Origin: Lindgomyces ingoldianus
Lineage: Eukaryota > Ascomycota > Dothideomycetes > Pleosporales > Lindgomycetaceae
Direction: 5' to 3'
DNA length: 63,712 bases
NCBI RefSeq assembly: GCF_010093535.1
Contig: NW_022985206.1
Span: 179,864-243,575 of the forward strand
The number at the start of each line of letters is the position of its first letter. The stretch's first letter is position 1. Under the pieces are notes generated by a model that worked only from the letters and a program-made list of their open reading frames with translations, had not been told where the DNA came from and did not search any database. Below are positions 1-63,712 of this stretch, one piece after another. The position numbers and the translations under genes are program-made.

Positions 1-249
1 GTGCAGGTGATGGAGATGAGCAAGAAGAAACTCGGGGCCGACCATCCAGACACGCTGACGAGCATGAACAATCTCGCATTCACATGGAAAGGACAAGGCC
101 GTGATGAAGAGGCAATTAGACTCCTGGAAGAATGTGTTTTGTCACGCACGTGTGTGCTAGGACATTTTCATCATCTCACAGTTAATTCAACCGAGGCACT
201 AGCTGGATGGAGAGCAGAACAATCGGGCATTGATAGGGGGGTTTCATAG
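1..249 (+). CDS. C-terminal end of a TPR (kinesin-light-chain type) repeat protein, 5' truncated by the window
   Basis: The frame is open at base 1 and ends at a TAG at 247-249, leaving about 82 residues. Seen: one clear TPR of the kinesin-light-chain/TPR_10 type, with the signature LGADHPDTLTSMNNLA followed by GRDEEAIRLLEECV, then a weaker repeat that breaks down (HFHHLTVNSTEALAGWRAEQ). Known: in filamentous ascomycetes this repeat type usually forms the C-terminal sensor of NB-ARC or NACHT proteins (fungal NLR-like) or of patatin-like phospholipases with TPRs. Inference: the missing upstream part probably carries such a domain. The second repeat departs from the usual LG.NHP form, so the C-terminus may be degenerate. 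The real start lies outside the window. The family is secure; the architecture is not. Confidence 0.8.
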   Translation: MQVMEMSKKKLGADHPDTLTSMNNLAFTWKGQGRDEEAIRLLEECVLSRTCVLGHFHHLTVNSTEALAGWRAEQSGIDRGVS

Positions 250-2650
250 TAGTAATAGATCAGCCATTGTAGGAAGATTGATATCAATGCATGAAACGAA
301 AGTGAAGCCGGATGTGGCTTAAGTGTACACCCCGTGAATCGCTTATACGGGCCTTACTTGAAAGGCACCGCGAGGCTTGGGGAACTCAGGCATTAAAGCC
401 GCTGACAGTATTAAATCTAAGCTAAGCTGCTTTTAGCTTTTTGATACAGTTAGCTAGATTTTGTTAAAATCCATAGATGAATTTCCAGTCGCTACAACTC
501 CATATTTATCTGTAGGATTGGCTTCTTTCTCTCGGGATAGGACGATCACGTACCTGACTACAGTATAGAGGCCTTTTAGCAGGATGCATTAACTGGACAG
601 TGGTCGCGAGGTTTCGGAAGTGAAGCTGCTGCGCTCAAGGTGAATGGTAGCGTTGCACGGTAAGGAAGGGCCATTGTTAAAATATGATAAACATAGTCAT
701 TAATTTAGGATTCAAAGCCGCTATCCTGAGAACATCTATCTCTTTAGCTGGCTGTTGAGCTTGTTGTGTTGGAAAGCTATGGCGGGTTTTCGGCACGCAG
801 TGAGGGACGTTAGTGGTTACTATGTTGGACGAGGGGCTTCTCACGCAGGGGACTGTTGTCCGTGCGAAGGCACGCGTGCGATCGCGGGGCTTACAGGACC
901 ACACAGAGTCACAGACGAACAAGGAACAGTCCTGAGTTGCCTCCACATCCGCCACGCCCCTACGGGCAAAGCGTACCTATACTATCTTAGTGTCCAGGCT
1001 TGGTGTGGAGCAGGAGTGAGACTACCATACTTGACAAGATCCCGGAGTCTTACTCTTCCCACAGATTCTGGGATCGCACAGGACGTTTTCCCCCGTACTT
1101 CCACCACACCCATAAGATGAGAACAGCCCTAATCTACCACCAAATGTGTGGACTCCTTCATGAGTCCCTTGTGTGTTCTCGAAATCATCTAGCCAGCAAA
1201 ATGAGAGAGACCTGTCATTGTAACTCGGCTTACTTGGAAGTTGTGTCCTCCTTCGAGAGATAGGTTGATCCTGCTAGTCAGATCCCACGAGAAGAATCCC
1301 TGTTGATATAAATGACGACGATGAGATCAATGAAATTGCAGAGTACATGATTTGGACAGTTATACATCGTTTGATCTGCGTGACTATGGAGCCTACTGCT
1401 TTGTTGCGCATACAGGGATTCGTGCTTGCTAGCGCCCCCTTGTCACATGGGCTTGCTTGCCGGGATGAAGAATAAGCACGGTCCTGTTGCGCAATGTATC
1501 CTGCTTCTTAGACAGAGAAGCAATATCTGAGTAAGGACATGTACAGGAGGTTCCGAGGTGGCAAAAGGATTGAGCGCTTTCCATAACTGTTCACCTGGCC
1601 CCTATCCAAGCGTCTGGGACTGAAAATGGGTTGTATAGTTGACTTGATGGCTGCATACTTCCGCTACTTTTGACATGGGGCGTCACTGATTTGGGCTTTC
1701 TGATGATCGAGCGTTTCTTGGAATCTTGGCTGAAAGTTATATGGCCAACCTCAGTTTTCGAGGTTAGCTGAAAGTACCCAGCGACCTTGCCGGATGCCCT
1801 GTTCCATTTTGCTCCTTTGGTATTCATTTTACGCGCCCGAAATGCAGGCAGAGTTATATGACGCAGAAAATATACAAGCATATGACTGTTTGCTAGGCAG
1901 TATGTCTATGATGAGGAAATAACAGTTCATGGCTAACTTACAATAGAGGTATCACGCTTGTTCTCAGTCAATGACCTACGGTCATTTTCCTTTACTAGTC
2001 TCCCAGTATTTTGCCTCAGTCATTATGTTCATCGTCAGTGTAATGGGAACTGGCGAAGTTGAGGTAAATATTCGAAAGCTGCAAACAGGAGTTTGTATCA
2101 GTGCACAAGCCAATGTTTTGAAATATAAGAAAGGTGATGCATGTGTTGGTTGTTGGTTGTTGACTAAATCGCGTCAAATCGCGTTCCATTTTGGTACGGG
2201 AGTGTTCCAAACTGATGTCTTGGCACTATATAATATGGCTTGTACAGCCTCTACGATCTTCTCCTCACCTTTATTTGCTACTTTATGCAAACTTCTTCGT
2301 TATGAGCCAAGCTCTGTGGAATCAAGATCTTGGCGTCTTGCAGCTCCGAGGATCCTTCTTGCGAAAAAGCTCCACGCGCTGCTGAAGGAACAATCCCTCG
2401 GTTGGAGCGCCGTTGAACCGATGGATCACATAACATACAATAATGGCCCAGATATGCGTGACATGCTATGACAATAGAAAGCATTCAGCTCGTAGAATGC
2501 TTATAGGGTTGAACTTCTAGCGTGTAAGAGGTAGATGCGTAACTTCAAATTTTCCCTCACACATATCTATCGACTCATCCACCACTCTTCCCTCCACACG
2601 TCACCCTCCCGCAATCTCACCCAGACATCCAAATTACTCTCCCACCTCAT
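250..2650. other. Intergenic, no supported gene
   Basis: No open frame here shows recognisable domain composition or a plausible intron chain. The longest, at 1,971-2,471 on the plus strand (166 codons), matches no family I know and has no convincing start context. Base composition is that of the surrounding gene region, without the TA-rich hypermutation seen after 28.5 kb. Confidence 0.5.
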
Positions 2651-2962
2651 CTACTGTGTCCAGCATCTATATGAATCAATCGCCTCCCACGGTCCCTCAT
2701 TGCACCTCCCGGACGCCACACTACAACAATACGTATTGCACGGCGGCAGCCCGCAACTCGAGATATAAAACTCGCAACTGCTGGTCCCCGGCGGTGGCAC
2801 CCATATGTCGCACAATTTCGTGTTCTTCCAGCCGCTAATATGGATGCAGCCGGTGCCCGTCGTCTCAGTCTGCTAGTACTCGCCGTTTCAGCCGTACGAG
2901 CGGACGACGGGGTTGGCATATGCGGCAGCGACGAGGGAGGGGAGGGCAGCGGAGATCTCCAT
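2651..2962 (-). pseudogene. Cys-rich small secreted-type protein, broken by two in-frame stops
   Basis: Reading the minus strand from the ATG at 2,962 to the TAG at 2,651 gives one continuous 104-codon frame with just two internal stops (TGA at codon 25, TAG at codon 30). Before the stops is a short Ala/Leu/Val-rich start resembling a weak signal peptide (MEISAALPSLVAAAYA). After them comes a compact Cys-rich region with nine cysteines in about 60 residues, in motifs such as KLCDIWVPP, SSCEFY, SSCGLPPCNTYCC and YRCW. Inference: a small secreted Cys-rich protein gene inactivated by two nonsense changes, each explicable as one G-to-A change in a TGG codon. Alternative: a very short intron covers the stops, but the available GT-AG pairs give introns under 40 nt. 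Function unknown; no family recognised. Confidence 0.45.
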
Positions 2963-4448
2963 GACGACGGCAGTAGATTTTTCGACGAATGAGTGAGGTA
3001 TGGTGGAAAGTGGTGGAGGTGAGGGAGATAGCGGAGGAGCGACTACTAGGGATAGATGGATGCGTGTATTTATCTTGAGCTGGATCTTGGTTTGCTCTTT
3101 GTCTTCCTTCTTGGGGCTTCTACATTGCGTCTCGTTGTACGTAAATGCGAACGCTCGAGACACTATACCTGCCTTGGTTGCAGACACCAAATGTACGCCC
3201 CCAGCATACACACTCCACTGGGAAACATTCTCCCTACAAGGGTGCAGCCACAGCTATTTTAACAATGTGATAGGCGAATCCGCATTCCTTACGCCTAGAT
3301 CATGCGATGCAAGATATTGCACACAACTACCAAAACCGGTGACATATTTTGTAGCTAGTGCTGCGCCCAAGACAAGGTCGTGCCTGTCCTTCTTAAGGTC
3401 CCAGTTATGGTTCCCATAGAGACCCTGCTCTAACATTAGTTGACGTGAGTTGACGTTAGTTCCAGGCTTTGGGTGGGTTCTAAGCCTGGTACCCTGCCGA
3501 GCATATCTTAGCCGTAATCGACTTGATAAATGCTTATGGTGGCAACTGCGCGCACCCTCTTCGGAGTTGGCTCTAAGTTATGAGATGTGGAAGCATGAGA
3601 AAAGAAATTTCACGTTGAGGATATAAGTGAGTGATTGCACCCCTGTGGCGCGGATTCCTGCTATAGCGTCAAGTATTGCCGGTGCACAGGAAACGAGTGT
3701 TGATGTTCCGCTGTGGTGACAATATTCTGCAGTCACGAGACGTTTTCTCAGGCGACATCGCGAATTGTAACAGAAACCGAAAGCTCTAAGAGATCCATTA
3801 ACCCACCCTTGAGAGCGGTTTTAGAGAAAAAATAATAGAGTTATTGATTGAAATGTTTGCGTGATTCTGACATTTTAGAAGGCCATCCTTCAGAGAGCAA
3901 AGAAGCGGCCTTGGTATCTAGTAAGTTAGCCATTGAGCCCACTTAATAAGCACCAACACACAGTTGGCCAATTAGGTAGTATAGCGCTAGAGTCGCCTTG
4001 TCTCGCTTTATTGCTATCATGCATATATGATAATTAAGGTCTTCTACGATGGTGTGCGCGGATTCAAGCGCTAGTACGTGGATGCTTTGCCGATGTCACG
4101 GCAGAATTTGAGGTGAAGGGGGCCTGTGGCGGTGGATGCGGGGCGGGTAAGGCTGGCGCCAGCGCGAGAAGGGTTGTTTTTAGGTCGTGGTTGCTGGAGT
4201 GACAAGCGAGCCCAAACAAACGTGCATGCAGCCGAACTACCCGCAGGACCAGCACCGTCGAAGACCTCATCCCCACGCAAACTCGACATCTCCCACAAGA
4301 CATAATCTCCAATTGCTTTCCGGCTGTGCTGCCCTGCCTTCTTTGCTGCCGTTCGAGACAATCGACTCGCGACGCTTCTCACCTCAATCTTTAACTCTAA
4401 ATTCACACAACACACGGATTCCCGACGTCCTAAGCGACGCTTGTCGCA
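2963..4448. other. Intergenic; upstream region of the chitin synthase gene
   Basis: I see no supported gene. The open frames at 3,000-3,436 and 4,064-4,471 overlap on both strands and show no domain signal. The stretch at about 4,250-4,448 is C-rich on the plus strand and free of ATG clutter just before the chitin synthase start, fitting a 5' untranslated region. Confidence 0.45.
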
Positions 4449-7400
4449 ATGGATCGTCCATTGACACCTAATGGTCGCGGTCCACCGCGATACAGAGGAC
4501 CTCCAGCGTATACTTCAGCGGATGACGAGGATGCAATGCCAAATCATCAGCATGGAGGTTCAACGATGCGCTTATTAACGAATGCGGAGGAGACCTTTAT
4601 GTATGTTCCAGCTCAGAGCTCTCCTACCTGTCTGCCGTGCTCCACATATGGAGGCTGTATTTTCTACAAGAATTTGTTTACCGTCTAATAGTACTCCTGT
4701 AATTTCTGATTCTGCTTCTCTTCTCTCGGGGTTTAACAGCGCTGCGGCAACTGTTGGCGACTGGGGCTCTGCCTCCGATGCGGGAAAGCAAGCTGCTGCC
4801 GAAGCGGCCATTGTCGACCTGCTGCGTGAGGTAGAAACTTCTGTCAACGGATCTTCCGACAAGTCCTCCAGTCTTCCAAAAAGAAAGACTCTCAAAGTGC
4901 GCTTTGTGCCAAAATATTCTCCTATCAATATTTCTTCTACTTCTATTGCGAGACTTTCTCCAGATCGCCTTTCTCCTTTCCAACGAGCTCGATCTACTTC
5001 TCCTGTCAAGAAGGCAAAGGACCCAGGCTTACCTGTGAATGCACCGCGCAGACCACCATCACCTTTATCGCGATCATACCACCCGTCGACAAGCTCGCTA
5101 CCGCTTTCGAGAGCGCCATCAGTCATTGATACTGCGCCAAATATTCCACCGCCAGAGAATGACTCGCCATCATACGTCCCATATCGTCGACCCGTATCTC
5201 CAGAACGAGCATCACCAGCGAGACCATACTCTCCAACAAGGACATCTGCGGACTACGTGAGGCCCCCAGCGTCAAGTGTAGCGTATGAGCCAGCAGATCT
5301 AAATGGAAGCCCAAGGCCAGGAACTCCCTCGTCCAAGTATGGGGGACGGCCAGGAAGTCCGAAGCGACCGCTACCTCCCGCGCCGTTGTTCGCTGGCGGT
5401 AGGCCCATCTCGCGCGATTCAAATGTGACCATAGATGCATCGACAATACCAATCACCGATGACGATGTCTTCACCGACATTAATGATCGGCCAGAGCTGC
5501 ATGCTCGCGACTCGTACATGACGGATTCTACATTTGCGGATGAATTCCCTCCAGCGGATGATGAGAAGGAGGAACACTATGGTCCAGCACCAGAGGGCGC
5601 GCAGACCCGTCGTGGAGCTCGGTTAGCGGTCATGTCGAAGAAGGAAGTGCGTCTCATCAACGGGGAATTGATTCTAGAGTGCAAGATTCCCACCATCCTG
5701 TACAGTTTTCTACCACGCCGCGATGACATCGAGTTTACCCATATGCGCTATACCGCTGTGACATGCGATCCGGATGATTTCGTCGACAGAGGCTACAAAC
5801 TCCGCCAGAATATTGGAAACACGGCCCGGGAAACGGAGCTGTTTATTTGCATCACCATGTACAATGAGAATGAAATTGACTTCACAAGGACGATGCACGG
5901 CGTCATGCGCAACATCACGCACTTTTGCTCACGCACACGGTCCCGCACCTGGGGCAAAGACGGGTGGCAGAAGATCGTCGTGTGCATCATTTCTGATGGT
6001 CGACAAAAAGTCCACCCTCGGACTCTTGACGCGCTTGCAGCGATGGGATGTTACCAAGACGGCATTGCGAAGAACCACGTTAATCAGCGCGAAGTCACGG
6101 CTCACGTGTACGAGTACACAACGCAAGTCTCCCTGGACTCCGATCTCAAGTTCAAGGGCGCTGAGAAGGGCATTGTCCCTTGTCAAATGATCTTCTGTCT
6201 CAAAGAGCGCAACCAAAAGAAACTGAATTCTCATCGCTGGTTCTTCAATGCCTTCGGCCGTGCCCTGAATCCTAATGTCTGTATTCTCCTCGATGTGGGT
6301 ACAAAACCTGGTCCAAAAGCGCTGTATCATCTGTGGAAAGCCTTCGATACCGACTCTTCTGTCGCAGGCGCTGCTGGCGAAATCAAAGCTGGGAAGGGGA
6401 GAGGATGGCTGGGCTTACTGAACCCCCTCGTGGCCTCCCAGAACTTTGAGTACAAGATGAGTAATATTCTCGACAAGCCGCTGGAATCTGTGTTTGGGTA
6501 TATCACGGTGTTGCCTGGCGCTTTGTCCGCGTATAGGTTTCATGCGCTGCAGAATGATCATACGGGTCATGGACCTTTGAGCCAGTACTTCAAGGGCGAG
6601 ACGTTGCATGGTCAGGATGCGGATGTGTTCACAGCGAATATGTATCTTGCTGAGGATCGTATTCTCTGTTGGGAGCTTGTGGCAAAGCGGAGTGAGCAGT
6701 GGGTGTTGAAGTATGTCAAGAGTGCGACCGGCGAGACAGATGTACCAGGTAAGCATTCCCAATTCTCCTCTCATCTCATCTCCTTCAATTCCACTAATCC
6801 TCCTCCTTTAGACGCCGTCCCCGAATTCATATCTCAACGCCGCCGATGGCTCAACGGCGCCTTCTTTGCCGCTGTCTACTCTCTCCTCCACTTTCGCCAA
6901 GTCTGGGCCACCGACCACACTATCTGGCGTAAAACCCTCCTCCACATCGAATTCGTCTACCAATTCGTATCGCTTATGTTCACCTTCTTCTCGCTCGCAA
7001 ACTTCTATCTCACATTCTACTTCATCGCGGGTTCACTGGCTGACCCCAAACTCGACCCCTTTGGCCACAACATTGGAAAATACATTTTCTACGTGCTGCG
7101 CTATACATGCGTTCTGCTCATCTGCATGCAGTTTATCCTCTCAATGGGAAACCGCCCCCAAGGCGCGAAAAAAATGTTCCTTACCTCCATGGTCGTGTAC
7201 TGTGTCATCATGGCATATACAACCTTCGCCTCCATCTACATCGTCGTAATCCAACTCCGCGACCCAAAGGCGCCAAAACATATCGGTAACAACGTATTCA
7301 CCAATCTCATCGTATCAACCGCCACAACCATCGGCCTGTATTTCCTCATGAGCTTCCTGTATCTAGATCCCTGGCACATGTTCACCTCCTCTGCGCAGTA

Positions 7401-8067
7401 TTTCGCCCTCCTCCCCTCATACATCTGCACACTCCAAGTCTACGCTTTCTGTAATACGCATGATATTACGTGGGGCACGAAGGGCGATAATATCGCGAAA
7501 ACGGATCTTGGGGATGCTAGAGCGAAGAAAGCGGGTGGTGGGGTTGTCGAGCTAGAGATGCCGAGCGAGCAACTGGACATCGATTCCGGGTATGACGAAG
7601 CGCTAAGGAATCTCCGCGATCGCGTGGAAGTCCCCATTCCAGGGACGTCGGAGGCCCAAGCCCAGGAGGATTATTACCGTGCGGTGCGGACGTATATGGT
7701 TGTTGTGTGGCTAATATCTAATGCTATCCTCGCGATGGCGGTCAGTGAAGCGTACTCCGGCTCCTCAGTCAATGATAACTTTTATCTAAAGTTTATCCTG
7801 TGGGCAGTTGCGGGACTGGCGTTTTTCCGCGCGTGCGGGAGCAGTGCATTTGGCATTATCAATGTGGTGAATAGCGCCGCCGAGGCAAGGCTGAAGTGGC
7901 AAGATAAGATGAATAGTAAAACGGGACTGGGAGGTGGGAGGGGGAAGAAGTTTGGTGGGGGTTGGGGAGGCGGAGGCGCGAGTTGGTGGAGCGGGAGTGG
8001 GAGCTGGATGAGTAGTAAGGTTAGTAGTTGGGCGCCGAGTTCGTGGAGTGGGAGTAGGAGAGGTTGA
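4449..8067 (+). CDS. chsB: Class III chitin synthase (GT2 family), plasma membrane
   Basis: Makes chitin from UDP-GlcNAc at the plasma membrane. Three exons: 4,449-4,600; from 4,671 (or 4,692; both acceptors keep frame) to 6,748; and 6,812-8,067. The 63-bp second intron (6,749-6,811, donor GGTAAG, branch CTAAT) is in frame and stop-free, so naive reading translates it; splicing restores GETDVP-DAVPEF. Product is about 1,155-1,161 aa. Order: Ser/Pro-rich disordered N-terminus (about residues 60-370); [12 protein letters not shown] and [21 protein letters not shown] (Asp about 592); EDRILCW (about 712); QRRRW (752); then roughly seven membrane segments and a Gly/Ser/Trp-rich tail. Wording such as [14 protein letters not shown] and [14 protein letters not shown] is class III (Aspergillus chsB, Neurospora chs-1). 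Unusual: typical members are about 900 aa, so the Ser/Pro-rich N-terminal extension is long. Confidence 0.95.
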
Positions 8068-9078
8068 GGAATTGTTCGGGAGATTGGAATGGTTGTGAAG
8101 TCGACTTGGGAATGGATTTGATAGGGTGTATCATGAAGTGTAATGATTCATGGCTTGTGGTATTGGCGTTGAGGGGCTGCTTAGATACCTGTTTGTGCTA
8201 GGTAGGTATTCGGGCGGCAATGAAAAGGTCTTCTCTTCCCCACTCTCTTAGATTCGTGAATCTCTGTGGGATGTTACACTATGATGAGCAGACGGAAACG
8301 GTAAGAGTGTAGTATTAAAGCGCAAGGACGAAGTTTAGGAACCTTACTAGTAAGAAAAACAAATCAGGATGGTATATCTCTTTACCAATTTACAGCACCC
8401 CTAGCCGACAAAGAATAACACATCAGACATCTCTAGCTCCCTGTCTTCAAACCTAGAGTGAGATCCTTCCGTCTTTGCTAAACATATCGAATAACTAAAC
8501 CCACCTCTTCTTAGACCTCAACACATCCTTCATTCCAATTTCCGTTGTCCTTTAAATCAGTCATTTTACACCCACCCCTTTCCATCAAATGACAGAACGA
8601 TTACTCAATCTAAGATTCCTGCCCGTGACTAGTCATGCGTGATCCCCCCAACTTCCTTCCGTTGTCATCAGAGTGACGTGAATTCGCAGTCTTAGGATGA
8701 TTGATCGGTCAGTAACTGGCTACATCAGGGAAGTAGTGGTTTCTGAATTGGGCTAGAAGGGTAGAAGGATAAACACTTGGGGACTTGTGAGGTACTTCAC
8801 CGAGGTGGGGGGGAGTTTAGAGGGACTGGAGGGGTTGAGGACAAGTTAGTAAGTAGTAACGCTAGATGGATGAATGAAGAAAGCAGAATGTAAGCCGGGC
8901 GTTCGATTCGGGGGTGTATAATGAGATGGATTTCTTTGGGGCTATGATACCTGCTCAAGGACCTTCATGGATGAATAGATTTGAGTTCTATCATCGACTG
9001 TTGAGCATCATTCCTTGCTCTTCTTACTAATATCCTCACATATAATCTCTCATAGCATCGCCCCTCACCCCCAATCAC
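8068..9078. other. Intergenic; chitin synthase 3' flank
   Basis: No coding signal on either strand. It should hold the chitin synthase 3' untranslated region and terminator, and toward 9,000-9,078 (C-rich, ending in CACC before an ATG) the former promoter of the broken dehydrogenase gene that follows. Confidence 0.45.
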
Positions 9079-10041
9079 CATGTCTACCGAATCAATTTCA
9101 CCAATCACAATCCCGCATTTCGACTCCCCCTTTGTCCTCGCCTATATCCGCGGCCTTAAAACCATCCCCCTCCCCAGCGAATTCCTAACCCAAATCCATG
9201 CCTTCGGCAACAGCCTCGTCGAAATGCACATGTAGAAAGACGAATGGAATGGATGGAACCGCATCACCGGTGTCAAATGCATTCGCGCAATCGTAGGTTG
9301 TCTAGGCACAAGCTAGCCCCGTACCAAGGTCGCGGCATTGGTAGATGGAATGGAGCAAACGCGTCCAACCAGTTCCGTTGAGCAATGTTACTCCCGTGGA
9401 GCGAAGTTGCCGTGGGAAGACTTTTACCGCTCTGCCGGAATAGATAGTACTGCGTATTCTTGCACCTTCACAATCCTCGACGTCAAGGCTGGGGAAACCG
9501 TCTTGGTCGGAGGAGCGAGCGTCGACAATCAGTCAAGCGGCGCTGGATTTTGCCGCGAATGCTGGCGCCAACGGTACAAGCACAACTCGCTGCGCCTCAC
9601 GGTTTCCCGTGCTGGAAAAATGGGCGCTGTTAAGGTTAATTTCGAGAAGCTGGATCTCGGTGCACAATTCTTTCTGTCGACGTCTACGCCCTTTGGTAAT
9701 GTCCTCAATCTAATCGGCAGCTCCGTCCGGCAGCTCCGTCCTTATTGTATATATTGACCTCACGTGGCCGTTTAGTCGTATCCTGCAGGTGGGCTGGCTA
9801 GGTAGACTAACGCCGGTCAAGGATTTAACCCGATGGTGGAGAGGAGTTCGAGGTAGCGTTTTACTTGTTTCATAGTATGGTACTTGGAAGTATGGAGTGT
9901 CCGGCGGAGGGGATTTCGTTGCAAGAGATTGTGAGGAAGATTGAGAGAGGGGAGTGGGAGGCTAAGTGGGAGGAGATTGAGAAGCTGCATCAGTTGTTAG
10001 ATAGTCATGACGCTGTTGGAAAGATTATTGCTAAGGGCTAG
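9079..10041 (+). pseudogene. Zinc-type alcohol dehydrogenase/quinone reductase (GroES plus Rossmann), multiply frameshifted
   Basis: The start context is good (ATG at 9,079) and opens a GroES-like region (LPSEFLTQIHAFGNSLVEMHM) that meets TAG after 51 codons; the same frame resumes with KDEWNGWNRITGVKCI. Coding then shifts frame: FTILDVKAGETVLV, the usual lead-in to the MDR nucleotide-binding loop, is in frame 2; SQAALDFAANAGAN, the helix after the glycine motif, is one frame further; KMGAVKVNFEKLDLG returns. A C-terminal block, SLQEIVRKIERGEWEAKWEE to LDSHDAVGKIIAKG at 9,849-10,041, closes the fold. Known: this order is that of fungal NAD(P)-dependent zinc alcohol dehydrogenases, normally about 330-350 aa. 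At least four frame or stop lesions make a functional product very unlikely. It converges on the phenol monooxygenase gene, 212 bp away. Confidence 0.7.
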
Positions 10042-10253
10042 AGGGTTGTGGGAAGTGGAGGGGATACATTGTGAAATTAGCCAATATGTAATACTAGAGC
10101 TTTAGTTAGTGGCATGTTAGTAAGGGGAGTATCCTTACATCCACGATGCAGTACAGCCAAACACTTTCGCATCTTAGAACCTGCCAGTGAGAAATAGCTC
10201 TCTGGAAGAATATTATAATCTACCGGAAAGTGAAGAGCTCTTAGGACTATCCA

Positions 10254-12608
10254 TCACCCTCCTTTCCCAACAAGCACTCCCCCAAAATACCTCTCTACCT
10301 CCTTAAACCCCTCCCCACCCAACTCTCCCACAAATCCTACATACTGATCTGGCCGCGTAACAAGCACACACCCTGTCTCCCTATCAACCCCATAATTCCC
10401 ATACGCATCCCCATACCCCTCATGGTAGCTCTCATCATCCACAAACACGCTATTATAATCCCAGCCAGAATGCTCGTCAAACGGATGCAGGACCTCGGGG
10501 AAATCTCGCAACAGCTCTGTATCCGTGCGTTTCGCCGAATGCAGTGTTAGAACATCAATGTTTGTATACAGATGCGGTTTCAAGAATGTCGAGGAAGCGA
10601 GGGCGCCGCAGAATGCATTGAGGCGCTCATTCTGGGCTGGCGAAAGTACGTTTCCAGCGAAGACGATAAGCCGGAAACGTCCATCACTCTTCAACCGCTC
10701 TTGGAAATGCCAAGGTCGCGCATCCGACTGGTTCAACACTTTGAAACTCGGGAACCGCATTCCCATTAGCACCTTCTTCGCCAACTCTTGCTTCCCGCGG
10801 ACCCTAGATGCGGAGACATCAGTCCCATCTCCTTGTTGTGCGGCATTACCTTCTTTAGCAACGAGCATGCTAGCGCCGTAATCAACCGACAGTCCCGATG
10901 CGAACAGGTTCCCTTTAATGAACGCGTCTTTGAAATCAGCCATGCTAACGCCACTTTCATCCATGACATCCTTGGCCGGTCTACCGGAAAACAGCCGTGA
11001 GAATTTGTGGTCAAAGTTGATGAGGTCCTGTGCAACGCGTCGTCGTTCACTCTGGTATGTTTTCAGAATCTCGGGTTTCGCAATCCCTTTGACAACGAGA
11101 CCGAGCTTCCAGCCTAGGTTGAACGCATCTTGCATACTGACATTCATGCCCTGTCCAGCCTTTGGTGAGTGCGTGTGGACTGCGTCGCCGGCTAGAAAGA
11201 CTCGGCTTCTGGAGTCAAAGTTGGTGCCGACACGTTGCCCAATTTGATATGCAGTCCACCAGTCGCAGTATTCGTACGTGATTTTATAAGGGGAGAGGAT
11301 CTTCTGTGCTGCGGTGATGATGGTGGTTGGGGTGATTTGGGATCTGTCAGCACGGCCTGAGGCATCGGGCTTGATTTCATTGAGTTGGATGTAGAGCCGC
11401 ACGAGCTTGTTTTCGCGGGGGATAACCATGAGAGAGCCTGAGGAGGCGCTGTGGACGGCACAGCGCATCCGGATGTCTGGGAAGTCGGTTATAGGGATTA
11501 CATCTGTGCACTGTTAGCAAATCGAATCGCTTACGCTTCATCTTCCACGAACTCTTCAAGGGAGGTATGGAGAAGACATACCAAGCACACCCCAGATAAA
11601 ATCTGTCGGTTCCCCTTCTAACTGAAACCCCAGCTGCCTCCTCGTCCAACTATGCGCGCCATCACAACCCACCATGTACTTTGCTCTCACAACCTCCGCC
11701 GCGCCTTCTTTCACCTGACTCTTTCGAATCAAATCATCTGTATCATCTTCCGCAAGATTGCTTCTAAACATCCCATCCCTGACATCATTTCCGTTTCCAT
11801 TACTCTGCTGCGCCGGCGTCGCCTCCTCTTCTGTCAAATGTCTCAATGTGACTTTAATCGGATAGGAATCAGCCGAGTGGTTATCGCACAGGGTTTCGTC
11901 GATGGAGAGGGACTCGGGGAGAACGGCGCGCTCGACCGAGATGGGGGGGTCGGAGTACTTCTTGATGTGGTCGAGGAAAAAGCGTTCGATGCGGCCTTGA
12001 TGTAGGACGATTTGCGTGAAGCGGGACAGACCGACTGGGACATCGGGGATACGATCAGAGCGACGTATAGTACCGTCCGCACCTGGGTTCTACGCATGGT
12101 AGGCAGTGAGTGAGTGCTGGGCATGAGAAAGACGTTGCGAGTGTCGTATAATAGTGGGCAAATGACATACCCACATGCAAATCTAATAAACCAACCCGTC
12201 AGCGAAAGTCCCGAATTCCAAGTACTCCTGATCACAGAATCCGACGTTACATACCTCAATCATATGATTTGCCTCTTTCCAAGCCCGATCCGCAAACCCA
12301 AAGCTATCAAAGATTTCCAAACTTCGCATCTGCAAGCCATCAGCCTGACCAGAAAAGATCTTTGTACTGCGTTTGTCCACGATTCGAGCATGGATTCCGC
12401 AGCGCGCCATCCATGCTGCCATCATCAGGCTGCAAAAGTTCCTGTCAGCCTTGTATCCCCAATCGTGGGTGTTGGGAGAGTAAACTTACCCGGCAGGTCC
12501 GGCGCCAATGATAAGCCTGTGACGATTTGAGATTAATTGGGGGAAGTAAGGGGTAGAATTGAGGGCTTACACGTCGCATTTCGATTCTGGAGTCGATGGA
12601 ACTGTCAT
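10254..12608 (-). CDS. FAD-dependent phenol 2-monooxygenase (PheA/TfdB class), intact six-exon gene
   Basis: Hydroxylates phenolic rings with NADPH and O2, a flavoprotein of aromatic catabolism or secondary metabolism. Exons (minus): 12,608-12,571; 12,516-12,490; 12,429-12,255; 12,182-12,171 (a 12-nt exon encoding ICMW); 12,089-11,582; 11,503-10,254. All introns are GT-AG, and the joined frame is open for 669 codons, close to the roughly 665 aa of Trichosporon phenol hydroxylase. Seen: GAGPAG at 17-22 (FAD ADP loop), FSGQADGLQ, a middle IVLHQGRIERFFLD, the DG motif YMVGCDGAHSW, FLAGDAVHTHSPKAGQGMN with GD at 359-360, then a thioredoxin-like C-terminal domain (RFRLIVFAG). The start at 12,608 is chosen because its short exon joins in frame to VLIIGAGPAG. 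The gene lies between two broken oxidoreductase genes. Exact substrate not deducible. Confidence 0.92.
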
Positions 12609-13953
12609 TATGCAAGGCAAGCTGTTGATTTTTCAAGGATTTCTATCGATTTGCTGTCGTCACTCTGTTTTATATGCTGCCCCTCACGAGACGGACTGCA
12701 AGAGTAAGACTGACAAAATCCCTCCTCTTGCACCATCAAACGGGGTAGACCGAAATATATGCATCCGCACGGCACAGCTCTACGCCCAGAATTCTGTTCA
12801 CCGCGGCAATGAACATCGGGGTCCAAACAAACACATCTTTGGTGGTGAGGAGTGGGTCACGGATCCCACTGCGGGCATCTTACCCCACTACGCGCCAAGC
12901 GGCCGGATGATGCACTCGTGTTTGGATGTCTCGAGACTAGGGATTGGGTAGAGCGGAATGCAGGGCGAAAGAACGGAATAGAGGGGCGTTCAAAGGATGT
13001 GATAAGCGCTTGCGTCGGGAGGCCCGAGGTTGGAGGAGGGGCGTCGGCTTCGGCTTGGGGTTATGCAAGAGCTTGCCCATGCGGCGAGTGTGGAGGAATA
13101 AGCGGGGTTTCTATGTTGGGTAAGTCGGGGTAACACGTGCTTGATGAGGAATCTGGAGTGGTAAATATGCTTGAGAGGCGATATTTACGCGATTCTACAA
13201 CAGGATCATAGGCTTTCCACCTCCTTACGCCCATATTGTAGGGATGGATTAAAAGTATCACGTGGTTCACTTTCATCTCGATACCACCTTGGAAATAACT
13301 CTACGTAGTTATCCGTATAATAAATAAAATCGGTAGTGACGTAAATCCACCTTTCCGAAGAGATCTCGTGTTAACAAAGAGGCTTGAGATTCAAAGTATC
13401 AATGGGCAAGTGCGGAACCGCAACCGCTGGAGTATCGGAAGACGGCAAGTGAGCGCTAAGTAAGATCGGCCATTTGTGACTGTTGAGCAAATGCTTGTAC
13501 TGAACCTCGATTTTACCTGTATGCTCACCACAAAGTATGGGCGGATGGAAAGCGATATTTATCGTCCGCGTCCCGGATCGAATGCTAGGGATGTTAGATT
13601 CCTTATGAAGAATATTAAAAACGGCCAAGCGCGTGAAGGAAGAGGGAAAGGGAGGAAAGAATGCGAGCTGGCTATAGAGCAGGACTCTTAAGATGTAGGG
13701 GTGACCTCCTGGGAAGCGCGAAAGAGAATATGTGAGAGATGAAGAAAAATACACCTTGGACCAACGACGCTGACGCAGTTTGAGTACACATCAATATAGC
13801 GCTTAGGACAACGTCATAACAATTGGAATTCCTGCTCCAGCAACTTAGAGATGTGTGTAGAAAACTACACCTCCTCAAGGTGCAAGCTTCACTCCAGAAC
13901 ATTTCAATAATCCTTTCACATCTACCTTCCTCTGATCCCCAGGACATCTCAGC
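12609..13953. other. Intergenic, no supported gene
   Basis: Holds the promoter of the phenol monooxygenase (minus) on the left and of the broken dehydrogenase (plus) on the right. Open frames at 12,559-12,951, 13,371-13,754 and 13,672-14,085 lack domain signal and lie on opposite strands across each other. Confidence 0.45.
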
Positions 13954-14675
13954 ATGACTGCCAACAACTTCGACTTCAAAATCACCATTATGGCGGGGGG
14001 AGGCGGCAGAATCGGGAAAGCCATGTCTGAATGGGTTATCAATGTGGGGAAGAAGGTCTTTATCATCGGCAGCACGAATCCACACTGACGCCTACTGTGA
14101 TGGAAATCGAAGCGGCAGCTTACTACCCATTAATATTAGTTATTAGTGACATCTCGTCGATCCTGGCTTTGTAAGAAAGACCATAGCTGGGTATCCGGAG
14201 TCAGCTGGGTATCCGGAGTCAGCTGGGTATCCGGAGTCGGCTGTTTTGTCAACGATGCTGGTTTCCAGAGACCACCCGAGGTCCTCAATGACGATGAGAC
14301 TGAGTTGCTGAAGAAGGCGGATCAGGAGATCGATATCAACATCAGGGCCCGCTTCATCTGGCTGTCGAGCTACTGAATTACTTTAAACCGAAGCCGAGCG
14401 CTGTGGTAGTTAATGTAAACTCAGTGTTGGGCTTCAATTCGATGAGTAATCAACCCAGTGTACAATGGGACAAAGGCCTAGTTGCATTCTGGAGCATGAC
14501 GCTCCGGACGCAGCTGAAAGACACGAATATTAGGGTGATAGAGATCGAGCCTCCGACTCTAGCTACAAATCTCTACCGAGAAAGGAAAGATCCGAATGAT
14601 AACAAGAAGATCAAGAATCCAAGAGCGATGTCAGTCGAGGGGATCATTGAAGAGATGACGAAGAAGAGGGGGTGA
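13954..14675 (+). pseudogene. Short-chain dehydrogenase/reductase (DltE-like), disrupted
   Basis: Starts at ATG 13,954. The first 44 codons give a clear Rossmann start: ITIMAGGGGRIGKAMSEW, then KKVFIIGST, before a TGA. The next part resumes at VNDAGFQRPPEVLNDDE (the NAG motif as NDAG), runs to DINIRAR, then shifts frame to GPLHLAVELLNYFKPK, and continues as AVVVNVNSVLGF, FWSMTLRTQLKDTNIRVIEI and EPPTLATNL to a TGA at 14,673. Known: in this SDR group the active site reads YNGTK followed by FW.MNLRTQL. Here the tyrosine position reads V in PSVQWDK, so the catalytic Tyr is missing while Lys remains. Together with the stop, the frameshift and an 18-bp triplication, this is a dead gene. Its neighbour is an intact FAD monooxygenase and, beyond it, a dead alcohol dehydrogenase. 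Confidence 0.8.
14185..14238 (+). repeat. Perfect 18-bp tandem triplication inside the SDR pseudogene
   Basis: Three identical head-to-tail copies of AGCTGGGTATCCGGAGTC at 14,185-14,202, 14,203-14,220 and 14,221-14,238. They translate in frame as SWVSGV three times, just before the NDAG region. The identity of the copies points to recent slippage after the gene died. Confidence 0.95.
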
Positions 14676-15153
14676 GAATATTGGGGTGAGAATATTGGGG
14701 TGAGGTCGGGTGCTCGGTTCATCCCATAGCAGAAGCAGGCGTTTGGAAGGATTATGCAGAGATGGCGCACCGATTTTGAATGGCAATCGTGCGATGTGTG
14801 TCTGAATAATGATGGCTGATGAATTGAAGACTAGCTCGATAAATGAATTATAGAGGTTCGATTTGCTGAATAACAGGGCGATGATTAAGTCATGCCGCAA
14901 GAACTGTACGCAGGGACGAGCAGCGACTCGGTTGTTCACTGCGCCTTTCGTCGAAACCGTCTCTGAGGAGGAAAGACGAGAATGGCGCGGACAGCACTTG
15001 CAAAGTGGCAGCCCCGCCAAGTGTCTAGCACACGCTACAACTCGTGCACCCCTGTCACCTCTAGCTTTTGTTTACGTCCCATCCCACTTTCGCCGCCTCA
15101 TTACCTCGACACCCTAAATTCTTCCCAGCACCCAATACAATCCACGCGCAACA
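14676..15153. promoter_or_regulatory. Upstream region of the Csm1/Pcs1 gene, with an MCB-like site
   Basis: No gene. A 14-bp direct repeat (TGAGAATATTGGGG twice, 14,673-14,700) follows the SDR pseudogene stop. ACGCG at 15,144-15,148, ten bases before the Csm1 start, matches the core of the MBF/MCB element that drives G1/S genes in yeasts. This fits a kinetochore gene, but a five-base match alone is weak evidence. Confidence 0.3.
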
Positions 15154-16817
15154 ATGGCGCCCCGCAATCCCGTCGCAAACATATCCTTCACCGTCGACTC
15201 TGCCTCCGAGGACGAAATGGCACGCGACGTCAATTCCTTCCCGACTCCAGACTCCAACACCGAGAACAAGGTCCCGGCGCGCAAAGGACGCGGAAAAGCT
15301 GCGCAAAACGCAAAACCTGCACCTGCGACAAAGAAAATCGCGAAAGTGAAGGTTCCGGCGCGTCGAGCTAGTGGCGGGTCTGTGTTGGGGGTCAAGAAGG
15401 AAAAGGCAGCAGTTACAAAGAAGTCAGGCCCGAGGGCCGGCCGCAAAGTCCTTGCCGAGCGCCAGAATACGAATATGAGTGACACCGAAGAGGTGGATGA
15501 ATTCGAAGGCGAGGAGGAGATAGTAGGACCAGTGGCGGAGGTTAAGGTAACGAGGCGGGGACGACCGGCGAAGGCGAAGAAGGTGCAAGAAGAAGATGAG
15601 AGCGTGACTGAGATACCTGCACCGCAGAAGAAGGCGCGCAAAGTCGCTGATGCAAAGCCAATTGCGAAGGCTGCGGCTAAGACGAAGGCTGCGACCAGAT
15701 CTAAGCCCTCGAAACGCGCCTTATCTCCCAAACCAGAAGCCAAGGTTATCCCAGAAACCCAGCCGGAACCGGACCTAATGGACATCGAAGAGTCGATTGA
15801 GGTGGACGAGATTCCCGAGACTCTCCCTCCCCCACCTTCACGAGCCACCGCCCGTCGTGCGCCTCAACCATCCGCCAATCAACGTCAGCCGGCAGCAGCA
15901 CACCGTCGAGCAGGAAGCGCGTCGGACTCAGAGCGAGATCCAGCGTTGAGGCGAAAGCTAGGTGACATCACCAGGAAGCTAGAGGCCATGACAACCAAGT
16001 ATGAGAGCTTGAAAGAAGTCGCAACATCCGGCAAAGACACGAACTTCGACCAACTGAAGCGAAAGACAGAACAGGCTTCCAAGGACCAAGACGCTATCAT
16101 CAAGGCGCTGAAACAGCAAATCGCCGAATACCAGTCCCGAACCTCAGACATGTCTGCCATGAAGAAAGACGTCACAAAACTAGAGAAGGAGAATTCTCGC
16201 CTCGCATCCGAGAACAAGACACTCACGAGCTCCCTGTCCTCGGCACAGAACGAGAACAAGGCACTTACCGCGAAGCTGGCAGCGGCCCGCTCCTCTGTCC
16301 CTCCTGAGTCCAAAAACGTCCCTGGAAGCGCCGTAAAGCCGCGCTCAGTCGTACTCCCCGGTTCTGCGGAAGCCGCCAAGGAAGCACAGCTCCGACAGCT
16401 CAAAGAAGACCTCTACAGCGACTTGACCGGCCTGATCGTCCGCGGCGTGAAGAAAGGCAGCGAAGGAGAAGACGTGTATGATTGCTTACAAACTGGTCGC
16501 AATGGAAGTAAGTCCGGTTCCCCTCCACCCTTCACCCTCCACTGCACGTTATATTCCACCCTCCCTAGCGTCGCATAACCTAACATGTCCTATTCTTAGC
16601 CCTCCATTTCCACCTATCAGTCGCAGCAGACGGTGACAACTATGACGATACCGAGTTCGGGTACTCACCGCTATTGGACGAGAATAGGGACAAGGATCTG
16701 TTAGATATTCTGCCAGATTATCTGACTGAGGAGATTGCGTTCCCGAGATGCCATGCCTCGAAGTTTTATATGAAAGTTGTCGATTGTATGACAAAGAAGG
16801 TTGTTATTGAGGAGTGA
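15154..16817 (+). CDS. pcs1: Monopolin complex subunit Csm1/Pcs1, kinetochore and rDNA protein
   Basis: In yeasts Csm1/Pcs1 forms a V-shaped dimer that crosslinks kinetochore components, prevents merotely (fission yeast), co-orients sister centromeres in meiosis I (budding yeast) and tethers rDNA in the nucleolus. Two exons, 15,154-16,507 and 16,600-16,817, flank a 92-bp GT-AG intron with branch CTAAC; splicing restores QTGRNG-TLHF and a 523-aa protein. Seen: a basic, Lys/Ala/Pro-rich tail to about residue 260 with an AT-hook-like RRGRPAK (134-140); a long coiled coil at about 263-378 (LEKENSRLASENKTL, AQNENKALTAKL); then the globular Csm1 domain, LKEDLYSDLTGLIVRGV, DVYDCLQTGRNG, TEFGYSPLLDE and LPDYLTEEIAFPR. 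Apart from the tail this is the family's standard layout. A start at 15,154 is the first ATG and gives MAPRNP. Confidence 0.9.
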
Positions 16818-17396
16818 GCTGCTGCAGGCTATGAAAGAGGCTTTGGAGTGTCATGTCATGCATGTAATGACGAGAGTGAAGGCGGAATGGTGATGGGCAA
16901 GGTTTGAATTGGTGTTGGGGCGGGTAGATGGGCTGGAATGGACTAGTGCTCCAGGTTTGCTTCGGAGTTTGGGCTGGTTTGGATCGCACGGGTGATGAAC
17001 GATACCTGGCGTATGGTTAACGATCTTGGACAGCACATGTTTATGTTCCCGGAGTGCTGCTGTGGGTTCTTTTCTAGTATCTGAGCTTAATCCAACAGAC
17101 TCCTATTTTCAATACGAGAGAGTCGGGGGCCGCGAGGTAGCGTGGCGTGTGGTGTTGCGTGTGGAGAAGTTGTGCAGTTCCGGCGATGTGATGGCTTTTG
17201 GTACAATTGCTACTGTATCTACAGTTTTACATTCCCTCACCGGCATGGATGCATCCGTCTATCCGAGAAACTGGTATGCGGCTGGCGGACCTTGCTCATC
17301 ATCATTCAAGTTCTCCCCAATTCGCAATCTCATCCCATCCATCCCATCCGTTTCCATCCCATCTTCTCCAATACCATCGTCTCCTGTCGTCTCAGC
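16818..17396. other. Convergent intergenic region (Csm1 and Atp19 3' ends)
   Basis: No gene. Contains short direct repeats of TCCCATCC-like words near 17,330-17,390, just beyond the Atp19 stop. Should hold both terminators. Confidence 0.5.
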
Positions 17397-17914
17397 CTAG
17401 TGTTTCTCCTCCCCCTGAGCCTTCTTCACAAATTCTCTGCAAAAGCGTTAGCCATCCACTACTGCCTGCATACTCTTATTCCCCCATCTCTTCCCGCTCT
17501 CCGCAGTCAAACCGAAAGCGTGGGGACGTGCAACGTACTTTATAAAGCTCTCCTCCTCCTTACTCTTCGCATTGATTGGCGGGCCTTGGTTCGACTCGGC
17601 TTTCTTACCGCCCATAGAGAGATATGCGCCGACAAAGGTAGTGCCGAGGGTGGCCATTGCGAGCTGTAAAAGCCCACCGTTAGCGCTTACATATATTGTG
17701 GTAAATTCCCCCAGCGCGACTGTTTACAAAATAGTAAAAAAGGATCGTGGTGGAAAAGGAACAGGTGTGGCGTTGATGATGTGAGGATTAGAGTGAGGTT
17801 CTGGAGTGGAGCTTTTCTGCGCTCGGCCAGCGGGAATCCGCCTGCACCGAAGAATAGGGTACTCACGACATGCGATCCGACCTGCCGGCCAGCAATCGTG
17901 TACATAGCAACCAT
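17397..17914 (-). CDS. atp19: Mitochondrial F1Fo-ATP synthase subunit k (Atp19), 70 aa
   Basis: A small single-pass inner-membrane subunit of the ATP synthase associated with dimers of the complex, not needed for catalysis. The gene has three tiny exons on the minus strand: 17,914-17,867 (MVAMYTIAGRQVGSHV), 17,663-17,539 and 17,436-17,397. Introns have good sites (GTGAGT/ACAG and GTACGT/GCAG). The spliced frame is 213 nt, 70 residues, close to the 68 aa of yeast Atp19. Seen: the family start YTIAGRQVGSH, a hydrophobic segment LAMATLGTTFVGAYLSMG, then PPINAKSKEEESFIKEFV and an acidic/basic tail ending EEKH. Reading through the second intron would give a false C-terminus. Transcribed away from the Mtp18 gene, another mitochondrial inner-membrane protein. 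Confidence 0.92.
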
Positions 17915-18260
17915 AATTGCGGTTTCTGGGTAGGAGTTGGGCGGATGGGTGGGAATGGATGGCCAATGGCTGCGGGGAGGTCGGGTCGATGAGGTTGTTG
18001 TTCAACCCGCCGGAAGCTTGACGGTTGAGGATTTTGGGATGAGTAAGCAACTACACCAGCCACATATGTGGCGGAGAAATCAGCCACTCGGAAGAAGGGA
18101 CGTCACCGAGGCGGGGAGCTTCCGGGAGCTCCATCTCTACTTCCCGAACATCGAAACGCGGCAATTCTTTGACCACTATTCTTAATCAAATTGTCTACAT
18201 TGTAGGATAGGCGCGCATACACACATAGTATAGAAGAGCAAGGATACAGGATTCTCCATT
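17915..18260. promoter_or_regulatory. 346-bp divergent promoter between Atp19 and Mtp18 genes
   Basis: Start codons face away from each other at 17,914 (minus) and 18,261 (plus). A CCAAT box lies at 17,963-17,967 (within GGCCAATGGC), about 50 bp from the Atp19 start. Known: the CCAAT-binding HAP complex controls respiratory genes in fungi. Inference: the two mitochondrial genes may be co-regulated from this interval. Confidence 0.5.
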
Positions 18261-18505
18261 ATGGTGAAAGACGACAAGAAACTCTCTGCAGAGGTCGAGG
18301 GCATTCCACACGAACGCACCGGTCAGCGTCCCGATTTCTCGTCGCCTCCCCTGAGAAAGGCTTTGCCGAAGGACTTGCAGGATACGTTGGATAGTGAAGA
18401 GAAGCTGTGGGCAACGCTGTACGAGGGGAAGTAAGTCATCACGCCCTTCCTTCTCGGAGAGTTTGAAATGGAAGATGCAGCACGCGAGCAACGCCTGGAC
18501 AACCC

Positions 18506-18540
<35 letters not shown>

Positions 18541-19458
18541 ATTCTCATCACACACCCAGCACTCTTGCAAATGTGCAGAACGAGCTAACTAACATATTCA
18601 TCTTCCTAGAGCGCAAGAATCCACAGACACATCTCTCCGCTATGCTGCCTATGCCTCCCGTATCCGCACTATAATGCTCTCTGCCCACCGCTATGTCGCT
18701 TACACCTCTGACATCGGGGAATCTTTTCGACCCGTCGCACACCCCTTCCTTGTACGGGGCGCCTACGCCGTCTCCTGGGTGTATCTGACCGGAGATGTTG
18801 CGTATGAGGGGTATAAGGCTTACTTGAGGAATCAGCGGGTTTTGCATCCCGAGCTGCATGGCGGGAAGACCGTTGACGATAGCCAGGCTCAGGCGCAGAG
18901 CGTTTGGCAAAAGGTCGTGGGGAAACTAGGCGGCGGGGAGAGCACCGCGGGAGTCGGGGTTGGAGGTATTGGTGGGGGGGAGTCGGTACCGGAGAGAGTC
19001 CCGGCGATAGAGGACTACAGAGCTGTGATGGCGCAGAGGGCGGTATTTCAGGGATTGGCGAGTATGGGATTGCCGGCATTTACGATTCACAGTATTGTGC
19101 GGTATTCAGGACGCGCGATGAAGGATTTGAAGAATAAGACACTGAGGACGTATGGGCCTATCGGGGTAAGTCTAATGTTTCCTCCCGCCGATTAATCTGC
19201 TTTCCATTTCCGTATTTTGGTTGAGAATTAAGCAAATCCGAGCTAACTTGGATGGACTTCTAGCTCGGTCTAGCAGCCGTCCCCTTCCTGCCCTACATCT
19301 TCGACAAGCCAGTTGAAGAAGCCACCGAATGGGTCTTCTACCATGGTTTCAAGGCTGTTGGCGGACCGGAAGCCGTCGAAGGAAGGCCGTCGATGGGGAA
19401 TAAGCATCTGAGGTTTAAGGAGTCCAGAGAGGGAGCGGCGAAGGAGAAGGAGCTATGA
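18261..19458 (+). CDS. Mitochondrial fission process protein Mtp18/MTFP1 family
   Basis: Mtp18/MTFP1 is an integral mitochondrial inner-membrane protein needed for normal fission in animals; fungal members are less studied. Three exons: 18,261-18,430, 18,610-19,165 and 19,264-19,458; introns of 179 and 98 bp start with GTAAGT, and the joined frame gives 306 aa. Seen: RYAAYASRIRTIMLSAHRY and AYTSDIGESFRPV, the family's conserved start; a membrane segment around AYAVSWVYLTGDVAYEGYKA; a second conserved block, QRAVFQGLASMGLPAFTIHS; and a C-terminal hydrophobic LGLAAVPFLPYIFDKPVEEA. The middle holds a variable Gly-rich insert (about residues 150-175). Start chosen because the short N-terminal exon joins in frame and is the only ATG upstream. 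Without splicing the gene appears as two unrelated fragments. Confidence 0.9.
18510..18538 (+). repeat. (TC)n microsatellite in the first intron of the Mtp18 gene
   Basis: About 29 nt of uninterrupted TC repeats within intron 18,431-18,609, upstream of the acceptor polypyrimidine region. Length is likely variable between isolates. Confidence 0.95.
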
Positions 19459-22425
19459 TGACGGAGAGGGTGGTATCGTTATCACTGCTGCTCATGATAC
19501 AACGTATACCATGGCTTATGAATTGTACACAGTACTCTGTACCGTAGATGGGTGGTATACCATTCATCTCGGCTCTTCTCGTCTCTTCTCGTCTCGCTGC
19601 GCGGGCGTTCAGCATGTATATATGAGAATCAGACTCTTCTATAACTACCCCTTTGGAGCTTTTTGTGAACACTTAGCTGCTCGTGTAGAAAGGTGGTGAT
19701 GGCATCAACACATTCGGGATGACGATTCTGGGGAGCACACATGATTCAAGAGCCCAGAAATGTCAATTTCTTTCTATACCCCGCACACATCTCTAGGAGT
19801 CTTCACGAGCTATCCCTTACTGGACGAAGAAGAAGGAGAAGTAGAAAAAGTCAGTTCCATCTCAGCACTGCATCGATGTTGTGCAGCCTCAGTCCCGAAA
19901 CTAGCATCCCCATTTTGCTTATCATTTCTGGTAGACGGTTCTATTCTTCTAGTTCTCCGCTTTCGCCTAGTAGGAATCCGGGGGCGTGCAACTCACTTTA
20001 CTCGAGTTGTACGGTACATGAGATCATACTGTCCCAGCCGGGGGCGTACTGTCTACACCTGCCGTCGGCGAAGCTAGGACAGCTAATAACATATAGAATT
20101 CCGGACTCTATCGACCTCACCCCTTAGTCTGCAAGGAATGAACTTACAAGTATAGGTGTGTTCACCTCAACTGTAGAACGATATCAAGACCGGATGGACT
20201 TCCTTGGAGACTTAGATATTGGAGGATATTGAAGCAAGCATACACGGAGATTCAGGCTCAGATATAACTATCCAACGTTAGTCTGTAGTTAACTTAACGT
20301 GTTCTACCCCAAAGCTTACCAAAAATGGGGAAAACTGTACCTTAACAACTCAGCACCGGCGTAATCATAAGTATTAATTTTTAGCCCCCAATCTTCAGTT
20401 AAGTTGCTCAGTCTCCATACCATAGTGTCCTTGACCTTCGGACGTTTGCCATTGGTCGCAAATCAATGATCTGGGGCGGAAATCCTCGTCGATTAAAGTC
20501 TGGAATTCACTGAACAAGAGACTGCTCCTCGACAAGTTATCGCTTTCAATCAGCTGATATTGTCTCGCGTTTGGGTAGGATACCGCAGAAAGGCACGCCT
20601 GAAGGGGCAATTCTGGCACGTCGTACGCAGCTGTAAGGGAGCGTTTGGATTAAAAAGGGTCTCTTTTAAAAGATAGAACAGCACGCCTAGTCTGCCTTCT
20701 TTTAAAAGCTGCAGGGGTTGCTGGTGGAGAGGCATGGTCAATAGGATGATAGGAAATTGGCGGTAGGTTTAGTGGGGTGCGCAGCTTCCTGTGAAGCTAT
20801 TAAGAGCACCAGATGCAAGAAGAATTGAGTTGATTGTTAAAGGAGTGTACCTGAAGGTCTATTTATGTAAAGGAGTATGGTAGAAAGCAGGCTGATTATC
20901 AGGCAGCATGTGGGTATAGTAGGCGGCTGTGGTGTCATGTATGCAAGCAAGCGATAGAGCTTGGAGAGCTCCGTAACTGCAAACACACCCCAGGTTGAAT
21001 GAATTAAAATGAAAGCTGTATACAACACCGAAATATTGGTAGACAATTTGTATAGTAAACAGTTAATGGGATGTGTGAAGCGAATAGGTAGCTATCTCGA
21101 GGCACTGTATTCGAACATCTCTTGGGAGAGGAAATCAGAGGTATTGATACACAACCGCCGCTGCTGCGTGGACAACTTTAACAACGAGGAACTTCCCGGA
21201 ACACAATGCCTCACCGAGAAATCCGGCGCCAATGAAGCCATTGGCAATGGGGTGGCGTATCAGCGGTCAACCACGGTCAACTAATGGATGCTCGTGGGTA
21301 CTGTCATTGATAATGCCTCCAGTGACGGGCGGAAGATCTCCTTTGGCATGGGGTATGACTATATGCTCGACGTCAACATCGACATCGACATCGAGGATGG
21401 CAAACCGTTGCTGATGCTGCCTCAAAGTCCAAGTGGTACCCACACTTATCAAACTAAGATGACAGAACAGAACTGGCAACCCAGGCTCCTTACTAGAATG
21501 AAGAGGACGATGCACAGAACTAGGACTTCTAGCACTCCTCAGGCCTTCCAGGGCTTTGCTACCCAATGCTGTATCATCATAAAAAACCGGCCACCAATAT
21601 CCCTCCAGATGTGGACAGGATCGAGGGATCCATGATTGTGAAATGGACAAATTGCATCATAGTTTCTTAGGAACTGGACTTGTGGAAGGAATTCGAGTGT
21701 ACAATAAGCTCGGGTGACGGCGGCAGTCGGGCTCCTAGACTTCAGAGACAAACGAGATATGGAGTTGAAAGAACGTGGACGCCCAGGAAACTTGAAAAAG
21801 GGAGAACAGAAATGGGGCTCATTCTCAACCCCGGATTGTATCTCCTTTCTCGCCGTATTGCTCCGCTAAGTCTCCTTCGAAGGCCTTGAGCAAGCCCTCA
21901 CAGCCTCGAAATTCTGCCAAAAGCGAGCACCGAAATATCTACATAGGCGCGGTTCCAACTTGACAGGACGTTATTGTGCGGTTGCCTTCTGAAAAGAAAA
22001 AAAAAGGCGCGTTCACGTGCAACCCGTGCCCTCAACACCACATCCTAGTGCCTCTTGGAAAACATGTTTCCTCCACCTCGCAACCCAAACTAATCCTACA
22101 ACCCACCAAACCTGTCTAAATGATCTCGCATGTTGGACGACATCAACCAACCACCGCGGACATTGCATCCAAAAGCAGCGAATCAAGGTGTATAAATGGC
22201 TAGCGCCGGTCGTATCCACGCGTCCCCAAGGCGGACTTTGAGGGTGCGGCGTGGCTGTGCCATATGATTCCGAGCCAACAACCCGCAGACCCACCGAAGT
22301 CCTAACTTCCATCATCGTCACCTGAACCAAACCTTACTTCTCACCTCTTCACCTCCTTAATTCTCAGGCCCTTTTTCCTAAGGCTCTAATATTTCTTTTT
22401 GGTCCATACAGACGATGTTGTGAAA
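19459..22425. other. Gene-poor 3-kb interval
   Basis: No gene I can support. Open frames on both strands (19,741-20,127; 20,395-20,741; 21,009-21,284; 21,267-21,751; 22,013-22,330) overlap each other and show no family signal. A hexamer repeat, GACATC about four times, sits at 21,372-21,396. A-rich run at 21,991-22,004. Old gene remnants are possible between 21,200 and 21,750 on the minus strand, but nothing is identifiable. Confidence 0.4.
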
Positions 22426-22942
22426 ATGCATCCCCTCACCCTCGTTAGTCTTCTCGCTTTCTTCTGGACAACTATTGGGATTGTTGTCGCCAGTGACACA
22501 GTCGGAGAAAACCGCATCAAAGTCTTTCTCTTCGCCGCGCCGGCTTTCTTTCAGGCTTCTGAAGTCGATGCGGGAAAGGATATTTGTGTGTCTTTAGGGA
22601 ATAATCTGTTCGTCGCATATTTGGAGCGAAAGAATACACGGAGAACTGATTGTTGGTCGCAGAATTGATGGGAAAACCCAATCCATTCTTATCGGTGGCG
22701 CTGATGTCGATGCTGTGTGGGCGAGGAAGGATCATTGGAGTTGCACGTTTTATGAGTATGTGATGGATCCTTGCCGCTTTGGCTGGATGATGGATGGATC
22801 ACGCTAATCAGGGGGTAGTAATTACAACTGCGAAACTGGGCCTACTCGGAACTTGACTTTTGTCGACGGCGTAAATAGCCTCGGAGGCGTGGGGTGGCAA
22901 ACGAAGATCCACAGTCTAAAATGCGGCGTCGATTCCGATTGA
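22426..22942 (+). CDS. Putative small secreted protein; gene model uncertain (intron or frameshift)
   Basis: The ATG at 22,426 opens a good signal peptide: MHPLTLVSLLAFFWTTIGIV, then VASD. The first frame stays open to 22,668, but coding-like sequence switches frame before that: ELIVGRRIDGKTQSILIGG, ADVDAVWARKDHWSCTFY, then after a 63-bp GT-AG intron (22,756-22,818) DNYNCETGPTRNL, FVDGVNSLGGVGW and QTKIHSLKC to a TGA at 22,940. The two later segments share a frame across that intron. The first junction needs either an intron at 22,522-22,597 with a poor donor (GTCTTT) or a one-base frameshift, making this a pseudogene. Cysteines around W-S-C, Y-N-C and L-K-C look like disulfide positions of an extracellular protein. 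No family recognised, so function is unknown. Confidence 0.45.
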
Positions 22943-23677
22943 GAGTGAAGGCGCGCCGATGTTGGAATGGAAAGCTGGTCTGTTGTGGTTGGGAGTCTGC
23001 TTGGGGCGAGGAAGATGCGAATGTTTTGAGAGAGCTGGCCAGTTTCCTAGTTCTGGACACAGCTCGGACTGTTCAATGACCCTCTATTGGGCTTGAACCG
23101 CGTCCCCGAGGATGATCACACCCCCACCTAGCCGACACCTACACTCGACATAACCCGCCTTATGGACTCAGACCCGTAAAGTATCACCACGCGCTTTACA
23201 CTGCCCATGATGGTCATCTACCCTGGACGCTTACTCGTCGCAAAGCATGCATCAAACCAATTCATACTAGGCTACCCACTGGTCCATCATGCTCACCATT
23301 CACCACCAAACCCAAAAGCTACCCTGCATGGCGCGTAGTCGAGACTCGTTTGGATATGAGGGTACGAAAAGGTTGGCTTGGCATCTGCTTATGGTCCAAA
23401 AGAAATGTTGCAGCCAAGGGCAGAAGCCTCGGTTCAGCTTCTCTGTGTGAAGGCCCGCTAGGCGAGTAATAATATAATATCAGGAATTGGAAAATCAAGA
23501 AGTTATTACTTGAAGAGTATTATGGCTTGTCGAATCAGGCGACAAGAGAGTCGCATAGTAATTTGACACATGAAGAAACACGTAAGATTCTAACGATGTC
23601 ATAATATCATTATCATGGGTATCACGAACCCAAAACCCAAACGAAAACCAAATCAACGCGATGCAATGTGATGCTGC
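22943..23677. other. Intergenic
   Basis: No coding signal; holds the 3' ends of the putative secreted-protein gene and of the AN1 zinc-finger gene, which converge. The 23,460-23,620 part is AT-rich but not repeat-like. Confidence 0.5.
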
Positions 23678-24637
23678 TCAAAGTTCAATCAAATCCGGAT
23701 CCCCCACTCCCCTTAGCAAGACAATCGTATTCCCCGTCTGACACGGAGCACCAATCTTGTCACTGAACCTCAGCGGTCTTCCTCCCTCGACGTGGAAGAC
23801 TCTCAGCTTGTCCTCTTCGCCTCCACCACGGTTGTTCACGTTCTCGACTTGGAGTGCTTTCGCCGCAAGATCGAGGACGCGGCCGACTGTCCAGTCCTTG
23901 TTATAGAAGAATTTGCCGCTCGGGTATTTCGATTTCGTGGTATCGGCGGAGGCTTTGACGTGGAGGTATATTCGCTTGTCTTGGGGAATCGATGATTCAC
24001 CCCTTGCTGTCTTCTTCAGCTCATTTATCTCTTTCAGCCGCTGTGCAGCGGTCTTCTCTTCCTTCGTCTTGAACTTCTCAGCGAAGGCCGCAACCTTAGT
24101 TTCTCTAGTATTTTCGAAAGCCCTGGCTCTGGCGCCCCAAGCCTTCCGAAACGACGATAGCGCCGACTTCACGGCCTTCTGCCCCTCGGAAATAGTGGTG
24201 GGCCGCGCTCCTATCAGCTTCAAGTTTTTACAATCGTGGTCCTCTTGCATGCGATGCTTTAGGCAGTAGTGGCGGTTGCAGGTCGTGCAATGATTGCCTG
24301 GCATGCGGTTCGTATAGATCAGCATCTTACAGCTGGTGTCAGAGCACTGGTGGTCGTGGTTCAGTAGGGAGGGCTTCGGGAGGGATGCATTCGTGCTCGC
24401 GTTGAGGGCGTTGCGTTTCCGTGCCCATTCTCCTTCCTTGGGACATTTGTGCGAGGTTTCCGATCGGTGGTCAAGGCAATAAGTCCTCCGAGGGAATAAA
24501 GTCAGTAATCGTCTTGTCCCGCTCGTGACGCCCACTTACCCCCGGCAACTCTCACACCGGAAGGGGAGGAAATCAAGTACATGGCAGTAGGCCATCTGGC
24601 AGTGGGCGCCAATAGCCTCAACGTCGCCGTTAGACAT
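23678..24637 (-). CDS. AN1-type zinc-finger protein, ZFAND1/Cuz1-like
   Basis: Members (human ZFAND1, yeast Cuz1) bind Cdc48/p97 and the proteasome and help clear arsenite-induced stress granules or damaged proteins. Two exons (minus): 24,637-24,540 and 24,485-23,678, with a 54-bp intron (GTAAGT/GGAG). Splicing restores FRCESCRG-TYCLDHR; product 301 aa. Seen: AN1 finger 1 (C13, C18, C28, C31, C36, H39, H45, C47); AN1 finger 2 (CSDTSCKMLIYTNRMPGNHC to HDC); a basic helical linker; and a C-terminal ubiquitin-like region beginning KRIYLHVKA and ending NTIVLLRGVGDPDLIEL. An upstream in-frame ATG at 24,700 would add 21 residues (MTPSILIAPSQ...). I prefer 24,637 because homologues start shortly before the first finger, here as MSNGDVEAIGAHC. 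Confidence 0.9.
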
Positions 24638-25586
24638 CTCAGTGAAGCTTTCAGGGGTTGAGCTCGACTGCGACGGGGCGATAAGAATTGAGGGCGTCAT
24701 ATTGAGAACCAAGGCGTTTAAATACGTGAGATGGAAGTGGCGGGAATGAGGAGGGATGAAGTAGGGATGAGAAATCCGACGAAGGATCGAGAATTCTCGA
24801 CGTACGATCCGTAAGGCTCTGAGAGCTGATGCCGCTCCGTGAGGCTGAGGGACAAACTTCGGAACGAATGCCGAGGCCGGCAATAGACATTTGTCTAAAA
24901 CGCTTCCGCCTTCCGCCTCACCAAAGTCCCCAACTTCCGAAAACAAACGCGGCAATGATACAGAAATAAAACTTCGTAAAAAAGTTGTATATAAAAGAGA
25001 TCTGCAAGGCAAATTATTTCTATACAGAAAGGAGTCTATCTTTCTACTGTTGCCATCTCGAAACGCCTGTTAAAGTTGGCCTAACTTTGGTGTTCTTCGC
25101 AGAGGGGAAATGAATCAATTCACCCCGGTGAGGCTGGGCGGATTCAGGTGCCAGCATTCTTCAAAGAATGCGATAAAGGACTTGGATTCCTTGAAGAAAT
25201 TTGCTTCGCCACCATGATGCAACTTGCGACACGACTCTCAGTTTAGGTTGATGACGAGAGGGCATGGAAAACCAAACCCTTTAACTGCAAGAATAAAGCG
25301 CGAATATATTTGGCCCGTATCTTGAACTCAACCATTAATTAGTGTTTGTATCTGAGGAATATGGTGATTATTGCGGACTGCGATCCGTAGTCGGCGCGGG
25401 ATGCTTGAGACAAAGTTGGCGGCTGTGGCCAACCCCTGCTCGCATGCTGTCCACCATTGGCGACTGCCTGCACCTTGAAAAAAGGCACATTTCAGTGCCA
25501 ATGTCTCTTTAGTACGGATTATTCCTAAGCTTATTCCTTATCCTCCCACTACCCTCCCTAACAGTGTAGGTGGATTATCCTGACGT
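24638..25586. other. Divergent intergenic region between AN1 gene and HET gene
   Basis: No gene supported. It carries the upstream sequences of both neighbours. A possible upstream start for the AN1 protein lies at 24,700. The frames at 24,536-25,012 and 24,891-25,073 are fringe effects. Confidence 0.45.
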
Positions 25587-27530
25587 ATGTCTGCGTCGCA
25601 CCCTATTTACCAGTATCAGCCACTCCCGCGAGATGACTGTATCCGACTTCTTGTTTTACTCCCCGGATCCTACGATGAACCAAAGCTGTCTTGCCGGCTC
25701 CTCTCTGTCCCGCTCGAGGAAGCACCCTCCTTTGAAGCACTCTCTTATGTATGGGGAACGCCAGTAAACACTGCTGTGATCGACTGTTGCCGTGGATACT
25801 TGCCAATCCGTGCGAATCTAGAAACGGCCCTTCGACAACTCCGACATCGTGCTGAAACGAGATGGTTATGGGTTGATGCTCTCTGCATCAACCAAGAGGA
25901 CGATAGTGAGCGTGGAAACCAGGTTAGAATGATGGGGCTTATTTATTTCCAGGCTACTCGTGTTGTTATTTGGCTTGGGTTGGACGATACTCAGTACGAA
26001 GAGGATGGTGTTTTCGTCCAGGTCCCGGCTTCAGGAGTGTTCGAGACCATTTCAAAAACTGCACAGAGAATCTTTGAAGACATCGAACGTTTTGACGTCA
26101 TAAAATCGATGCCGGTGGTTACCCTAGATGACCTTGGACGGTACGACATCACCAAATGGAAACACCTTTCTTCATTTATCCGGCTCCGCCCATGGTTCCA
26201 CCGTGGATGGGTCATTCAGGAGATCGGACTAGCGGGTGATTCCCTTCTAGTTTGTGGATCCGTAGAGCTCGGCTTCTGGGACTATATTATTTTCGTTCGC
26301 TGGCTCGTGACTCAGGGCCGACTCCTCTGTACCTTCTTTTGCATCGACGTGAGTCACCAGGAGCTTGCTGCCGAATACTGGCAGTCAGTTCGTATGCACC
26401 CAGAATATTTGGAGCATCCCAGTGATTTCCTATCAGTCCTTGCAGGAGCGAGAGGGGTGCAATGTACGGATGAGAGAGACTACGTATATGCCTTTCTAGG
26501 GCATCCATCTGCTTTCCAGACTAAACCTGGAGATGCTGATCCATATCTGGATTACAAAGCGAACTATACCAAGCCCACCATCGTGCAGCCGAACTACGCC
26601 AAGGCAGCTGAAGAGGTATATATGGAAGTTGCTCAGAAGCTCATCCATCACATGGGCAATCTGGATGTTCTTTGCTACGTGAACCACACCCAGGAGACAT
26701 TCAATGACAAGTATCCAACTTGGTTCCCCCGCTGGAATCTTACCTTTGCTAAATCATGTCTGGGGCTTAGCGGGGATCACTATTATTCCGCATCTATGGA
26801 TTCTGTGCCTACCTTCAGTTTTCAGTCCAGTGGTAGCTTGAACCTAAAAGGACACTACATCGATGTCATCGACTGGGTGAATCTCATCCCAGAGGGTTTC
26901 GGAGGTGCTTTGTATTCCTCACTTGTACCTGATGGTTCACCGCCACCGGTCCAGGACCAGCTAACATCTCTTTGGAACATGTGGAAGTACCGAGCTTGGC
27001 AAAAATACATGTCCCGCACCTCACAGCGCCTTACGCCAGCTTCTTTCGCCCATCTTCAGGATAATCGAAATCGATCAGACTTCCTGTACACTCTCACAGC
27101 AGGCTTAATCAACAGGGAGTCTGCAGAAAACAACTCCGAGCAATTTCACGCAAATGTCGCTGCTTTTGAAAGGCGCGTGGCATCGGCCTCCGAGTCCAAA
27201 AACACTCTGACACAACCCAGCCACACTAGCGACATGGCCGGTAATGCCACAAGATTCCTATTCGACCTGGAAATACATGCCGAGGGCCGCGTCTTCTTTA
27301 GCACAATGGCTGGTCGCATTGGCCTCGGGCATCTTCTAACTAAGGTTGGAGATGAATGTTGGATTATTGCTGGCGCGGCAACGCCGTTCCTCTTGAGACC
27401 TTCCGGGGGTGGATGTAAAGGGCAGTCAACGGAAGTAGGGTATAAGATGATTGGGGAAGCGTATCTGCACGGTGTGATGAGGGGTGAAGCATTTAAGAAA
27501 GAGGACTTGGTAGATGTTGTAATTTACTGA
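25587..27530 (+). CDS. HET-domain (heterokaryon incompatibility) protein, 647 aa, single exon
   Basis: HET-domain proteins trigger cell death when incompatible fungal strains fuse, and belong to large, fast-evolving families. Seen: the three blocks of the HET fold. First, FEALSYVWG at residues 49-57; second, LWVDALCINQEDDSERGNQV at about 94-113; third, ATRVVIWLG at 123-131. These are followed by RPWFHRGWVIQE, the family's standard end of the domain. The remaining 430 residues resemble the variable C-terminal part of HET-6-like proteins, with GRVFFSTMAGRIGLG and CWIIAGAATPFLLRP near the end. The frame runs uninterrupted from an ATG at 25,587, with no intron needed and codon use like its neighbours, so it appears intact. 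It is the last intact gene before the hypermutated block that starts about 1 kb downstream. Partner specificity cannot be told. Confidence 0.93.
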   Translation: MSASHPIYQYQPLPRDDCIRLLVLLPGSYDEPKLSCRLLSVPLEEAPSFEALSYVWGTPVNTAVIDCCRGYLPIRANLETALRQLRHRAETRWLWVDALCINQEDDSERGNQVRMMGLIYFQATRVVIWLGLDDTQYEEDGVFVQVPASGVFETISKTAQRIFEDIERFDVIKSMPVVTLDDLGRYDITKWKHLSSFIRLRPWFHRGWVIQEIGLAGDSLLVCGSVELGFWDYIIFVRWLVTQGRLLCTFFCIDVSHQELAAEYWQSVRMHPEYLEHPSDFLSVLAGARGVQCTDERDYVYAFLGHPSAFQTKPGDADPYLDYKANYTKPTIVQPNYAKAAEEVYMEVAQKLIHHMGNLDVLCYVNHTQETFNDKYPTWFPRWNLTFAKSCLGLSGDHYYSASMDSVPTFSFQSSGSLNLKGHYIDVIDWVNLIPEGFGGALYSSLVPDGSPPPVQDQLTSLWNMWKYRAWQKYMSRTSQRLTPASFAHLQDNRNRSDFLYTLTAGLINRESAENNSEQFHANVAAFERRVASASESKNTLTQPSHTSDMAGNATRFLFDLEIHAEGRVFFSTMAGRIGLGHLLTKVGDECWIIAGAATPFLLRPSGGGCKGQSTEVGYKMIGEAYLHGVMRGEAFKKEDLVDVVIY

Positions 27531-28653
27531 AGCAGAGGAAGTGAATTTCGAATAATGTCGCATTACGCATATGTGACCACAGCTGCGAATCAAAGTTGCC
27601 TCTCAGCGTACAAGCCTTTGGTATGTTGATAGATTGAGGTCATTGAGGGACAAAAATCTGGCAGGAATACAACCACAGAAAGAAAGTGAATGAGAGACGC
27701 GGCGAAGCGACAATGTACCAGGTATCACAAGTTACAAGGTCTACTCTCTGTAATATGCTAGTCTCTATAGCCTCTTGCTGTAATAACTGGAAAGGTGCTA
27801 TAAAGCCAGGTGTTCAATTCCGCACCGTTCAACGCTATAGACCTCCGATGTAACGGCATTAAAATTCCATTCATAGTGTCTTTGTCTGCCATGTTCCTGT
27901 CGATGTCCGCTATACCTCGGGATGTCACGCGCTTTGTCAATGATTCTCCGCCTTCACAATAAATGTGGATAGTATATAAAAACGACTAATCCTGGAGATT
28001 CTCTTCAGAAACCTCAACAAAGTCGTAAACCCCCAAAATTCAGGCAAAGATATTTAGTGTTTTGAATCGGTCAACATCGGGCACACTCAGACCTACTTAT
28101 CCCCGCCCGCAATATCTTGAGCATATTCCTTCGACATTGTTTGAAGAGAAAACAATACCATGAACTTTAGCGCACCCAGCAAAAACGAAGCAGCAAGGCC
28201 ATTATCTGTGACGATCATGTCATTCGAAACAATTCTGAATTAATTACCTAAAAGACGATAAAACCGGTAAAGCATTGCCGTAGAAGGATAAATAGTACTG
28301 CAACAATCAGAGGGAGGGTTGTTATGACACAAAAAATTGAGCCGTGAGGGTGGGTATGTAAGAAATGCGATGGTCAAAGAACAAATTCTCATCGTGGGTG
28401 GGGAATGTAAGATAGGGGTACAAATCCAGTTCCTCCGTAATGGATAGTCGAAGTAGGAGGTGTGATAGAGACATTAAATTAACTTGATTTCTAGTTTGTA
28501 TTCATTCCTAAATTAGACGTGTTGTGAACGAGTAACATTCGTCCCTACGTACCAAGAATCCTACTCTACTAAGTAATATTATTAGTTATATGTAAAAATC
28601 AGTGCATTTCTTAGCGCTTCCCACAGGATTTTCTCCCCTACTAAAATAGTATA
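27531..28653. other. Transition from gene region to AT-rich block
   Basis: HET gene 3' flank without further genes. Composition is normal up to about 28,450 and then turns strongly TA-rich. The frame at 27,758-27,940 has no support. Confidence 0.55.
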
Positions 28654-28870
28654 ACGTACCTTACATAGGAGTTAGTCACACAAGCGAGTCAGTCACTTGT
28701 GCTAAGCCCCTACTAAAACTCCCTTAATTATAGCCTATAAAAACCTACTTTAGCCTTGTATAGTATAGTACAGCATAGAATATTATTTAAAGGCTATTTC
28801 TATTACTTACTTACACATGTGTAAGTTATATCCTACTTTATAGCACTATTTATAGCGCCTTTAAGTTGCC
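28654..28870 (-). mobile_element. 3'-end fragment of a Fot1/pogo-type element (third terminal-repeat variant)
   Basis: Begins after a TA with ACGTACCTTACATAGGAG and continues to GTGCTAAGCCCCTACTAAAA, the same layout as the terminal repeats at 31,687 and 60,810 (ACGTACCTAACAGG ... GCTAAGCCCCTAC). The next 150 bp match, in inverse orientation, the 3' part of the element ending at 60,810 (around the word CTTACTTACACATGTGTAAG). So this is the reversed right end of a related element, truncated internally. It marks the edge of the AT-rich block. Confidence 0.7.
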
Positions 28871-29533
28871 TTATGTGAGAGCACTGTGAAGCAGGAAGCA
28901 TGAAGCGCAGAAGGGGGTACAGGATAGTATTAATAGACAAATCCTTAAGGAGACTCAGGGGTTTGTAAGAGGATATATATATATGTGCTAGAGCACGTAA
29001 CAGGACATTATGTGCCTAAGGCTAGGATAAGAGCTCTCTAGAGAGAGTCTAAGGCATGTCTAAGTTAACTATAACACAGCTCTTTTTTTTTTTCTATAGG
29101 TTGTTCTTAATTCTGTAATTAAATAAGTAAGATTTTATAGTAACTTAGACTAGCTCTAGGCAGACCTACAGTAGAGACTATATAAGTTACACCTAAGTAG
29201 TACTTATTACTAGTAACTAAACTTTAAAAAACTTTAGTAAAAAAACTATATTTAAAAAAGTATAACTAAGTAATTTAAAATATTATTACTAGTACTATAG
29301 TTACTAATATAAAGTATTTTTATTTTATTAAGTTAAGCTTAATAAGCTTATAAAAGCTAAGTAAAGTAAATAGTTTATAATTAAAAAGCTTACTATTATA
29401 AAAGTAACTTAAAATTATAACTTTTTTTTTTTACTATTTTGTTAAAGCCTACTTTTAAAAGTTCTAGTTTTTTTAAGTACTAATAAATTAGTGCTTTAAA
29501 AATAATTTTATATATAAAATACTTAAAAATTAT
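28871..29533. other. AT-rich, unassigned
   Basis: Hypermutated sequence dominated by TA, TTTAAA and CTTAA words, with no recognisable motif of any element or gene. A short less mutated patch lies at about 28,880-29,060. Confidence 0.5.
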
Positions 29534-30917
29534 CTATACATAAGCATAACTACGTCTATACACGCGTATAGCTAAATTAAGTTGCCTAAAACGTTAGCTA
29601 TCTAGCTACTACGCTAAGAGCTAAATGTACTTAACAACCCTCTTTCTTTATATAAAAAGAGAGAGTAGTAACGTACTTTATAGGCAAGTTGCTCACACAC
29701 CTGAGTTGCTTACTTTTGCTAAGACCTTACTAAACTACCCTTCCTACACTAATGCATTCCCTACAACACTACTTAGACGCGCTAAAAGAATGTTAGATAC
29801 AGCTTACACTCTAAGCTTTTAAATAAGACATAAAACTTTTAAAGAAATGTGCTATAGCTATGTGTAAAGTTTTATAAAAAATAATAAATAACTATAGCGC
29901 TAGATAACTTTTACAAGCTAATTCTACAGCTAAATTATAAAGGCTAGGTAATAAAAAAGAGCAGGTGATTATTAAGACTATACTTAAGCTATATACATAA
30001 GGAATTTCCCCTTAGATAGCATTTATAGCTAATATAGCTAATTCTTTGCGCGCTAAGCGTAATCTAGGCTATGTTTGCATAAACTAGCCTAGTACGTTTG
30101 TAAAGCATTATTTAGAGCTTAAAGTAAAGTTTTAAGTGTAAGTATAGTTAAAAAATATCTAGCTAATTATAAACTCTGTCTTACTAAAGTTATATATGTT
30201 ATTATCCTAGATGCTATACTTAGCTTTAATATTCTCTATAAGGCTAAACCTGCTCTAAATTACTCTAGGACTCTTATAAAAGGCTCTCTTATAGTTATAC
30301 TTACGCTTAAATGTTACTTTAAGCTCTAAATAACGCTTTATAAACATACTAGGCTAGTTTATGCAAACATAGCCTAGATTATACTTAGCGTGCAAAGAAT
30401 TAGCTATATTAGCTATAAATGCTATCTAAGGGGAAATTCCTTGCGCATATAGCTTAAGTATAGTCTTAATAATTACCTACTTCTTTTTATTACCTAGCCT
30501 TTGTAATTTAGCTGTAGAATTAGCTTATAAAGGTTGTCTAGTGCTATAGTTATTTATTATTTTTTATAAGACCTTGTATATAGCTATAGCACATTTCTTT
30601 AAAAGTTTTATGTCTTATTTAAAAGCTTAGAGTGTAAGCTGTATCTAACATTTTTTTAGCGCGTCTAAGTAGTGTTGTGGGGAATGCATTAGTGTAGGAA
30701 GGGTAGTTTAGTGGGGTCTTAGCAAAAGTAAGCAACTCAGGTGTGTGAGCAACTCGCCTATGAAGTACGTTAGTTAATTATAAAAAAATCTTTACCTACT
30801 TACTTTATTATAGGCTATACGCTTAGCGTACAGCTACCTATCTACCTACTGCGTGCGTAGCCACGCAGAGAAAAGACCTACTACTAGATGTGTAGCTATT
30901 TAAAGTAGTAAGCTAAT
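29534..30917 (+). repeat. Dispersed repeat 'X', copy 1 (split by a fold-back element)
   Basis: The flanks 29,534-29,668 and 30,773-30,917 match, in the same order, one uninterrupted stretch at 61,119-61,399. Shared landmarks are CTAAATGTACTTAACAAC, the palindrome TACGCTTAGCGTA, and GCGTAGCCACGCAGAG. The second copy has no insertion at the corresponding TA, so it is an empty site for the fold-back element. Nature of the repeat unknown. Confidence 0.75.
29671..30770 (-). mobile_element. Fold-back element FB1: 1,100-bp palindromic, non-autonomous Fot1 derivative
   Basis: Bounded by TA on both sides (29,669-29,670 and 30,771-30,772). The left arm (29,671-30,136, 466 bp) is inverted as the right arm (30,305-30,770, 466 bp) around a 168-bp loop. 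The arms carry the terminal sequence ACGTACTTTATAGGC ... and the 5' part of a Fot1-type transposase gene. The loop comes from the middle of the same gene (remnant of the YNF.K.GF box). Compared with the second copy at 56,239-57,338 the loop is reverse-complemented, so the two insertions point opposite ways; I call this one minus. It encodes nothing intact and would need a Fot1 transposase in trans. Confidence 0.9.
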
Positions 30918-31004
30918 TAACACTAATTAGTCTATTAACAAGTAGACTTTTACTATGTGTGTAGTTACATAGAGAAAACATCTCTTTAAGATAATAAATT
31001 AGTA

Positions 31005-31370
31005 AAGTAGCTTTAACTACTAGTATAAAAACTAGTTAACTAGCTGCAGCACCTACCTACCATGTGCGCAGCCACGCAGAGGAGGCATCTACTGCAACTA
31101 GTAGCTGTTGTACGCCTTAGAGTTAACTGCTAGTATAAAAGCTAGCTAACTAGCTGTAGCACCTATCTACTACGTGCGTAGCCACGCAGAGGAGGCATCT
31201 ACTGCAACTAGTAGCTGTTATATGCCCTAGAGTTAACTGCTAGTATAAGAGCTAGCTAACTAGCTGCAGCGCCTATCTACTGTGTGTGTAGCCACGCAGA
31301 GGAGGCATCTACTGCAACTAGTAGCTGTCGCACGCCCTAGAGCTAACCTGCTACTCCGCACAACAGCCTG
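31005..31370 (+). repeat. 110-bp minisatellite, about three copies
   Basis: The landmark TAGCTG(C/T)AGC recurs at 31,041, 31,151 and 31,261, exactly 110 bp apart. Each unit contains a GTGCGTAGCCACGCAGAGG-like core, CATCTACTGCAACTAGTAGC and CTAGAGTTAACTGCTAGTA. Related single cores occur in repeat X at about 30,845 and 61,335, so the array seems to have grown from a piece of X. Confidence 0.85.
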
Positions 31371-31686
31371 CTCTTTAAGAGCCACTGTATAGTTAACTAG
31401 CACCACCTACCCTCTCCCCCACTAGACAACTACTGTACAAATGCAACTAGCACCTTCTCTCTCCCCCCTCTAGACAACAGCTATATAAATAAGTAACTAG
31501 TAAACCTTTCTCTTACTTTATTATAAAATACTTATATAATAAACTAGTAAAGATAACTTATATATTTAAAATACTACTATTAAAAAAAGTTAACTTTACC
31601 TTTTTAGTAAACTATTTTAATATGTTAATAAATCTTTTCTAAGTAAAATAAACTTTATATATAGTAGATACTTTTATTTTTATATA
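31371..31686. other. AT-rich spacer, unassigned
   Basis: No gene or element recognised between the minisatellite and the terminal repeat at 31,687. Contains a doubled CTAGACAACT-like C-rich patch at about 31,415-31,475. Confidence 0.4.
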
Positions 31687-34648
31687 ACGTACCTAACAGG
31701 TTGGCTGGCTACACAGGTTAGCTAGCCACTTTTGCTAAGCCCCTACCACACTCTACCTATCTACATAATGCTTTAACAACAACACTAGATTAAATCTTCT
31801 AAAGAATGTTAAATACAGCTTACTTTTTAAGCTTTTAAATAAAACTTAAAACTCTTTTTATAACATGCTGCAGCTATTTATAATATCTTTTATTAGCAGA
31901 GCTTGCTCTGCTTATTATATTCGGGTTTGCAGAACGAAAAGTTTAGCAGAATCTCCTCTTTTAGACGCGCTAGTTAGTTATAATTTCTTTAGATAAACCC
32001 TAGTAACACTATTTCTCTGTTACTTTATATATTTCTTATATTTTTTTTTAAAAAAAAATGTATACTTAATATAAGTGCACCTTTATGTTAATTTGCACGT
32101 AGTTTGCTCTAGCATGTGTTATATAAAACATGTTTAAATTATAGTTAGTTGCGTCTATTCTACCTCTCTAGCTACATTAGTGTGTTAGGGATTTGCATCA
32201 GCCACGCTTAGTTGCAGGCTGTGGTAGGTTGCGTGCTGCACGTGTTTATCCTGCTGCAGTTAAATATTGTTATTATATGTCTATTACTTGTCTAATACTA
32301 CTTTGCTAAGCATTATGCTGTAACTATTCTTTAACCTAAATAACCTACTTTAATGCGCTAACTGTTACTGTCTACTTAATCTTATAACTAATTAGTAGTT
32401 CTTTTAATAAAAGGTGCGTTGTGCTTCTTGTACTACTAAACCCTAGCCTACTAGAAAATGCCTAGCAACCCCTACTGCTCTAGATCCCTTAGCTAATATA
32501 AAGAGAAAATATTACCTACTTACTAATATTACAAACGCAGCAAATATCTTTATAGTTATAGTTATAGTTTAAAATAATTTCTATTAAAATAGTGTTACTT
32601 GCTTTTGTTAAACACACACTACTTATTTTTACTAAACACGCTTTACTTAATCTTGTTAACTAAATAGTGCTTTTTTTTTGTTAACTACTTAACACCTAGT
32701 CTTATACTTTTACATTTTTATGTAAATGTAGTAAATGCAACACTGCTTTTATTAAAGGCATTAATTAATTTAAGGATAGCGTTAAGTAGAAGGTAAACTG
32801 TGCAAGTTGTTAAGGTAATATGCAGGCGCGTACTATACAGTATAAGGCCTTTAAGCTTATACTACTATTAAACTTAGGTCTAACTCCTGCGCTCCTTTAA
32901 AATGTGTACTAGTTACATATATTAGAATAGACTTATTAATTTTGTAGACTACACCTATCTAGTAATGTTTCTAGCATTTTAAGCGTTTTTTTTACTTCTT
33001 AGTTCTTTTTATTATTATAGGGAGATCTTTTTAGATAATTTCTAGTTACCTTATTATAAGAATTAGTAAACAGCAATACTGTGCGTTTATTAGAGAATAA
33101 GGCTAGAATAGATGCTTTATTAAAGCAGAACAAAGAGCATACAGCATGCTAGAAACGCCTTATATTATGTAATTTACTATAGATAAATCTCTAAATAATC
33201 TAGCACTATTAGATAAAAATAAGAGTCTAATAGTAAAATTTTACTTAGAGCTTAAAAAGATAAATCTAGAGAAATATAAAGTGTGTAACTAGAGGTAGTT
33301 TAATTTAAATATTGCTCTACATAAATGCGCTACATGTTAAAAAGACAGGTGCAACTACTTAGACAATCTTAATTAGGTGCTCTTATAGGGTGCTGTAAAT
33401 AGGCTAGATCCTAGTCCTATACTATCTTATCTTTTAACACTAACTACAACTAAGAAACAACTTCTAGCTAGAGTGCAAATTATAATAAAGCTAAGGCAGC
33501 ACTAGGGTTAACAGTATAAGTATTAGAGGTATGTTTACTATTTTGCTGTAAATACTGTAAAGGTCTTCTCTTATTTACTACTATTTCTATATAATCTTAA
33601 CATTATTATCTTAAAGCCTCTAGCATCTAAAGGTAAAAATGTTAGTGCTATTAATTACTAATTTAGAAAGGACTATAAAGTATAGTAAACTGTTATATTA
33701 TAGTAGCTTTTTTTTTTAAATCTAACTATCCTAGCTATTATAACATTAAAATTAACTAAAAAGCACTTAATGCTTTACCTCTTAATAACTATATTAATAA
33801 TTAGCTCCCTACTGTTTATGCAACTAAAAAAGAGTTGTTAGCTACTCTAGATAATGTTAATGTAAACCTAGTGTCTAATACCTGCACTAATACTATTTAC
33901 AAGCATAACGCTAATCTGCTGTCTAATTCTAGTACTACTGCTAGTGTAACTAATAACTGTTAATAAAGTGTTATAGGTGCACTTAGAATACTTAATTAAG
34001 GTGTAAGTAAATTCTACACTTCTTTTAGTGTACAACACCTATAGCTGCCTAGTACTAAGCGCTTAACAGTTAGCTCTAGCATAGGTTGTAGCGTTTTGTT
34101 ATATTTTATAGCTAGTATCTATCCTAACACCTTAGAATAAGGTAACGTAACTAGCTATTATAAAAGCTTAGTAATAAAAGACCTAGAAATTAAAAAGTTA
34201 GAAAATCTTAATTATAGAATTGTCTCTAACTTTACTCTAAACATTGTAGAATTTAAGACCTTATAATAGCATATCTAGAGGATAACTAATTAGACATACC
34301 TTTCTATAGCCTCTATAAAACAGACTCCTCTGTCTAAATTTAGAAACTATAAGCTGCTGCTAAGCCTAGCGTTTCTATCTTTATTTCTATGTAAAGTAGT
34401 AGAGTTTGTTTAGCTGCGCTTATAAGAAATTAATTATCTATCTTATATCTAGCATTTTATTTGCTATAAGGATAGACAGTTTACACGCTACCTATAGTTC
34501 TGTTTTACCGCATTTAACACCCTTCTCTACTAAGAGTCTACTACTAAGGTAAGTTTCTATATTAAGAAATTTTTTAGTAATAAAGACATTATAGTTAAGT
34601 TAATATAGAAGGAGTTTAATTAGCTAGATAGTAGCTAGTGTTTAATTA

Positions 34649-34979
34649 TGTCAGATATGCGCACCTACTGTCAAGACAGGAGGAACGTTTGACGAAAGCT
34701 GCTACATAGTACAAGCAATAAGCTTGAACAGCATGTTGCAGCAAATTGCAGCAAATTGCAGCATGTTACAGCATTTTGCAGCAAATTGCAGCATGTTGCA
34801 AGCTGGTCGCGCATAGGGCTAGTGCGCGAGGGACTCGGATCGGAAAAACAAAAGCCGAGCAACACGAGTAGAGCAGAAAAAGGATCGATAGATCAACACA
34901 ATCAATCATCATCCCATACATCATATCCAAAACCCATCATTCATCTTAGGAAGCCTAGAAACAGTGCTTTAATCTGACA
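34649..34979. mobile_element. Solo LTR (331 bp), family S, nearly unmutated
   Basis: Begins TGTCAGA and ends TCTGACA, a 7-bp inverted terminus of LTR type, flanked by the perfect 5-bp duplication AATTA (34,644-34,648 and 34,980-34,984). It interrupts the Helitron N-domain reading frame. Unlike its surroundings it keeps CpG sites and normal GC content. No internal retroelement part remains, so it is a solo LTR; orientation cannot be fixed. Confidence 0.88.
34729..34798 (+). repeat. Seven 10-bp tandem units inside solo LTR S
   Basis: Seven head-to-tail decamers of the form (A/G)CAGCA(A/T)(A/G/T)TT, e.g. GCAGCAAATT and GCAGCATGTT, with an exact 10-bp period (one helical turn). A regulatory role in the LTR is possible but unproven. 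Confidence 0.9.
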
Positions 34980-35346
34980 AATTAATTCTATTATAAGGCT
35001 TATAGCTAATATTTATAAGACTTAATTTTATTAAGTATAAAAAAGGAAAGCGTTAAAAGCAATAGTTTGTCTATTACCTATCTATTACCTTTATATTACG
35101 TGTTTGCTAAAATTAATAAGGTGCGCTAACTACACTATCTAACTTTATTTATTATGTTCTCTACTGCAGATTAACATTAGCACAATTTATTACGCTTTAT
35201 GCTAAGGTTTTTAGAGTAAAAGGCTGTAGACTTAAAGCAACGCGTTTGCTTTACTTCTAATTTTATTTAAAATAATCCTTATATTATAGCGTATTATTTT
35301 AATAAGCAATTTTAGCTTTTTAAAACCTACGTTCTAACTCCTAAGT

Positions 35347-35938
35347 TGTTACAATCCTTGCTTCGTGGAAGCACTCAGGTCTTATGATATTCCTACGGGG
35401 GGGTAGGACGGATGGTAGGGGCCAACCGGTAGAGTGTACAGTCCTACGTACAGGCTATTAGGCTAATAGAGGGTTTTAGGGTGACCAGATTGTGGTTTGC
35501 CCTTTATGCGGCAGTAGGGAGGCCAGGTTAAACAGTCCTGTTAGACAGGGTTAGAGGTATATATAGTGCAAGATATATAAATAGTATTACAGCTCTTTAG
35601 AAAGCTAAATCCTACTTAGTCTATGTAGAGAATAAACTAAATGTTAAACACACCTCCTAAAGGTTGTTTAATGCAGTGACTATATACATGTACTAGAGGC
35701 GCTAAGGGGAGCTAGTAGAAGCTCCTAGGAGCCTGCTAAGGAGAGCTCCTATAAGCTCCCTTAGGCTCCCTAGACTTGTGGCCTGTCTTCCTATTAGACC
35801 ACGCATTCCTCTATTACTGCAGGCAGCTGTGCTGCCTCTATGCCCTCTAACTAGTTTATAAGCAAGCCCTGTCCTAATCTAGCTAGGTTGTGGAGCACTG
35901 CTAGTGGAGTTACGCTAGTCTAACCATAGACTGTAACA
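35347..35938 (-). repeat. 3' LTR of the outer gypsy element
   Basis: 592 bp with TGTTACA/TGTAACA ends. Contains a run of AGCTCC/GGAGCT words around 35,705-35,775. It is less mutated than the right-hand LTR in its first 200 bp and keeps several CpG sites there. Confidence 0.92.
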
Positions 35939-36099
35939 CGCTGCCCCTCCTCTCTAGCAGCGTCCTCGCTGCTCTGCTTACAGAACTGTGTTAGTAAAAG
36001 TTTATTTATAAAGTAGGCGCTTACCTACTAGAAGGCATTTTTAACATCTATCTTTTTTAAACTAAATAGCTTACTAGTCTTGTTTGTCTTATTATCCTT

Positions 36100-39000
36100 A
36101 TATTACCTTTTATTTTAATCCTTTTTACTAGATAAAGATAAGGCTCTATAGCACTTACTAATTTTTAGAGTTATTCTATATGTTAACTTTGTCCTTAGAT
36201 AAATATGTTAAGTGTGTAAAAAAGCATAGTAAGTATAATGCTTTTATTTCTAACACTACTTAAAATTAGTTAAAAAAAGAAAGAGAGATGCTTCTTTAAA
36301 AGGCTAAAGCCTTACAGGCCTAGGACTGTGCACTATTAGATAAATAATTAGCTTAGGACTAGAAGTAACTTTATTTACAGAAGAAAATACTAGAGGTAAA
36401 AGATAAGAAGTGTTCTAAACAGGATTATATTTAAAAATTACTAGATCTGCTAAAGGCTTAATGTGTAAAGTACTTAAAAAAAAAGACCTTTTCTTCTTAG
36501 ATAAAATAGAAGCCTTTAAGGCTAAAGTAAAGGGTTGTTCTCCTTTACAGCTCTTATTAGCTAAGACTTATCTCTAAAGGCTGCTACTATCTAGTAATAA
36601 CATAGCTATTCTTTTTAATATAAGTGCTTTATTGCCTAGCTAGTTTCTTTTAGATAAGCCTAAAGGTACTTTTATACTAACAGCTGCGCGTTCTGCAAAT
36701 TTTTAGCTAGTTTTTATATATTTTTACTAGTAAGCTACTTTTTCTATTTTACTAAAAATTCTTTTTAGTTCTTTTAATTACTAATAATGTATTTAACTTT
36801 ATATTCTGTTTCTTTATCCTTTTATTTTTACATAGATAAAGGAATTTCTTTAAGTGCCTTTTTTAATCTAGAGACATAAAACTATAGGTGTATTTTTATA
36901 TATAAAGAAAGCTTAAGTTTATAGTTGTCTTGTTAAGTTTAGAGAACTTTATATAGTTTTATTCTTTTCTCTGCTAACTTTCTAGAAGGTCTAGGTATCT
37001 TAAGGTTCTTAGTGTTAAGATACACATAGTCTTTTAAATAGATCTCTAGTCCTAGTTATTATAATTTATTTATGTATTTTTTTATTATTTCTCTACTAGA
37101 TCTAGCTTCTATTACTAACTTTTTATATATATGTTATAAATTTTTTAGCTAGTCTATTAATTTCTATAAGTCTATAGGTTAGTTTCTTTATAGCGTAAAG
37201 TAAAAGTTATATTTAAAATTAGCTTTATATAGTGTTTTTTTTATTATAGCTAATTCTATATTATTAATAGCTAATTATGCCATTAAAAGCTATTCTGCCT
37301 AGTTATGCTAAGTGTAGGAAATGTACTTTCTTAAGTATCTTTTTACTTTTATGTTTACTTTTTTAGTTTAACTATTTATCTACAGGTAATAGGCAGTTAA
37401 CAGCTCATATGTTATGCTAAGGTGCTATATTACTGCTTTCTAGAATCTACTAGTAAACAGCTTATCTTAGTTAGAAATAATAATTTTAAGGTATTTATAT
37501 ATAGATATTACATTTTGTTTTAATTTATAGATAAATTTTTTAGCTATTATTATCTTTTTTAAGAGCTAAGTGTGTAGATATTTAGTAGTTTTATTAAGGG
37601 CTACTATAATTATATTATACATCCTTTCTGTCCCTAGTTCTTTAGATAAAGGTAGTTCTATAATAAAGTCTATTATAATTATTATTTATAGTAGTTTTAG
37701 TGCTTTAATTAGGTAAAAGTATTTATAAGTTTTATGCTTTTATAAGTTATTTCTATTACAAGTGTTGCATTCTTTAAGTACTTTAGTACATAGTTGCTTT
37801 ACCTTTAGAATTTATTATAGTATAGCTGCTCTTAACTTTTTCTAGAGAGTGCTTATTTTAGAGTGTTTAAATATTAAAGATTTATAATATTTCTAGATTA
37901 AATTCTTTTATTCTTACTTATTTACTATAAGCATGCAGAGTTCTTTTATAAGTTAAGGCCTATTATAGATTTATTTTTTATTAGTTTCTTTAAAAAGTGT
38001 AAACTTCTTAGTTTTTTTTTCTTCTTTATTAAAGTAATCTAGCCTCTAGCTAAGAGCGTTAGCCTGCTAATTTTATGCTCTAGGGACGTGCTTAATAATA
38101 TAGTTAAACTATATAAGTTCTATTACCTATTTTACATGCATTAGTAATAGTTTCTTTATAGTTAAAAATGTAACTAGGTTTACATAATCTGTTATAATAT
38201 AAAAGAGTTTTACTATTCTATGTAGCTTTATAGCCTATACTTTTACTATGTTTAATATAGCCTTAAGTTCTTTATTAGGTATACTATAGCTTACTTTAGG
38301 TCCTAAAAACTTAGCAAAGTAGTACACTACTAGGTGCTATTTTCTGTCCTCCTGTTTTTAATAAAGCGCAGCTCTGCTAGTGTAAGGCCGGATGTCCCAG
38401 AACGGGCCAGTATGGCCTCACCTGACCTGTTTGGAGGTCGTATGACCTGTGCTTCGTATATAAGCATGAATCCTGACAAGCGAAGCTTGGCAGCGATTCG
38501 TCTCTCTTACAATACACTCCTATCTTTCTCCGAAAGCTTGCTCTCAGTGCTATCCGTGCTACTTACCATCCCATCTTTACAGCTAGCTTCTAAGGATGCA
38601 TCTGTGTAGATTTTTATATCTAGTTATAGGTTATACATCCTTAGCACTAGTTTAGCTGTTATAGCTTGTTTTAGCGCTATAAATGCTTTATTTATTTATA
38701 AAGTTTAAACAAATTTTGCTATTACCTGCTTTTTAGTAGTAGCATTTATTAAGGGTATAGTAATTTTTAAGTAGTTTTTAATTATTTGTCTAACATATTC
38801 TAATAGTCTAAGGAATTCTTTAACTTTTTTAACTATTATAAGTTCTAGCTACTTAAGTACTTTCTACACTTTAGCTAAGTTAATTTTTATTTCTTTACTA
38901 TTAATTATAAATTTTAAGTATTTTATTTCTACAACATAGAATTTATATTTAAAGAGCTGCAAGTAGAGTCTGTACTTCTGTAACTACTCTAGGACTTTTT

Positions 39001-42000
39001 ATACCTTTTATACATAGTCTTCTAGAGTGTCTTTTAAGTAGATAAGGACATTATCTAGGTACACTAGAGTAAAGACATTAAGATATAGGTTAAAGGCTAT
39101 GTTAATAATTTACTAAAATGTTGCTAAAGTGTTTATTAAGCTAAATAGCATTACTAATAGTTTATAAAGTCTTTACAGAGTTTTAAATGCTGTAAGCTAC
39201 TTATTTCTTTTTTTATCTTTATTTTATTAAATCTGTCTTACATGTTAAACTTTATAAAGTATTAAGTTTCCTTTAGTTAGTTTATAATATTTTATATAAT
39301 AAGTAAAAGAAACTAATTTTAAATTATATTATTATTTAAAGTTCTATAGTCCTAATAGACTTAGATTTTTCTTTTTTATTTATTTATAAAAACTACTGCT
39401 AAAGCAACTAGGCTATAACTTTTCTAGATATAGCCTTAGGCTAACATTTAGTTAACATATTTCTATAAGGCCTCCTTTTATATTTTAGTTAAGGGATAAA
39501 GCTTATAAGTCTTTAGATTATAGTTTTTTATTAAGTTAATAGCATAGTTCTAAGGCTAGTGTAGTAGTAGTTTTTTTAAGTCCTTTAGTGTTTTAAACAT
39601 GTCTTTATAGTCTTTATATTTAAAAAAAATACTGCTTTTATTTTAGATTTAAAAAATACTAACTTATTTTACATTTTTATTAGTCTTAATTTTTTTATAA
39701 GAAACTTTTTTAAGTTCTTTTTTTATTATTCTTACTGCCTAAGCTTTTAGCTTTTAGCTTTTAGTAAGAGAATTTTTAGAGTTTTCTTTTCTTAAGGAAA
39801 TAACTGCTACCCTGCTTTACTTATTTATAGACTAGGTATAAGTTATTATAGCATGCTAACTAGGTTATGCGCGCGTAGTTATTAGAGGTTTCTATAGTTA
39901 TTATTCTCTAATTAATTATAAATTTATGCGCTTTAAGCTAGTTATAGCCTAAAATTGCATTATACTTGCCTTCTAATAAGAGTATGTTTATAAACCTCTA
40001 GTTTTTTATGTTTAAAGTTTTAAAGTCTTTTTTATATATTTCTAAGTTAATTTATTCTTTACTATACTTAATTAAAGATGTATTAGTAAAGGTTACCTTA
40101 AACAAGTTTTTCTTTATTTAAAATAAAATGCTTTATCTGTCTACCTAATTTTTATCTATTATAGTAAACATACATCTACTGTCTACTAGGGCTAGTCTAG
40201 GCTACTCTTTATACGTAAAGGTGGTTGTTAGACTGTGTCCTGCCCCTTATCTAACTATAACTAAGGCTAATATATTATAAAGAACTTCTTTATCTAAAAA
40301 AGGGTAAAGATTAATGTTTTATAAGTTATTATTAAACTTATTTTTTTTTATAAATTTAATGCTTTTAGTTGCAGCAGTTAGCTGCTTTACATTTATAATC
40401 TTTAACTAGGTAATATAACATTAGATAGTTTTTTTTTCTTACTACTTTTTACTAAAAGTAGTAAAACCTGTAGTTGTCTTATTTCTTACACACTGCCTAT
40501 CTCTTTTATTTATATAGAGGGGTAGTTTAGCAGGTGTAATAGTTTATAGTTTTGTAGGCTAAAGCTGTTTCTTGCTATAAGCATCTATTATAGTTCTTTT
40601 CCTATGTAGGCTACTAGCCTGTTCTGTGCTTGTTGTCCTAGTGCTTAATACAGTAACATTATGTGCACTAGTACTAAGAGTATAGACAATTATTAAGTCT
40701 ATATAAAGTATTAAGGGGGCTTTTCTAAGTCTACTAAGAGTATTCTTGTGTTTGTATAATCTAAATAAGGTGTCTCTTTTATTAGTAATTATTAGTGCTA
40801 TAAGTTTTATTTCTGCAGAGTGTACACTAGCTGTAGCTTTATTGCATTACTAAAGCCTTTCTACTAATTACTAGGCTTAGGAGTAGCGTCTTAGGCTTTC
40901 TAGGTACTAGCTTTAGAACTTTAAACCTAGCAGGTCTACCTAGTCCTTCTAGTTTTTAATCTTAGATCTAGATAAAAAACTACTATTATTTTTTATTATT
41001 TATAATGTTATATTTAACTTTAGCTATCTACTGTATTATGTTAAATGTTAGGTAGTTATTACTAATATTTATTTAGTAAAGCATTACTATGTAATAACTT
41101 AGGTAGTTATATTATAAACTACACTTCTAGTATTTATATTTCTAGAACTATTTAGAAAGCTCTTTTACTAAAGTGCTAAAAGTCTAGTCTTAAAAAAAAA
41201 ACTATTTTTCTTTTTTTTTAAATATTTATAATATATTCTTAGATTTAAGTCTTTTCTTTATATTTTTTAAGAATTATAAGGTCCTATAACACTATATTTA
41301 GGCTGCTAAAGTTTTAAATAACTACCTTCTAATACACTTTAAAGTAGTTATTTAAAGAATAGTTTTTTTTATATTACTAGTAAAGTCTATTATTTAATCT
41401 TTCTAATATTTTTTTATTTATAAGGCTGTATTTAGCAGTAATAGCTTTTATTATTACAGTAGTATTTTTATTCTCCTTCTTCTAAAAGTCTAGGCAGTTT
41501 TAGTAGAAATGTCTTACTTTTTTATAGTTTAGGTAGGCCTTATCCTTTAGCTACTTTTATTATTTCTTTATTAGGGGCAGCTTATTGCGTCCTAGGACTT
41601 AGCTTTTTTTAAAAAGAGGGCTCTATGTATACTTTACGTAACTAAGGTCTATTAGTTCTTTATTATATTATAAAAGTTTTTTTTTTTTAGGAATAAACTT
41701 TAGTCTTTAAAAAGTTCTTTTTTATTTTTTTTATTTTTTACACTCTTTATAACAGTTGTTATAAGTTATTACTTATATAATAAAGTTTTTAAAAGTAGTT
41801 AGCTTTTTACTATATATAAACTTATCTTTTACTATTTTACTTAGTCTGTTATAGAACATGCAACAGAGGGCTTTCTAGTCTGTCTATCTATAAATAGCTA
41901 ATTATTCTCTACAGTGTACTGCATAATTCTAGACTAAGCTAGTACTTTATTTTATAGTATCTAGTTTATTAGCTGCAAATTTTTTTTTATTTAAAGTTTT

Positions 42001-42400
42001 ATAAATAGCTGTTAGAGCATCTTTAAAGTTTTTAATACTACTAAACACTTCTTTTATCTTAAGAGTAAGTGCTTTACTATTTGCTCTAAAGTTTATTTAA
42101 TTATCTGTGTAGGGCTAGAACTAGATTATAGAGAGGCCTTTTAGGTGTAGTTCTATCTAAGATATTATTTCTATGTTAGTTTAAAATACTCCTTTATTAT
42201 ATTACATATAAAGGTAGCACCTTATAAAAAATAGTTAAAGGTTCTTTAGTAATTCTTTAAAAGGCTTTAAAAAAGCTAGCCTTAAAGTTTTCTTAGCTAT
42301 AATGCTTACTTTTTTAGTTAAAATGTTCTAAATTTTTACTAGCTCTACTTATAGTTTATGTATTTAATAGGCGTAATTAGTAGCTTCCTAGAGGCTTAAA
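36100..42400 (-). pseudogene. gag-pol of the outer gypsy element, inactivated
   Basis: Read on the minus strand, from right to left: a gag zinc knuckle at 41,535-41,494 with the spacing of CX2CX4HX4C, but both first cysteines now Tyr (YLNYKKVRH then NC). Reverse transcriptase follows, with DYRTLNNNII near 39,350 and the catalytic box YLDN at 39,061-39,050 (YLDD expected), then IYLKDTLEDYV. Integrase follows, with a zinc-binding C..C (NTCNRN) and the DFI.ELP.SKE.GTERMY catalytic stretch at about 37,790-37,600. Stops and frame breaks are everywhere. A solo LTR of another family interrupts the region at 38,381. I see no clear chromodomain at the end. Confidence 0.8.
38381..38581 (+). mobile_element. 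Solo LTR (201 bp) of the inner gypsy family, nearly unmutated
   Basis: Starts TGTAAGG and ends CTTTACA, flanked by the 5-bp duplication GCTAG (38,376-38,380 and 38,582-38,586). It matches, in inverse orientation, both LTRs of the element at 42,536-48,831 and has the same length. It keeps all nine CpG sites I can count, so it approximates the unmutated family sequence. A TATATAAG box lies at about 38,458-38,465. Confidence 0.93.
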
Positions 42401-42535
42401 AGTCTTAGAGGGGTTTATAATTCTACTGCTTTTTAGTAAAAGTTTATAACTTTTTATTAAAAGTTTACTAATTTACTAATGTTTTTACTAATCTGTTAGA
42501 GTTTCTTAATGTTTTCCTAGATTAAGTTAATCTGT

Positions 42536-42736
42536 TGTAAAGATGGGATGGTAAGTAGCACGGATAGCACTGAGAGCAAGCTTTCGGAGAAAGATAGGAG
42601 TGTATTGTAAGAGAGACAAATCGCTGCTAAGCTTCGCTTGTTAGGATTTATGCTTATATACAAAGCACAGGTCATACAACCTCCAAACAGGTCAGGTGAG
42701 GCTATACTAGCCTGTTCTGGGACATCTGGCCTTACA
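42536..42736 (-). repeat. 3' LTR of the inner chromovirus
   Basis: 201 bp. By eye it retains four of the nine CpG sites present in the solo LTR at 38,381; other differences are transitions. The polypurine tract abuts its inner edge. Confidence 0.93.
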
Positions 42737-43342
42737 TTATCCCCCCTTATAGTAGTCCTACAACTTAGAGGATAGAACAGATAAAAATAGGCCTAAGTAG
42801 CATAAGAAAGTGTTACATAATGCCCTAAAAACTTACTCCTACCTATTTTAGTTAATTCTATGTAAGTTTATTTAAAAATAACCTAGAGTTACTAGGTAAA
42901 GGTAAAGTAAAAGTACAAAGTAAAAGTAAAGGTAAAATAGCAGTATATCTTACGCTAATAGAGTAGTGGTTAGGACAGTATATATAGGGTCTAACTGTCC
43001 TAGAAATCTATCTCCTTTACACCTCTGCCCTCTCTACAGCTTAAAGTTTAGAAGATTCTAAACTTTTTAAAGTAAGTATATTCTAAGCCACTCTAGCGTA
43101 ATCTAGCGCAAAGGGGTGCTAACAAGCTTTAATAGTCCTATCCTACCCTGCTTACGCCTGCCTGTTGCCTAATCTGCTTTTAGCTTCTTCTCTTATGCTT
43201 AACTTTACTTAATAACTTTAAAATAGACTTCTGTAGCCTACTCTATTATAATCTAGCTATAGTTTCTTTTAAAAAAGATTAATTAGCCTTTACTAACATA
43301 AACTTACGCTTTAACAACTCTTATGTTTAATGTGTTAATAAA

Positions 43343-43606
43343 ATGTCCTGTAAGGGCATTATAAACAAGAGTAGTAGCTGTTATATGCTTATAGACAACA
43401 AGTTGTGTTATAGCATAAAGAAAAAGGGAATTAAGTACACTAAGTGTGCTTATTACCTTAAATCTAGTAAAAAGTGCTTTAAGGTGTGTATTCTAGCTCC
43501 TTCTAGCGTATTTACGCGTAGTCTGTCTAGGCTAACCCTAGATAGCTCCCTATTACCTTTAAACTTAAATAATAAGCTTTTAAAAACGCTATGCTTAACA
43601 TTTTAG
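43343..43606 (+). other. Antisense Lys/Cys-rich reading frame inside the chromovirus
   Basis: An 87-codon ATG-initiated frame on the plus strand, opposite to the pol gene, between the chromodomain and the 3' LTR. Its product begins MSCKGIINKSSSCYMLIDNK and has six cysteines in the first 50 residues with many lysines (SIKKKGIKYTKC, KSSKKCFKVC), suggestive of a metal-binding or nucleic-acid-binding module. After its stop, plus-strand text remains strongly Lys-rich at about 43,835-43,975 (VTKKKKKKHKALKKDSNKNK), as if one larger basic protein had been broken. I do not recognise a family. Either an accessory antisense gene of this retroelement or captured foreign DNA. Confidence 0.4.
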
Positions 43607-44859
43607 CCTTTATTAATCTACTTAACCTTACTTAGTTAGCGTAGGCTAACGCAATAGTTATGTTATAGGTAAACACTATTATTTAGTTTTTTTAAGTGTA
43701 AGTCTTCCTGTTGCAGCATAATCTAGCTTAATTAGCCTTATTTTAGCTTTTAATAGTTTATAGTAAAAACAAAATCCTGTACAATAACTATCTATACACG
43801 CACAGTAGCGTTATAGGCAAAATTACTAAGACTAGAGTTGTTTTTAAAAAGCGCGCCTACTCTAAAGCTAATGTTACTAAGAAAAAAAAGAAGAAGCATA
43901 AGGCGCTTAAGAAGGACTCTAATAAGAATAAAGCTGCAATAACTCTATCTAAGAAGGTAGGTGTGCGCTATTCTTAACTATTCTAGCGCTAACTAGCATA
44001 ATAGAAAAAATATAGTGTTAAAAGTGTCTATGTTACTAAAGCTAAGTAATGTTATTATATTAATGCTACTAAAGCTGCTAATGTAATCTACTGCGTCTCT
44101 AAAGAGCATAATAAGGCTAATAATATTAGAAATAAGGCTAGTTAAGATTAAACCTTAGCTAAAAAGAGGTAGCTAACTAGGTATAATAAGAAACATCTTA
44201 ATAGTTGTTCTGCTGTTGCAAATTCACCTATAGAGGACCTTAATGTCTAATCTAGGGCCCTAATGGCACAATCTAGTGTAATCTAGCGCATCCTATAGTA
44301 AAAATAGTTAAGAATGCATAGTATAGTGTAGTTTTAAGTTCTTTAGCTTAAGCTTTTTTCTTCTTTCCTTAATAAAGTTAAATACTCTTATATTATGTTT
44401 TTTAGACTTAAAGTGTAACTATCTTAGTAGTAATAAATTAATCTGCTTTTAGCTTACTTACTTTATAGGTCTTTTATCCTAAAAATTCTAGAATGTCCTG
44501 CTAGACTTAAACTCTGCCTTTTTCTTGCTAGTATAGGTTATTCTAGGCTAGAATGTTTATTTCTTCTACATAATAGATTTCTCTAGGTTAAAATAACTCT
44601 CTTCTTAACTCTAGCAAGCTATTCTATGCTAGAATAGCTTTACTTAGTCTAACTAAGAAATCTTAGGTCTAAATAGGCTATGTTGTCTTTTTATTTTTAT
44701 AGCGCTATTAAACACCTCTTATTAAAAAAACCTTAAGTAAAAAAAAAATAAAGTAAAGGTAGCTATACTTAATCTATTAAGTTACTTTCTTTTTTTTAAG
44801 AAGTTTAACCTAAACTAGCATAATTTAATCTTTTGCTATGTATTTCTTTGCTTTTTTAA

Positions 44860-47800
44860 AATACTTTTAATGTGTTTAAGCTAATGTTAGGTCTAAGTTC
44901 TTATAAGTTCTTCTTAGATAAATAACCTTTTTATTTTATAAAATATTTTTATACTCTAACTAAATTCTGTCTCTAGTTAAGTATTTTTTTTACATAGTAC
45001 ACATTATCCTTTATAGCGCGTAGAGTGTTCACAATTAGTTCTAATTGCAACTTAAGACGCCCTTTCTAGGTATATAGCTCTAAAAGTAAGACATAGAACA
45101 CTAGATAAACTTCTTCTAGATTAGGTAGGTCTACTTTATACACTTCTGCGCTAATCTAGGCTACAACTTTCTCTAGTTTTAAGAACTTCTAGTCTAACTT
45201 CTTCTTTAGCCTTATTAATTTTATGTATTTATTAGAGACTAATACCTTATTTTCTACTTATAGTTATATATGCTTCTGTTATTTGTCTGCATACTTTTTT
45301 TAATACACATTTATAGCAATAATTTTCTAGCAGCATTTTAACTATAGAGCAAGTGCTTTTGCAGTAACTTTGTTTACTATGTGCAATTCCCTCTAACCTA
45401 GGGGTTCTCTAGGCTAATCTGGCCCTCTTAGGTTTGCTCTGTAGTATGCTTAGAAAGGAGTAACTCCTATAGTTGCATGCACACTATTATTATACATAAA
45501 CTCTGCTATTAGCAACTACATTACTTAATTATTTTGTTCTAGGCAATAGTAACATCTAAGGTACTATTCTAGGGTTTAGTTTTGTCTTTTAGTCTGCCTA
45601 TTAGTCTTAGAATAGTAGGCTAACAAGAGAATCCTTTATATGCTAAGATAGTAATAAAAACTATCTTAGTACTTTAAGTTTATTATTAGCTTTTAATTAG
45701 AAATAATGTTCTTTAGAACTTTATAAAAGTAAATAACTTTTTTTAACTAAACCTTTACTAGGTCTAAAGCTTCCTAATTAGCTCTAGCTAGCACATAGTA
45801 GGCTATCTTAGTAAGACAGTCTACTATTACAAGGATTGCATTATATACTAACTCTAAGTATTTATAAGGGGGCAGCTGTGTTATAAAATCTATTGTGACA
45901 TCCTGCTAGAGCCTATTAGGCAGTAGCAAAGGGTGAAGGAGCCTATATAGGCAGTGTTGTAGAGCTACTAATTATCTGCACTTTAGGCAGTTATTATAGT
46001 ACACCTCTACATCCTTTCTAAGCCTTTTTTAATTATATTAACATATAATCTTTTTAAGCGTTTTTTTTTACACTAAAGTAGCCTACTAGTAGGCTGTTGT
46101 AGCACTTTTAGAACACTTCTACCTTCTCTTAGTCTATTATTAGGGTTTTTCTTTCTATATTAGCTATAGCATGTTGTTCTAGCCTATTCTAGGAATAAGT
46201 GTTTTTATTAAAGTTCTCTTTGTCTTTTATTTTACTCTTAGTGTCTAATAAGTCTATTTTATTATAGTTTTTTCTAATACTTAATATAAAGTCTTTATTA
46301 TTGTTCTTTTCTAGTTCTTTGCTTATAGCTTTTTTAGAATCTAGCTGTTTTAGCCTTTGTTCTTTTTTAAAGTAGTTCTTAGCTAAGCCTAAAGAATTTT
46401 AAGAATGTGTAATAGCTATAACTATTAATTCTTTATTATAATCTTATTAATTTAAAAGGTTGCACATGTCTATTACATACACTGCATTCCCTTTTTAGAA
46501 AGGCTGTTATAACTCCTTAATATAGTTAGGTCTTCTTAAGGGTCTATCTGCTAGGTTTAGCTTCTCTAGACAGTGCGTAATAACAAAATTATATTTTATT
46601 ATTCTTTTATAGGCTTAGACCTGCTAGTAGTTTAAAGTTTTAGTTTTTATAAACTAGCAAAGATTATTATAGTCTGTAAAAAGTTTAAACAGTAGACCTT
46701 AGAGGTAATGTTGCTAATGTGCTAAACTTTTATTAATAGTAAGCAACTCTTTATTATAGGTATTATAATTATACTTAGCTTTACTTATCTTTTTTAAGAA
46801 GAAGCTAATTAGCCTTTATTAAGCCCCTCTAGTCTTATTTAAGACTAATTAGCTTAAAATGCTACAGATTATGCCCTCTAAAGCGTTAACCTTTACTTTA
46901 GTTTTCTTATTAGCATTAAAATAAGCTAATATAAAAACTTTAAGAAATAAGTTTTAAAGCTTTTAGAAGGCTGCTCTACCCTTAAGACTAATATTAAGCT
47001 TCTAACTTTCTTCTTACCTTTACTTTTAACTACTCTTTACTACATCTAGGCCCTTCTAGGTTAGCTTAGTAAGGGGTAGAGCAATTAAGAAGAAGTTAGC
47101 AATAAACTGCCTATAGTAGTTTATAAACCCTATAAAAACACAAATATCCTAAACAGTCTTTAGCATTAGCTACTTCTAAATTATCTTAATCTTTAAAAAG
47201 TTAACTTTAACTCCTTTTAGGTAAACTATGTACCCTAGGTACTTAGTCTCTTACATGTAAAATTTACACTTACTAAGTTTTAAAAAAAGCTTTACTTTAT
47301 ATAATTTTTACAGCACTTTTTTAACATAAACAACTTGTTCCTCTTCTATGTTAGAATAGACTAGAATATTATTAAGGTACATAATACACGTTACATTAAC
47401 TAACCCTGCTAGAGCCTAGTTAATATAAGCCTAGAAAGCTACAGGAGCATTAGTAAGACTAAAAAGCATAACCTAGTACTTAAAATAACTATATTAAGTC
47501 TAGAATACTGTCTTCTACTTATCTTTTTTATAAATATGTAACATATAGTACACATTATAAATATTTAGCTTTGTATACTACTTTACTTTTTTAAGTCTTT
47601 TAAGAGATTCTAAGATAAGTAGTAGTAAGTAATAATTTTTTATTATAATTTAGTTTAGGCCTCTATAATCTACATAGAGCTTTAACCCTTTATTTTTTTT
47701 CTTTATAAATAAGATTAAAGCTCCTGTAGAAGACTTAGACTTCTAAATTTACTCTCTTTACAGATAATTATTAATATATTTATAAAGATGCTGTAACTTA

Positions 47801-48404
47801 TACTCTAACAAGTTATACAGTAGTTAGTAAGGAGGCTTTGTCCCTTCCTCTAGCTTAATAGCTAGATCCTGCGGGCTATGCAGTAGTACTTTTAACATCT
47901 TATTAGACTTAACTACGTCTGCATATTCTTTATACTCTAGTCTTAACTTAAGCTCTACAGGTCCTAAAGAATCTTTAGTGTTATTAGACAGCACGCTGCA
48001 GACGTAGACATCTGTATTAGGACTCTACATAGTTTGCTTAAACTCTGCTGCGTCTTCTAAGGCTACCTTAGCGTACTTTAGCACACTATAGTCCTTTACG
48101 CCCCTAAATAACATACGTTTTATATAAAAGTTTAGCTTTAGATTAAACTAATTAATTTAAAGTAAACCTAAATATATTAAGGGTCCCTTTAGGTCTGTTA
48201 CTATAAACAGCACTTTATAAGTCTAAACTTTTTCTTAGGAGTCTATAATCTTTATGTTTACAACTGTAAAGCTGTAGACAGTAAAGTCTAATCTATTAGG
48301 TGCCTTTAGAAAGACACCTAGCAGGGGCTTAATCTTAAGATCCTGCTCTTTAGCTATTGTAGCAGACAGGACGTTTAATTAAGCTCCTCTGTCTACTACA
48401 GCCT
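44860..48404 (-). pseudogene. pol of the inner chromovirus: protease, RT, RNase H, integrase, chromodomain; inactivated
   Basis: Minus strand, right to left. An aspartic protease remnant, AVVDRGA then LNVLSATIAKEQDLKI (48,404-48,340; DSGA expected). RT fingers, STGALILFIKKKNKG then LKLYVDYRGLN (about 47,735-47,655). The catalytic box YLNNILVYS at 47,379-47,353, where both aspartates of YLDD became asparagine. Then YLGYIVYLKGVKVN, FIGFINYYR and FIANFFLIALPLTKLT, the RT/RNase H connection of gypsy elements. Next a stretch ending VFYVLLLELYT, the usual lead-in to a chromodomain, and the chromodomain itself (YYVKKILN, KYFIK.KGYL.KKN) at about 45,010-44,870. Chromodomains steer integration to heterochromatin marked by H3K9 methylation, which fits the location. 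Not functional. Confidence 0.85.
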
Positions 48405-48630
48405 AAAGGTCTTCTAATAACCCTATGCTTACTGTTACTAACAATAAGGTTAACCTTTTTAGGTATAACAAGTCTTAAAGGTTTCTAAGCTCCTTTTTGT
48501 TGCTTACTAGGGCAATATAGGCTAAGAGAAAGAAGCTTAGTTCTTCTAGCCCTGCCCTTTTCCCTTCTGCTTATTCTTGTTAGACTTGTCCTTGTCTTTG
48601 TCCTTTGTGGGACAATCTAGGGAAATATAA

Positions 48631-48831
48631 TGTAAAGATAGGATGGTAAGTAGCACAGATAGCACTAAGAGCAAGCTTTTAGAGAAAGATAGGAGTGTAT
48701 TGTAAAAGAGATAAATTGCTGCTAAGCTTTACTTGTTAGGATTTATGCTTATATACAAAGCACAGGTCATACAACCTCTAAACAGGTCAGGTGAGGCCAT
48801 ACTGGCCTGTTCTGGGACATCTGGCCTTACA
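48631..48831 (-). repeat. 5' LTR of the inner chromovirus
   Basis: 201 bp with no CpG left at all. All differences from the solo LTR at 38,381 that I can see by eye (about 20) are C-to-T or G-to-A. It is more mutated than its partner at 42,536. Confidence 0.93.
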
Positions 48832-48959
48832 TCTGTTCTGCTAAGACAGCTTTGTTTTAGGTAGAAACATCTACTAATTCTAACAAGGCTGCATAAGCTA
48901 TGTTAGAATCTAGGTTGTGTTAAAAGGTATCTATACTTTTTAAAGAGGGAGGTGTTTAA

Positions 48960-49553
48960 TGTTATAATTCTTGCTTTATAGAAGCACTTAGGTCTTATAA
49001 TATTCCTACAGGGGGGGGTAGGACAGATAGTAGGGGCTAACTAGTAGGGTGTACAGTCCTACGTACAGGCTATTAGGCTAATAGAGGGTTTTAGGGTGAC
49101 TAGATTATAGTTTGCCCTTTATGCAGCAGTAGAAAGGCTAGGTTAAATAGTCTAATTAGATAAAGTTAGAGGTATATATAGTGCAAGATATATAAATAGT
49201 ATTACAGCTCTTTAAAAAGCTAAATGCTACTTAGTTTATATAAAGAATAAACTAAACATTAAACACACCTTCTAAAGGTTGTTTAATGCAGTAACTATAT
49301 ACATATACTAGAGGCGCTAAGGGGAGCTAGTGGGAGCTTCTAGGAGCCTGCTAAGGAGAGCTCCTATAAGCTCCCTTAGGCTCCCTAGACTCGTGGCCTG
49401 TCTTCCTATTAGACCACGCATTCCTCCATTACCGCGGGCAGCTGTGCTGCCTCTGTGCCCTCTGACTAGTTCATAAGCGAGCCCTGTCCTAATCTAGCTA
49501 GGTTGTGGAGCACTGCTAGTAGAGTTACGCTAGTCTAACCATAGACTGTAACA
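48960..49553 (-). repeat. 5' LTR of the outer gypsy element
   Basis: 594 bp, beginning TGTTATAATTC and ending ACTGTAACA. Inside it (48,959 leftwards) 128 bp of element sequence remains before the inner chromovirus insertion at 48,836. Confidence 0.92.
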
Positions 49554-52390
49554 TAAGTTTAACGTAACTAACTTTTAGAATTAGTATAAGTAGTAAGGCT
49601 AAAGTAGTACGCATAATTATAGCCTATACTACTATAAAGGAGTACTAAACCTAGATTTAGAGTTAGGCAATAATGCAACTAATTTTAATATTGCCTGCAT
49701 AGCAGCATACTAGGGGTGTTATATATTAGTAATGCACCTAGAGCTGAATTCACAGCAGCTAGTAGACAAGGGTTCTGTGCTGTTACTACTAGCACTAGCT
49801 ATGTTATTTAACTTTAAAGAGCTTTTAAGTGTTTTTACCTAGTGCTACATCTATTACTGTTTAGCTAGTTATTATTTTAAAAAGAATAAAAAAACTAATA
49901 TAAAGGTTTACTAATTTAATGCACCCTAGCCCTTATAAATAAGTCTAGGTTTTAAGAAGCTAGTAGACAAGTAGTATAAAAGATTTACTGCTAAGAGAAA
50001 CTATATGCGCCTTAACGCCTATTTACCTATACTCGCGCTTAGATGGCGCGCAAATACTAATATACAAGTGTGCACTAGCACTACTAGTGTTGTTAACTAT
50101 ATAGGCGTGTACACTTTAAAGGGCAAGACACAGACGCAGACTTTTAAGGATATAGTAGGGCAGATATTGCTGTATATTAAACCTAGTAACCTAATGCTTT
50201 TCTTTGTAGTAAGGCTTTTTAACAAAAGTATTAGCTCTTATAATTACAGTGCATAAAAGGTTCTGCATACTTTATTTAGTATTACGTTAGTACACTGCAG
50301 CTGCACAGTTATTAATGTTAATTATTGTCCTTTTAAATTATAGCTAGTTTTCTTCTTTTTTTAGAGTAAGCAGCCTAAAGATAATTAAGTGGCTAATAAA
50401 GGCAATAAAGCTAAAACTTATACCTTTTAAAAAGGCAAGAGCATACTGCAGAAGTACATTAAACGCCTAGTAGCCTTTTTTAATATCTGCTATTTAGATT
50501 ACCTACTTTATTTTAATTATAATAAGCGCTTAAAGCGTAGGCCTTAAGCAAAACTATAAATTTTTAACTTTATTTCTTAGTATAAACTGTTTATTAACAT
50601 TAAAAACTTTTTTTATGTTAAATTAATGTTGCACTATCTATTTTAGATAGCTTTAAAGTTATACTATGTTAACAGGCAGGTATTTACTACTTTTACTAAG
50701 GCTTATATAAAATGCTAAACATTATGCTATTATACACTATTAGATTCTTATAGTGACCTAGAAGTGTAAAAAGAAAAGGAGGATCCTAAGTAGAAGAATA
50801 TAGTACCTAAAAAGAGTCTTTTTTTTAATAAGCTTACTTATCTCTAACTTAGAGATGCAGGTATCTTTATTAATAATAAGTTCTTAGGAGATTAGCTAAT
50901 TAACTATACTAAGAATTAAAAGCATAAGGCTTACTTTAACACATTTTATTTAGATTCTGTGTTATATTAGTAAGATATTAAGTAGAACTATCTAGTTAAG
51001 AATGCACCTGCAGTGTCTATTACTGCGTTTAATAACTTATAAGCTAAGCAGCAGTTGCTATACAACCTAATTATTAATTATTATACTACTTTTCTTACTA
51101 AACAGTCTTTACAACAATTACTTGTTAATCTTAATAGTGTTAAAGAGACTAGAAAGATATATGTAATTAAAATAATATTATTTAAGCTAGAAACTTTAGT
51201 AGCTAAGCATAATGTTGCTTTACCTATCTTATAATGTGCACCTACTAGCGTTGCTACTTATCTTATATCTAGGACAACCCTAAATTCTGTTTTCTGTATT
51301 CTAATTACTGTTAAACTAGGACCCTTGCTACTACTTGTTAGTGCTAGCTTATAAGCTTTATAAGCCTAACTATGTTCTATAAAGTATATTATTATTAATA
51401 AGAAGTTAATAGTTAGACTTAAAATATTATCCTAGATTTATAAAAGATGTCTGTAGGTGTTTTCTTAGAGTATAGCTTTATTTAGCAGTATTAATATTAT
51501 CTTATTAGGAGACTTTAGCTAGCTTTCTCTAGTAGGCAGGCGCCTACTATTTAATAGCTTTAGTAATAGTTCTGTCCTTAACTACTATAGTTAACTACTA
51601 TATTAGTAATTTGCAAAGATAGTTGTTCTTAATGTAGTTATAAGATAGTAAGAAGATAGCTAGTTATAATTTTATAAAGCCTTTAGCTGTCTTTGTAAAG
51701 GTATAAGCACATAAAATAACTAGAACTTGTTTATAAGCTGTTACAGTGCTTCTTTTACTAAAAGTAAGCGCTCTTCCTTTTCTACCTTTATTTATTTGTG
51801 TAGGAAAAGGGCAAAGGTATCTATAATTAATTATTAAAGTATAAAAAATTTATGTGCACTTATAATTATAGCTTACGCTTAGCATAATTATAGTAAGCTA
51901 GCTAAGGTGTCTGCTGCAGATAGTAGTAATCTTTATAGTTTACTTTCTCTATGCATTAGTAAGCGTGTTATGCTATTGCATAACATCTAGACTAAGGTAG
52001 GTCTTGTAAATAGATCTACTAGAGAAGTTAACAACATTATATAGTTATTAAGTGTAACTAATTATTACAAAAAGGCGCTAAAAGCAGTCCTTATAGCCTT
52101 TCCTAATTATATAGGTCTAGGTTTGTATGTGTAAGCTAATAGTTAGGTAGTTATTCTAATTTTCTTTATTTACTAAGAGTTCTATTAAAACTAGGCAGTA
52201 GTCTTATAAACACAGTTTTCTTTTTATTTAGCCTAGGCTATTACTATTTATAAGTCTTAGAGACTTAGTTTAGACAGAGTAGTTCTTTATATAAGTAGAA
52301 GCTGTAATTATGCACTAGGGCTTATATATGTAGCAGTGTTGCAAGTTAAATCCCTTAAAAGGCTTATATTTAATAAACCTTTCTTTTTTA

Positions 52391-55293
52391 GTTACTTAAA
52401 AATTTTTTACTCTACTATAATTAGTAAGCAAAATGCTAATATAAGTTAAAAGTGGCAGTAATTAGTTAAAAGTATAGACTATTTATTTAAGTAGCTATAA
52501 GTTATTTAATATGTCTAAGCTACTTTCTTTTCTACTTCTAGTGCTTGTCTAGCTTAAGCATGTTAATAAACTAGGTTAAATCTACTAGCACTATATTATC
52601 CCTAGCTTAAATAGTATTTAGCAGGTACTTTGTGTCCTCTATGTTAAACTAATTTGTCTAGAATACAGCTTAATGTCTGTGTAATATTATTAGCTAGTGT
52701 CTAATACCTTACCTAATACTAAACTTACTTAAGATTATTAAGGAACTTATAATTAAATAGTTTTAAAAGACTAATACTTTTGTCTAAAGTTACTAGTTAA
52801 ATATTAGAAGCTAAAAAGTAACTACTTAGCTATGCAGCATATAATACTATTATAATTGCCTGTTTAGCCCTTAAGAATAGTATCTTAAAAGGTAGAATTA
52901 GTAGCTAGAAGAGACTGTTAATAGCAACAACTTTATAAAAAGCTTAATTAGTAAAGTTAAATGCTAATTTAACTATAGTAGACTATATCTTACTATTAGC
53001 CTACTTAAGAAATATTGTAGCTGTTAACAGGAAACTTACTTAACATTAACAGTCTTAAATATTGTTACTAATAAGTAGTAGGTACCTAGAAAAGCCTGCA
53101 CATATCTAGTCTACATAGCGCTGTAAAGTATTAGACAGGTATTAGACAGGTATTAGACTAGTATTAGACTAGTATTAGACGTATTACATAGCATATGCTT
53201 ACCTAGAATACAGTATTGCTTATATGCTAGACATAGGCGCAGAAGTTGTGCATCTTTAGAAATTTAATCTTCTTATTAGTACTAGTAACTGCATCTACTA
53301 ATATTAATTTAATATATCTTTATTAGCGCAGCTTGTTAGCTTTCTCTATGTCTGTTATTAGTACTGCAGAGAGTAAACTGCTATTATTTAAAGTGTTATT
53401 ATATTAAGAATTAACAGCGTTTATAGGCTCTAGACTGTTAATATCTATAGGCTCTATATCTAGGTAGCAGTGTTAGGGAGGCATATATGCGTCTAGGAGT
53501 TTAAAGAGCGTAAGTTACTTAATAAAAAATACATGTTAATTACTAAATTTACTAGGGTCTACACTACACTTAATAGCCTTTTAGCTGTAATGTTTGCCCT
53601 TACTAAATCTATAATAGATTAGCTACTATTTATTACTTATCTAATACTATATACACTTACTATATTGCTGTTACAACATTTTTAGATTGCACATATAAGT
53701 GTGCTTCTAGTTTAGACTTTTTATTATTATTATGTTTAGCATCTAATAGATGCTGTACTGCTAGGCAGAATTTATTAGTCTAGAATTTAAAGTAGGCTAT
53801 ATTAGTTGCAATATAGTTTAAATTGCGCTAAGCGCCCTCTCTAGTTAGTAGAGTCTACTGCTTTAGATTTTGCACTATGCTTAGGTTAGTAGAGTATTCT
53901 AATAGGCTTTTCTTGCGCTTTGCTATAGTGCATATAGTAGTAATAAATAAGTAATAAATAATTTACATAAAAATTTATATAATATTATGCTATACTAAAA
54001 ATTAACTAGTAGCGTTGTAGAAGTAAAAAAGTATGTGTAAGTCTAAGTAATTAAAGTTCTTAAACATATACGCAGGCTATTGCGTTATTTAGGCAGCAGC
54101 CTACTATGTAGTGTAGTGTGTTGCTATAGTAAATAGTAGTAAGCTAGTTAAATTTTTTTTATTTATTAAAGATTTTACTTTTACTTACTTTTACTATAGT
54201 TTTATATGTCTAATACAACGTCTAATACTATGTTTAATACTGCTAAATATAATAGTTTATTATAAACTTAGAGTTTTTAACATAATTTATAAGAGCTAGT
54301 TATGTAACAGTACGCGTTCTTAGTTGCTAGTATAATATTAGTAACGCAGTTAGGGTCCTAGTAAAGTTACTAAGTAAGTAGTAAAAGTAAAAGTTAGCTT
54401 TAACTAGGTTACTACCTAACTTTTTAAACCTTTGCACTTACACTTTTACTGCTACTTACCCTAAAACTAACTTGCTGCTAAGTAGTAGCTTTTTTACACT
54501 ATTTTTACTAACCTTTACTTTATATATGTACCTATTTACTTATAATGCTATTTTACGCTAATATTAGTTTAAACCTATGCTTAGTTTATTACTTACTTTA
54601 TAGCATTTACTTAGTTAAAATGTCTTGCTCTTGTCTTTCTTTAGTAAATAGTGCTAAGAAGAGTATAGCAATAGTAATAAATATAGTAATAGACACTACT
54701 AATGCATTTTAGCTCTCTCTAGAAAAACTCTACACAAAGCTTCTTATAAGGCGCTTTAAAAAGCTCCCTGCTTTGCTTTTAGGCTAGACAAAGGATAAAA
54801 AAGTTAGAAAACTCCTTACTAAAAGCGTAGTAATCTGCCGCCCTTACAGTAAATTACCTACAGAAAGGGAGGCGCCTATGTTCTATTATAGAAGGGGACT
54901 AGTAAAAGTTAAAAGCTTTAAAAGGATAAGTGTATGTTAAATCCTATTTCTATGTACCTTATTTTATACTAATTATAGGTAGTAGTAACGCTTTAACAAA
55001 TTAAGTATTACTAGTTAGCTAAGTAAAATACTTACTTTTTTTTTACTATTAATTCTTTTTATTATCTAGTTTATAAAATTACTTAGAATGTTAGTTACAA
55101 CAACTCTGTTACTTTCTAGTAAAGCGCTTAGGCACTCTGTGCATTACAGATAACTACTAAGTCCTTTATTATAACTCTAATAGAGTGTAGGTGTTAATAG
55201 GTTAGTATTAAATAAAGTATTAAACTAATAGGGTTATAAGTACGTAATAGGCTGCTATTTATAGCAAATGTATTACTATCTAGGCTTAAGATG
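52391..55293 (+). other. 3' part of the Helentron after the helicase, unassigned coding remnants
   Basis: Hypermutated sequence belonging to the Helentron by position. Plus-strand text without stops for 30-40 codons occurs at about 52,800-52,990 and 53,190-53,640, so a second gene may once have existed here, but I recognise no family. The unit GTATTAGAC(T/A)(A/G) repeats four to five times at about 53,128-53,180. Confidence 0.4.
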
Positions 55294-55849
55294 TGTAAGG
55301 ACGGAGCTCTGTACCACTACGCCAATACAACTAAAAAGGTGCGAATAATCAACCAACAGTTGATTATTGCGTACAGAATAGTATATATACCCGTCGCACG
55401 TAAGCACCATCTTGGCCTTACATTATCCCACTTCTTAGCAGACGCATGTCCCAGGCGTCACATGACCTACCCGCAGCTCAGAGGCGCCTATGCGCATGTC
55501 TCGGTTACCGGCCAGAGGCTGACCACCTGCGGCCCAGAGGCGCGGGATAAACACGACGCAACGCTCAGTGGCCACGCCAGCTAAGCCATACACACTAGAC
55601 CTCCCAGCAGCTACAACGTGGCGCCAGAAGAGGCCGCCTCACGTTTCAGTCTAAAAACTGGCAAAGCTGTCCGAGGTGTGGGTCGAACGCGCGACCATCC
55701 TTGTTGTTAGTTGATTATTATGTAAGGACAGAGCTCTGTACCACTACGCCAATACAACTAAAAAGGTGCGAATAATTAACCAACAGTTGATTATTGCGTA
55801 CAGAATAGTATATATACCCGTCGCACGTAAGCACCATCTCGGCCTTACA
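55294..55849 (-). mobile_element. TRIM (terminal-repeat retrotransposon in miniature), 556 bp, nearly unmutated
   Basis: Two 129-bp LTRs at 55,294-55,422 and 55,721-55,849, beginning TGTAAGGAC and ending CGGCCTTACA or TGGCCTTACA, differ by only about three transitions. The pair is flanked by the 5-bp duplication AGATG (55,289-55,293 and 55,850-55,854). The 298-bp interior is GC- and CpG-rich with no coding capacity. In minus orientation the LTR starts TGTAAGGCCA like the chromovirus LTR, has a TATATATAC box, and a purine stretch AAGAAGTGGGATAA abuts the 3' LTR, matching the GGGATAA end of the chromovirus tract. Inference: a non-autonomous element moved by a relative of that chromovirus. Each LTR contains an AATAATCAAC/GTTGATTATT hairpin. 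Confidence 0.9.
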
Positions 55850-56142
55850 AGATGTTAAATTTGTTATCTGTATTGCTTAGGACTTTAGATAGTACTATAA
55901 TTTTATAAATAATTATTTAGATAAGAAGAAGTAGAGTCTCTTCTAGTCTATAGCGTTTATTAGTAGTATAGGCATCTACCTAGTTAGGCTAGTGCTTAGA
56001 ATAATTTACTTTTTAAGAGTTTTTAGGCTGCAGATAGCTCTAGTCTGTCTGCTACACTTACAGCCTTCTTACTAAGGCTACTTACAATACAAAATAATTT
56101 CCTGTGAAGGGTTTTTAAGCGTGAAATAACAGCGTACTTAAA

Positions 56143-56188
56143 GCAAGCTCTGCTTTTACAGATTATTTATAAACTGTCGTAGTATTTT
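56143..56188 (+). repeat. Helentron 3' terminus: inner inverted repeat plus hairpin
   Basis: GCAAGCTCTGCT (56,143-56,154) is the inverse of the first 12 bases of the element at 31,895. It is followed after three bases by a 20-bp hairpin (56,158-56,177) and about 11 bases to the junction with the host Fot1 sequence, which resumes as ATAACACTAAG. Confidence 0.7.
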
Positions 56189-56238
56189 ATAACACTAAGT
56201 AATTAACACGCTAGACAGCCTTTATAAGTAAAATGCTA

Positions 56239-57338
56239 ACGTACTTCATGGGCGAGTTGCTCACACACCCGAGTCGCTCACTTTTGCCAAGACCCCACCA
56301 AACCACCCTTCCTACACTAATGCATTCCCTACAACACTACTTAGACGCACTAAAAGAATGTTAGATACAGCTTACACTCTAAGCTTTTAAATAAGACATA
56401 AAACTTTTAAAAAAATGTGCTATAGCTATGTGCAAGGTCCTATAAAAAACAATAAATAACTATAGCGCTAGACAACTTTTACAAGCTAATTCTACAGCTA
56501 AATTACAAAGGCTAGGCAATAAAAAGAAGCAGGTGATTGTTAAGACTATACTTAAGCTATATGCGCAAGGAATTTCCCCTTAGATAGCATTTATAGCATT
56601 TATAGCTAATTCTTTGCGCGCTAAGCGTAATCTAGGCCATGTTTGCATAAACTGGCCTAGTACGTTTGTAAAGTGTTATTTAGAGCTTAAAGTAATGTTT
56701 AAGCGTAAGTACAACTATAAGAGAGCCCTCTGCAAGAGTCCTAGGGTAATTTAGGGCAGGTTTAGCCTTATAGAGAATATTAAAGCTAAGTATAGCATCT
56801 AGGATAATAACACATACAACTTTAGTAAAATAGGGTTTATAATTAGCTAGATATCTCTTAACTATACTTGCGCTTAAAACTTTACTTTAAGCTCTAAATA
56901 ACGCTTTACAAACATACTAGGCTAGTTTATGCAAACATAGCCTAGATTACGCTTAGCGCGCAAAGAATTAGCTATATTAGCTATAAATGCTATCTAAGGG
57001 GAAATTCCTCGCGCATATAGCTTAAGTATAGTCTTAATAATCACCTGCTCCTTTTTATTACCTAGCCTTTATAATTTAGCTGTAGAATTAGCTTATAAAG
57101 GTTGTCTAGCGCTGTAGTTATTTGTTGTCTTTTATAGGACTCTGCACATAGCTATAGCACATTTCTTTAAGAGTTTTATGTCTTATTTAAAAGCTTAGAG
57201 CGCAAGCTGTATCTAACATTCTTTTAGTGCGTCTAAGTAGTGTTGTGGGGAATGCATTAGTGTAGAAAGGGTGGTTTAGTAGGGTCTTGGCAAAAGTAAG
57301 CAACTTAGGTGTGTGAGCAACTCGCCCATGAAGTACGT
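56239..57338 (+). mobile_element. Fold-back element FB2: second 1,100-bp palindromic Fot1 derivative
   Basis: Bounded by TA (56,237-56,238 and 57,339-57,340). Left arm 56,239-56,703, right arm 56,873-57,338, loop 56,704-56,872. The outer left end is well preserved (ACGTACTTCATGGGCGAGTT, CpG kept), so this copy is less mutated than FB1. The loop reads on the plus strand as transposase-like text (KYNYKRALCKSPRVI, SLIENIKAKYSI, NTYNFSKIGFIIS), taken from the middle of a Fot1 transposase. Inserted in the type B Fot1 host, whose sequence resumes at 57,341. Confidence 0.9.
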
Positions 57339-57799
57339 TAGCCTAAATTAAAAAATCTAACTAAGCTTAAAAAAAAAGTAGTTATTAAGTATATACTTAA
57401 GCTTATTACATACAGATTTCTTTTTAGGCTTATAGCTATAGCTAATATAGCTAATTTCTTACATGTAAAGTGTAATCTAGGCTAAGTTAGCTTAAACTAG
57501 CCTAGTATGTAGGTTAAGCACTGCTTTAAGTTTATAATAAAGTTTAATTATAAGTATAATTATAAGAAAGCATTTTATAAAGATCTAAAGGTTATCTAAG
57601 GCTAGTTTTACCTAGTAGCTAATATAAAATCTAAGTATAGTATCTAGAATAAAAACATATATAACTTTAATAAGTTAAGCTTTATAATAAGCTAGATATT
57701 AACTAGAGCAGTTATTATAGCTTTAAAAAGATAAAAATAGCTAAAAGTAATATAGTAAAGTAATAAAAAAGTAAATAATAGTTATTTAGAGCATTAATA

Positions 57800-59662
57800 A
57801 CGTACTTTATAGGCGAGTTGCTTACACACCTAAGTTGCTTACTTTTACTAAGACCCTACTACACTACTTTTTCTACACTAATGCATTTCTAACAACACTA
57901 CTTAAACATGTTAAAGGAATATTAAATGCAGCTTATGCTTTAGGCTTTTAAATAAAATATAACACTTTCTAAGCAACACGCTGCAGCTATTTATAGGGTT
58001 TTTTAAAAAATAATAAGTAACTAACACACTAGATAACTTTTCTAAGCTAATTATATAGCTAACTTATAAAAGCTAGATAATAATAAAAAGTAGGTAATTA
58101 TTTAGCACATACTTAAGCTAGATGTGTAGGAATTTCCCTCCTAGCTAGCAGCTATAGCTAATATAGCTAATTCTTTACACGCTAAGCATAATATAGGCTA
58201 TATTAGTATAAACTAGCCTAATATGTTTATTAAGTATTACTTAAAGCTTAAAGTAAAGTTTAAGTATAAGCATAACTATAAAAAAGCTTTTTATAAAGAT
58301 TTTATAGTAATTTAAAGCTAGTTTAACTTTATAAAGAATATTAAAGCTAAGTATAGCATTTAGAATAATAACATATACAACTTTAATAAGATAAAGTTTA
58401 TAATAAGCTAGATATCTACTAAAGCAGTTATTATAAGTTTAGAGAGATAAAGACAGCTAAAAGCAGTCTAGCTAGGTAACTAGGAGTAGATAATAGCTAT
58501 TTAGAGCATTAATGCTAAAAAGTAAGCTATTTTACTTTTTATTATTTTTTAAGGTAGCAACTACTTTTTAAACTAGTATAAAAAAAAATCTACTTTAAAA
58601 TTAAGTTATTATAATCTCTAAGCGCAGCTAGACTACTAATTAGCTTAGTCTAGACTAGTTAAAGCACTTTAATGTGTATATAAAGAAGTTTACTATTAGT
58701 AGCTACTGTCTGCTAGTTATTAATAGCTATAAAAGCTATAACTTACTTTATTTCTAGTAATACTATAAAAATAATAAAATTATTACTATTTACATACCTT
58801 TTTACTTATTACACCTTTTATAGCTACTTAATGTAGGTTGTTTTACTTCTTTAAAAAAAGTGTATAAGCGCTAAGCTAAAAACCTTATACATAACTAAAT
58901 TACTTATATTATAAAAATAAAGTTTCTACTATGCTTTAAAGCAGCCTATAATGCTATAATTACTTTTAGTAATATCTAAGAAAAGTTCTAAAGCGCTAAA
59001 TTAGTTTCTTTTAACTTATAATAAGTTATAATAAGCTTTAATGTAAAGTTGCGCACTCTATTACTACTACTACTTATATATAATAAGCCCTAGTAGTTAT
59101 AAACCTTAAGTAATACTCTAGAACTTAAGTTATAATTAATGCTTATAAAAATAAAAATTTAGAAGTATATAAATAGTTTACTAGCGTCTATAGTTAAGGC
59201 GTTTAAAAAAGTTTTAAAAAAAGTAGTAATAATTACGCATAAGCTAGTGTTAGTATAATAAAAAATTACTAAGCTTTAAGCAGCTAATAAGGCTGCTATA
59301 TAATGTAAATTACATAAAAAAAGCAGATTAAAGTAAAAAAAACCTTAATAATTTAAAAAGGCCTACACTTAACAGCTCTAAAGAAGTTTAAAGCGCGCAG
59401 TAATAAGAAGAAAGTAAAGAAGCAGGTGTAAGCTAAAGTAGGTAAGCTATCCTAAAGGCGCTGCAGACAGTGCAATTAGGCTAGGCATAACACACAAATA
59501 TGTAAGCAAGAAGCAGAAGTAGTATCTAAATAATATTCTAGGCTGTACTGTACTATATAGTGCTAGAGCGGGTTGTTATAGGCTATAATAGAGTTTGTTA
59601 GGGTGGGGTCTTGGCAAAAGTAAGCGACTTAGGTGTTTAAGCAACTCGCCTATGAAGTACGT
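57800..59662 (+). mobile_element. Complete Fot1/pogo-type transposon, terminal-repeat type A (1,863 bp), inactivated
   Basis: TA on both sides (57,798-57,799 and 59,663-59,664); ends ACGTACTTTATAGGCGAGTT and its inverse. The same terminal type occurs on the fold-back elements, so this is their likely parent family. The plus-strand transposase remnant includes INWPNTFVKYY-like text, IKNIKAKYSI, NNNIYNFNKIKFIIS and SLERQRQLKAV. The pogo/Fot1 catalytic box reads YNFDETGF in relatives I know of; here D-E became N-K (YNFNKIKF), again by G-to-A. Inserted in the type B element. Known: such transposases combine a CENP-B-type DNA-binding domain with a DDE catalytic domain. Confidence 0.85.
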
Positions 59663-60812
59663 TATAATAAAGTAAGCTATTTTACTTTTTATTATCTTTA
59701 AAAGCTGCTATTACTTTTTTACCTAGTATAAAAAAAATCTACTTTAAAACTAGGTTATTATAGTTTCTAAAAACAGCTAGATAATAAATAAGCTTAAGCT
59801 GCAGTAGTTAAAGCACTTTAATAAGTATATAAAAAAAAGTTATAAGCGCTTATTAGCTTTTTATTATTAATAGCTATAAAAGCTATAACTTACTTAATTT
59901 TTAGTAGTACTATAAAAAGAATAAAATTATTACTATTTATATACTTTTACACTTATTACACTTTTTATAGCCTTTTAATATAAGTTATTTTACTTTTTTA
60001 AAAAAGGTGTATAAGTGCTAAGCTAAAGATCTTATGTGTAACTAGATTACTTATATTATAAAACTTAAGTTTCTACTATGCTTTATACACACTTATAATA
60101 TAGTAATTACTTTTAGTAATATTTAAGAAGAGTTTTAATGCGCTAGTTTAGTCTTATTTAACTTAAAATAAGTTAAAATAGCTTTTTACATCTAGTTATG
60201 TACTTTATTACTACTACTACTTATTAATAATAAGCTCTAGTAGTTGTAAACTCTAAGTAATACTTTTAAATTTAAGTTATAATTAATGCTTATAAAGGTA
60301 AAAATTTAAAGGCATATAAATAGCTTACTAATGTCTATAGTAAAGGCCTTTAAAAAAGTTTTAAAAAGAGTAGTAATTATTACACATAAGCTTATATTAG
60401 TGTAAAAGAAAATTATAAAGCTTTAAGTAGTAAATAAAGCTGCTGCGCAATATAGATTACATAAAAAAAAATTAAATTCAAGTAAAAAAAACTTTAATAG
60501 TTAAGAATAAAGCTTGTCTAACTACTTTAAAGAAGTTTAAAGTGCGTAGTAATAGAAAGAAGCTAAAGACGCAAGTGTGCGCTAAAAAAGGTAAGCTAAG
60601 TTAAAAGTAATATAAGTAGTGTAATTAAACTAGGCATAACTTACATATGTGTAAGTAAGTAGCAGAAGTAGACTTTAAATAATATCTTATGTTGTATTAC
60701 TTTATATAGGGCTAAAGTAGGCTGTTTTGCGCTAGAATAGGGTGGTTTTAGTAGGGGCTTAGCAAAAGTGGCCGGCTAACCCGTGTAGCCGGCCAACCTG
60801 TTAGGTACGTTA

Positions 60813-61118
60813 TATAAAAAAGTATAGTCTGTTTAACTTTATAAAAAACTTTAAAAGCTAGATATAATAGAATTTTAATAACTTATTTATATATTTAGGT
60901 AAGAGCTTTTCTATGCTCTAGCTAAGCACAGGATCTATCCTGTAGGAAAGAGATGCAGTAAGTAGCCTAAAAAGCTAGCAGGTGTTGTAAACTAGCAGTA
61001 CATAATTAGCCCTATATAAAAAAGAGAAAAAGATATAAGAAATAGTATAAAAAAACAAAATAAAAAGTATAAGTAATAAGTAAGTAACTTAATTTATAAA
61101 AAAAAAGTTACTAGTGTT
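60813..61118. other. AT-rich, unassigned
   Basis: Flank between the right end of the outermost transposon and repeat X copy 2. No motif recognised. Confidence 0.4.
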
Positions 61119-61399
61119 TATATATAAGTATAGCTGCGTCTATACACACATATAGCTAAATTAAGTTACCTAAAACATTAGCTATCTAGCCTATATATTA
61201 GAGGCTAAATGTACTTAACAACTCTTTTTCTTTATATAAAAAAAGAAAGTAGTAGTTAATTATAAAAAGATCTTTGCCTACTTACCCTATTACAGGCTGT
61301 ACGCTTAGCGTACAACTGCCTATCTACCTACCGCGTGCGTAGCCACGCAGAGAAGGGACCTACTACTAGATGCGTAGCCATCTAGAGAAGTAAGCTAAC
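61119..61399 (+). repeat. Dispersed repeat 'X', copy 2 (empty site for FB1)
   Basis: Collinear with the flanks of FB1. Where copy 1 has TA-FB1-TA, this copy reads straight through AGTAGTAGTTAATTATAA, defining the exact ends of the fold-back element. Contains the TACGCTTAGCGTA palindrome at about 61,300-61,312. Confidence 0.8.
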
Positions 61400-63365
61400 T
61401 GATAAAAATAATACTTTTAATATATTACTATTTACTAAAAGTAGTTACTTTTTTAGTTAGTTAATTATAAGTATAAGTAATAGTTTTTTTAAGCTATTTA
61501 TATTTTTATTTTATTTTTCTAATATTTCATACAAGTAAGTTATAAGTAGTAAGGCTTTAAAGTAACTCTAAACTTTATATAAAGTAAAAAAAGTAAGTAT
61601 AAGTTTAAGTATAAAACACTATTTTTACTATTTTTAAACTTTTTTTTTTTACTTTTACTTTTGTTAAATAGGCTCTTTTAGCTAGCTGCTTATAGTATAA
61701 GCGCTTAAGTAGCAAGAGTAAGAGTAGTGTACAGTGTGCACAGCGTACAGGGTAAGTAAAGTAAGAGCAACATGTTTTTAGTTCTATAACTCTTATTTTT
61801 TCTTTATATAGAGAAAAAAAAGAATATTTAGATATTTATACATAAAGGTTTACACATAAGCATTATGTAACATAGATATTTAGTTTTACTTATACGCGAT
61901 AGCTAGTATCTAAATTATAATGCTACTACTATGTATAGACACTAGTAACTTTCTGTTTTTATCTAGAAAGTTGCTTTTTATATAAGTTACCTTTTTTCTT
62001 TCTATGTAAGTCTATTTAGTTACATTTTACCTATACTTTACTCTATTTATTAAAACTTGCCTTAGTAATGCTGTATGTTAAGATAAGCTAGTTACACTAT
62101 ATAAATAGCTTTATAAATAGTATAAAGTGTTTTAGGCTATTATTATCTAGCTTTTATACACTTACTTTATAAGTAATTTTACAGTGTATAGGCTGTTTTA
62201 TGTAAGGTTCTGTAATAGAATAGTGTAAGATCTTTATATAAGCAGGTGTATAGAAAGGTGTATATAATAAGGTCTTTTTTTTTACTTTTTAAGCTTTACT
62301 ATATAATTCCCTAGCTTTTTTCTCTTTTATATAGTGCTAATAGTGACAGATCCTCTTGCCTGCACACACACACACACACACAGATGTCTCTCTAGTCCTC
62401 TTCTACCTTCTACGCTGTTAGCGCAGGTGTCTTTAACGTTCTTATGCAGTCTAGCAGCCTAGGGCGCATTTATGTTACCCTTTTAACTAGTTTTACTACC
62501 AATTAGCAGTTTATATAGTATCTTAGTATAAATATATAAATTCTTTTAGCTTTTTTACTTTTTCTTTATATAAAATGCTAATTATAAATAGGCTAAAAAG
62601 TAGCATATAGCAGCTTTACTATTTTATAATATTAATGTTATCTTGCCTACTAGCACTAATCTGCAGCTATAGATAGTAAAAGTTGTGTATTATAAAAGGT
62701 ACTTTTATATAGTTTTAGTTTAAAGTTATAGTTAAGTCTTAGTAACTTTGTGTACTTATTATTATAGTAGCACTACTAGTGCTTTTTTTTATTAAGTGTT
62801 ATATGCTAGCTAACTTCTAGGCTAATGCCTACACCTTATGCGTATAGTAGAGCTGTGGTCTACATTGTAACTACTACACGTAAGGGGTGGTGTGTTCTAG
62901 AGGGGCTAGTAGCTTTTTTTTTCCTATATACTAGATAAATAAACTGTTTTTTTTACATATTTTTCTTTTCTAATCTTATAATAAGAAAAATAAGTGTGTA
63001 TAATAAATACTATAAAAAAATAAGCTTTATATAAAAGTGTTATTAGTCTAGTTAGTCTAAAGCATCTTTGCGCACAAAATCTAGCTAGTCCACAGATGCT
63101 TCTATCTAGACAGAGAGGTAGTTAGTTAGAACTAATAATTAAAAAGCCTAATTTAGTGTTTTTTTATACATATATTTACTAAGTTGTCTTTACTATTAAT
63201 TTACTTAATTTTAGTAATTTCTTTGTTTTATATAATTTATAAAGTAACATGATATTAATTATAAGTTACTTTTTACTAGTAGTGCCTAGCTTAATAAGGT
63301 AATTATATAAAGACCTTAAATTTATGTAAATTACTACTAAGATTAGTAGCAGTTTAAGCATTTTT
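61400..63365. other. AT-rich, unassigned
   Basis: Strongly TA-rich, no coding signal on either strand, no terminal motif found apart from the microsatellite at 62,363. Less mutated patches at 62,340-62,470 and 62,815-62,915. Confidence 0.5.
62363..62382 (+). repeat. (CA)n microsatellite
   Basis: Ten CA units in an AT-rich context. CpA is the dinucleotide classical RIP attacks, so a perfect CA run here suggests it arose after, or escaped, the mutation process. Confidence 0.95.
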
Positions 63366-63712
63366 AGCAGAGCTTGCTCTGCTTATTATATTCGGGTTTG
63401 CAGAACGAAAAGTTGAGCAGAATCTCCTCTTTTAGACGCGCTAGTTAGTCAGAATTTCTTCGGATAAACCCCGGTAACGCTGTTTCTCTGTCACCTTATG
63501 TGTTTCTTATATTCTTTTTTAAAAAAAATGTATACCTAATGTAAGTGCACCTTTATGCTAATTTGCATGCAGTTTGCTCCAGCATGCGTCGTGTAAAACA
63601 TGTTTAAATTATAGTTAGTTGCGTCTGTTCCACCTCTCTAGCCACATCAGTGTGTCGGGGATTGGCATCAGCCACATTGGTGCGTTGGGATTGGCATCAG
63701 CCGCATCGGTGT
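63366..63712 (+). mobile_element. 5' end of a second Helentron copy, running off the window
   Basis: From AGCAGAGCTTGCTCTGCT onward it matches 31,895-32,200 base for base apart from transitions, and it is clearly less mutated (for example GGATAAACCCCGGTAACG against AGATAAACCCTAGTAACA). Sequence before the palindrome differs between the two copies, which confirms the 5' boundary. It ends in tandem words TTGGCATCAGCC(A/G)CAT at 63,663-63,706 before the window stops. Confidence 0.8.

Follow-up and report, generated by a model that had tools for sequence, protein, structure and literature searches.

The window, a 63,712-nucleotide stretch of a Lindgomyces ingoldianus contig, carries a nest of mobile elements of about 32 kb in which eleven insertions occupy six levels. 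The nest very probably grew by successive single transpositions, likely into silenced DNA with few genes, and was probably degraded by repeat-induced C-to-T mutation (RIP). From the outside inwards, its containment order is repeat R, a short LTR element, a Fot1-type transposon, a Helitron, a gypsy-type retroelement and a second gypsy-type retroelement, and it reaches at least from 29,163 to 61,684. The initial annotation described a four-level nest with the Fot1-type element outermost. Its architecture, coordinates and containment order hold, but the depth does not, as two more host layers surround the Fot1-type element, which is enclosed by the short LTR element and then by repeat R. Host copies that lack the insert are present in the same genome for all eleven insertions, including the nine that had been named earlier. 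Counts given below for each insert are among host copies that cover the insertion site, and the assembly of the junctions was judged from other genome copies, target duplications and uninterrupted copies rather than from reads.

Repeat R is the outermost layer found (level 0). Its left part lies at 29,163-29,533, and the repeat resumes at 61,403-61,684. All five genome copies fetched (L085-L089) are uninterrupted, with the match to 29,533 joining the match from 61,403; in L086 the join falls at 29,528/61,405. The short LTR element (level 1, 29,531-61,404, plus strand) has LTRs of about 290 bp and an AAAAT duplication on both sides, and has been stretched over 31.9 kb by insertions. Two of the 14 loci tested carry it uninterrupted with duplications of their own, namely L042 (1,632 bp, ACTAT) and L045 (1,762 bp, TATAG). 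Inside its left LTR is a fold-back element (level 2, 29,669-30,772) that shares 92.6% identity with FB2, a fold-back element located deeper in the nest. The LTR is continuous without this insert in L042, L046 and L048. These are three of the 15 loci that were compared, a set in which several do not reach the site.

Fot1/pogo-like DNA transposons are about 1.86 kb in length and have terminal inverted repeats, a TA target and a DDE_1 domain, all of which are also seen here. The outer Fot1-type element (level 2, 31,687-60,808, plus strand) has terminal inverted repeats and is stretched over 29.1 kb, and its flanks abut as an empty site at 14 genomic places. Its pieces were aligned unjoined by BLAST to the copy nested within it at 57,800-59,662 and proved colinear and in order, with 31,685-31,882 matching 1-198 of the inner copy, 56,196-56,228 matching 217-249, 57,343-57,798 matching 262-716, and 59,669-60,769 matching 722-1824. 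The earlier proposal that removal of the inserts leaves about 1,863 bp is borne out as to colinearity, although the pieces total 1,856 bp instead.

The inner copy, Fot1 type A (level 3, 57,800-59,662, plus strand), is full length and carries a DDE_1 domain (PF03184, E 3.4e-9, in a frame read with X at stops). Its flanks abut in four of five Fot1 copies. No DDE_1 domain was found in the one minus-strand frame scanned for the outer element, and thus its family assignment rests on homology to Fot1-A. FB2 (level 3, 56,239-57,338) is composed of a stretch resembling positions 1-620 of Fot1-A and an inverted 464-1 stretch, and it is absent in all three Fot1 copies covering the site. As first described, TA is present on both sides of the outer element, FB2 and Fot1-A. 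Unlike typical Fot1/pogo elements, those in the nest are heavily mutated and belong to two diverged subfamilies with different terminal inverted repeats.

The Helitron (level 3, 31,894-56,188, plus strand) measures about 9.2 kb without its insertions and has TTAT^A as its target. Its site is empty in three of three Fot1 copies (L073, L075 and L076), which are uninterrupted. Among 32 distinct 5' junctions of the family, TTAT precedes the element in 28 and TTTT in four, and the 3' ATTTT is followed by A in each of the four copies listed besides the one in the window. An asymmetric inverted repeat is present, in which the repeat of the 5' arm stops 34 bp before the 3' end. The 5' hairpin folds better than shuffled sequences (z -2.97), whereas the 3' repeat region does not (z -0.61). 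A damaged reading frame matches the protein P0121 (42% over the whole query), and this RepHel relative carries Helitron_like_N (PF14214) and PIF1 (PF05970) domains. Pfam searches of eight damaged frames gave a sub-threshold Pif1_2B match only and revealed no endonuclease or OTU domain, the damage leaving such searches with low power. A genome scan for PF14214 listed 36 places, none on the contig of the nest, and so missed this copy.

These features fit a Helitron2/FoHeli-type Helitron better than a Helentron. Of the original designation, the rolling-circle assignment is retained and the Helentron label is not, given the 5' hairpin, asymmetric inverted repeat, ATTTT end, TTAT^A target and RepHel relative, through which Rep and PIF1 are represented. 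FoHeli1 and FoHeli2 of Fusarium oxysporum are described as non-canonical Helitrons of about 5-6 kb with a 5' hairpin and a 3' ATTTT (PMC5148889). In the account consulted, they share with the nest element the hairpin, an asymmetric inverted repeat, the ATTTT end, a target beginning with TNAT and no endonuclease seen (PMC5148889). The inverted repeat lies 34 bp from the 3' end in the nest element versus 38-51 bp in FoHeli, the nest element is longer, and the terminal letters differ (PMC5148889). In addition, the nest copy is too damaged to prove its domain set, and its 3' fold is the feature that does not exceed shuffles. The 5' end of a second Helitron is located at 63,366.

Three LTR-type insertions reside directly in the Helitron at level 4. 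The solo-LTR-like element S (34,649-34,979) is flanked by an AATTA duplication, is barely mutated, and is absent in three of three Helitron copies; 39 other copies of its family, scored from 1,087 candidates, show 91-95% identity. The outer Ty3/gypsy-like retroelement (35,347-49,553, minus strand) has LTRs of about 607 bp and a TAAGT duplication, and is likewise absent in three of three copies. The TRIM (55,294-55,849; 556 bp, with LTRs of about 129 bp) has an AGATG duplication, is little mutated, and is absent in all five Helitron copies. Its family has many genome copies at 89-97% identity.

Two further insertions lie at level 5 inside the outer gypsy-type element. Solo LTR C (38,381-38,581, plus strand; GCTAG duplication) splits the RNase H match of its host, and in 37 of the 39 further gypsy copies that were scored the flanks adjoin directly. 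The inner Ty3/gypsy-like retroelement (42,536-48,831, minus strand; TCTGT duplication) has LTRs related to solo LTR C and is absent in seven of seven fetched gypsy copies, where the flanks overlap by 5 bp. The inner element carries LTRs, a 5-bp duplication, and RT and RNase H domains, as expected for Ty3/gypsy; the outer one carries RNase H, and the frames scanned in it yielded no RT. SH3_Tf2-1 is present in both. The inner element had been called a chromovirus. A Ty3/gypsy-like identity is supported by its RT, RNase H and SH3_Tf2-1 domains, but for both retroelements the three frames searched beyond SH3_Tf2-1 gave no chromodomain match, a search of low power in such damaged sequence.

The five 5-bp duplications reported for the LTR-type insertions (AATTA, TAAGT, AGATG, GCTAG and TCTGT) were exact on re-examination. 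Two random 5-mers from the nest match by chance with P = 0.0032, and five independent matches would occur with a probability of about 3e-13. These data bear on whether the nest is an assembly artefact, produced by collapsing or wrongly joining AT-rich repeats that resemble one another. Its families are indeed high-copy and similar, and this is where assemblers fail. However, the junctions are marked by target duplications and by TA or TTAT^A sites, and their positions agree with those in uninterrupted copies. Misjoins would not create duplications together with matching empty sites, and therefore we consider an artefact extremely unlikely.

Part of the nest might instead descend from a smaller, already formed nest by recombination, conversion or segmental duplication. 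Fot1 copies are also clustered elsewhere (for example at C10, C16, C46 and C53), indicating that such nests occur widely in this genome. This origin is disfavoured by the separate target sites of the individual inserts and by the junction query for solo LTR C, the sole query spanning both junctions of an insert, which revealed no second place with the insert among the 40 copies scored. We regard this origin as improbable compared with stepwise insertion. An order of insertion had also been proposed. Containment establishes it between levels, but inserts that share a level, such as the Helitron, FB2 and Fot1-A, are not ordered by nesting.

LTR divergence was considered as a clock and abandoned. 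Because 47 of 49 differences between the outer gypsy LTRs and all 13 between the inner LTRs are C/T or G/A, the divergence reflects mutation pressure rather than time. Mutation of targets before insertion was likewise of little use, as only the TCTGT site was informative (TCCAT in one of seven copies), which is too weak a signal.

The same bias is evident across 27 pairs of copies, in which columns with identical neighbours contain 1,507 C/T or G/A differences versus 70 others. CpA is also depleted, strongly for TCA and CCA, weakly for ACA and not for GCA. Both observations are characteristic of RIP, and the composite RIP index is 1.35-1.57 in five large elements versus -0.50 in the gene half of the window. 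The base preceding the cytosine matters as well. Pyrimidine-C-purine (YCR) sites are the first to mutate and have almost disappeared from most large interiors, whereas RCY sites are almost immune (33 of 3,028 mutated, versus 781 of 1,790 YCY sites). A simpler rule, that only YCR mutates, was corrected, as saturated copies differ from one another at RCR and YCY sites too.

Nested clusters are already known in fungi, and this two-sided rule is the more surprising by-product of the analysis. A more novel reading, for which we judge the odds to be even, is that RIP in this fungus follows a three-base code set by the bases on either side of the cytosine (pyrimidine before, purine after), with YCR mutated first, RCR and YCY in saturated copies and RCY practically untouchable. 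The nest would then record, layer by layer, how strong RIP was and how far it reached. The rule was derived from this genome alone. Published accounts of ascomycete RIP describe C-to-T mutation of repeats, as seen here, in which the base on the 3' side sets a preference for CpA, and also for CpT or CpG (PMC4352252, PMC12543289, PMC8016269). In the nest the 5' base matters too. A three-base preference, TpCpG, is reported for the basidiomycete Microbotryum (PMC4352252). We recognised no three-base or preceding-base preference for ascomycetes in the portions of the literature searched. The genome has two loci with DNA methyltransferase domains, one of which (C36) has stops within the matched frame, reflecting introns or damage.

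YCR density distinguishes the layers, while RCY density is 99-162/kb throughout. The gene half has 127 YCR/kb and a YCR/RCY ratio of 1.11, whereas most large interiors have 0-3.8 YCR/kb and ratios of 0.00-0.03. Four pieces retain YCR at 78-119/kb: solo LTR S, solo LTR C, the TRIM and the 5' end of the second Helitron. Intermediate values are found for the outer Fot1 ends and FB2 (8-22) and for the retroelement LTRs (21-68). Surviving YCR sites are gathered in the outer 100-200 bp of elements, a distribution that mutation of each family within its own limits would produce.

The short inserts might have been spared simply because they are the youngest and arrived once the final round of RIP was over, their length being irrelevant. 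The LTRs of the TRIM differ at just three of 129 sites, and its flanks are depleted DNA with 1.4 and 9.0 YCR/kb, in agreement with late arrival. However, near-full-length copies of the S and TRIM families are numerous, at 89-97% identity. The families have thus had time to diverge, and their members in the nest are little mutated. For Podospora, small size is put forward as what probably keeps RIP low in solo LTRs (PMC10787394). Late arrival is therefore a possible but less probable account than escape by short length. YCR sites persist close to the ends of long elements too, which makes it hard to tell the sparing of short inserts fully apart from an edge effect or from late insertion.

In the stepwise model, insertions would have been added singly, by one transposition each, within silenced, gene-poor DNA whose chromatin may have tolerated or attracted them. 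RIP would act on the dispersed families individually, each within its own bounds, repeats too short for recognition could escape it, and the solo LTRs presumably formed via LTR-LTR recombination. A comparable organisation is described for Mycosphaerella graminicola (Zymoseptoria tritici), with 78 nested clusters of 7.5-63 kb and 2-7 different elements each (PMC4522978). Its nests are likewise affected by RIP and have 5-bp duplications, many with LTR bases (PMC4522978). The deepest LTR-based entry in Table 4 of that study has four levels (PMC4522978), compared with six levels and eleven insertions here, where LTR, Fot1, fold-back and Helitron inserts were each compared with host copies free of the insert.

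With its empty-site checks, the nest places elements of the LTR, Fot1, fold-back and Helitron types in an unambiguous containment order, and it could serve as a benchmark for annotating transposable elements in mutated AT-rich DNA. It also displays the two-sided C-to-T preference and a switch from mutated long to spared short elements at insertion junctions. Should the preference extend to the whole genome, RIP indices based on dinucleotides would blur the signal, and the YCR/RCY ratio would be a sharper detector. Among other observations, a HET-domain ORF points to Dothideomycetes, its closest named matches being proteins of Zopfia, Aaosphaeria and Glonium.

Roughly the first 28 kb of the window are balanced in GC and contain long open frames; the sequence then becomes AT-rich, and it is in this second part that eleven insertions form a nest. 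The longest chain found has six levels, wherein a repeat called R hosts a short LTR element, followed inward by a Fot1 element, a Helitron, a gypsy element and an inner gypsy-type element. The initial annotation described four levels with the Fot1 element outermost, and this must be revised given the two further host layers. A gene for a HET-domain protein (25590-27530) adjoins the nest; its closest named relative is from Zopfia rhizophila (45%). The genome behind all copy comparisons comprises 68.4 Mb in 99 contigs and contains the window at G000:C45:179,864-243,575.

The flanks of the outer Fot1 abut in 17 of the 24 loci examined, corresponding to 14 distinct places, with alignment gaps of 0-12 bases. 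Two of the other loci are the window itself and five carry no abutting pair. The host of the Fot1 is a short LTR element whose left terminal repeat occupies 29,531-29,668 and 30,773-~30,920 and whose right terminal repeat occupies 61,115-61,404. AAAAT is present on either side. Within the AT-rich half this word is frequent by itself, at 0.3% of positions, and we count it as a target duplication because the empty sites agree with it. A set of 14 loci was tested for the element, and in two of them, L042 (1,632 bp, ACTAT) and L045 (1,762 bp, TATAG), it is uninterrupted and flanked by a duplication of its own. Its left LTR contains a fold-back element (29,669-30,772) that is absent in L042, L046 and L048 and has 92.6% identity to FB2, the fold-back element inside the outer Fot1. 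The short LTR element also includes a tandem array of three 110-bp units (31008-31347), and similar tandem units occur in other copies. Repeat R is the next host, as the match to ~29,530 passes directly into the match from ~61,403 in all five fetched copies. At 29464-29486, R lacks ~265 bp present in those five copies, and the missing segment is apparently bounded by short direct repeats.

Pieces of the outer Fot1, aligned unjoined to the complete copy at 57,798-59,667, map in order onto positions 1-198, 217-249, 262-716 and 722-1824. Their lengths total 1,856 bp, compared with the ~1,863 bp first given. The outer Fot1 carries the Helitron (31,894-56,188), FB2 (56,239-57,338) and Fot1-A (57,800-59,662), a full-length type A element that bears DDE_1. 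FB2 is composed of a Fot1-A-like 1-620 stretch and then an inverted 464-1 stretch. Empty sites were sought in five fetched copies of the same subfamily, from 39 others scored. Fot1 is continuous over all three sites in L073, L075 and L076. Fot1-A is also absent from L074, and L077 has no abutting at the Fot1-A site; the Helitron and FB2 sites are outside the coverage of both loci.

Five LTR-type insertions have 5-bp duplications that proved exact on checking, as initially reported. Three are in the Helitron: solo LTR S (34,649-34,979, AATTA), the outer gypsy (35,347-49,553, TAAGT) and a TRIM (55,294-55,849, AGATG). Solo LTR C (38,381-38,581, GCTAG) and the inner gypsy-type element (42,536-48,831, TCTGT) are in the gypsy. 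The random match rate of 5-mers in the nest is only 0.0032, and thus the five duplications are jointly not due to chance. Solo LTR S and the gypsy are each missing from 3 of 3 Helitron copies (C27, C4 and C20), and the TRIM from 5 of 5 (the same contigs plus C48 and C15), with the duplication single in every case. For solo LTR C, 40 gypsy places were scored, one being the window itself, and the flanks adjoin in 37 of the other 39. One remaining place, on C30, matches one side only. In the other (G000:C16:1245297-1246650) a TRIM belonging to the same family interrupts the left flank, although the nearest piece of that flank still adjoins the right flank; TRIMs of that family thus also enter the gypsy family. 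The inner retroelement is absent from 7 of 7 fetched gypsy copies. Insert-free host copies were in this way found for the Helitron, FB2, Fot1-A and the LTR-type insertions. It is very improbable that a smaller nest, ready-formed, was duplicated here in place of one insertion per level; the one search spanning a junction, that for solo LTR C, showed no second place with the insert among the 40 scored.

Element S is classed as solo-LTR-like on the basis of its duplication and TG...CA ends, and no full parent element was found among the 40 of 1,087 candidates scored. The outer gypsy has RNase H and SH3_Tf2-1 domains on the minus strand. In the inner element RT and RNase H are accompanied by a weaker SH3_Tf2-1, and a chromodomain search in the damaged sequence gave no hit for either element. 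Solo LTR C is complementary to the two LTRs of the inner element at 91 and 95%, and is located at the split of the outer gypsy's RNase H match, whose left half is weak (E 0.011). Nested clusters with duplications are already known, including 78 in M. graminicola of 7.5-63 kb, with up to four levels in Table 4 of that report (PMC4522978). The nest described here is of the same kind but deeper.

The rolling-circle element has a hairpin at its 5' end, an inverted repeat of the 5' arm that stops 34 bp before the 3' end, and a terminal ATTTT. Its target is TTAT in 28 of 32 junctions and TTTT in four. Its damaged frame resembles P0121, a protein of 1,025 aa that bears PF14214 and PF05970, with a 42% match along the full length of the query. 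Such features are described for FoHeli1/FoHeli2 and Helitron2 in PMC5148889, where fungal Helitrons are also reported to have no endonuclease. Three results count against the likeness: a PF14214 genome scan gave 36 places that do not include this element, Pfam gave only a sub-threshold helicase match, and the 3' end folds no better than shuffles. A 2.55-kb Helitron relative (L040:101-2655) has many YCR (pyrimidine-C-purine) sites in its first 500 bp and almost none beyond, and its 5' end is found at 39 other scored genome places with 95-99% identity.

In the mutated nest TCA and TCG are reduced to 0.03 and 0.04 of their expected frequency, compared with 1.09 and 1.0 for the gene half, and 240 AT-rich 500-bp windows, some overlapping, of other fetched loci repeat this pattern. 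YCR density falls from 127/kb for the gene half to 0-3.8/kb for most element interiors. Solo LTR S (84.6/kb), solo LTR C (119/kb) and the TRIM (104/kb) are surrounded by interiors with 0-9/kb. Between these extremes lie FB2 with 21.8/kb, the large retroelements' LTRs with 21-68/kb and the two ends of the outer Fot1 with 19.3 and 7.9/kb. Those YCR sites that survive lie mainly within 100-200 bp of the element ends. Each family was probably mutated across its own extent, with short repeats escaping, and sparing of solo LTRs is already reported for Podospora (PMC10787394). Late insertion could also have left the short inserts unmutated.

Copy comparisons used 27 of 29 pairs, two being dropped that had no match of at least 85%. 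In columns with identical neighbours, C/T or G/A differences number 1,507 versus 70 others. In three comparisons with references that carry little mutation (solo LTR C and the Helitron end at 63,366; two of the comparisons use the same reference), mutation affected 39/68 YCR, 12/86 RCR, 4/85 YCY and 1/85 RCY sites (R, purine; Y, pyrimidine). The effect of a 5' pyrimidine is significant at 3' A and 3' G (p ~2e-4 each), and is not visible at 3' T or 3' C in this small set. Among saturated copies, variable sites were 95/178 YCR, 598/1670 RCR, 781/1790 YCY and 33/3028 RCY, counts that include the same window sites repeatedly over pairs. In these copies a 5' pyrimidine has a huge effect at 3' T and 3' C and a clear one at 3' A; at 3' G the effect does not reach significance (p 0.3). 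With each window site counted once and four family sets summed, 20/881 RCY and 389/734 YCY sites are variable.

The neighbour preference of RIP (repeat-induced C-to-T mutation) is given as CpA, CpT or CpG in the relevant passages of PMC4352252, PMC12543289, PMC8016269 and PMC6180176, the first of which mentions TpCpG for the basidiomycete Microbotryum. The portion of PMC7296669 covered holds nothing on neighbour bases in RIP, and no published description of a two-sided preference such as that seen here was found in the literature searched, as far as those texts extend. Two loci with DNA methyltransferase domains (G000:C1:1702677-1703804 and C36:607502-608498) are candidates for the RIP enzymes.
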